From the NCBI GenBank assembly GCA_005281725.1, contig SSBO01000009.1, forward strand, positions 9,021,795-9,085,794: a stretch of 64,000 nt of DNA. Direction: 5' to 3'. The translations under genes were made by a program, and so were the position numbers. Origin of the DNA: Wuchereria bancrofti (lineage: Eukaryota; Nematoda; Chromadorea; Rhabditida; Onchocercidae). Every line of letters begins with the position of its first letter. Position 1 is the first letter of the stretch. This document shows, piece by piece, positions 1 through 64,000 of this stretch. The notes under the pieces were generated by a model, which was given only the letters and a program-made list of their open reading frames with translations, made no database searches and was not told the DNA's origin.

Positions 1-359
1 GTAGTTCTGAAAATTTAAAAAAGAAAAAAAATTAAAAGCCAAAACATTAAATTATACACAATATTAAGTAAATAAAAAACAAACTTTCAACAAATGTTAT
101 TTGCCCAGAATGGGCTATTAAAAAAAGAACAAAAGAGAAAAATAAAAGAAAGACAACTGAATTCAATGTAATTCGATTTCAAGCAAGTCGTGATCGAGTT
201 TTATGAAAGCAGAAAAAACTGCTCTTCACAAGTTTTTTGATTTTAATTATTTGATTATGTGCAAAAGATGAAGGACGTGTAAAATGACTACCAAAAATTG
301 CTCTGCATCCATTTTCCATACTTTGAATTCAATTGTCTTCACATTAAGTTAACTTCAAA

Positions 360-625
360 CAAAAAAAATTTTTTTTTCAATTTTTTTATTATTTTTTTTG
401 TTTTTTTCTTTTTTTTCCTTTTTTTTTCTTTTTTTTTGGATTTTTTGTTTTTTATTTTTATTTTTCTTTTTTTTTTCTTTTTTTTCCTTTTTTTTTCTTT
501 TTATCCTTTTTTTCCTTTTTTTTTCTTTTTTTTTCTTTTTTTCCTTTTTTCTCTTTTTTTTCTTTTTTTTTTCTTTTTTTCTTTTTTTTCTTTTTTTTCT
601 TTTTTTTTCTTTTTTTTTTTTTTTT
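360..625 (+). repeat. Polypyrimidine tract (T-runs punctuated by C)
   Basis: About 265 nt of almost uninterrupted pyrimidines on the plus strand, built from runs of T separated by single or paired C, giving an irregular T5-9C repeat. The low-complexity Phe- or Lys-rich reading frames here are by-products and not genes. It lies just downstream of the minus-strand zinc-finger exons. Confidence 0.9.
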
Positions 626-721
626 GAAACTGACTAACCCGCTTGACCGCTCTTGTTGGAGGAGATGAAGAATTGGAACAGGCGGCGACAGGTTCCACCG
701 CACGGGGAACGCCAAATGATG

Positions 722-1215
722 TTATTGGCCTGAAAGAAAAATTCACTGATTAGGAAATCTCTGGAATCAATTTTATCAATGTTTTGCTTTCTGTAGTCAA
801 TCAAATTTTCTTTTTGTTTCCAATTTTTGCTTTATAAATTTTCAAAATATTTCTCACCTGGAACGAAGAGGTAGTGCGTATCCTCTTCTCTCCCCGCAAG
901 ATTTAGTCTGCGGCGCTTCACCTGTCTCTCGTTCATTACGACCGCGCATGCCCTCGGGCACCAATCAAGGGCATGCAATTCCACCGCAGCTGTTTTCTGC
1001 TCGGTCGTAAATGAGGGTGGTAGCAGGAGATAATGCCCACAACGGGCACAGAAACCTGGAATATGAATAGTTAATGAATTTGCGTTTTTTAGGCCGAATC
1101 AAATGTACAACTAGAAATATCACTTTAAAGTACTTACCATCCTGCTTGTGTATTCTCGACGCATGGATGCGCCACCCTTTCAGTGTCTCGAACCGCCTGT
1201 CGCAGATGCCGCACA
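722..1215 (-). CDS. C2H2 zinc-finger protein, 5'-partial, 3' exons
   Basis: Two good exons are visible on the minus strand: 1215-1138 and 1055-858, each with a pyrimidine-rich AG acceptor and a GT donor (GTAAGT and GTGAGA). The first encodes a C2H2 finger (VCGICDRRF...HASRIHK, spacing C-x2-C-x12-H-x4-H). The second is open for all 198 nt only in the frame that continues from it, and starts with FCARCGHYLL, a second Cys pair. Splicing to an acceptor at 729 in the same phase gives two more residues and a stop at 722. Another frame of that last exon stays open to 634 and contains SPCGGTCRRLFQFF, so the 3' end is uncertain. No start codon or earlier exon was found. The exons are clearly more GC-rich than the other genes here. 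Function unknown; it could be a nucleic-acid-binding host protein or the N-terminal finger of a retroelement protein. Confidence 0.5.
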
Positions 1216-1252
1216 CTGAAAATAAAAAAATTATTTGCAATTGATTATCCAT

Positions 1253-1409
<157 letters not shown>

Positions 1410-1842
1410 GCAATAAAAAAAAAAAACAGTAAACAAAAATTTCTTCAGTTCCATTCTCTTTCATTCCTTTTCTCACTATCTCATTTAAATGATACCATTT
1501 AATTAAAACTAATTTCGGTCTTCCTTTTATTTTTTGTCAATTATAATATTAATCACAAATAATATAATAGCATTATTGGTTTTCTATTTTCAATTCTTTT
1601 TTTTTTGTTGTTGTTGCTAGGTTAACTTTTCCAATATTACTATTATTATTATTTTCGTTTTTTGTTTTTCGACTTTTTCATCATTTAATGATAAAATTCA
1701 ACATCAATTTTTATTGATATGTTAACATTTTTTATTCTACCCTTCCTTTTTTAATGGATGAAAAGGAAAGGGAAAGGAAATTTTGGTGAAATTATAACGA
1801 ATTTTTTAATCTTCATTATCATAGCGACTGACTGATTGGCTG

Positions 1843-1875
<33 letters not shown>

Positions 1876-2393
1876 AATGATTTGCAAAAAATGTGTAATA
1901 ATTAAAGGATTTTAAGAGATGCTATAGTAATGTTGAAGGTGAGAGTGAAGTTTGTATAATGTTGTTTATATATGGAAGGAATAGATTAGAATCATTTTCA
2001 AGTGGGACTTTTCCAAATATTCAAAAGAGAAGAGAAAGCGGGAGAGAGAGAGAGGGAGGACGAAAAGAGAGAGAAAAAGAGACAAAGTTTGATCAAGATA
2101 GGACGAAAGGAAATTTTACTTCCAATTAAATAGAAAAGCGGTACCAATAATCGACGAAACGGAATGAAAAAAGAAAGGGATAGAAAGAGAAGAGGAAGAG
2201 GAAGAAGAAAGAAAAAGAGAAAAGAGGATGAAGATGAGAAATTGCTGATCACTAATGGAGGACGATGGTGGTGATGGTGACCTTGGTATTTGTCAACCAA
2301 TGTCATGGAATCAATCTATTCGCTTAATGTCATCAACATTATCATCATCATCTCAAGTCAACCAAAAATAAGATTAAACTGTCTATTCAAATT

Positions 2394-2570
2394 CGAATTA
2401 AAGAATAGGGTAAAATGGAATGGAACTGAGTGGAATGGAATGGAATAGAATAGATTAGAATAGAATAGGAATAGAATTTAACAGAATAGAATAAATAAAA
2501 TAGAACAGAATAGAATAAAATAGAGCGGGATAGAATAAAATAGAACAGAATAGAATGGGAAAGAGCGGAA
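2394..2570 (+). repeat. Degenerate (TAGAA)n pentanucleotide repeat
   Basis: Tandem variants of GAATA/TAGAA/TGGAA run for about 175 bp with frequent single-base changes. The minus-strand reading frame through it (Ser/Phe/Tyr/Leu-rich) is a by-product. Confidence 0.8.
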
Positions 2571-3267
2571 AAAAAAGAAAGATTAGAAGGATAAAAGATT
2601 AACGCATTGATTATAATCACAAATTCCTATCATTTAACAATAGTTGATTTCATTTGTTGATTGATCAATAAGAGAAATATTAAGGTTTGAAAAAGGAATA
2701 AACAAAATATTAGAAAAGGAAGCATACAAAGAGAATGATGATGATGAAGTGGTATTGAGAAAAAGTGATGTGGAGATATTAAAATTTTCAAAAAGTAAAC
2801 TAAATTCAACCAGGAAATGAAGGCTAACTATTGCTAATACAAACGAACGAAATAACCAGGCAACCAAACAACCAAGCAACCAATCAAACAACCACAAGCA
2901 ATCAAGCAACCAAACAACCAAACAGTCAACCAGATACAATCATCAAATAATAGCAACATTGATATTGAAAGTAACAATGAAAAGAATTTATTTTCTCTCT
3001 CTCTCCCTCTCTATCCTACTCTCTCTTAGAACATATTTGATATAAAAACTTTTTTTTTTCAATTCAGAATTTTTTGAATTAATTAAGATTATATACTAAA
3101 TTATTTTAATTTCTTTATGTTTCATTTGGTTGTGATATCTTAAAATTTTTGAGATGAATCGATTGATAAACAAATAAACGAACAAGCGAATGGACGAATG
3201 AATGACTGGAACATACAGGAGGACGAAATGGACAGACAAACAGATTTTAACGGACGGACAGGTGTGT

Positions 3268-3312
3268 ACAGACACACACACACACACACACATTTGTACA
3301 CACACACACGCA
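3268..3312 (+). repeat. (CA)n microsatellite, interrupted
   Basis: Two blocks of alternating CA separated by a short interruption, giving His/Thr- or Cys/Val-rich shadow frames. Confidence 0.85.
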
Positions 3313-3906
3313 CGAGATTGTCGGTCTGTATTCTTGTGACCGTAAAAATATCATACCTGTTATTATCACTATAATATTTATCATCATCAATCGCTGATGA
3401 ATCATTCAATGAAGTATTTTTTTTTTTTTGCTATGACATTATCAACTGATCGTATTTCTCTTTTGCAAGTGATATCTGATATATGTTATTATCAGATTAA
3501 TTAAATAGTATTTATTAATTTTTGATTAATATTTATTTAAATGTTTTATTGTATATTATATTGATATGATAGGTTTGTATCAGCATTATATGTTAAAACA
3601 GTATTTAATCAATTACTGTTATTAGCACTGGCACGATCAATTATTGTCTTATTAAGTTCTGATTAATATTTAATTAAATATTTTATTAAATATTATACTC
3701 ATGCAATATTAGTTTTACTTGTTAAATTAGTAATTAATCGATTACAATCATTATTACTATTTGTAATGACTTATTATTTAATTAATTACTGTTGCTAATT
3801 ACTCATTTAATGTATCTCAATTCAACTTTTTTTTATTGAATGGAAATTTTATTTGGCTATTGATTATTACTACTACTACTAATAATAATAATAATTAAAT
3901 AATATG

Positions 3907-3914
3907 TTGCAGTA
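3907..3914 (+). promoter_or_regulatory. Splice acceptor 2 nt before the giant gene's ATG
   Basis: TTGCAG ends at 3912, only 2 nt before the ATG at 3915. No coding exon precedes it, so it is either the site of spliced-leader addition or the end of a 5'UTR intron. Its position supports 3915 as the start. Confidence 0.5.
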
Positions 3915-4293
3915 ATGATAAAACATGATTTAAAATGGATAAAATTAAAATCTCAACAATATTATCATCATTTGTCTTATTGGCATATGACTACGTTATC
4001 AACGATCAACGATCAATTATTATCATTTATCAGTGTTAACGATATGATTATTGAAGTATTACTATCTTCATTTCGAATATTTTGCTATCACTTTTCCTCA
4101 TCCATATTGCAACTATTAATTTTCAACCTAATACTACAAACCGTTTTATTACCATATGCTAATGGTAAAACAGATATTGCTATTACTAATTCTAATTCTA
4201 ATAATTCCGGCAATTCTGAAACGGATTCGTCATTATCATCATTACCGGATGATATTTTTGACATACATGAACCGATCAAAAATATTATTGGAG
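3915..4293 (+). other. N-terminal exon with signal peptide
   Basis: First exon of the giant gene, residues 1-126. A hydrophobic stretch at about residues 61-82 (LQLLIFNLILQTVLLPYANG) looks like a signal sequence, but it sits far from the first Met. A second in-frame ATG at 4044 (Met44) would shorten the leader. The acceptor just before 3915 favours the long form; signal-peptide logic favours Met44. A Ser/Asn-rich linker follows, with no domain recognised. Confidence 0.55.
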
Positions 4294-7200
4294 GTAATAA
4301 ATAATATTTGAATTTCTTTTTTTTTATTAGAAAACTTTTAAAATCAAATGAAAAAAAAACTCGTTTCAAAGTATATTCGCTACAAACAAATTTTTTTTCT
4401 GTTGTTTTTTAAAATTTTCTTCTCCTTTTTTAAAATGAAAAATGAAAAACAAAAACGAAGAAAAGTTTGATAGAAATTTGTTTTTCGTTCTCATAGCTAA
4501 CAGATATAATCAAATAACTAAGATCAGACGTAAAATATAAAAGCTTTTTACTATGCAAAAAAATGAAATGAATGCAATCAAAAAAATGATTTGAAAAAGA
4601 GGGGAGGGAGAGAGAGAGAGAGAGAGAGAGAGAAGAAAAGGGATTCATTAATTTATTCCTTCTTTTCCTTTTTAATTCTGAAAATTAATGTTTTCGATCA
4701 AATCATGGCTAAAAAAATATTTTGATTAAAGGATTTTAAAATTAACACGAAAACAGTATTTCGGTTATTTTGAATTAGTACTAGAAAGTAGTGTTTTGAT
4801 TAAATTATCTTAAAGTTAATAATAAGGAATTGCATGCGATTAAATTATTTGAAAATTGTCACCATGGAAGCATTTCGATTTAATTATTTCTAGCATTAAT
4901 GGTAGAGAGATATTTCAATTAAATTAATCATTAGTCTTTCAAAAACATATTATTTTCCTATTTATTTATTTATTTTTTGTAATTTTACTGAAATTTTTGG
5001 AAGTTTTAAAAGATATTGCCAAATAAGCTATGAAATTTCATAAGATCACTTTTTGACTTTCTTAAAATGAGAGATATTATTAAATCCTAAATTTATTATT
5101 TAAGGTTTAATGACTTTAGGAATAGAAGTCAGATTAATATGATTTAAAGATATATTTAAAAATGATAAATAAATGAATAAATGAAATTCGAAAAGCAGAA
5201 AAAATAATTGTAATATAATTTAAAATTTCCTTTTTTTCTTGATTATTAATCTATCCATATTATTAACTTTTATTTTCGCTTTTTTTCGAAATAAAAAAAA
5301 AAAAGTCTTTCCAAAGGTAAATAAACACATATATCTTATTCACAGGTGTGTATTCAAGTAATATAACTTTGTATTATCGTAATTCGCCATATCATGTCCA
5401 AACCGATTTGACAATTGAGACGAATGCCGTTTTAACAATCGAAACTGGTGTACGAATTTATTTCGATAATGGTATTGGTATTAAAATTAAAGGAACTATA
5501 AGGGCTATGGTTAGTATTATTATGACTGTCGTTATTACTATTATTATGTATTATAATTATAATTATTATTTAATGTTATTATTATAATATTATTATTCGT
5601 ATTCTTACGGATAATGGAATTTCATTATTAAACAATGATTTTATAGGGCGATAAGTTCCCTTTCTTTTTTCCTTTTTTTCGTTTTTTATTTTTTTGTCAC
5701 ATTTAGATTATATTTAAGTGAAATTTCACACATAATAAAATAACATCGTATTTACATGTAACAATTAATAATAAAATATTTTATAAATATTTACGTGAAA
5801 ATAACACGTTTCATATAAAATTAGTTTTACGCATATTCATTTATTACACGTGATATTAGAAAAAGCAAAAAAAAAAAGAAAATGGAGTTATTAAAAAAAG
5901 ACTAAGTAAATTTAAATTAGCTATTTATAATTTTTAATTTTCTTTTCAAATCTGTATATTTCGTTCTTTTTTTACTTTTTAAGAATTCCAATATTACATA
6001 TTAAAATTTGGAGAAAATGACTGGCTAAAACTTGTTTTATTTGATTGTATTTTTTCTTTCATTCTTTTGTTGAAGGTTGAAATGATACACAATGTGAATG
6101 ATACATGACAGAACATTTCAAAAAAAAGTCATCGTTCTTCCTCAATAAAAATAAGAAATGATCGAATAATGTTTGCAAAAGACTATTTGAAAAATTTTTC
6201 TTCCTTCAACTTTTTTTCTCATTCTTTTTTTATCTCTTTTTGTTCTCCAAATTTTTCACAAATTTGAAATTTTAATTTTAAATATTATTGCGTGAGAAAC
6301 TGACAAAAATTTTGCACAACTGAGTTTGTTTCAATTTTTTTTTTGCATTATTTGAAAAAAAAAAATGAAGGAAATTTGAAATTTGTGATAAATAAGAATT
6401 AGAAGTAAAACGCTTTAATGTAAAAAAGAAAATGAATCATTTAATATTGATATATTATTTTAAAATGAATCACGCAAGAAAAAAAATAGCAAAAACTAAA
6501 GAAGAAAGAAGTGCATTACTAAAATTTTAATTGAATAAATAGTTGATAATGGAAAAAAAAAGCAAAAGAAACAGCGAATGTTGAGGAAATTTCATTTTTT
6601 AATTTTTGTTTTTTAAAAAAAGAAAACTTTCAAAAATACATGTAAATAAAAAAAAAAATAAAAGCAAAATTGATAAAATGCATAAGATTCCGTATCAAAT
6701 TATCAGCCAACTATAGTAGCTTTAAAAACAAAAATGAAATGCCTTAGTTGGCATTCATTCTTTTCCCATTTTTTCTTTTGTTTTTCTAAGAGAATATGAA
6801 AGCCTTCTTATCCTTTTATTTATTTATTCATTTGGTTTCTCTCCTTTTTTTTTTCATTTTTACTTTATTTTCTTACTTTTCATTTCTAAAATGATTTTTT
6901 TTTTCAAAAAAAAGGAGAGAAAAGATTAAAAATGGGCAGCGATAAGGAACAAAAAAAAAAAGAAAGAACGAAAAAACGAAATCTGAAATGAAATTGAAAT
7001 TTAATTGATGTAAAAAGAAGAAAAACGAGAAATAGGCTTAGAATAATTAAACTGTAAAAGAAAATAAAATTATCGGCTATAATAAAAATTGTCATTTTCA
7101 CGGTGCGTTATGATTATTAATTAGTTGAATGTAAAAAGAAAAAAAAAAGAAAGCAGGAAAAGATTTCAAAACTTCCCATTTTTTTCAAAAAAAATTTTCT

Positions 7201-10200
7201 TAAATTACATAAATGAGAATGAAACACAAATAAAAAAAATTGATTAATAATGTTATCTTGTGCTTACGAATTTTTTTTTAAGAAATATATATTTAATTTG
7301 AAATGCATATATTCATATGACATTACTATCACACTAATTCTTGATTAATGAATAATTAAATTTTCGATAAAAATATTTGTCAGGGAAATGAATTTGCTCA
7401 TATTCAAATGTTACCTTATCAACAAATTATCAATTATGATTTGCAAATGCCACAATTTCGTCTTATTGATGGAACATCCGTACGACAGGGACGATTACAA
7501 ATTAAATTTCAAAATCGTTGGCGGTCAATTTGTACAAAGCTAACAAAGTTAGTTATATATTCTAATATTAACTTTCTTACCTTTTTTCTCTTCTTCTTTT
7601 TACATTTTATTCATTCCAAATAATAATTAAATCAGTAATTTATTTCCATTTCTAATATTATCCGCTGAAAGAGGAGAAAAAATGTATTACAATTGTTTGC
7701 TTCGTTTCTAATATTATCGATTTCTATTGTTTCTATCGATAAATGAATTTAATTAAATGATTCTTCCGTTTCTATTTTTAATATAATCCATTGACTCGTC
7801 CATTTTTCATTTCGTCATTGAAAATGATTTATAAGATTTTGCTGTTAAGAAAAAATAATTTCTTTTTTTTTCCTAAAACAAAAACAATTTTTTATTTTTA
7901 ATTTTAACTCCAATCAAATTATATTCAATATAGCAGCTGTAGAAAGCTAATATATTCGAATATATTTCATAAATATTATTAATGAGTGAAATTAATAAAA
8001 AATGATTATGAAGATAAATATGTTCAAGTGGAATCTTTTTTTAAATAATTTAAAATTTAGCAAATAAATAATTAACGAAAGAAATATAATTATTTTAAAC
8101 ACGATTTCTTTTACTTTTTTTTCCTGCTTTTTCCTTTTTTTTAAATTAAAAACATTTTACTTTCATTAAAAAATTCATTTGATCATATGCAATTAACAAA
8201 AAATTACTCTGAAGAATTTTATTATCTATAGATAATAATAATAGTTATGTCTACCACTTATCAATTATCATCACATGACTGAATCTTTTTTTCAAAAAAA
8301 AAAAATCTTTTAAATCTCTTTACAAAAAAGTAAATATTTCATAAATAAATATTCTTCATCTCGAAGATTTTTCATCTCGAAAAGATTTTTTTACGTTTTT
8401 TTTTTTTGTTTTTTTTTTGTTTTAATATGATAGCATATGTCATTTCTGATAAATAATAAAATTTCAAACTTTTTTAGATGAAAGATTTTTAAAATGTAAA
8501 AGTTTAAAAAATATGAAAAAGAAATGAAAAAATATTGTAGCTGGACATCAACAGATATTAGCACAGCATGTCGATCAATGGGTTTCAATGATGGCGGTAT
8601 GTTTTCTAATATAGCCTCTTCTTTTTTCAAAAAATTTTAAATTTCTTCATAAAAATTATGTGTGACACAAAAAAAAAGAAAAAACGGAAAATAAACTCAT
8701 GCTATGATAACTGTAATTTATTCTAATTAATTAAAAACGGTCAAATTTTGATGAAGAAAATTTTAATAATTTAAAAAAATTAAACTACCATAAAGAAATA
8801 TTTATAAAAGCATTAGAAATTTTACAAACGCAATTATTTTATTTCACACATTTAAGGTTTTTGGAAATGGTATGAACGAAATAACGATACATTTCCATTT
8901 GTGATGCCATATCCGAAATGTCCACCAAATGTTTCATCATTATGGGATTGTGAAGGATTTAGCAATCCTAATGCAATACCATTAAGTGAAAATCTTTGCC
9001 AAGGTGAAGATGATTTAGGAATTCGTTGCTGGGGAATACCGGTATTTCTTGGATCAGAAAAACATTGGAAAGGTAAATTTTTTTTTTGCTTCTAATAAAG
9101 TTAACTAACTAATTATTGCTTCATTTTTATTTAATTTCTTTTAACAATAAATAAAAAGTGAAAAAAATGAGTAAAATTGTTTGAAATTTACTTACACATT
9201 TTTTATATTTGAATTTTTTCATATTTCAAATCGTCAAAATAAGAATTGAAGGATAAATTTGAGACTGAAAATCTTTATGTAAAACTTTTTGTAAAAACTT
9301 TCTGATATTAACTCATTCCTGCATTCTTTTTTGCTATTATTATTATTATTGTTATTACCAAAATTGTTGTTAATTTTTTATCAATTCTTATAATATATAT
9401 CAATATTTAATTGTTTTTTGAATTTATTTGTAATTTCAATTTTATCCTTTTCTTCTTCCAGCATTTCCAATGTAAAAGTAAGTACTTTAAATTACTATTA
9501 ATTATAGGCTTGCAAATATTCTCATCATCATTACAGTATGTAAATTCCGATCCTGATATGGTTGCTTTACATCAGGAATCTACTAGTAAACTTGAATTTG
9601 TTGATATACTATATGCTGGATACGATTGGTAATTGTGCTTTATTATTTCTTTCATTTTCATTAAAATTAAACAAGATAAATACTAAAGTATATTATTTAA
9701 AATTTTCTACAAAATAGATCCTTTTATAGGAGATTTTATATGAAAATAATTTCTAAAAGAAACATTCAAAATTTTTCATTGTTAGCAAACATTTATAATA
9801 TTATATAAAATAATTTAAATCGAACAAAAAAAGAGAGAAAATAGAAAGTTTTGTTAATATTTTTGTTAAATTTAATTTTCCGTAATCTTTTCGTTAGATT
9901 TAAAAAAAAAAAAGGATCAGCTTGTTAATTAGCATATTTTATTATTATTGTTATTATTATTTGCTGTTAATTGAAGGTCAACCAAAAATACAACAGCATC
10001 AGTTTGGATTGAAGGTATTCCACCGATTATGAATGGCCTTCGGATCGAGAGAAGTGCCGGTGATGCTATTCATCTTGAACAACTCACCGGTCCTGTTGTC
10101 ATTGCTAATTCAACCATCCGTAATAATAGGTATTATTCATTGGAATTGAATATTCATTCGAGCTGAAGCAAAAAATGGGAAGAAAAAGAAAAGAAAGAAA

Positions 10201-13200
10201 ATCGATTATCAAAATTTTTTTTCGCATTTTAGTCCAATAATGTAAATAAATTATTTACAATAGTAAAAATAAATTCATATCAAGAAAAGCGAAATTTTTG
10301 TAATTTCAATTAGTAAAATGAAATAAATCATTTTGGCTAATTTTTTTCAGGGGAATTATTATGGTTTCAATCACCTAGCTTACTTTTTTTTTGTTTTTCT
10401 TTTTTTTGAGGAAAATTTTTATAATTAATTTCTTTTTGTTTTGAAGGGTGAATGTCTCAATTCTAACTAGTTAGCTAACTTTTTTGTCTTTTTCTATGTA
10501 AAGGTGAATTATGTTAAAATGAACATAGGCATGTTTTTGCAATATTTTCGCAACTTTCGAATTTCATTGAAAGTGAATTAATATTTTTCTAATTATTTTA
10601 CCTGAATCTTCTTTGACAATCATATTAATGATAATCCGACAGAAAAAGTGTTGAAGTGTTATTTATAAAATTTATTGAAAAGGAATTAATTCATCAAACT
10701 TTGTTTTCTTTACAATGTTTCATTTTTTACATAATTTATCACTTTTCATAGAATGGGATTTTTGTCAGTTAATTTTAGAGGTCATGGAATAGCGGTAATA
10801 AACACTACTGATGGCCGAGTTTTTATTAATATGACAACTATTACCGGGAATTACGGTGATGGTATACATTATCGTGAAGGATATGACACGTCTTGGCATT
10901 CTGCCATATCTAGTAAGCGTGGTATATTACTGTAGGCTTTCTCATTTTCCACGTACGGTATTGCAATTACCGTATGTTTGGGTTAATGTTCAGTTGAAGT
11001 AACAAGAAAATTTAGTGATCAATCAAATGTACTGTCTACACTAATATCAATTAAATTATTCTGTTAAAATAATATTAATTAAAGATTAAATTATTCATTT
11101 AGCGAATACTGTACTGGTAAATTTCTAAGCGATTGTTTAAAAATTATCAATGAATTTTCTTAAAAATTCAACTGATTGCAAATTATTTTAATTTAGGTAA
11201 TGGAGCTGAGAAAGACTTAGTACAATTTCGAAATAATAAAAAGCCAAGATTGGATATGTGTACAGAACATAAAATACCGCATACTTTCTTTTTTCCACAT
11301 TTAATTCAAGCAAAGCTTATCAATGGAACAGTAATTGATGGTAACAATGCATCACCTTGTTGGATGGTAATTTCTTCTTTTCATTTGTAATGATTTTTTT
11401 TTCTATGACCTAGCAAACGCTGTATAATTGATCAATAATATTAATTGTTTCATTTATAGCAATTTTGATAATTTCATTCGTCAATTTTTTTTTTGTTTCT
11501 AATTTATTTGAGATTAACTTCATTAAAGGCTAACTTCAAAAATTAGCCTTGAGAGTAAAATTTGTTAAAAATATGCCAAACATTTCCCATTTCTTTCCTG
11601 CAGTATATGCATAACTTTATCTACCGTACGCATTTAGATAGTATCACTACCAACTAAATTACCATATACCTACAGTATACAATTTGTGGCAGTAAAAAAT
11701 GAAAATGATGAAAATCTGGATTCGGAAACTAGATTAATCATATGTGATGCAAATACGAATTATGATGGATGTGATGGTGAACGATATCGTATTCCAATTT
11801 TGAATAATATTCTCCCTCAAACAGTTTCATTCCGGTTATTTAATTATCATTCCATTTTAAATTTCTTTCTTAAATTGATCTTTTTTCTTCATCTTTTTGT
11901 TCATTATGTGTGCAAATATTGAGATATTTTCTAATTTGATAGTTAATTATGTTGGCACGCCGTAATCGGAAATTTAAAAATTTGGTCAAATTAATTAGCT
12001 TTCTATTTAATTAATTGTTTTATTGAGAGCTAGTTGATAGTTCGGTAATAATTCAATATTTGCTAATATTTTTCGATAAATTTCAGCATCTTTCAATTTA
12101 TCCAACTTAACGGTCGGATCGTTTTTCCGCTGAGTGGTTGAAGTTGTTTTTGCTTCAGATATAATCAAATTGCGACTGATATAGATAATAAAATAATGAT
12201 ATAAATAATGAAAAAGAAAAAATTTTTGCAGGACTACTGATCAACCAATATTTCTTTCATTGGAGCATATACCAAGTGGACTAAGTGGTCGAGTTGCTGG
12301 TGATATTAATTTAATTTTTCAAATTCATGCTTCCGTCACTGGTATGTTTGACAGTCTGTCGAAATTGTCATATGAAAAGAATGAAAAAAAGTTGAAGATT
12401 AATAAATATTTTAGTCAAATAATAGTAATTAGAATTTTCGTTTTACGACAACTTTAAATTCATTGGAAATTTCTGTGTTTTAATTTATATCATAATTTAA
12501 GTTTTAGCAATACTATAGCATCCTAAATGAGATCTCATTTAATTTATATTTCTTCATGATGAATGATTACAAAAGTTTAACTTAAATATATCTGACATTT
12601 TCTTACATATTCCTTTTCTTTTTATCCTTTTAGTAGCTAAGTTGAAATTTTCATTTCCAATTATAGATAAAGCATTTTACGGTTTAAATATAACGCATAC
12701 GCTAATAGCAAATAATACGGGAAATGGCATTTTGGCGCAAGATATACGTGAAAGAACAGTGTTAACAAATGTAACAATACTGGAAAATGAGGGAAATGCG
12801 GGATTTCTGGTGCGTGATGGTGCCGCAGATATATGGATTAATGCATCACGAATCAGTGACAATTGGGGTGACGGTATTAATATTTCATATGTTGGTGGTT
12901 CAATTACAATTAATGGTACCATAATTAGTGGCAATAAATGGCGTGGTTCGTCTCTTACTTTTCTTTTTAATATTTTTTGAAAGTTTTTAAATTAAATTTT
13001 TTTTTTGCCAAATTTATTATATTTAGCTTAATTAGCATTTGCATGCCAAATAGGTATGATCTTAACTGTAATCAAATAATATACTGAAAAAAATATCTAA
13101 ATTTTTTAGTTCCACGTTTAAAATTTTAATCAGTAATAACAGCAATTAATAAATGCTAAAAAAAACATTCGTTATGATATTAAATAGAAAGATCAAATTA

Positions 13201-16200
13201 AAATGTAGCTGTTCATACTATATTGAATTGAACTAAATTAAAGAATGGATTGAGCTAAAATGAGTTAAATTAAGCCTAAAATGATGAATTATTATGTTTG
13301 CGCTCACCAATTAAAATGAATGAAAATATTCTTTAACCTATAATTTAGTTAGAAATGAATTAATGAAAATAATTTTAGGTTGTGCATTTCATCAAAATAC
13401 CTCATCGCCATATTTACCTCTTCATCAAGAAATTATTATTAAAGGTCGTCCATCGAATAATATTTTTTATTTACGTACACAAATTGTTGACAATGCATGG
13501 GGCGGTATTTTAATTGGAAATTTTTGTATACCATTATGGAAAAATATTCAACCAAAGGTAAAATTAATTTGAAATCCTTTCATATTTCAATTTTAATCAT
13601 CTAATTTTTATAAATCCCAAACTTTTTTTATGTATTGCCATGATGACATCTACTATATTTTGTTTTTAACTGTACAGTTTTTGATTTTAAGTTCTTACTA
13701 TATTCTTTTCATATAACTTTAAAATTTCTCATTAGTATTTTTCTTTTTTGTGCAGGAAATAGGTAAATATATGTATAATTACGTTGGAATTGGTAGATAT
13801 TTTTATATTTATTTAACTTTCTAAATGAAAGAAATAGATGTCAAAATTTTTTCGAAGAAATTTAAATATGTCAAAAGATTTAATGATTATTCCAGTTCTA
13901 TTTCTGAAACTTTCTATTTCCAAAAAGTTTCACTAACAATTATTTCATTCACCAAATCAGTGATTGAAAATTGAAATATTTATAAAAATTCCAAGATAAG
14001 ATAATGACACAAAAACTTTAAAAAATAAAAATTTCATAAAATTTTTTTGCGAAATTTCATAAAAAAATTTGCTTTTAATTTAGGATGTTATCAATATTAT
14101 TGTTACGTTGGTTAATTTATAAATTTACTATGTAACTTACAGGTGCTAATAAGTTGGACTGAGTTAATTGGAAATCGTTATCATGCATCTATTGAGATAT
14201 TTGCATGCCAGAAAATTGGAATGGCTAATACCATAGTTGATTTTACCGGAAATAGAATTGAAGGTGGTCTAGGTGTAGGTTTCCGGATGGAACCAGCTGT
14301 AAATACCATAACGATTATATCAAGTAATCAATTTATTGCAAATAATAATACTGCCTTGATCATTCGAAATGCTCGTTATCCACAACTGCATAATTTACCT
14401 GCTCAGGTTTGCTCTCTCTTAATTATTTCTTTTTATTTACTAACTTTCGTACGCACATTTTTTTATGCTTATACATATACACAAAGAATAACTTTAAAAA
14501 CATATTTGAATTTTTTTTTTGTTTGTAAATCATATAGTTTTCATTACATACTAATTCAACAATAATTTTGATTATATAAACGTTTATGTTGAAGGACTTA
14601 ATGAAATTTTAATTGAGTAAAGCAATTTAGCAGAATTTTGACCATTAATTTTAATTCTGGTTCTTTTTCAGGTGACTATTTCAAAGAATTCGTTCAAATT
14701 TAATATCGGCCAAAATATCGTTTCTCTTGGCATGGTGGAAGGTTCCCAAATTCAAAATGTTACATTTAATCAACAAAATGAAGTTCGAGAAAATCGTGTC
14801 ATTAATCCATTTCCTTACCTTAATCCACGATCTACTCCTTATGCTGCCTTAGTGGTTTCTAGTAGGTATACCTTAACAATTTCATTATTTTACTAAATTT
14901 TGTTTAATTACGGTTTAAATTCCTCTAACTTTTTGTTAATAAAACCGTTATTATTGTAATTTTTAGCAAGTTTGCTTTGTTAATTTTATTGTTTCACTAA
15001 ATTCTCACCTAACTAAACTATCTTTAGCTAGTAAAATTCCGAAGAATTGTTTCTGTAAGTTATTATTACTTTTTATCATAATTGTCATCTTCATTATTAT
15101 TAATTAGTAAATTAAATTTGCAGCAATGTAATAATCAATCGTAACTGTTTTAAAAATCCTCAAGCGACATATGAAATAGCTAGTGAACTTGCTGAACATG
15201 CTAAATGGATCGATGCTCGAGAAAATAATTGGGGCTACCCAAGACCTGAGTTATTTATGCATCGAATTTTTGATCAATTCAATCGTTATACCTTAGCTGT
15301 TATTGAAGTATGTTGTTTTAGTAATATAAGAAAAAAAAAAACACTATAATTACTTTTTTTTGCTTATTACTAATGCAGTTATTAAAACTATTTATTAGTT
15401 TCAGTTTCGGCTTTTTTTTTTATGACAATCTTGAAAGAAAATACATTTTAGATTTATCATTTTATAATTCTCTTTAATTTTCTTTGCTTCTAATCCATTT
15501 GCTGATTGTTTTCTCACCAAAAATACCGGAAAAAAAAGAATTATTATTGCCAGAAAATATCAAAAATAACTCCCTTTTTTCAAAAAAATTCTTTGTTTTT
15601 AAAAAAGCGCTCGAAAAAATATTTTTAAAATTAAAAAAAAAGAAAATAACATGAATTAAAAGAGAAATTAAAACTTCTGTAATGACCAGTTTTTTTCAGT
15701 AAGGTCACGGAAGAAAAAAAATATAATTTTACAGGTAAATCCATTTGCTGCTGTATGCAATCAACGAAGGCCACATATTACTACCGTACAACAATACTAT
15801 CGTTCATTTCGGAAAGATAGTGAACCGTACATTTTAGGTGGTACTATTTGGGAAAATCAAGATTTAGGAAAGGGCTTGTATACAGTGGTAGATGATTTAA
15901 ATATTGTACCTGGAGCTCGTCTTACATTATCACCAGATACTGTATTACAATTCAATAATGGTTTAGGAATGTTGATTCAGGTGATAGTTACTTTTTTATT
16001 TATCATTATTGAATGTTTGAAATTAGTAGCTGTAATACCGATAAAATTATAAAATAGCAAATTCATTAGCATTATTTAAACATGGAATTCATTCATCGAT
16101 TTAAGATAATTCCAAATAAATCTTTACTTATATTTTATGCTTTGAAATTTACTTGCTATAATTTATATTGAATGGTTTCTTCTTTTTTTTTTAAATTGGT

Positions 16201-19200
16201 AATTCTGTTTTAATTTGTAATTGTAGGGTGAATTAGTGCGAGCAGAATTGCATTCCTCTGATGAAATGGTAAAATTCACAGGTGCACCGTTTACTCTGCC
16301 TCAACTACCGAATATTCGTCTGGTGGATGAAAACGATAATATTGATGTTAGTCTGTACTATTAGATTAAATCTACTACTGTATCAGATTACTGTATCAGA
16401 TTACCGCATTGAATCAAAACAAGGAGAAGTTGATAAAAATACAGTACCAACAATGATTATGATGCATTGACACAGTATAACTTACCAAATATTTATCAAT
16501 TAGAAATTATTTCAATAATTTCTTTATCAACTACTGTATTAGATCCGAATTAATTCTGTACCGTATCGATACCGTACCAAATTATTTCTGCCAAAATAAT
16601 GAAAACTGCTTTATCAATTTTTTTTTGATTATTTAGGTGCTTTCTGGTCGTTTAGAAGTATATGTTAACAATCAATGGGGTACAATTTGCAACAGAAGTT
16701 GGACCAAAGAATTAGGATTATTGGCATGTAATCAACTTGGCCTTATAATGGATCCTGAATACTTTGAAAATTGGCAAATATTTCCATCTCCGGGTGAATT
16801 ACCAATAGTAATGGATAATATTCGTTGTGAAGAAAACGAATATGATATTACAAACTGTCGACATGATGGTGTTGACCATAATATTGCAGCATCATGTTTA
16901 CCAACGAATGTTGTCGGTTTGTTTATCTCATTTTATTTTTAAATTATTATATTCTTTTTGTCATTTTTGAATGAAAGTAAACAAATAAGCAAAAGCAAAA
17001 ATGAAAGTAAACAAATGAATAAAGCAAATTTTTGTGTAATATATTTAATGATTTTTTTTAACTTAAAGTTTAACAACTTTTTCAATTTTTGAGTTTTTCT
17101 GTTGCAAATTTTGTTCGAGCTTTTTCAGATTTTTTTAATACAATCTTTTTTTTCAATTGCTTGATAAATGTGACATATTGTTTAATTTGCTAATTATCTC
17201 TGACTTATATAATTATCGTTATTTTCATTATCACTATTTTGTTAATATTATTCCTATTATTATTTATCGTTACTATTATTATCTTGACTCTTTTGAAATA
17301 TTATTATGTTAATGTTTTTTATTAATCAGAGTAATAAGAAAAAAGCAAACAAAATCTGAATATTAATTTTTACAGGATTACGATGTATGGAGCCTTGTTG
17401 GAGTGGTGTTCGATATTCTTTCCTTGCAAATCCACCATTAGTTACCGGTCAAAGTTCCATGGAAAAATGGATTATTGAAAAAGCGGGCCTTTTTGATTTT
17501 CGTATACCAAAATTTAGTCCAGCATTACAAATTGATTGGAATTGTCATACGTTTCATAATTTGTACATTAGGAATAATTTTTGGAATGGTATTGATATAG
17601 TATACAATGATTTAACAAGAAAGCCAGCAATTCGAATGAGCCGATTTGAAAATAATCGTCGTCATGGCTTTAAAATACGTTCACAGGGAATTACAATTCA
17701 TAAGGTTTGATAATTTTGATAATGCTGAAATTCTTCTAAGTATTGAAATTGTATCTAAATTGTATATTAATTACTGGCGTAATAGTTTCAAAAATTTAAT
17801 GAAGCTAAAAAAGTAACAAATCTGATTGGTACATTATTAATTAGATCAGTCGATTTTTTTAGTTTTTTGCTAGATTTTCTACTAAAAAATTTATTTTTTT
17901 AACTTTTCAAATAACTATAATAATAATATTAACAGTAATAATGATAATAATAATTAATACTAACAATAACAATAAAAATATTAGTAATATTAATAGTAAT
18001 AATAATAGCAATAATTCGGCCATATATAATCAACATTTTCATTAGCATATAAGGAAAGAATAACTTTTCATTTTAGGTATCTCTAACCGGAAATGAACAA
18101 TCCGGTTTTCGATATAACCCAATGATAACTAATGATTTACAACGTGATATAGTGACGTGGTTGGAGCGTAGAGAGCAACCGGAAATGGAAGCTAATAATG
18201 TTTTTATAATACCCAACGTAAATATCGATAAGTTAACGGTTCATGAATCACATCTTAATCAACGAAAGTTTTTAATTGCAAAAGTAACATCGGACTGTCC
18301 ACTTGGTTATTTCTTTCTTTTTTTCATTTCTTTAAAGCAGATTAACTAAGAATAAAATGCTGACTTTTCAAATCTCGGTATAATTTTAATTGAGCAATTT
18401 TCAAATTTTGGTGCAAATTAAATTATTTATAATAATTGGTTGAATTTAGATTTGAATTACTTGTAATAATTGGACAAAATTCTATTGTTAACGATAAAAT
18501 TGGTTTTAGCAATTTTGCATTTTATATTTGATAAAAAAAAAGTTTATTATTAATTAATCGTAATAATTTTAAAGCAAAAAATTTATAGACAAATAAGAAT
18601 TCTTTTTCTTTTCTCTGTTCTTCACTTTCTCTTTCTCTCTTTCACAATTATGGTGGGTAATTGAAATTTTGTCAAAAATTAGTTATTTTTAGCACTTCTT
18701 GATCCATGTATTTATGAAATGTCATTATTTGCAAGCGGCCATGAATATGGTTTGAATTCAAGATTAGCCATACAAGTAAGCATTTTATTTCACATAATAC
18801 AATTTCTGTTTTGATTTATTGCAGTTAATAATTAGTCACTCAAATTAAGCATCCAAAATTATATCATCGAATAAAATTAAGTAAAAAAAAGAAAGTGGAA
18901 AAACGTAGAATTTTACGTTGACAATTTCTGTATGTAAACAATAATTCTATCAATATATCATTAAATTATTTGCAGTATAAACATTAACTTCTTTACATAA
19001 AACATCGTGTAACTTTTTCATATAAATTTCATATAACTTTTTTCTTCTTTTAAAAAAATTTTTTTTCTTAAATTAGTATTTATACGTAAATAATTTAATG
19101 ATGTATTGATAGAATTATTATTTAAGTATAGAGATTGTAAAATACACCCATATAATTTTTTTCTTTTTTTTAGCGACAATTAGAAATGTAAATTATGTTT

Positions 19201-22200
19201 ACTGAAAAATTTGTTGTGATTTAAATTTGGAAGATAGATGAAGCTGTAATATAATTAATAATTATGGGTAGGTTATTAACCGGGTTAATGAGGAAAGCGA
19301 TGAAGATATCCTTTTAATGGATAATATCGGGAAAAAAAATTGGAGTGTACGTAGCGATCTTATTCATTTCCCCATTTTATCAGTATCAAATACATTACAA
19401 TTAAAATACACGCGAACATATGGGAAACCATCAGTAATCATTTTGGTACTTTTTCTTGATGGTAAGTTAAATTTTTCAAATTAATTCATTTTTTGTAATC
19501 AAAAAAAAATTTTTGAAAATTACTAAATGAGTAAGAAATAATATGCTTTTTTCCAATATTTTGGATATATCAGTTATCGATTATTATTTTATATGTTCTA
19601 ATCAATAAATTCGAAATATTAATCAAGTTTATTGCTTCTGATTTGAAAATGAAATCAATTTTAATTTAAATTTGCATTCTTAGCTTTAGCATTATGAAAC
19701 TTTCCATTTTTTTCTTTTCATAGCACAAGAATATTTGAATCGATATGTGCACGTGTATCAATCAGAAATAATCAATAATCGATATGCTATATCATCGATT
19801 CATTATTCAAATTGGACAAATCAAAATGATAACTTATTGAATCGATGTGCTAATGAAAAACTTTGGTTTCAAAAAGTTGATTTTATCAATAATACGGATG
19901 CTATCATATGGATTCATTCACCACAATATATCATTTTCAATAATACACCGATTGCAAAGGTTTATTTCTGCATTGGAATTGTAATATTTTAGAAAAAAGA
20001 AGAAAAACTAACTGAAAGCAATGTTTAATTAATTAATTAATTAGTTAATCAATTATTTTTTAGCTAAAAATTTGTTTCAATCTTTGAACTTTTGCTCATG
20101 CAGTGAAAAACTGTTTAATATAATTTTTAAATTCATAAATTTCACTTTGAACACTTAGAAGAAAAAAGCAGAATAAATTTGTTGTTATTTAAAGTAAAAA
20201 TGTTTTCTTGTTTTTCTACAAGCAAATTTGAGGTGCAATGAGAATATTTCAGAATTAATAAAGTAATTTAAACAATTCTTAAATTTTCATACTTAGAATA
20301 AGAAGCATATGAAGGAAACTTTAAAATTAGTGATTAAGTTATACTTTTCAAAAAAATAAAAATAAATTTCTAAAATGTTTATTACATCAATTATTAAAAC
20401 ATTTTATATTAAATATTCAACTAAATATTTCTTATAACCTATTGAAAATATTAAAACATTTCCCACAACTTATTGTAAATATTTTGAAAATAAATGAATA
20501 ATTNNNNNNNAAAAAAATAAAAATAAATTTCTAAAATGTTTATTACATCAATTATTAAAACATTTTATATTAAATATTCAACTAAATATTTCTTATAACC
20601 TATTGAAAATATTAAAACATTTCCCACAACTTATTGTAAATATTTTGAAAATAAATGAATAATTTCTTACATTTGCATCTTTTTTTCTTTTTTTACAAAT
20701 AAAAAATAAATAAATGAAATAATAAATTACTGCTATTATAGATTGGTTATCATATTGATAATTGTTCGATAATCAACAATACTGGTTCAATCACTGAATC
20801 ACATTATGATCTTTACAATAGTGCTAATATATTTGAATGGTTTTTTTGGTCCAATACTTTTAAAAATAATGCAAATAGTACAATAATGATACATTTCCCT
20901 GATATTATCAATTTATCAGCTCAGCAAATTCATTCGCTCAAAGTAATTATTTATGTCTTTCATTCATTTTCTTCTTTTTTTTTGCTGTGTAAATAGGACA
21001 ATAAGTATAATAAATGGAATGACAATATTTTTTCTACGAACATTAGTATAACAATGATATTCTTCCTATGCGAATAGTAGAATAATGATAATTTTTCTAC
21101 TCAAATAATACAATAGTAATAATTTTTCTATGCAAATAGTACAGTAGTGATAATTTTTCTGTGCAAATAATAAAATAGCGATACTTTTCTGTGCAAATAT
21201 TATTTTTTCTTTTTTACAGATAGTATATTTATCAAGTAATAGCATTTTGTTCCTTCAACTTTTCAACTTTTTTCTTTACTTATACTTACTAATTATTATT
21301 AAATAAATTTGTCATTAATGATTTTTGCAAGAAAAAAATTTTTTTGCAAAGAAAATTATTTTTTTCAACTTTTTCTGATTGGTGGAGAAAAATTTTATTA
21401 ACATCTTTTTCATAAGTTGAGTTAATCCGTTAATTAACCATATTAAGTTTAATAAAAGAAATTTTTTATTCTTCAAATAACATATCCTCTTTTTTTAAAA
21501 AAGATTTTAAAAAGCAGAAATATGAATTAATTTGTAATAGATGCGTGTGTAAATATCCGTTCGTCCTTCTTTTTTTTTAAATTCAATAATTTTTTTAATT
21601 GTATGTGATAATTGACTTTTTTAAAATTATTACACAAAACCGATGATTTTTGAAATTTAAAAATCTAAATTTACAGATGACAGAGAATCGCTTTGAAAAT
21701 AATACCAATTTTGCAATATTTATTAATGGATATTATGCATTCATTAACATATCATCTAATAATTTCACAAACAATAATGCACCAAGTGAAATTGGCTTAA
21801 TTACATTGAATGGAATGGAAAAAACTTTATTCTTTGAACGAAATAGACTTATTTACAATCATGTATGTATGAATGAAAACTTTTTTTTTGTTTGCAAATA
21901 ATTGCTCAAATTAAAAAACTTTAAAAATATTCATGAAACAAGCATTCTTTTCGTTCTAGTTTTAAGTGATAATTAATTAACAATTCTAAAAATTTGTTTA
22001 ATTTCGCATTTTAATTTATATATTAGATATTATTTGAAAGTTTATTACCGTATATCTAAAGATATATATTTATTCAATTTTGCAGATAATATACGATTTC
22101 ATCAATAGTTTCTACTAATAAAAATTTTTTTTCCTTTTTCAAATTTTGATTTTCTATTTAAATTCTTTTTTTTTACTCATTCAATTTGCAATTGAATAAA

Positions 22201-25200
22201 ACATTAATTTGTATATTTTATAATATAATCATAGCAGATGATAATTAATTGGATTTTTGGATGATAATTAATTAATTATTTGAGGGTTGTTGGATGTTAA
22301 AAATGAATATTCGATCTCATTCATTACGTAATAAAGTAGCAGCTTGGATTCAATATAATTATTTTATACAAAATGGTTTTCTACGTAATACGGAAGAATA
22401 CGTGGATATGTGGCCACGATCATTTACGATTGGTATATTTGGATCACAATTAGCTAATATTCATTTTAATCGTTTATGGAATATTTTATTTGATTTCGAG
22501 CTTATTTCTGGCGCTAAGGTTTAATTATATTCAATTATTTAAGTTTTATGTTTAATTTATTCTTCCTTTTTCTCATATTTTTTTATTTTACATTTTATAT
22601 TATTTTTCATCCTTTTACACTTTATTTCATTCTTATTTTTAGAAAAAAAATAATTTTAATTAAAAGTTATCTCTGTTCAAAGTAACTGATAATAGTTAGA
22701 AATTTTTTTTATAACTTATTCGTACCTATTCTAAGTTAGCTTTTATAAGGTTGCATTTTCTTTTTTTTTCTTTTTTGAAAAACAATGTACTAATTGTGGT
22801 TTTAATGCGAAGTGTGCTTTTTTTCATTGAAATTCATATAAAATTCAAGACTGTTACCTGCTTCTTTGCTATATTTATTTTGCTATTTTTATTTTTTTTC
22901 AAATTTATTAAATAAATTTAATTATTAGAAATTATTTTTTAATTTCTTTTTTCTTGCACAGAGCTCAAATGTGAAGGATACGATGAATGTAACATATAAT
23001 TGGTGGGGTGTTGCTAATGAAGCTGCAATTAATCAACGAATTTTTGATTTTGATGATTGGAATATTTTTACATTGGCAATATTTAGTCCATTCTTTGTTA
23101 CAAAGGAGAATTTCATTAGTTTCTGGTGGAAACCACAAAATGTTTGTCGTAAATTATTAAAAAAATTTTTACAACTTTATTGTAAGAAATATTTTATGGA
23201 AATGTAATTTATCAATGTGTAGGAATTTTGTAAAAATATTTAACTGAGAACATTTAACTAGATTTTTTTTGTCATTCAAAAAATCTCGAAATTATAATTT
23301 ATTTTCTAGAACAGAAAGAAAAAAAAAACGAAAAGAAATACTTTATTAATTAAGTTTAATTTAAAATTAATAATATATTACATCATAAAACAGTTAATAA
23401 TATATTACATTATAAAATAGCTTTATTACATATACTTTTTTGAATTTAAAATTTGGTCAAATTAAATATTAGAATCTTTTATTATTCAGGCTTAATTTTT
23501 CCTTCATCTTTCATTTTTTTGAAAAAAAAATTATTTTTCTTCTCATCTACTATTTTTTATTTATTTACTGGCTTTCTTTTTTTTTTTTTTTCAACACTTT
23601 ATGGCAGTTAATTTTCAATCAAATTTTTATTATTTCAGGGACAATTAGCAAGTGAAAAACATTCAGAACCATCCATTTATAATTTAAATGGTCGTATTTA
23701 TGAATCTAAAAATCTCACTTATAATCGTGAACGTTGGCATGAATTTCCATTTCATTATAAGCCATTTGAACCATATCGAATTATTAAAGATTTAACAATT
23801 ATGCCTGGTGCAACACTTACCATTGAAAAAGGTGTCGAAGTCAGTTAAATTTTAATTAATTCTTTAATTCATTCCTTTCTTTTTCCCTGTTTTCAAAATA
23901 TATTTTATTTATTTTTTTTTCATCTATACTCTTTACGAACATTGTTGTTAACTTTTTGAAGTTAATGAAGTAAAATGAAATCTTTTTCCATTTAAATTTC
24001 TTGCTAGTATTTTGAAATTTGATAAGATAAAAAGTACAAAGACAAAAAAAAAATCGTATAAAAAAATCATCAATAATAAGTTTAGCAATAATTATTAATA
24101 AAATTGGCAATTAATTATTATATATTTATTTATCAGAATATATAATGAATCATTTCTATACTAAATGCTTTTTTAAAAGGTGTCAATTAATTACTTTTTA
24201 ATTTTTAATTTTTATATTAAAATTTAAAAAAAAAGGAATTTTTTGAAGTGATATGGCTAAAAATGAGATTTTTAGGTGCATGTTTGGCCAAATGTACGTA
24301 TCCTTGTTTTGGGTAATTTAAAAGCAGAAGGAACATACTGGGAGCCAATACGTTTTAAACCAATTAACGTAACGGAATATGTAAAAGGACGTGACACAAT
24401 TATGGCACGTCATAAACGTTCAAATCATCATTGTTCATTCATTCGATCCAAGAATTTATGTCGTTATCAAACAAAGCGACAAATTAAATGGTTAATTCTA
24501 ATTAATTTCATCATTTGATTCGTTAGAAAAAACAAAACAAAATACTTCGAATCTGTTTAAAAAAAATTGCTAAATTTGATTTATTTTCTCTCTCTCTCTC
24601 TCTGTCTCTTCTCTCTATTATTCGTAGTTTTTTAAAAATAGTATGCATTAAAATTTTTCATTTTGCTAATAATTTCAATAGCTAAATTTAAATGTAACCG
24701 ATGATTTTTCTTTTTAATTTCATTTTTAGTTATATAATTAAATGATGTCCATTTTGTCCTATTTTATCATTAAAATATTCAAATTGTTAATGAATAAAAA
24801 AGAAGTGAAAGGTAACTAATTTAAAAAAAAAATATATAATCATGCAAAATTAATATATTATGCAGGAATTACAAAAGTTTATTTTACTGCGAAGAAATTT
24901 AAATCATTTTAACAAATTTAATCATCAATTAACAAAACGTTGCAGTTAAATTAATACTTATTTTTAAAAAATTAGATTAATTTAAAATGTTAGATTAATT
25001 TTAAATTAATTACTTTGTTAGGTATGGAAAAGATGCTATTAATCAATATTTTCCATCATTAAATCGATATAATTCATATTATCAACAATTTGGAATACGT
25101 TTGAATGGAACAAAGCCAACTATTGGATTTTTAGAATTTTATAATGCAACAACAAATGAATGGATACCATCATGTGATCGAGCATTTACTATACGAAATG

Positions 25201-28200
25201 CGCAGGTTTTTTTTTTTTTGAAAAATTTTCAATTTCAATCGTTATTTATTTGTTTTTTTTCTTAGAACATATAATTAAAATTCTTAAATGAATAGTAATG
25301 AAAATGTTTTGAAATTTAAAAAATTTTATTGCCAAACGAACAAAAACGAATAATCAATGATTTCTTAATGGTTTAAATTAAATTAAAATATCATTTATTT
25401 TAAATGAAAGAAAAATTTTCCCCAAAAGATTTTTCAACTATTTATTATCAAAAAAAAAGTTAAGGATATTACATTATTTTAAATTGTATTTCCTGTTTGC
25501 TTTATGTTTTTAGTAATAAAAGTTTTTTTTTTTTAAGGCAAAGAAGACAAATTTTTCAATTTAATACTAAGAAAGGAAAAAATGAAGGGGAAAAAAATGA
25601 AATTGTTAAAATTTCAGGTGGTATGTCGTGAACTTGGATTTAAAAGCTTTAATGTTTATGAATGGTTAACACCACGATGGGATTATAATCCAAAATTAAC
25701 AATTCCAAAAAATTATGTTACACCACGGCAATGTACTGGAGAAGAATTAAAATTTGACCATTGTCCACTACGTATGAGTAATAATTTAAGTATGTGGCAA
25801 TGTACTGGTAGTGAGCATTTTAATTATATATATTGTGATGAAAAACCTATCCTAAACAGGTATAATTTTATTTTTTATAGTTTTTTTAATTTTAAACTGA
25901 ATTTAAGGAATTTTATACGAAACTAACTAATTATTTTCTAAACAAATCTGAATTTAAAAATTGAGCAACTGCATTATTTGCTTTCACAAGTCAGAATATT
26001 AAATGAAACTTCTTATTTCAATTAATTTATATTTCAATTTTTCTAATTGTAATAAATAAAAAAATAGTAAATAAAATGAAATAGAATATATTTACAATAA
26101 ATTTAAATATGAAAATGTAATTAACTAATTTGATTTTATAGTAATTATATTGATAATTGGGGTGGTATTACAATTACGCATGATAGCATTGATTACGTAC
26201 AAAGTAATACAACGACAGGTTAAGTTTGTTCAATCATTTATTTCTTCCTTTTTTTCAGTCATTTAATTCATTTCATTCTAATTTTAATTCAATTTAATGC
26301 AATTTGCTGTCAATTCATATATTTTTAACTTTCACCAATTTCAATCAAAATGTAATTACCCAGCAGACAACTTTTTCAAAAAAAAGCTTTGAATAAATAA
26401 ATTGACGAATCAGTAATTAATTTCATCTTATTTCGTTCCATTTCATTTCAATTTCAGTTAATTTAGCTCATTTCATATGCTTTTAATTTTGTCAATTTAA
26501 ATCATAATTTATGTTTTCAAAAGTAAAATTTGAAACAAAAGTGGAAATCCTAAATTAAAAAGTAATAATTTTTTTTCTAATTGTAGAGCAATCAGTACTA
26601 AGAAATGTGGAAATTGTTGGTGGTGGGTTAGCTCATAATGAAACTGTTGACATAGCTACAGTATTATCAATTGGACGCAGTCCGATCTTTGATCATGTGA
26701 ACATAACAAATTCATCAATGCATGGATTACAGGTTTTTCGTTTTTGATTTTAAGAGATGAAATTTAAGAAATAAAAAAGTGCAAATTAAAATTAACAGAA
26801 TTAAAATTTTAGATTTATAAATAATTTGTTGTGAATAATAGCAAAAAAGGTCGTGATACGTTTACATAATATAAAACCAAATTATCGACACATATATAAT
26901 TAAATATGAATTTTAATTTCAAATTTCTTTATAATCAATATTAACACCAAAAACTATCATTCATATTTTGATAAGAGACTCCAAATATAATTCTCTGTTT
27001 TCATTCATTGGAACCAACTAAAAAATCTTATTATAAATGAAGGACTAATTAATTCTAAAATTTATGGCTTTTTTTTTTATTTCTTATTCACTGAATTTAC
27101 AGATTCTCATTCCGTACAGAGATATAATTCTGAACAAACTTAATGTAACACAAAATCATGGTTACGGCATAAGCTTATGGTTATCAAATTTACAGGGGTC
27201 AGGTGGTAATTCAGGTATTTTTATAATTACTAATTTTAATTTATAAGAAGTATTTTGTAGGATTGTAAAAATTTAATACTATGGATATTTCAATTGTATT
27301 AATATTTCTATAATACAAATGCATTTATTATTACAAAAAGTGATTCATTTATTATATAACTTTTCTTTGAAATAATTGTATTGCGATGGTTTATACTACG
27401 GTACAATACAGTATGAAAGTGATATTTTCAGCAAGTGTATTAGGAATGATGAATATTATACCGTATAATGCTCGTGGTTTATTAGATATTTGCGCGGCGC
27501 AAAAAGAATTCGAAGTTTTAAATCGTATAATAATGTTTTACAAATATGATTCGCATACTGTTGATTGTGTTAAAATCTTTACATCATCCGAACGAAGCAT
27601 TGGATTTCGATTTCTTTTGGTAAGGAAAAAAAAAAATAAAAAATTTTCTAATTCAAAAATAGTATGCATCAATTAGAATTATTTGTTTGAAATTGATTTC
27701 AGGTATCACATTGTAGGAAAAAGTCAAAAAATTTCATGAATGCTTTTGTTAAATTTCAAATAATTATCAAATTTAAGTATCACAAAATTTGAACTCAAGT
27801 TTATATTAAATTTTACAACATAATTTGATTATTCTAACGTTTTATAATTTTGCAGAAATTTTATTAATTATAGATCAAGTAGCAGTATGAAAAATTTGAG
27901 ATTTATTACCTGTTTAATCCTATTTATAGTTTAATTTCACATAGTAATCAATTACAGATCAATCCTTACGATGGCTCTCAAATGAATCATGGCCGTTTAG
28001 ATTCAATAACACTCTACAGTGATGCTAAATTTACTCAAATTATACATCAGTTTACTTCACAAACATCAGACTGGTCGTTAAATATCCAAGCAAAATCGCT
28101 TTTGGCTATACATATGCGAGCTAATGCAGCCAATGGAATTTATGGATTTATTGCTGAAATTACTGTTGTTCCAACGTTAACACAAACATGTAAGTGTGTC

Positions 28201-31200
28201 TTTATTGAAATACTTAATTAATCATATGAATAAATTGGAATTAATTACTTTTACAACCAAAATAAATGTGTTTTCTCAAAAAAAAAAGTGTCCCGCATTA
28301 TTTATACGATATTATCCTAAACAATACTTCAAGTTTAACTATGTCTAATATATTTAAAATTTTCGTATACAAATTTTTATAGTATTTTCTAAATTAAGTT
28401 TATTAAATAATAAGTAAATAGGTTAAATTTCTCTTACTAATCTTTAAAATGTGTTAATTTTTTCACTAAAGTAATTATATGGGTATTTTTTGAGGATATT
28501 ATCTTGCATCTTTATAATTGGGATTATAATAGTCTATTGGTCGTATAATTTATTTATATAATGTGCAAGATAATTTTTCAATAATTTCTAGCAGTTCGAA
28601 GTTTTTTTTTTAATATGCTCAATTAAACTTTTATAGACAGAAAAAATCACTTTTTTCATTTTTTTTTTCTCTTTCAGATGCCATAGATGAGGTTTTAATA
28701 CGAAATAGTTACATCGAGAGAAATGACCGTGGTGCGATAATTTATCGTAATACAGGTGAATTAGGACCTAATCTTATAATTAGCAGTTGTATGATTCGGA
28801 AAAATGGCTATCATTTATTTGGTAATATCAGTACAACAAACTATGCTATTCAATTGCATTTTCATAATACATTGGTTGGTAATAAATTTTAATCCTTGTT
28901 GATTTTTATTGTTTACTGTTTACATTTTATCCTTCCCTACAACTATTACTACTGTAATTATTACCGTAATCATATATACCGTAGTAAATAATCATATATA
29001 CCTGTTTAATATAATAGTTTCTAAAATTTAGCAAAAATTTGTCATACTTCCAATTATTTGGTGTCATTTTTTTCTAATTCAATGAATTTTTTGTTGTTTA
29101 CTATTTGCTTTTGTTAGATGATGAATTGAATCATCACTTTGATAAATATCATTTAAAGCAATAATATCATATTTTTTTATTTTTTCATTGCTTAACTTTC
29201 ATAAAATTACATTTTATTTTGCATAATCAATTATCATTACTATAATTTACGGGCATCGTTATCAAATAGAGTTATCGTAATTTCGTTAACAAAAACTCAT
29301 TATGATATCATTTTTTTCATTTCTTTTCCTTTCTTTAATTGTAGTTCGCTCAGTTTCGTAACAATTTATTGATGGATAATATTGGTGGATTAGGAATGAC
29401 TGCACTGACAACAAGTCCAATTGCTCGATTAGCTGTAATTATCCGCGAATGTGCTTTCATGCATAATTCAAATGGTAATATTCTTACTTTTGTAGGAAAT
29501 GGTAATCAGGTTAGTTTCTTTTTTTTTCTCTTTCTCCTCTTTCTTACTCCTCTTCCTCTGTCTTTACCTTCTTATTCCTTATGCTACCAATTTAATTTAT
29601 TCTAATCATTTACTTGAAATTAAATTTTATTATTTGATTCAAATTAGATCATTACTTGGATTATATCATTCATAGCAATAATATTTATCACTAATGTTCA
29701 TACGAGAAAAATTATGCTTAAGATTAGCATGTAATGTTGGAGAAAAAGAAGAAAAAGATTTTTAAATCTCAAAATAAATAGATTTAATGTACTGAATGTT
29801 TGAAAAATTATTGATTATTATTTATTTTGAACTAATTGATTTCTGTTTCTCACTGTGATTTTTTCATCATTTTCTTATTAATCAACCGTTGAAATATTGC
29901 CGATAAAGAATGATTCATTGTAGAAATTATGGTTATTCAGTAATTTGATCCGAAGTAATTATGCATTATATCACGATACAGTACTGCTAAGAGGTATTAC
30001 GGCAAATTTAACACTTAATCTATTCGCTAACAACACAGGCTTACATAATCTCGATTTACGACCTAATTTACCAGATTCGTTGGATTCATATATATTGTAT
30101 AAGAATTGGTTTTATGATAACATTGCTGTTGGACATGGTTATCAGTATCAGGTATCATTCATTCTTTATTTTTTTGAAATCACGGCCTATTTGCTTCAAT
30201 TAAATTTGACCTACTTTAATTTAAAGCTTATCATCTTCTTGTTAGTACTTAAAAAAAGTTCTGCTCTTATCATTTTTTCTTTTTATTAGAATATTTCTGA
30301 TAATTTGATTGGATAATTTGATTTTTCCAATGCAATTCTCATTTTACTATCTATTTCCTTCCACTTTCGTATTGTAGAAAAACGATAAAACAAAATAATC
30401 AACTATATTTTGAATAAAAAAATCGCTTATTTTAGCATAATTGTGTTTAGGAGCGATATGGATATCAACCGGATTATTTAGTTGATGAATTTATGCGTCG
30501 ACCAAAACGACAAATAGTAATGAAAGAAGGTGTAAGTTTTGATTGGTGGACACATATCGGTACAGAATCGGAACGTTATCGAAGTACAGTATATGCAGGC
30601 GTTTCAAGTGTACTGTATCGTGCAAATGTTTTCAATAATCCAATTAATCCATATGAGTTAGTTACGGGAAAAACAAATAGGTAAAACAATTATACCATAT
30701 TCGCTAATTAATTCTAATGAATGATTATGATATTTAAATACAATTTTATCCATTATCATTAACAAATGTAGCCACAATATCTTTCTGTAACAATTAAGTC
30801 AAAAAAAAATTGATTATCTTTTCTTTTTATAAATTATTGATCAAGGATTTTTTGAATTTGGAAAATTTAGCATAGTATTATTGTTATAAGTGATGACTAA
30901 TCACCATAATCATAATAGATTTCATTATTCAGATAAGATAAAAGTAAAGTTTAATAGATCGAGAGTTCTTGTTGTATTAGTTATTAGTTTGACTATAGTT
31001 CGAATGGAAATTTTTAAATTTAAATATTTTGAATTTCTTACAGCCTAGAAGGACATGCAATTGATGCGAGAGAAAATTACTGGGGTTATCCGGGAACAGT
31101 TAGTGTTGCGAGTGGAAAAATCCGTGATTATCATGATTACAAATATTTAATTCGAGTAGATTATGTGCCAGTGCTTGAATCCAATGCATCACTTGTTGAA

Positions 31201-34200
31201 GGCATGTGATTATTGATTACTGAAATAAAACAAAAAAATTTTTCCTTTAAATTGGATAAAATTTATCACGATGAATTATCATAAGAAAGTTACTTAGCAC
31301 GAAATACATATATCAATTCATTAACGTTATAATCATAATTACAGTTATAATAATTCTTGTAAGGTAATAATGAAGAAATTTTCTTAGTTCAGCACAATTT
31401 TTAAAATACTGTTGTAATTTTTCCCCGTATTTTTCCCCCAAAAGATTGATATTAATTATAATATTACAAGTGATATTGAATAATATTCTTCTTACTGCAA
31501 CACATAAATTATTCGCGATTTCCGGTTCTTAACATTTGGAATCATTAAATTATTAAAAAAAAAAAAAAAACAACGAAAGCAGAATCTTTTGGCTTTTCAA
31601 TTGATGTACTGTTAAGAAAAATAAAAGTAAAGTGCTATCTGTTTTCAGGTGACTGTCCAGCCGGATGGTTTCAAATTGGTAGAGATGAATTTAAATCTTG
31701 TTTTCTATACAGCGGTGCGGTAACCACTTATATGGCTGCGGTCAAATTTTGTCAGGTATAAATATAAATACAAATGAATACATGTTGTAACGAGTAGCAA
31801 TAATGATAATAATATTTGTTGCTATTATATTGATAATAATGATAATGTAATTAACTGTAATAACTGTAATATTTTTTTGCTAAATTATGAAAATGTTAAA
31901 ATTTTAATCAAATAGAGAAAATAATCAATTATAATGTTTTTCTTTTTTCTATTTTATAAATGATTTCAGAGATAGAGTAAAACCATAGATATATGGTATG
32001 AAAAACACCCCAAAATTAAAATAATTTTTTTCTATATATAAAATGACCAATGTAGCAAATTAAATCAAACATAATTTATAATTTTGGAAGAAAAGTAAAA
32101 AGACATATTTGTTATTAAGTAATTTTTTTTTGTTAAGTAATCAAAATTGTATGAATTTCTGAGTAAAAGAAGCGCATATTTAAGGGTGAAATTAACTTTT
32201 AGAACTGTTAATTTTAATTAATGACATATATATGCATGAATGAATATTTATGTTTATCGCGGTTTTTTTTTTTTTCTTTTTATGACCTGAAAAACAAAAA
32301 TTATTTTAAATGGGATAGTTTCGAATAGAAATTTTTGAAATGATGCAATAAAATACGAATTATAGGAAACAATAAGTGCGATTTTTGTTATAAGAGATGT
32401 AATAAGAAGAATACGAGAGAAAAAAACTTTCTTTTTCAATTTTTTTCTTCAATTTTAGGAAATGGATGCATTTGTACCATATTTACGAGTTGATGATAGC
32501 AGGCAAAAACAACTTGCAAAACGAATTGATGATATCATACATATGCGAACAAACGATAATCTCGATCACTACAATACTTTTACAGTATTTCCATTCCATA
32601 TTTTCTTTATTACAAAATTGTTAAAATATTATATTTCATTTTAAAAAGCTACTAATGCAGCTATTGATACTTCAATCTTAATTTTAATTGAGTTCAAATT
32701 GGAAAATTCCCCCCCCCCCTCCTCTGTATCCCTTTTTCAATGATTAAATAATTTCAATTCATATTTTGATTGTATAACTTTTTAATTGTTTTGCATTAGT
32801 ATTTAATTTAATTGCATCACCTTTAATAACAATAGTTATGCTAAAATGACAAGTTGAGTAAACAAATTTCTGAAAGTTATCTGGAGAGGAAAAATATGAC
32901 TAATCAATATTTTAACTCTAATGAGCATATTTTATTAAATACTTAGTTCACTTTAACAAAGAGAAAAAAAAAAAGACAAAGAAATGAAAAAAATAGAATT
33001 GATCCTTTTAAGTATTATTCTAATTTCATTAATCAAATTATAGGATGTATACGATAAACAGGTATGGATCTCAGGTGTAACAGTTCCATTAACACAATGT
33101 GGTTGGTTAAGCACACGTACTGGTAATATTGGTACTCAAAATTGCAATAATTTACTGCCATTTGTATGTGAAAAAGGTTAGAAATTATTATTAAACTATA
33201 TTAATAGTTATTAATTTGAATTGAATTGAATTGATTGCAATTACAGTAAAAGAATGAAATTTCTGTTAGTGTGATGTATTTAAATTAGGATCACTAATTA
33301 GAAATGATATTTAGTAAGTTGCAACTTCTTGTAATTGTTATTGCATTAACGGTAACAATATCAAATAGTAAAAAGTCGAAAGCCGATTGAGTAAAAGTTA
33401 TCCCAAAATTAGAGACAAAAAAAAATGTGTGAATAGTAAATTGGAGATGCAAAAAGAAAATTTACTTAATTAATACTTTTAATGAATAGAAGAAAAAATT
33501 ACAACTCAATCAATTATTTTAGACGGGCAATAATCATCATGAAAAGATAAATAATAGTAATTTTGAGATAACTAATTGAAAAGACAACTAGTAATCATAA
33601 GTACTCATAATTAGATGTTGATCATAACAAAAAAATAACCATAACCATAATTAATTAATTACAGGAGTATTATCATACGATGAGCCAACACTTTGGAGAG
33701 GTGGTATAATTATTGCTATAATAGCATTAAGTATACTTTTAGTCATCATTTTACTCTTAGCCGTATGTTGGTACAGAAAATCAAGAAAACGGAAGGAAGA
33801 AGAAGTAAGCCGGAAGGAATGCATCCGCGCTTCATTAAGACTTAGTAAATTAGCAAATGAATTGCGGAAAAATAATGGTGGAAGCCGCCAAATTATCACC
33901 AATGTATAATATTTCATCAGATTTAATCTTTCTTTTTTTAAATAATTTGTTCAATTAGACAAAATTTCTGCTAGAAGGATAATTGAGTTTTATGCTTAAA
34001 CAATTTAATATTTTTAACCACTGTTATTATTAATTATTATTGTTATTATCATTATCATTATTGTTACTGATTATTCCTGTTGTGTAATTTCATTATTCAT
34101 GAAATAACTTCATTATTCATATAATTTTATTACCATTATTATGATTACTATTATTGAATATATTATTATTTCATTTTTAGATGCCAACAAGTGAAATGTT

Positions 34201-36183
34201 AAATGGTGTTGACTTGCAAACGGATGATGCAATCATGAATGCACATCGTAATTTAGTTCACGGAAAGGATAATAATTCATGGTCAACAATAACAAAACCT
34301 GAATTATCCACCGGAATATATTCAGGAAATAATTCCGTTTCTTCATTTCTTGATCAAAATATTAAATGTCGTCCATCTGCTGTAGAATTAAGCAAAGTAA
34401 ATTCTACTATTGATTCATTATGCTCTCGAAATAGCACTGATAGTTTTACATATCATATGCCATCGTCAACATCCAGGTAATAATCATCTAATTTATAAAT
34501 TTTTCTTTAAATTATAATCAAAGTTCTTTTTTTTCTTTATCTACAATTATTCTTTAATTATACCTATTTATTTCAATCAATAATTGTATTTAATTTAAAT
34601 TTAAACAAAATTTGACATGAATCTTATATTTTTTATTAATAATTTTAGAAATTCGATATCACAAAAACCAAATCCATATGCTGAAGTATCATTAAGTGTT
34701 TTTAACACTTATGGAACGATTAATAATCGTACAGGTAATAATAATAATAATCGATCAGTGATCGATCGGCATAATACGGATACATCAACGTGTAGTACAA
34801 GTACGGATACTGTCACATGTTCAACATGTCAAGATTGTAATGAATCAACGCTTACAGAACGATCATCATGGAATGATACAAGTAGCGCTCAATCATCAAT
34901 CATTTCTGATCGAACTATCCAACAAATGGTATTTTTAAAGTTTCTTTTTTCCTTAAACTTTTAAACTAATTATTGTTATTTTTAATTATTGCTATTTATA
35001 CTTCCATAGTTTGCTCATATTATTCATAGATTGTTTATTATTTTATTTTATTATTTAAATTGCAAATTTTATGAAATAACTACAAATGTAAACAGAGGTT
35101 GTCGAAAATAATTAAATAAACAAGTTTAAGTTATAATCATTTCATTTATAATGACAACAATTATGTTTATATTTGAAATAATTGAAGTGTTAGTGATGAA
35201 AAATAAGTTGGTAAATTATATAATTATAGTTATTTAATTTCATTACAGTAACTGGTACTATAAATAAATAATAAGAAATTGTCAATATGTTAACATTCTA
35301 TTTCTCTATGTTTTTTTCTTTTTTTTTTCACTTCAAATAAAAATAGCGAAAAATTTTAGATTAAACCACTTCTTAATCGAACAGAACAATTGACAACAAA
35401 AGCAACAGCAAGAGATGATATGTTATATGTAGTACCTAAAACTTTTATTGATTCACATCCACGATCTACATATAGTAAATTAGTAGATCTTCCACCACCG
35501 CCATTATTTAATCCAAAATTACTTGAGAGTAAGTTAATTTTTCATTTATTTATTTTAAAATAATAAAATTAAAAATTTCTTTTATAATTAAGGAAACTAT
35601 GGAAAAAAATGAAATTTCACATTAATTTTAAAAATTTGATAATCATTATTTTTTATAACATTTTACATTGATTTAATTCTTTATTTTTTATATTTTTTTA
35701 TTTCTTTTTGAATTTTAAATTAATGGAATTTTATCTGTTGTATTAGATGAAAGAAATGGTGAAACATCACTTAAACCGATACGGACCGCACCACCACCGC
35801 CGCCACAATCACTACCAGCAACACTACTACCATCATCATCATCATCATTATCATCATCAACAACAACAACAACACCTTGTATTGCTACCTCAATTAATGA
35901 GCAATTTCATATTCCATTAGAAATTCCAACTATTTCATCGCCACCACGGCGTTCATTCTATGAAATTACAACAGAATTAGTTAAAAATAGGCCTTATAGT
36001 AGTAGCTCATCTTCATATAAAACAAAAATTCGTCCTTCTATACCACCACCAAATCCACCAAATTATGAATATATTCGAAATCCTCAATCAAGTCAATCAC
36101 TTGTTGATCTCATTACACCAACAATACCTTATCAACGAAGTAATTCAACTGGTAAAGCATTACCTATCGAAACATCAATGTAA
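3915..36183 (+). CDS. bark: Giant triple-repeat SRCR/beta-helix/C-type-lectin membrane protein (Bark beetle/Anakonda-like)
   Basis: Reconstructed as 50 exons, all joining in phase, 9867 nt, about 3288 aa. Exons: 3915-4293, 5346-5509, 7384-7547, 8541-8596, 8857-9072, 9508-9628, 9977-10129, 10752-10912, 11197-11366, 11638-11834, 12232-12341, 12667-12945, 13379-13557, 14143-14406, 14672-14865, 15124-15307, 15735-15980, 16227-16346, 16637-16916, 17376-17704, 18077-18305, 18693-18775, 19272-19461, 19724-19959, 20742-20942, 21677-21862, 22285-22518, 22962-23141, 23639-23839, 24276-24490, 25022-25205, 25618-25859, 26142-26218, 26587-26732, 27103-27214, 27432-27619, 27958-28189, 28678-28874, 29345-29509, 29924-30151, 30451-30680, 31044-31201, 31649-31755, 32459-32584, 33044-33176, 33665-33903, 34181-34476, 34649-34928, 35360-35528, 35747-36183. 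Order: signal peptide, three repeats (residues about 127-997, 998-1835, 1836-2693), lectin-like domain, membrane span at about 2828-2850, cytoplasmic tail. Drosophila Bark/Anakonda has the same design and a similar length, and organises tricellular epithelial junctions; the same role here is inference. Least certain: the N-terminus, the acceptors at 11638 and 22285, and the donor at 32584. Confidence 0.85.
5346..15307 (+). other. Extracellular repeat A (exons 2-16)
   Basis: About 871 residues. It opens with a beta-helix-cap motif (DLTIETNAVLTIETGV), then an SRCR domain across exons 3-5 with six cysteines. Asn-rich parallel beta-helix rungs follow (exons 6-8, for example NNTGNG and DNWGDGI type turns in exon 12), a CUB-like stretch in exons 9-11, and further helix rungs in exons 12-15. 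It closes with the block DARENNWGYPRP in exon 16. The order of elements matches repeats B and C. Confidence 0.75.
7384..9072 (+). other. SRCR domain 1 (exons 3-5)
   Basis: Starts at FRLIDGTSVRQGRLQIKF, the typical G-R-L/V-x-V opening, and has W-R-S-I-C. Six cysteines sit in SIC, TAC, PKC, WDC, NLC and IRC contexts, as in group-A/B SRCR folds. Such domains normally bind proteins or glycans outside the cell. Confidence 0.75.
16637..16916 (+). other. SRCR domain 2 (exon 19)
   Basis: A nearly complete SRCR domain in one exon: SGRLEVYVNNQWGTIC, then L-A-C-N-Q-L-G, NIRC, ITNC and ASC. The sixth cysteine (GLRC) is at the start of exon 20. This is the best match to the family consensus of the three. 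Confidence 0.85.
20350..20664 (+). repeat. 154-bp direct duplication flanking a 7-N gap (assembly artefact)
   Basis: Bases 20350-20503 and 20511-20664 read the same over 154 bp, separated only by seven Ns at 20504-20510. This is what results when two overlapping contigs are joined without merging the overlap. It lies inside an intron, so the coding model is unaffected, but that intron is probably about 160 bp shorter in the real genome. Confidence 0.92.
21040..21215 (+). repeat. Degenerate ~40-bp tandem repeat in an intron
   Basis: About four imperfect copies of a unit containing TGATAATTTTTCT and GCAAATAATA-type segments, inside the intron between exons 25 and 26 of the giant gene. Confidence 0.65.
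24408..24419 (+). other. Furin-type site RHKR|S
   Basis: Exon 30 encodes M-A-R-H-K-R-S-N in a basic, Cys-containing insert of repeat C between the cap motif and the SRCR domain. R-x-K-R fits the proprotein-convertase consensus. Cleavage is inferred from the motif only. Confidence 0.4.
25022..25859 (+). other. SRCR domain 3 (exons 31-32)
   Basis: A divergent SRCR domain: cysteines in PSC, VVC, RQC, DHC, WQC and IYC contexts, with C-R-E-L-G-F conserved. The usual G-R-V-E-V opening is replaced by TIGFLEFY, so a simple profile search may miss it. Confidence 0.7.
30499..30510 (+). other. Furin-type site RPKR|Q
   Basis: Exon 41 encodes M-R-R-P-K-R-Q-I-V, shortly before the closing block of repeat C. 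It matches R-x-K-R and lies outside the membrane by the predicted topology. Processing is an inference. Confidence 0.4.
31649..33176 (+). other. C-type-lectin-like domain (exons 43-45)
   Basis: Residues about 2694-2815. It starts CPAGWFQIG and has KSCF, AVKFCQ, VWISGV, TQCGW, QNC and a closing LPFVCEK: six cysteines in the long-form C-type-lectin pattern. Neither an EPN/QPD nor a WND motif is seen, so calcium-dependent sugar binding is unlikely. The exon 42-43 intron uses a GC donor. Confidence 0.85.
33700..33768 (+). other. Single membrane span
   Basis: Exon 46 encodes about 23 hydrophobic residues (GIIIAIIALSILLVIILLLA) followed by W-Y-R-K-S-R-K-R-K, a classic stop-transfer. This makes a type I protein with the repeats outside. 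Confidence 0.9.
33769..36183 (+). other. Cytoplasmic tail with PPxY and C-terminal PDZ-type motif (exons 46-50)
   Basis: About 435 residues, Ser/Thr-rich, with Cys-containing Thr/Ser stretches (exon 48), proline runs (DLPPPPLFNP in exon 49, PPPPPQ in exon 50) and a Ser/Thr homopolymer zone near 35828-35876. PPNY at 36055-36066 fits the WW-binding PPxY motif and overlaps Y-E-Y-I, a Y-x-x-hydrophobic motif. The protein ends E-T-S-M, fitting a class I PDZ ligand (S/T-x-hydrophobic). Scaffold binding is inference. Confidence 0.65.
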
Positions 36184-39100
36184 TTTTTTTTTTTTTTTTT
36201 AAATTACGGTTTTTTATTGTAATGTAGATTTTTTATAATATTCAACTTTATCTATTTTACGGGTTTCTTCTTTCATTTCAAATTATTTTCATAATTTCAT
36301 TCAGTCTCTCTTTTTCTAATATCATCATTTGTTATTGTCTACTCTGAAATGATTTCGAATGATAATGAAAGTGATAATTAGTTCTTTTTTTTCTCTGAAA
36401 TTATTTTGAATGATAATAATAATTAGTTTATTTTTTCGCCTTCAAATGATTTCAGATGATAATAATTTCTTCTCTGAAATGATTTTGAGTGATAATAATC
36501 ATCATAGTGATAGTGATAAGTATGCATATTTTGCAATAGCACATTGATTAGGAATTAAATCAATCAATTGGAAGGGAATAGAAATTAATCATATGTTTAG
36601 GTGCTTTTATCATTTTCTATTTAAAAAGGCAATGTTTAGTATTTATTGTTCATCCAAAATACTTATAAAATGTTTAGCAAAATGTATCTTAAAAATTTGA
36701 TACTATTATATTTGCTAAAAATTCATTCCATTTTACTAATTTTTTTACTTAAAATTCATATTTGTAAATTTACTTTTTTCACGTAACGTATTTTTCTTGC
36801 TTGTTAAGCTTGCATATAATATCTATTTTTACACGTGATAATTTTTCCTTTCCATTGTTAAATTTTAATTGATTCAATATGTTATATTTCATTTTGCTCA
36901 TTCATTTCTCACTTTAATATGAATTTTTCTGTGAATACTAAACTTTCTCTGTGACAGCTCATTCATGCATTTTGCTTGCTTTTTTTTTCATTCTTACAAT
37001 TAAATTTTATTTGAAATTGATAGCAATGTGCACAACTTCGCTTCTTTTGCGAAAAAAAAAAATAAACTAGGCTAATTAATCTTATCCCGAAAGAGCTAAA
37101 AATAAGCACTTTGGGATTGAAGATTTCATGTCGATCGTACGTAGCGATATATCATGCTTCAAGGCGTGGTTTGCTGAGGATACTGCAAGCGGTGTTCTCA
37201 TGGTCATTTGAGGAGAGGAGAAGGTTGAGGGGGTGGGGTGTTGTCACCGGGATATCGTAGTATTAGAATTGTCATAGTTGAAGTTCTTGTTAAAAGAAGA
37301 TGGGAGAAAGCTAAAAAGAAGTTATAAATGATGATAATTGCATGAAATATTCACGAATGAATTTAAAAACATTCCTTATTTTTGTTAAAAAATTTCTGTT
37401 CTTATGATTTATGAATTTTGATTGGTAGTTCAAATAATTAAATTTGACATGTTGTTCATGCATTTGAAGTTTTGCATTTGTCAATGTTTTGCGTATTTTC
37501 CGATTCTACGCGTAATCGTTGTCATGACTGTGTCCACTAAAATTGTTGATAAAACTTATTGTAGCTTTCATTTTTCATTAGCAAAACAACAACAATAACA
37601 GCAACAGCAATTACTGTCATTTATGACCTTTTTTTTTAGCGTACGGATCATATTGTCCGAACATTTGTTATTGTCGTTCTATTTCTGATTAATCAAAGAA
37701 TCAGAAAACTGAAACACTCAAATATAAATGACACTCGATTACTGTATTTCTGGGATTCATCAGCACGAGAAATTAATTAACAATTCTTGCGTTTTCCTTG
37801 TTTTAAAAATATATACTAACAAGAAGTATTTCCAGAAATTCATGCAATAACATGACGGTAAATTTGATTTGCTTGCACTGTTTAAATCATTCAGTAAAAT
37901 CATTCTCTGATTAATTGTTAACATGTCACTAAGGGTAATTAATCATGAGATTTTTTCCAAAAACTTAGGATTGAAAATCAATAATGCTTAGAATAGGTCT
38001 AAAATTAGTTCAGTAATTTATTGTTTCATTTAGCAGAATTAAATGTGCACTTCAAATTTATCCTACATCCGAGTAGTCAAACAAATAAGCATGCTAAATT
38101 ATTCCAACTTATCAATCAGTTTCTACATTAGCTGTAAAACTTGCATCAAAATTTCCGGGATAACAATTTACCAAGCATGTTCCCTGCTAATTTTACTAAC
38201 AAAAATATTATTGCATTTTAAATACTCTCAAAATCCGAACAAACGCTTAATTTTTCAAATCAAAGTTTTTATTTAAAACTATGTTTTTTTCCGTTCAAGT
38301 TCCTTATTTCAAGTGATATTATCACTTTAGTTTCCCCATGCCCCCTCCTCCCACTCTCCATATTTCTACTTTCTATTCCGTAATAAATTATTAATACTGT
38401 GATAATTATGATAATTGATAAATTCTTTAGCGAATAATTTTCGATGCTGCAATAAGGAGTTCTAAATCATACTTTAAAAGTTTCAACTTTTTTTCTTGAC
38501 ATTTCTATGTTGCTTTAAATTTGATTAAAAAAACTATAGGCGAAGTAAATTTCAAAATTACATAATAAGAAAGCTATCATCGATTAACTAATTAACAGTG
38601 ATATCATTTACACTAAAAAAGAAAAAAGAAAACTCGACCAATAGTGTCGCATATAATTTATTAAAAAAATTACGAATATATAAATTTTTATCGTAAAATT
38701 TATCTTTAGCAAAAAAAGGAAAGATTATGTTTTTGTTAAAAAATAAAGTTTTAATAAATTTTTTTCTATAATTAGTGTAATTTCCTCTATTCACTTTCTT
38801 CTATTTTTCAAATTTAAAAGTTATTGGTAAAATGATTTTTAACAAATGTACGAATGATGTTTTGTTGTTAGAAAGAGAATTTTTTTTTTCAAAGTAAAAT
38901 TTTCTCATTGTTTTCACGTCATTTTTCCTTTCTATTATTAAACTACTACTACTAATTGTTTTGTTTTGTTTGTTTTTTATTTTTTCGTTTTTACACTTAC
39001 ACTTATCTGAAGTATTCTTTTCAGCTACTAATACTATCCTAAATTTTAAATCTTTTATTTTTCTTAAATATCGTTTTTTTTTCAAACAAACTTATCACTG

Positions 39101-41079
39101 ACAAATGTATTATTATTAATTAATATGCTTAATTAAATGATTTATTCCCAGTGATGGTATAAAAGTTCAATTAATAACAATCACCGTAGCACTGTTTTTT
39201 TTTTCTCTAATTTTTATCATAAATATGACAAAATGTTTATTTCATTTGAAGAGATTGATTAGATAGATTAATTAGAAATGATTGATTGAATTAATGAGTG
39301 ATAAGGTAGGATAGAATGAAAGTAAATGAATCTCAAAGTTAATTGAGTGCTCTAATTATACCTTTTTTTTTTTCATTTCAATCGATATATGTCTTTTCAA
39401 CAATATTATAGGTTGTTGTATTCCATGATATGATAATGGAAGATGATAATTTTGTACACAAAACATAGAGAAAGAGAGAGGGAGAGAGAGATGCACTTTG
39501 ATATATGTTATGTAAACATGAGATAACATGTTATGTGATAGGAGGTGAAAAGATCAGGTAGGATAGATATTAGAATGTTTGTAAGATTATCAATTGTTAG
39601 TTTCTGAAATAAAATGGATGAAGTTGTGTTGTTGATTTTTGATTTAGAAAGGAATAGAAAAGTTGAAAAAAAATTAAAATAAGATTTATTATCATTTAAT
39701 TTGATGAAATTGATAGCTGATAATGACTCTATCATTTGATGAAATTCATAGGTGGTAGTGAATATTTATGATTTGATAATTAATCTATGATTTGATAAAG
39801 TTGATAGGTGCTAGTAAATATAATAAGTAGCGATATTTGATGATATTGAAGATGATATTATATACTTGCGCTTTGTTTTTTTCGATAGTTTATGAAATAT
39901 GGAAAAGAATAATTTGTGGAAAGTGGAATAATACATTTATGAAATTTATTGAAATTTCGTTTTACTTTTTTTTCTAATTTTTTTTAGTAATAAGTAAGAT
40001 TGATAATATATTGCGTGAAGAATTGAATAATTTATGAAACGAAATTTAATAAGTGAAAATAATTTGTTTTATTTTTATCATAAATGAAAACAAAAGAAAA
40101 TTTTTCATCCAATAAATAAATGAAAAATAATATTTTGACATTCGATTAATCAAATGATCATAAAATAATATGATTTTTTCTTTCTTGCTTGTGATTCATA
40201 AATATAAAATTGTAAACTTTACCTTTAGCTTAGCATTTTACAAACAAAGAAAGTTTTATTGAATAATGTAAAATTCTGTTATTGTTGGTAAAATTTCCTT
40301 TTATAATGTGTTTGCTATTTATTATTGTCCACTAATTTTAATTTAGAAAATAATATTTTACTGATATTTTAATTCTTAACAAATATATCTCAATTCGGTA
40401 ATAGAAAATACAAAAAAAAAAAAGAAAGTGGGAAAAAGAAATGAAAATTAAAATAGCAGTAAATGTGATAGAGAAATGATAATAAATGATTAGTGATATT
40501 TAAAATGATAAGTAGTTACAATAATAGAATGATATAAGAGATTATGTGAAAAATTGATTATTTCTCTTCCATTATATTATTCAGCTTCTAATGAATTTAA
40601 ATTCCACTGATGCTATCATCACTAATGAAAAAATAATGTTATTCATTAAATTTAAATTTCTAAATTAATTAAATTAACATAATTTTCACTTCAACATTTT
40701 GTATTATATGATTTAAGCTGATGAATGAATAATTTTGAACAAACTGAAATTTTATAAAGAAAATATAATATAGTAATTTGTATTATATTGTATGAATGCC
40801 GAACAATTTTCAATGATATCATTGGTCATTGATTTGTTTATGATGAATGTAATATGAGTTTTGTGATAGCTCAGACTGTTTCATATGAAATTAATTAAAG
40901 AATTAATCTTTGTTCTATTATTTTATCAAAATTTACAAAATTATTCGTTCCAATTCTTATACATTGCATATAGGAGATTATCTGGAAAATTAGTCATTTC
41001 TATTCCCTAACATTTCTATGCAGGAAGTGATAATCTTGGATTATTACTGATACCAATCATAAATACAACAGGATGAAAA

Positions 41080-41391
41080 TGATGGAAGGATAAGGTTGAT
41101 AAGAGAAAAGGTATATAGTTTATGATAAGAGAAGGAATGGATCAAGAGAATGAGAATGATAAGGAGAAAGAGAAAAGCATATGATTGATGATGAAAAAAG
41201 AAATAAAGATGATAATGGGGAAAGTCTGGAATTGGTAATAAAAGAATGAGAATAATAAGGGGAAAGAGCCAGAAATATATATGACTGATGATAAAAGAAG
41301 AAATGCAGATGATAAGAATGAATGAGGATGATAAAGAAAAACCTTATAGTTGATGGTAAGAGGGAGAAAGAGAGAGAGAGAGAGAGAGAAG
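41080..41391 (+). repeat. Purine-rich degenerate ~97-bp tandem repeat ending in (GA)n
   Basis: Two clear copies start near 41146 and 41243, sharing GAATGAGAATRATAAGGRGAA and GACTGATGATRAAAAAAGAA-like blocks. A third partial match follows and the array ends in a GA run at 41362-41391. Almost pure purine on the plus strand. Confidence 0.6.
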
Positions 41392-42326
41392 TGGAATAAA
41401 TAATTGTGTAATATGGCAGATCAATTATATTCGATATTTTTCGTTATGAAACAGTACTGATGAAATAGCTGTTTATTTCATTTTTGAAATTTCTGTTATA
41501 ATAATTTGAATTTAATATATAATTAGCAATTAAAACGATACATTTTAATGTTGAAATAATGTTAAAATTTTTTAACGGATATTTCGATGTTTCAATTTCA
41601 TCAATTAATTGCCTAAAAATTAACTTCTGTTGTTCTTGAATTTGAATATCGAATGTTTCCGAATTTGAGTAACAATTATTGTGAAAAAAAGAAGAGAAAG
41701 AAAAAAGAGAAAAATTTGGTTGATAAGAAAGGGATAACATTTTTGTGATATAATATTTGCAATTAGAAATTATTGATTGATGATATTTTAATCATTAAAA
41801 GATGACTAATTTATAAAAATTTTTCTTTAAATTTCATTTTTGATCTTTAATAATTAATGAATAATTAATAAGGATGTTGCATCAGGATAGAAAGAATTTA
41901 TTAATTGAACCGTAATAAACAGGTAAATAGAAATAAGTGATCTATCTCGAAAATAAAAAAGGAATGGAAAAAATCGAAATTAATTAATTTATCAAATGAA
42001 TGTATGTAATGAAATTTTTGAAATATTTCAAGATAACTTTCCCCGTAAGAATTGTATTGTACAAAAAATATTTTCTGATTTTTTTTTTGGTTTAATTTTC
42101 TCTAAATTCGAAATTATAATTTGTAAAGAAATAAATTGTTTAAGTTTTCGAAATAATTTAATAATTTCTCCACTGTTTATTAATAAACCGAATCTTATCT
42201 AGAAGTTTTTATTTATTCTTTTTTTTTAAAGAAAAATTATAAATTTTATTTTGATACACTGTCATCCTAAGCAATTTATTGATAATGTAATGAAGTAAAC
42301 ATTCAGGAAATAATTAATGTCAAAAG

Positions 42327-42491
42327 TTTTATTTTTATATTGGAATTTTAAGCAATAAATTATCAAAATTAAAGCGTTAATTATTAATTTATTAATAAAA
42401 TATAAAATGTAAAACATATTTAATAATTTTAATAAGAATTACTTTTAATGTTTCATTAAATTATTTTTTTTTTCTGCATAAACCTTATTAT
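42327..42491 (+). repeat. 165-bp segment duplicated downstream of malate dehydrogenase
   Basis: Matches 46630-46794 over 165 bp with about three visible mismatches and no length change. This copy ends 99 bp before the malate dehydrogenase ATG, so it lies in the likely promoter or outron. Confidence 0.88.
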
Positions 42492-42571
42492 ATTTATCAT
42501 TCATTTACTGCGCTATCAACAATTATCAATGAATTTACTTAAATTATTTTCTCATTCTATTTCTTTCATTT

Positions 42572-42579
42572 ATTTTTAG
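42572..42579 (+). promoter_or_regulatory. mdh-1: Splice acceptor before the malate dehydrogenase ATG
   Basis: ATTTTTAG ends at 42579, 10 nt before the ATG, with no coding exon upstream. Probable trans-splice or 5'UTR acceptor. Confidence 0.5.
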
Positions 42580-42589
42580 CATCAAAACA

Positions 42590-46168
<3,579 letters not shown>

Positions 46169-46578
46169 AATATTATAAGTATCATCGATCAGTGATGCGT
46201 ACGGCATTTAATGAACAAATGAGTCGTTTCAAAAAATTGGAACAAAATTTAGTATCATTGTTTATCGATGTTTCTCTGCCGTTTAGTATCTGAATTTTTT
46301 ATTATCTAGGTTGTAAATGATTAATTCTTGGAATTAATTTGTCAAATTTTAGTCTCACAACATATTTATTTACTATTTATTTGTGTTTATTTATTATTTA
46401 TGAAAAGAATGAAAATAAATTTTATGATGCAGAAAAAAAATGTTCAGATCAGTCGAAAAAAGAAAAGCTGCATGGGATTTGAGATGGATAATTCAAAAGT
46501 ATCCAACGATGCATTCTGATATGCTTTTCAACATTAAAAGAAAAAAATAAGAGAAAGAAAAAACAAAAACTGTAGTTA

Positions 46579-46794
46579 TATTTGAAATTAAAATAGAGAT
46601 CAAATTCAAGATATAATTAGAATACAAAATTTTATTTTTATATTGGAATTTTAAGCAATAAATTGTCAAAATTAAAGCGTTAATTATTAATTTATTAATA
46701 AAATATAAAATGTAAAACATATTTAATAATTTTAATAAGAATTACTTTTAATGTTTCATTAAATTATCTTTTTTTTCTGCATAAACTTTATTAT
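46579..46794 (+). repeat. Mosaic of two local segments (intron 3 piece joined to promoter piece)
   Basis: Bases 46579-46632 copy 44154-44207 and bases 46630-46794 copy 42327-42491, joined at a 3-nt overlap (TTT). Both sources are plus strand and local, but their order is reversed relative to the gene. Confidence 0.85.
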
Positions 46795-46847
46795 GCATAA
46801 ATACATTTAAGTTAAACAAAAATTATTTTGTAATAAGCTGTTATAAA

Positions 46848-47029
46848 ATGTTACTTACTCAAATAATCCAAATAGAGGAATTAACTGAGCCAGAGAAATT
46901 ATTACAATTGGAGGAAATTTTAATAAAATATTCTTGTTGTTGTCGACAATAATTTTATCAATAATAACTTTATTGATTTTTTGTACAGTATTGCGTTTAA
47001 AGAATAAGAATAAAATGAACACGCAGTAA
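46848..47029 (+). pseudogene. Possible small membrane-peptide ORF broken by a frameshift
   Basis: An ATG at 46848 opens 34 codons rich in Glu/Leu (IEELTEPEKLLQLEE) ending at 46952. The overlapping frame, without its own ATG, reads a hydrophobic span (ILSIITLLIFCTVL) followed by basic residues (RLKNKNK) and a stop at 47029. Together they look like a single-span micropeptide of about 60 residues with a one-base shift near 46930, but AT-rich DNA makes such spans by chance. A GT-to-TACAG micro-intron is possible but would be far shorter than the other introns here. Confidence 0.2.
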
Positions 47030-49024
47030 ATATTAAATTATATCAATAATCTATTGAGCGTTCACTAAATTGCAATTATTAAATATTTAATCATTATTAT
47101 CGATCATTTGCGAAATTATTATTGCTTGTGTTGTTGAATTGTCGAATTGACAAATGCGTTGAATCGATTCTACCCAAAAAAAGAAAAAAAAAATTTGAAA
47201 TCTGATCCACTTTTTTTAAACCTTTCAAGGACCCTTCTTCTTCCTCTTCCTCTTCTGCTAATGAACTCCATCTCAAGATCGGCTTCTTCTGTTATTTATT
47301 TTGCTGATCAAAGTGTACAACTTTCAATCAAAGTTGCACAATGTTGCATTTTGATGAATGCGTAAACCTGAACGTATCATTTTAATACCTCTAAACTTGT
47401 TTAGCCTTGTTTACAAATGGATCAAAACCTGTTCATTGTTAATATTTATCATTTCCATTTGTTGTCCTCTTTAAAACAATTTATTTTACTTGATTTTGCT
47501 AATAATATTCCATTGATTTTGTTGACATAAATAAAAACTTATCCTAATTGATATATGTTAGTTAATTCTAAAAAGATTATATGAATAATTTTGGATAAAC
47601 TAACATAAAATTTATAAAGGAAAATAGCACACTTCATTTAATGCTATATTTCGATTTGTTTTTCTTTTTTTTTCTGTTTTTGTTTATTTCAATCCATTAT
47701 TTTTTCCACTCAAAATTTTTTCATCTCATTTTTTATCTTTTTCCATCCTTCAAAAATTCATTAGCAAAAATCTATCTTATGTTGTATTAACAAATGTCAA
47801 ACTGTAAGAATTGATATAAATGAATGAAACCCGGAAAACATATATAAATGCTATAATCCAATCTTCCAACACTAATATTAATATTTAGTGGATAAAAGTT
47901 TATCGTTTATTCCTGCAAATTTCATTTAGCACTATTATTATTATTATTACTGTTATTATTGTTACTATCATTGTTATTGTTATTATCGTTATTATTATCA
48001 ACTATCAAACTATTGTTGTTGCCATCAATTACTATTAATTAATGATTAACGAATTACTAATTATCATAGATCATATTATATTACACATAATTTTCAAACT
48101 TTAAGCATTACTTCAGAGCAAATACTTCTTTTTTGATGTTAAAAAATTTCTTTTCGTAATCTTTTGTTTTATATTGACGACAAAGCATCGAAGTTTGAAT
48201 GGAAAAGATGAAATAGTAAATTGGAAATAAATTTATCAGCTATCGATTGTTAGGTATTCTTATTGCATATATATTTACGTAGAAAAATGTTGTGTATAGG
48301 AGATGGATGGCTTTTTCTTTATGAAAAATACAAAAAAGGGAGAAAATACGCAGTTTTCATTTTATTTAAGGCGATCATTTTTCATTTTGTTGGAATATAA
48401 TTCTTAAAATATATTGTTTTAAGGTGTTGTTTTATTTTTAATAAAATGAATTGTTTTCCTACTATTTCGTTTTGGTAAAAGAATTCATTCTTTTTTGTTG
48501 TTTTTCTTTTTCTAATGGAAGAAGTCATATAATAAAAATGTTTAAAGAGAAAAGGCTTTTTTTTTAACTGATGATGAACAATAATTGTATTGTCATATCT
48601 GCTATATCTGCAATTTTCTATCTTCTTGAAAAACAGATTTCCATAGTTGTTGAAATCAACAATTATTTTTTTAATCAATTTTTTTATCTTTTTTCTTTTT
48701 TTTTTCTCTTTTTTTAAAAAGAACAGGTAAAGAAAGAAGAGGAAGATAGAGACAAAAAGCGAGGATAGAAAGCAGTTTGTAAATATGAAAATTTGATTTT
48801 CATTGATTGCAAAAAAATTAAAAGAATCCAGTTTTTTTTTTTGAATATATTATTTGATAAAATTGGTTAATTTAACAACTATTTATTGTATAACATATTT
48901 CCATAGCAACAGTTCTTTTTTTTTTTTCATTGTCAATTTGATAGGTATTTACCATAATTAGATTCATTTTCTTTTCATGTTTTAGTATTTCGATACGATG
49001 TGTTAATTATTGTTGATTATTGTT

Positions 49025-49220
49025 GATCACTATACTATATATTACTATTTAAGATCACTATACTATATATTACTATTTAAGATCACTATACTATATATTA
49101 CTGTTTAAGATCACTATACTATATATTACTGTTTAAGATCACTATACTATATATTACTATTTAAGATCACTATACTATATATTACTGTTTAAGATCACTA
49201 TACTATATATTACTATTGTT
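49025..49220 (+). repeat. 28-bp satellite, 7 copies
   Basis: Seven copies of a 28-bp unit starting GATCACTATACTATATATTA and ending CTRTTTAA. Starts fall at 49025, 49053, 49081, 49109, 49137, 49165 and 49193. Copies differ almost only at one A/G position; the last is altered at its 3' end. Confidence 0.95.
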
Positions 49221-52200
49221 TATGATCACGATCTAATGGTGTCCAAGATTATTTATGCAATATATCATCATTCAAAATCATTTATGTTGTATGGCTGATT
49301 GTTTCCTTATGACAGTAAATTTCCAAGTGTACTGGCAATGTGACATGTTGTAAAAATGTTATGCGACTGTATGACACATATATTTGTCATTTAAGTGATC
49401 AGTTCGTAAGCCTTTTAGCTCATCTTATTTTATTAAGCACAATTAATTTATGGTAAACATATTTTTGTATGTCGTAGCTTTCTTAATTTCACTTCTAGTT
49501 TCCTACCTGATTTATTGATGCTGGTATCAAAAGAATGTGAACCGAATTTTGTGATAATAAATTCAATTTAGTAATTACATTAGCATTGACAGTCATAAAG
49601 ATAAAATCATTGCAAAGATTTGTATAATTGATTACTTTGATATTATTTTGATGCGATAGTATGATAATTTCAATTACTTGAGTTATTCATTACATTTTCT
49701 TTTTTCTTTTTTTCTTTTTTTTTAAAAGAAGAATTACTTCGTATAAATAAATAATTGTATATATTTTTGAATGAATTATTCATCTTTTTTAACTTTTTGA
49801 TATAAAGATAGTGATTTTATGTAACTTTATGTAATGTAATGTACCGAATGAATTGAATTTTTCCAATATTTTATTTGTTTAATTTTTTTGTTCGTTTCAA
49901 ATTTTTGAAGAAATACTAATAACTTCTATTGAGTAAATATTAATGCAGAATATACCACTTTAATTTATAAGTGTCTTTTATGTCAGAATTTCTATTGCTT
50001 ACGTAAAATTTTTGCTACGTTATTTACATCTAGTATGTACTGATAATCTCTGATTAATTGAATTGTTTTGATAACTTTGATTAACTGAATTGTTCAGACT
50101 AATTTGAATTATTAAATAGATCTAAATTATTTGAACAATAAATAAAATTTCACATTATTCACAATTCTAAGAAAAAAATGATTTCAACTCAACTGGAACT
50201 AATACAATCATTTTTTAATACATTAATTCGTATAGAAATAGAATAATAGCAATAATTTAAATGATAAAAATATTCGATTAAACTTCTCAATCTATTTATA
50301 CAAGATTTTTATTACAAAACTATTTATGGAGTGGCAGTAGTTAAAAGGTGATAAATTTTCTTTCATTTAATTAGGACTGATCAGTTTCTTTAATGTATAG
50401 CAAACAATAAAGATAATAAATAATACAAATAATTGTTCTCGTTTTTTATTTCTTTATGAATGAAATAATAATTAACAAATTACAATTATTAGATTAGGGA
50501 TGTTTTCCTTTCTTATTACCGTAATTAATTCTACTCTATTAAATTGTATATAATTTACTGATGAATTTATAAATGTATAATGTATGTCATTATTTATCAT
50601 ATATGTTTCACATTTTTCACTATAAAAGAGGTCGTTTAGGTATGACTGGAACCATAACCGGTTACAATTGAACTTCGATGACGATAGGAATTGATAACAG
50701 TTGATGATGAGCGTTATTTGTGAAGTTCGGTAACCTTCTTCATTTTCAAACATTCATTAATTAATTGTCTGTTACTGAACTTCAACAATTTTCACATATT
50801 ATTAGATTGTATTCTAATCATAGAACATTACAATATATATTTATTTATTTACTTGTTCATTTATTTGTTTATTAACCTTGTCGGTTTATTTACTTATTTC
50901 TATGTCTCTTTGTTTATTCGTTCAATTAACCATTTATTTATTTCCTCGTTTTTTTTACTTGACTTTGCATATATATGTGATTATAAATGGATTTTAAAAA
51001 AGTTAAAAAACCATCCAAATTTTAAAAATATGTGAAATTTTGTCTTATATGTAAATATAAATTGATATTCATAAGCATGAGTCAATATTGATAATTAATG
51101 ATAAGTATGAATCAATATTGATAATATAATTGATAATTAATGATAAGTATGAATTATTGTAATATTAATTTTTACATAAGAAAAAAAGAAGAAAGAGGAA
51201 ATATGTAGTATATTTAGGGAAATATACAGCTCGTTGCATGATATTAGTAGAAATACTTTCAAATATTTCGATGGAGAATGAAAGGAGAGAGGAAGAGAGA
51301 GAGAGAGAAAGATAGAGAGATAGAGAAAAAGAAGGCCATTGCTCCTATTGATAGGAGAAAAATCATTGAGGATACAAAGAGAAGATGACCTAGAAAAAAA
51401 AATTTTTTTTTTTGACAGTAATTTTTACCATTCATTTTCCTCATTTATGTTTTAAATTTTTAGTTATATATATTGAGATCATTTTATTTCATCTTTAATT
51501 TTCTTATTAATTTTCAGTTAATTAGTTTTTGTATGTTTTTTGTATGTATTTCTAATCATATATTTTAATTCTACGTATTTAGTTCTATATGTATATGTTT
51601 TAATTTTATATATTTAATTCTAATTTTTTTCTTCCCTTTTATTTTCTTTTTTTTTTCCTCCCTTTCGTTTAATTAAATTTTTTCATTCGAATTTCTTCGA
51701 TTAATTTTTTTCTCTTCAAGTAAACAATTAAAATTTTTATATATCTTTTTTTGTGCTCATTTTTCACGCATTTATACACGTATAAAAGTTTCTAGTTTTT
51801 CTTTTTTTACCATTTAATAATTGTTTTTTTTGAATTAAAAAAAAATTTTTTTCCGATTTTTTTTATTTTTTCTTACGTTTATTTTTAAATCTCATTAACA
51901 CATCTTATGCATACATACTATTAGAAATGAACTTTAACAATAACATTTTATTGTATTTCTAATTCGGAAATTATCAAATAAAATTTTTTCTTCACGGTAA
52001 CCTATCTCATTCAATCGTAATATCTTAGTCTAACCTAGCATACTAAAAAAAAAATTTTGATTTTTTTTAATCTAATGATTTTTGATTTAAATCACTAATA
52101 GTTTAATCAAAAAATAAGCAAGTCAAATTAAGTAATATTAAGGAATAATTACGAATTAATTTAAGTTATGAATTTGTCCGTCTAAATTTCACATTAATTT

Positions 52201-52415
52201 ATTTGTCTAACTGTCATCCATTCTATATGTATCGTCAAAAAATACAAACTTAAATTTCTGTTTGGAAAAAATTTTTGTTTAATGAAAATATTTATTTATT
52301 ATTCTATAAAAAGTCATTTATTCTCAATGTTATAAATAATTATTGTATTAATTAAAATTAATAAAACTTGATATCATATTATATTTGTTTAAAATGCCTA
52401 TTGATATGATTTAAA

Positions 52416-52690
52416 TGTTTTGATAATTATGCCTATAATAATGCTAATACTATTTATTCCTAAATATATAATTATTCCCAAACACATAAAATATACATAT
52501 ATATAAACTAAAATAATAAAGAAATATTATTTCTTTATTATTTAAATGCTTTAATAATTATGTTTATAATAATTCTAATATTATTTATTCCCAAATATAT
52601 ACGTATACTTCTAGTGCTAATATTATTTGTTTATTATTTAATAATTAAGCTTATAATAATGCTAACATTATTTGTTCCTAAATGTATAAT
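52416..52690 (+). repeat. Three diverged ~56-bp repeats
   Basis: Copies near 52416, 52544 and 52634 share the blocks ATAATTATGYYTATAATAAT and TATTTATTCCYAAATATATA with several differences each. Confidence 0.7.
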
Positions 52691-54329
52691 ACTTATTTTT
52701 AGAATAAATATTTGGATTCAATTAATTCATTTAATTACAATAATCTAAATTTAGCTCAGCTTGTTAAAAAAATCCAGGGATGGATGCATTTCGTAATGTA
52801 CCAATTTTAGATTATGATGACACGTGACATTATCTCATTTGGCATTGTAGCTGATGTATTTTGCTCGATCGGTAAGGATTTGCTTTGCTAATAAGACTTA
52901 TTGTTCATGTAAAATTTTCCGTTTCAATGAAATCTATTAGTCTAATAAGATTTGTTGGTTCTATATGATTTAATCATTCAAACACGATAATCCTATTCCA
53001 GTATGATTTGTTGTTCCCAGTAAACTATTTTTTCACGAAAAATTTTATTCTTACAACAGAATTTTTGTTTTGTAGAATTTTACTTCTCTAATAAAATTCA
53101 GTTCTTTTTTTTCTGTTCGTACACGTTAAATTCATGCAGTTTTTTTTTAATTTCATTACAATAATATCTTTTAAGTGTTTACATTCATTATTCATTCAAA
53201 TAGAGCACAACAATGGATAAGTGTTACACAAATAAAGCCAATTTATTAGCATGCTAAATTATGATGCAAATAAGAATAAAGTAGGATAAGTATTTGTTTA
53301 TTAGAGTTATAGTAATATGATTCAGTCAAAATACTTTTGCTGCTCAAATAAAATAATACTTAGTTTCATATACAACTAATAATTTATAATGTATAAATAT
53401 TTCTTTCATCCATTTTTATATATGAGTTTTTTTTTTTGTCTTTTTTTTTTCATTCCATCGTTATTTAATTATTTTAAAAATTTTTTACTTAAAGAAATAT
53501 TCCAAAAAATTGTGGAAATCAAGTATTTGTTCTTTATTATTCTTCGCTACTAAATTTTTACTTCTGATTTCTGTTTCTCATATCGTGATAGTACATTTGC
53601 TGTTGTGTAATACGGAAGTAATCAAAAAAAAATTATTCATTAATTGAGCTATGTTATTGTCATCATCAATTCTCACCTACTTCTACATTCATTTTTTCAT
53701 TTTTTTTTCTTTTTTTTTTATTCTGAGAAAATATTGTATTATTAATGATTTAGCGATAAATGTAAGATTGTAGTCGATTGTTGCTTCTTTCACTACCACT
53801 TGATGATAATCATTGAAGTGCTTTATTGATTTTTGACAATTTATAGCTTTGGATAAGTTTTGAATATTGGAATTGTCGTGTACTGCAATTTGAAGAATTA
53901 TCACTTCTAAATTCCATTCAATTATTAGGAAAGAAAAGAAAATTTTTTTTTCTTCACCACACCCTCAACCAATGATTCACGAATCGATTGTTTCCTATAC
54001 TTTTTTCCCCGTTAAATTTGTAATTTTTCTTTACCACATTTACTGCCACATTGGCATTAATTCTGGTAATGATTTGAGAGTTATAGTGATTAAATGGGTC
54101 TAGACACTATAATTGTCAAATCAGTACCTTTGTTCATAATTTATCTTACCAATTGAATGATTATATTTTTCAGTAAGTATCAAATTGTCATTCATTTTGT
54201 ATTTATACAATTTTCATTATCGTAATTTGAATAATGCTTGCTGCAGTTCTTGCCATTTCGTCATTGCAAAATGTGTTACCATATCGTTGAAAATTTCATT
54301 CGATAGTAATGGTATAATTATTTTTTTTT

Positions 54330-54337
54330 TCTTATAG
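54330..54337 (+). promoter_or_regulatory. dpy-11: Splice acceptor before the membrane thioredoxin ATG
   Basis: A T-run followed by TTCTTATAG, with the AG at 54336-54337, 8 nt before the ATG at 54346. Probable trans-splice or 5'UTR acceptor. Confidence 0.5.
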
Positions 54338-54345
54338 ACTAAGAT

Positions 54346-57270
54346 ATGTTGATGAGAGCAATTTTGTTATCTGTTATTACCTTGATTTCGGTATGTCAAT
54401 CTGCAAACCGAAATTTGATTACATTAAACGAGGAAACATGGACTGACATTTTGAGAGGTGAATGGATGGTTGAATTGTAAGTACTTTTTTTTTCTTTTAA
54501 TTGATGAATAATTTAAATCGAAAGGACATTTGATGAATTAAGTTTGACATTAGGTTAACAAACATGCTTATTGTACAATAATTTTGTAGCATTTTTATTA
54601 TGCTTTCTTCATCAATTTCTATTTCCTTAAGTTATAAACTGATTGACTTATTTGAACCATAACGTTTCCGTTTACAATTCCATAAATGATAAACGCTTGC
54701 ATTCCATGGAAAAATATTGCGAAATAAAAAGGTGAATTGAGTGGCTGCTGTATTTTTATGAACATTTGCAATACTGGAAATAGTTGATTAAAGAACTGAT
54801 CCAAAGAATGCAGTATCATTTGATTTAATCGTCCTATTTTTACAGCTGTATAAATTGGGAAATTTTTCATATTACTTTTATACTTGCATTATTTGTTTCA
54901 CAATATTCTTTTTTTTATTTGAAAAATCATTTCAGTCATGCACCATGGTGTCCAGCTTGCAAAGATTTACAAAAAGCATGGCATGCATTTGCTGACTGGA
55001 GCAAAGATCTTAATATTAATGTTGCTGAGGTTGATGTTACTGTAAATCCTGGTTTATCTGGACGTTTTCTTGTTACTGCACTTCCTACCATCTACCAGTA
55101 AATAATATTATGTTCTCTTTTATTATGGAATTTTATAACTTTAGATATACCAGAACGTAAACAAACTCATAACTTGACCGTTACTAAATATCCTTAAATT
55201 GTCATTGATAGGATCTGATAAGATTTTTTTGTATATTAAAAGTTTCAGTAGTATAACGATTTTCAAATCCTGAAATATTTCCATTTGTTTCAAGAGAAAC
55301 AGGGAAGTGAAAGGAGGGAATGAAAGGATATTGACTGTTTGTGAAATCTCTAAATTAAAAGCTTTAAGATTTTGTTCAGCAGTAATCGATAAATTGCAGT
55401 GTGAAGGACGGTGTATTTCGTGCTTATGCAGGACCTCGTGACAAAAACGACTTTATCAGTTATATCGAGGGAAAGAAATGGACCTTTTATGATCCAATCC
55501 CAAGCTATAAATATCCAAGCTCACCGCAGTAAGTCTTTTACTTGCTTTTGCTTTTGATGATAATTTTAGAGCGTTTTTTGAATAATTGTTTGTTATGATA
55601 ATTAGTAATTGATGGTAGCTTAACGATTTCTTCTCATTGATTCATTTTAGTATTTTTTATTACGAAAATGTATCAAATGGATGTAATGTTAGCAAAACAT
55701 CTAGATTTTTGTATGAACATAATTATTTTAGGATGTCGGTGGTGGCTTGGTTCTTCAAATTATCTATGTTTGTTCGTGACAAGCATAACTATTTAGTTGA
55801 CGAGGGTTTGTTCTTTTTGTAATACTTTTCCATTAGTTTTAAATCTCTCTTTTTTTTAATAATTTGCTTCAGGTTTAATTGTGCACGATCTATTCATTTC
55901 TGTTATCGTTTTCACTCATTTTTTTTTTTGCTATAACTAGTCATTATCATAGTAGATCCTTATTAACTAATTCCTGAATGTATATCAATACAATGATGCA
56001 ATTTTCAGTCACACTTTATTGATACTTCACAGAACCATGAGATAAAAAAAAAATCCCAAAGGAACAAGGAAATTAAAATCTCACTCAATTCATGCTGATC
56101 CTAAAATACTATCAAAAAAAGTCATTATTTTTGAAATGAATGAATCTTTCTTTAGTGGGTATACCATCATGGGCTTCATATACCGTATTTGCTGGTATAA
56201 CCTTGACTTTGGGCTGTATACTTGGATTTTTCATTGTTTGTATCATTGATCGAGTTTTCCCTACTGGTGAACAACTCTGCAGACCAGAAAAGAAATCAAC
56301 AAAGAAAGATCAGAAAAATAAATCTAAAAAGGTATAATTTTATTATTTACTAAGCTATCTGTTTGTAGTAGAAACCGGCTAGGAATCATGAATGATTTTT
56401 TAAAAAGAAAATATTAACTAAGATTGGTTTCTTATAATTATAGTGTTTAATTGTAATATAGTTATAATGTTTCTAGTTGGTTTCTTTAGTGAAGAGTAAA
56501 ACTGATTTATTGAATGCTAGTATGTGAAAGTGTTTGAAATTAGCTTCGAAAATATGCTTTTAGTGAACATGAATTGATCTATCAAAACATGATTGATTTT
56601 ACTGTTGGTTTTTTCATAAGTTAAGGGAACGATTCAAGACATATTTGTAGGAATTTAATTGCTAGAATTTTTAGTATTTCCGTGTAGTTTATTGTTTTAA
56701 TAAGGAAGAATTTGTAAGATTTCAGTTTTCTCTGATTCTTATTTGATGGAGTTTAATTTCCAGTTGAAAAGCTACGCTAAACTAATTTCATTATTTCATT
56801 GAGGGCGGAGCATTATTTTTCGTGTACATTTTTTTTTTTCCAATAATGTTAAACCATCCGTCACTCATTTTATCTACAGACTTTTTCTTTTTCATTTGAA
56901 CTAATCTTTTCAACGAATTTTTTAAAAAAGAATTCTGGTTTTATAGGATGAAGGAAAGAAAAAGGACGACGAACAATCACAAGATGAAAGGAATTCTCAA
57001 GAAGGTTCGTGTTGCCTTTTCAATATTAGGACATTTATAAGATGAGCTTCAATTAAAGAAAAAAAAAAAATTGAGGTCTGTGTTAGCATAAAAAATGCAA
57101 GTATCTTCTGTCATGATAATATTTATAGATTAAATGTGGAAAAAATTTTTAATTAAATTTTAGACTTCATATTGTTAAATATTCAAGTCGCGTTATTTTT
57201 AGAAGAATCGGCAGATGAAAGTGTGAGAAACAGGAAAGGTGCAAAGAATGAAGTAAAGAAGAAAAAGTGA
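54346..57270 (+). CDS. dpy-11: Thioredoxin-related transmembrane protein (TMX1/DPY-11-like)
   Basis: Seven exons, 798 nt, 265 aa: 54346-54476, 54936-55097, 55400-55528, 55732-55805, 56156-56331, 56947-57004, 57203-57270. A membrane-bound disulfide oxidoreductase of the ER. Seen: signal peptide (MLMRAILLSVITLISVCQSA); thioredoxin fold with active site FHAPWCPACKDLQ (Cys49, Cys52) and cis-Pro94 in TALPTIY; the family stretch FFKLSMFVRDKHNYLVDE; a membrane span at about 173-196 (YTVFAGITLTLGCILGFFIV); then a highly charged Lys/Glu tail ending KKKK, which fits a KKxx ER-retrieval signal. CPAC is the TMX1-type active site, and the length is close to human TMX1 (280). In C. elegans, DPY-11 acts in hypodermis and affects cuticle and body shape; a similar cuticle-collagen or secretory role here is inference. 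The exon 4 acceptor at 55732 was chosen because it keeps the family sequence and the phase. Confidence 0.9.
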
Positions 57271-58681
57271 TTTAGCAGTTAATTCAAATATTTATAGAAT
57301 ATTATTTTGAACTATTTCGATCATTATGCATTATGACAGTGCTCTTAAGGAAGATTAATGTGCTTGTTCGCTAAGTAATTTACGTTCGCTTACGATATTA
57401 AAGTTGTTGTTATTGTTGTAGATCTGCCATCATCACTTCCTTGTGTTTAATTTCTGCTGGTCTTCTGAAGGGATCTGTTAATTTTCTCTTTTCAAACAAA
57501 GTTTTTATTTGTATTCAATTTCTCATTGATGATATTTTGTTCATTGTTACTAAAATATATAAATTGTTAATTATTCAAGTCTACTTTATTTTCCATTTTT
57601 TCTATAAACTTGTTTACTAAATTCATTGTTAAAAAAATATGAGCATAATTTCAGTTAATTATCGTTATATAAATTCTATAAAGAATTTTACATTGTTCAT
57701 TATTCTATTTCCCTAGAAAAAATCTTGCGTTAAAATTATAGCTTATTGGCGTTTAGCATTTTATGTTTTGTCTACATTAATGTATGGAGTAAATGAATAT
57801 GAACAGAACATTCAATTATAGCTCTAGGCATATTTATAGTTTACAATTAAGTTGAAGCATAATAAGAAAAGTTTTTAGTCTAATTTTATAATAGATCAAT
57901 CTAAGTAAGTTCATTTACCTAAAACTCTTTTCATTTCATATAAAACGTATTTCTTTGAATTACTTTGTATGGAAATATGGATTTTTTTTTTTTCTTCATT
58001 GAATAGCGGAAATATTCTGTCTCTTGCAGTAGTAATGTCACATTTGCACCTTGTATGTTATTAATTATTTTTAAGAAAAAGTGATGTTTTTTTGTACCAT
58101 TTTATAACTATAATGATAGTTCAATTTTCTGTATATTTCCATTTTTTGTCAGCTTGCTTTCTTTTTCTTCATTTATTTGTATTGATTTCATTAATTAAAA
58201 TTGCGAAATTTTTACCATTTGAACAATAAAAATAAACTTCTTTAGACTTTTCTATTAAAAGTATGTTTTAGCTTTCGGTCATATTAAACCGTTGCATTAA
58301 ACGTTTTAACACTGCACATTTCTTGCTAGAAAAAATAATAAAATAATTGTTACTGATCTTTTTTCCAAATCCATTTCATCTCTATTATCATTATTATTAT
58401 CGTTATTATTATTATTATTATATATGTTGGACATAGGATCTTAATTAAATTTAATTAACACATGCTACTACTACTAAATGTTGGACTGAAAAGTATTAAA
58501 TTTATATCAAATCAAAATTCTCTGTCTATCTTGAAGAATATATCGAAAGAGTTAGGTACCACATTTTGCTATAATTTACATTTGTGCAATAATAATTCCT
58601 TGAAGAAATAAACCTTGATAGTATAAACAGTAGAAAATTTTAAGCTGTGAAATATGTTGTTACGTTTCAGGATTGAACACG
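57271..58681. other. Interval between membrane thioredoxin and ubiquitin hydrolase genes
   Basis: 1.4 kb, no exon recognised. It must hold the 3'UTR of the first gene (AATAAA-like hexamers near 58225-58236 are candidates) and the promoter or outron of the second. A TTA-type repeat lies near 58380-58422. Both genes are on the plus strand, so an operon is possible but the spacing is long for one. Confidence 0.55.
58663..58670 (+). promoter_or_regulatory. UCHL3: Splice acceptor before the ubiquitin hydrolase ATG
   Basis: CGTTTCAG ends at 58670, 11 nt before the ATG at 58682. A strong acceptor with no coding exon before it; probable spliced-leader or 5'UTR acceptor. Confidence 0.55.
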
Positions 58682-60569
58682 ATGCCTGGTGCTGTTCAAT
58701 GGCTTCCATTAGAATCAAATCCGGAAGTGATTACAAATGTAAGAATTTTGTACTTCAATAAGGATAAAAATTTGGTGGTTCTTTTTTTTTTGGTGTTTCA
58801 TATATTTCGTATTTGATTATAATAATATATTCTTGGAATATTGTGAGATTGCTAAGGAAGTAGAATCAGAATAATTAGTACATAGTTGGTATTACACACA
58901 CACATACACACACACACATACATACATACATACACATAAATTAAGTATGTTTCCGATGTATCTTTATTATTCTTATTGCACAGAGTAGAAATGGGTAAGG
59001 CTTGAACAATTGTAAATGAAAACATTTTCGGTATCAGGAACTATTTTTTTTTTTTGCATATCTGACTAGGATGATATGCAAAAAATATTCGAGGAAAGAA
59101 AAAGAGTTCTCCTGTTCATATGGTTTGAGATAGTGGAATTATTTTAGGGTCATTAAAGAATTGGGTAAAATTTTAACATGTAATTCTTAAATTATAGTAA
59201 TTATGAGTGGTTATCTATCATGTATCACAAGTATTTCTCATTAAAAACACATCAACTACCAAAAAGCATCTCATGAAAATTAATGTTAGATATAATTTAG
59301 TTAAGATGAAATTATATTTCTTAATTTTTTTTTTTCGATTCTTAGTTTATGCACAAAATTGGTGTGGAGAAAGGAGTAGAATGTGTGGACATATACGGTT
59401 TCGATGATGATATATTGGCTTTCATTCCACGTCCATGTTATGCTGTTATGTTATGTTTCCCAGTGGGTGATAAGGTATTTTCTTTTTTTTTGCAAAATAT
59501 AAAGTAATTTATATTGTATGATAGACTGTGTATAAGCTGAAGAATTACATTTTATATATATATATATATTTTCAAATTTGATTCTCATATCTTTTATGCA
59601 GATAAATTGAGAGTTGTTTCAAAAAAAAAGAATGATGTTGTGATATGAGTGTGCTGTTTAGGTTGATGAAATCATGGAACCTATCTATAAAAAAATGGAG
59701 GAGGAAGGAAGTGTGATACCGGATGGTGTCTTTTTTATGAAACAAAAAATATCAAATGCTTGTGGAACTTTTGCTCTCATTCATTCACTTGCCAATAATC
59801 ATAAAAAAATTGATCTTGGTTAGTCAATAAAAATTCTACACCGTAACAGAGAACTTCCACTTTTGAAGATCTGTCAGTTTTGTTAAGAAAATAATAAAAT
59901 TGAACAGAATTTATTCCATTTTTTGCATATTCTGCTTATTTTCAAAATCATAAAGATTGAAATTAATCATTTCTTGCAATCACATATCTAAGGATGTTTA
60001 TTGAAGGCAATGGATCACTGAAGCAGTGGTTAGATAAAGCAGTAACATTGGGTGTTGAAGAAAGATCTGATTCTTTGGCGGAAAACTCAACACTTGCGGA
60101 AGCTCATGATAATTGCGCTCGAGATGGTGAGACCGATTCTAGTACACCTGTTGATCATCATTTCATCTGCTATCTTAACTATGGCGATAAACTTCTTGAA
60201 CTTGGTCTGTTACTCGTTTTTTTTCTTTTTAGAATGTAAATGTTGCAAATATATTGTAGCTTTATTAATTCTTTCTAAATATATTTTTTTTCTCAATAAA
60301 TTTTAGAATAGATCGGATAAAAAAAAGAAAGAAAATAGTCAATTGAAAGAAATGTTTGAATTTGAAAAAAAAAATTTATGATTAAAAGGTATGTTTAATA
60401 TTACAATTATACAAATTTTACAGATTCTTCTGCTCCATCTCCTCGTATTTGTGGTTTGACCAGTGATGCAACATTCCTAAAAGATGTTGGAAATTCATGC
60501 AAAGTATTGATGGACAAACTGGGGAATGTGTCATTTAGCGCCCTTGCAATCGTTCGTGTGCCCCAGTAA
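58682..60569 (+). CDS. UCHL3: Ubiquitin carboxyl-terminal hydrolase, UCHL3 type (peptidase C12)
   Basis: Five exons, 687 nt, 228 aa: 58682-58738, 59346-59474, 59662-59818, 60007-60204, 60424-60569. A cysteine protease that removes small adducts from the C-terminus of ubiquitin (and, for UCHL3, NEDD8), recycling free ubiquitin in the cytosol. Seen: N-terminal WLPLESNPEVI; DIYGFDDDILAFIPRPCYAV; oxyanion-hole Gln90 and catalytic Cys96 in MKQKISNACGTFALIHSLAN; catalytic His166 in DHHFICYL; catalytic Asp181 in LLELD, which is completed across the last intron. The crossover loop lies around residues 137-164. Length fits human UCHL3 (230). The exon 4 acceptor at 60007 is used because an earlier AG 13 nt upstream leads to a stop within ten codons. 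An AATAAA lies at 60710-60715. Confidence 0.94.
58893..58936 (+). repeat. (CA)n/(CATA)n repeat in ubiquitin hydrolase intron 1
   Basis: Alternating CA units passing into CATA tetranucleotides, about 40 bp. Confidence 0.85.
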
Positions 60570-63500
60570 TAACACATTCATTGCTTTTTGGTGTCGCTAA
60601 TTGTATGAGCTTATAATTGCTTTGCACATATTTTTAACAATTCCATTATGAATCGATTGTGTCGTCTTTTTTCATTGCGTCGCTTATTTGTTGCTATTTG
60701 TCAGTAATCAATAAATGTTATTTGTTGCAAAGATATTGATTACATTTGTTAACTAATAGAAAAAAGAAAGAACGTAAAAGACACTTAATCCGATTATATC
60801 ATTAAAAAAAAGATTAATTAATAATAACTTATCACAGTGATAATATATATGATTTCGGGAGACACTCCTTTTACATAGTTATTCGGAATTATTATCAGTT
60901 CTGCACTAAAAATCGTCTAGTTTTAAATTTCTATCCAATTTGAATTGATTAATTTTTGTGAATTCTTTATAATATTTGACAAATATTAACGGATATAATT
61001 ATGATATTTTCTGGAACTTTTTTTTTTTTGCAAGTCAGTACTGTCAGATTTTTTCCACTTATTTTGACCGGGAAATATATGGAAAAATTTTTTTGATAAT
61101 TATAAATAAATCCAGTCTATAATTGATCTAATGGTTTAAAGTTTCTTTTTTCTCCTTCACAAAATAAACTTACTTTATTAGGTTCATATTATGATAAATA
61201 TTCTCGAGATATTTCATAAAAAGGAAGAAAGCATTCTTAATATGTTCAAATACACGGAATGATAGCAATCATATTATGATTGTATATTCATTCTTAAATT
61301 TATTATATTTTATTTTCATTTTCGTCCTATCATATGTAAACACATATTTCCTAGTAAAATAGATTGGATTACATCGTAATTACAGTTTTATTCTTCTTGT
61401 ATTCACGATAATTCGTATAAACAATTTTAGTAGAAAAAAAAAATGAAAAAATTATGATTTTCAAATTTCATGAAAAGAAAACAATTATGATGAAAGAATA
61501 TGTTGATGTAAAGTTAAAATTTCATATGGATTCTCATGATTAATCGTTTTTTCCCTTTTTAATTAAAATTTTTTTGATTTCTTCTAAGTTTTATAAATTT
61601 ACTCTTACCAATTAATACGCATAATCTTAGTTTTAAAAATTTTACACTTACTTTTTTTCTATTAATTATTCTTAGATTAAGCTAAATGAATTAATCATTT
61701 TGTAGTTAGTTAGTTAGACTATTTAAAAAATCAAAAAAAAAAGTAAATGGGACAAAAAAAATAAATGGTCGGAAAGAAATTGAAGAAAAGAAGAAATTAT
61801 TTTCTTTTTTGGCAAATTCTTAAATGATCCCAAATGTTTTGACTGTGTATGTTTGTCAGTGTATTTGTGGAACTACTAGTTAAACAAATTAAATTAGTAG
61901 CTTAATTTTGGCAAAAAAATTCAGTGCAAAAAAAGAAAACAATTTTTGCCCATTTTTTTTCAGAAGGAATTTTTTTGTTCTTTTATCTTGAGAAAAAATC
62001 TTTAAATTTATTTTTTTTTTTGCTGAGAAATGCATGCAATTTTGAAACTCGGATTTAATATATTGAGCATTTTTAGTTTAGTTTTATGCGTTTTTCTTAA
62101 TTTCATCTAAATTTCAACTAATTAATTAATTTATTCGAAATATTTAATGCAATATTATTGCTACAATATCAGAATGTCATATTCCATTATTTTAATATTT
62201 TCATTATTTCAATAATTCCAACTTCAACAAGTAAAATGCTAAACATTTACACATTTACAATTTATTAATCAACAAACCAATTAATTTGATTGGCAATTAA
62301 TTTACAATATTATTTCATTGTTTTAAATTAGCAAAATATTCAATGCATTTAAATTAGCCATTTTAGAAAACAGAAATATAATTTAATTAAAATTTGACGT
62401 TAAACTTTTTTCTTTTCCAAAAAAAATAACCAACGATGAATAATGGCACATAATTGATAATAAATAATTTTTAATCAATTTATTAAAACAGGTTAATGAG
62501 AACGAGTACAGTATTAAATGGATGATGTAAATTTTCCATTGCTTGAAAAAAAAAACAAATGTCATAATATTAAATACTTTTAAAATGAATTTTAAAGTAG
62601 CAATCTGGATACTAATAAACTAATAATAAAACAATATCAAATTATACAGTATACAGTTATTATTTAATGACTGCTGCTACAGTAACAAATATGCGTTATA
62701 CCGTAACAATTTATTATTTAAGAGAAACAAAATAAAAAAAGTGGGACAGAAGAAAAAATGCGTAATTTTTTAAAAAAAATGAAAGAATTGCCATTTTATT
62801 TACAATCAATTCACTAACGTTTTTATGGTTCTTTCTGTTTTTTTTCCTGCCAATTACGGTAATTAGTTTTGCTAAAGTATAACGTTAATTAATTTTTTAA
62901 AATAATATTTGCAAATATATCTTATTTAACTTGTAAATATGAAAAATGAAATCTTTGAAATGGCCAAATGATAAAATATACATCAAATTTGAGAGAATAA
63001 TTCTTCTTTAATATTAAAATATATATTGGTTATGTTTAAAATAATTTCCAAAAAAAAAAAAAAATGGAATTCCAATCATAATTTATTTGCTTATCATTTT
63101 TCCACATTAGATGTTTAATTTTTTCCTATCTAATTTTTTTTTTAAATTCATCTCTTTGCTTCTTCAATTATTATTTAAAGATTCTTTGATTAATTTCTAT
63201 AATCACTATTTAACAATTATTTGGTGAATTTCATAATTAACACTTAGCTACATATATTTAAGATTATTTAATTACACTTCTTCACTGGTAACTGATGATC
63301 ATGATGGTAGCAAATAACCAGATTATGCCACCACATTGATAATTGATAACAGTAGTGATTATGTTGAATAATGAAAAATTTACTTATGCTTCTTCACTGA
63401 TAATTGATGATAATACTGATTATAATGATATGATAAAAGTAGGAAAAAGGTGTACAATTAGTTTAGTCATGCCATCTATTCATTATAATTTTGGACGATG

Positions 63501-64000
63501 ATATGATTTCGAATTTCAATTTATCAGACTACAGTTCGTTCAGTTTTTTTTTGGTAATTTTCAATACCTAAAAATAATTGCATTTTAAATCTGCAAGAAA
63601 AAAAAGAAAATTAAATTAAATTGGACATTTTATTGGTTTTGATAGCGTTAATTTTTTCATTTTTCAATAACAGTTTGGTTTATTGTAACGTATCAGTCGC
63701 ATACATCTAACGGTGCCATCCTTTCAACCTCATCAAATGATTCATTCATGTGAATGAGATGAAGAAAAAATGGAACAAAATTTTTGAAAAAAAAAAGGAA
63801 TTCGTTTTTTTTGCCTTTTTTGGTACCATTTTTTATAGTTAGGATTTTTCTTTCTGTCAAAATAATTCTTAAATTTATATTATATAGCAAATTAAATATC
63901 GCATAATTAGTTAGTTTGTTTATTTTATTTTCATGTCTGTTTATCCTTTCAGTTGTGTTCATTTATTTATTTATTTTTTTGTTTGTTTGCTTAATTGTTT
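60570..64000. other. Gene-free right end
   Basis: 3'UTR of the ubiquitin hydrolase (AATAAA at 60710), then AT-rich sequence in which I see no exon on either strand. Weak local similarity links 63278-63300 and 63390-63415 (CTTCTTCACTGRTAAYTGATGAT). Reading frames present are short, Lys/Phe/Ile-rich and have no homology I recognise. Confidence 0.5.

Follow-up and report, generated by a model that had tools for sequence, protein, structure and literature searches.

The window, by which we mean the whole stretch of 64,000 nucleotides from Wuchereria bancrofti that was analysed, carries a gene of 50 exons that, judged from its sequence, is a true orthologue of Bark beetle/Anakonda, a protein that in flies seals the sites shared by three adjoining cells. 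The encoded protein consists of three large units, a C-type-lectin-like domain (CTLD), one membrane span and a long cytoplasmic tail, located as follows.

3915..36183, plus strand: whole gene, Bark/Anakonda orthologue, with 50 exons and 3282 residues (spliced model and relatives)
3915..4293, plus strand: exon 1, with a putative start codon (uncertain) and a hydrophobic, signal-like stretch at residues 63-84 (4101-4166)
4293..15821, plus strand: unit 1, residues 127-1020; Pfam SRCR E 1.4e-10, Beta_helix 5.2e-8
7456-9032, plus strand: SRCR domain of unit 1, residues 206-313
15224-15235, plus strand: NNWG of unit 1
15822..23671, plus strand: unit 2, residues 1021-1840; SRCR at 16637-17386 (Pfam E 2.2e-16), NWWG at 22998-23009
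23672..31200, plus strand: unit 3, residues 1841-2687; SRCR at 25092-25836 (Pfam E 9e-11), NYWG at 31075-31086
31201..33175, plus strand: CTLD, residues 2688-2809, its first codon split by a GC-AG intron
33700..33768, plus strand: membrane span, residues 2822-2844, hydropathy 3.56 over 19 residues
33778..33834, plus strand: juxtamembrane block KSRKRKEEEVSRKECIRAS, residues 2848-2866, in the same register across groups
36169..36180, plus strand: C-terminal E-T-S-M, PDZ-ligand-like, directly before the stop

A gene finder that made no use of homologues chained 53 exons from 3987 to 36183 (3294 residues). It relied on codon bias and splice signals, drew its initial codon counts from 14 open stretches picked by hand in this region, and took its bounds from the preliminary description of this DNA (3800-36400, with the start within the first 450 bases). 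With relatives as a guide 51 exons were obtained, and three changes were then made to the guided model by hand: exon 1 was set to 3915-4293, one acceptor was placed at 12667, and a 14-base exon was dropped. This false exon lay at the GC-AG intron 31201-31649 (donor after 31201), between unit 3 and the lectin-like domain, and arose because the gene finder accepted GT donors only. The start at 3915 is the one given in the preliminary description and is the first ATG of the open frame; the guided run gave a shorter exon 1. The final model (9849 nt, 3282 aa) has 48 GT-AG introns and one GC-AG intron, in agreement with the 50 exons and about 3288 residues described before. In intron 24, a gap of seven Ns (20504-20510) is flanked directly on both sides by an identical 154 bases, a pattern suggestive of a duplication made in assembly that has added to the length of the intron.

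Three repeats of 871, 838 and 858 residues had been proposed. The repeats themselves hold, while their lengths, measured here from start to start, are 894, 820 and 847 residues, the boundaries being a matter of choice. Each unit has an SRCR domain above the Pfam cut-off, as had been described. A right-handed beta-helix is found in the units, as in Anakonda/Bark beetle, with Pfam Beta_helix above its cut-off in unit 1 only, so that the beta-helix claimed for every repeat is borne out by Pfam in one of them. The N-x-W-G block said to close each repeat does lie close to where each unit ends (residues 964, 1782 and 2646), but the motif as such is found at two further sites. The CUB-like part is suggested weakly, by fold, through a Foldseek match to the spermadhesin CUB 1spp_B (E 6.2e-3, probability 1.00); Pfam CUB gave no match in the window protein. 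The lectin-like domain scores 25.7 bits with Lectin_C against a cut-off of 22.6, and six cysteines are present in all 28 aligned lectin-like domains. The single membrane span stands beside this domain, as proposed.

On the same strand the window also contains exons of a lactate/malate dehydrogenase-type gene (42587-45532; Pfam Ldh_1_N and Ldh_1_C), exons of a protein with a thioredoxin domain and, after it, a hydrophobic stretch (54934-56289), and exons of a ubiquitin C-terminal hydrolase of family C12 (58664-60560). For a second gene of this genome, nine pieces were matched to Brugia malayi: eight are 83-98% identical, and the ninth (63%) runs through introns. No Rfam family matched the window at gathering scores.

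Relatives of the gene and age of its three units

A homologue search (E <= 0.001, with scoring limited to the 7985 candidates that had most words in common) gave 66 matches: 48 nematode records (some partial), nine insect records (seven named bark beetle), two from molluscs, one unnamed and six weak. The weak matches covered 2-29% of the query and were left out of the family. The preliminary description had suggested comparing the protein with arthropod and nematode proteomes, and records of both groups were recovered. A record from Wuchereria bancrofti itself is 99.8% identical over 1662 aligned residues. Among the other nematodes, Setaria shares 77% of aligned residues with the window protein, most species 48-55% (Caenorhabditis about 52%) and Trichinella, Trichuris and Romanomermis 41-43%; the figure is 28-30% in the aligned insects, with 28-33% as the overall range for insect Bark, and 26-28% in the molluscs and the unnamed record. 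With 48 nematode matches, several of which extend over 94-97% of the query, the gene is not a product of chance, and the observation of a full-length gene holds. Sequence, unit order and phylogeny agree on the full-length Bark/Anakonda-type identity proposed before. The copy is not particular to one worm, as it is present in many genera of nematodes, among them Trichinella, Trichuris and Romanomermis; in some nematode records the same gene is labelled 'HHIP-like' or 'Deleted in malignant brain tumors 1'.

The name of C. elegans is absent among the 66 matches listed. Identity among the proteins of C. remanei, C. brenneri and C. briggsae is 89-92%, so the C. elegans protein probably sits inside one of their 90% clusters. 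We also searched the genome (86.5 Mb, 108 contigs) exon by exon for SRCR domains; both matches fell in the window gene (units 2 and 3), and the unit-1 SRCR was missed. Going by this one search, the gene may be single-copy.

The age of the triplication was addressed with a tree of units 1, 2 and 3 from 15 of the 28 aligned sequences (45 rows, 791 columns), with four insects, Drosophila not among them. The units fall into three groups by position, each with nematodes, insects and molluscs (SH-aLRT 99/100/100); the program flagged long branches between units 2 and 3, a caution that applies to the way the groups are connected. A tree constrained to hold all 24 nematode units in one group is worse by 562 log-likelihood units (AU test, p-AU 4e-93), and a separate triplication in nematodes is rejected. 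From the grouping by position and this rejection it follows that, on this tree, the triplication is older than the nematode/insect/mollusc splits sampled and the units have been distinct since, the three-unit form having been fixed before these groups parted. With a triplication of such age, the proposed match of three units to three membranes becomes testable across phyla. Unit 1 alone (890 aa), used as a query in a search that reaches close kin only, matched 13 proteins (ten nematode-named and three unnamed) at 43-79% identity. At that level of identity they resemble incomplete models of this gene, and they were rejected as single-unit ancestors; a deeper origin may have escaped a search of this reach.

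Cytoplasmic tail motifs and candidate partners

The tail is divergent. Its mean identity to the window protein is 14% in 11 non-filarial nematodes, 9% in five insects and 10% in two molluscs; over the last 12 residues the figures are 39%, 45% and 17% for nematodes, insects and molluscs. A C-terminal E-T-[S/A/T]-M is found in 31 of 38 span-bearing nematode models and in all nine insects. These counts omit the ten of the 48 nematode records in which a span was not detected, one of which (P0024) ends in ETSM. The seven span-bearing nematode models that lack the motif are P0007 (ending ESTV), P0031, P0036, P0037, P0039, P0040 and P0044; our guess is that most of them are truncated. Of the three other records, two end in ETEI and one (P0059, labelled low quality) in KLV.

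In the juxtamembrane block, 36/39 nematode sequences (the window protein included; misses P0028, P0029 and P0044), 9/9 insect and 3/3 other sequences have R in position 17 together with S in position 19, without a gap. The register was anchored on [KR][SA], up to three residues and [KR], so that the first positions are selected and positions 17 and 19 are not. The sequences in all these motif counts are related and do not represent independent events. In the aligned sequences, KSxxR...RxS and E-T-[S/A]-M are thus kept from nematodes to insects in an otherwise divergent tail. In flies the cytoplasmic domain is dispensable for vertex accumulation, according to PMC11698045, which cites Byri et al. 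2015, and the conserved motifs offer a concrete and cheap experiment on this region. We found no paper that combines Anakonda, 'PDZ-binding motif' and 'tricellular', although the founding papers may mention the motif. A search for the guanylate-kinase family (19 matches) was too general to name a PDZ partner.

The genome holds genes resembling both fly partners of Anakonda. An M6-type gene is marked by three PF01275 exon matches on C3, and one further match lies elsewhere, on C12. An Anakonda fragment comprising the lectin-like domain and the span co-precipitates with fly M6, and palmitoylation of M6 in a three-cysteine cluster, at least one of which is modified, promotes the interaction with Anakonda (PMC11698045). 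Compared with that cluster of three, the first-span exon of the worm gene (C3:7828885-7828989) has one cysteine just before the span, with more possible in an upstream exon, and worm M6 may recruit its partner differently.

The Gliotactin-type gene lies on C12; in its product GHDAG replaces the serine elbow and a span is found at the C-terminus. In a tree of 30 of the 120 matches listed, picked by name and by hand and with mixed arthropod labels, the nematode group joins arthropod proteins, some named Gli/glit-1, apart from five serine esterases (support 98); a sure neuroligin outgroup was lacking, so the tree does not separate Gliotactin from neuroligin. Outside nematodes, this query scores highest with serine esterases 840-1020 aa long, some of them two-domain, and Gli-named proteins rank lower. 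Downstream of the gene, in the same orientation, lies a ribosomal L23-type frame (L019:7890-8195), and the two frames are fused in several nematode records (e.g. P0085, P0116). C. elegans glit-1 and rpl-25.1 are described as sharing one operon (PMC5773152); the pair is possibly a conserved nematode operon.

Possible role in worms and comparison with known systems

The nematode protein is probably an epithelial adhesion protein at three-cell contacts, working with M6- and Gliotactin-type partners. As a type I membrane adhesion protein, it would reach into the extracellular space with its three SRCR/beta-helix units. Copies on adjoining epithelial cells would most likely bind each other and gather where three cells meet. 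The lectin-like domain and the membrane span would associate with an M6-type proteolipid, a Gliotactin-type protein would join the Anakonda-M6 complex, and the short conserved cytoplasmic motifs might link it to an apical-junction scaffold with PDZ domains, such as Discs-large or Scribble of the worm. Homophilic adhesion, vertex localisation and M6 binding are carried over here by analogy with fly work and would have to hold in worms.

The premise that nematodes lack classical septate junctions was too strong: PMC6473838 reports septate junctions from the spermatheca and the sp-ut valve of C. elegans and describes them as largely unstudied. Among worm epithelia that could use the protein, the spermatheca, having septate junctions, might thus be the first candidate. 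A literature search on Anakonda, bark or SRCR with nematodes found no characterised nematode member, in line with the preliminary description, and no localisation, expression or genetics of the gene in a nematode; it covered mostly papers outside subscription. A bolder version of the proposal, which we put forward tentatively and hold to be somewhat doubtful, is that nematodes build true tricellular junctions from a set of proteins inherited from ancestral protostomes (Anakonda, M6 and Gliotactin), even without a septate junction, with the KSxxR...RxS and E-T-[S/A]-M code as the anchor, which may connect vertices with the polarity scaffold.

Many nematode epithelia are syncytial and have few three-cell contacts. 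The protein could instead be an adhesion molecule of two-cell junctions or of neurons and glia, its vertex role having arisen in arthropods. C. elegans GLIT-1 would fit such a reading, being found in the pharynx, the intestine and dopaminergic neurons, and glit-1 mutants are reported to show no raised intestinal permeability (PMC5773152). The partners may therefore have other roles in worms, and the permeability result counts against a simple transfer of the fly function. However, the three-unit ectodomain and the lectin-span module have been kept since before the nematode/insect/mollusc split, and M6- and Gliotactin-type genes are both present in the genome; we regard a role away from vertices as unlikely.

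The main role in worms might also be pattern recognition, the lectin-like and SRCR domains binding microbes or modified lipoproteins. SpBark of crab, which has the same architecture, bound bacteria and LPS mainly by its CTLD, and its knock-down cut phagocytosis (PMC6716108). Against this, an EPN/QPD-plus-WND pair occurs in none of the 28 aligned CTLDs: WND is absent from all of them, a loose EPN/QPD-type pattern is present in one insect, and the window CTLD has neither. A calcium-dependent sugar site is therefore not predicted, but other binding may occur. An identity of about 52% over some 3000 residues, from filaria to Caenorhabditis, is likewise unlike a diversifying immune receptor, and the genome gave no further SRCR match in the exon-by-exon search that missed the unit-1 SRCR. 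Such a main role seems to us quite improbable.

Finally, an artefact in which neighbouring separate genes were joined in error is exceedingly improbable: exon 1 is uncertain and several nematode records are partial models, but the 50 exons keep a single frame with one stop throughout, and several full-length relatives hold the whole as one protein, the order being identical in the single models of Setaria, Steinernema, Caenorhabditis, Trichinella, insects and molluscs, which makes separate genes unlikely.

Adhesion at three-cell contacts remains our preferred reading. It would place a vertex-adhesion protein known from flies in the animal group that lends itself best to anatomy at the level of single cells, with three-cell contacts that can be counted. 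The orthologue is well supported, and specialists could make use of its old triplication and of the conserved motifs in its tail.

Among known systems, the vertebrate SRCR proteins of the PDB (M130, CD5-like, DMBT1) have the SRCR domain in common with the window protein, the query being the unit-2 SRCR alone. SpBark of mud crab is alike by domain description (three SRCR, CTLD and span) and was studied as an antibacterial haemocyte immune receptor (PMC6716108). The nematode 'SRCR domain-containing proteins' (Setaria, W. bancrofti, C. briggsae CBG18580) are the same gene, 41-77% identical where full-length, under source names that hide the Bark relationship. The insect 'protein bark beetle', in a set without a Drosophila sequence, differs from the worm protein in the length of the CTLD (99-101 versus 122 residues) and in the tail, but shares with it the three SRCR/beta-helix units with unit-by-unit orthology, the CTLD and the one span, and all nine insect records have a C-terminal ETAM and, like the worm block, a juxtamembrane KSxxR...RxS.
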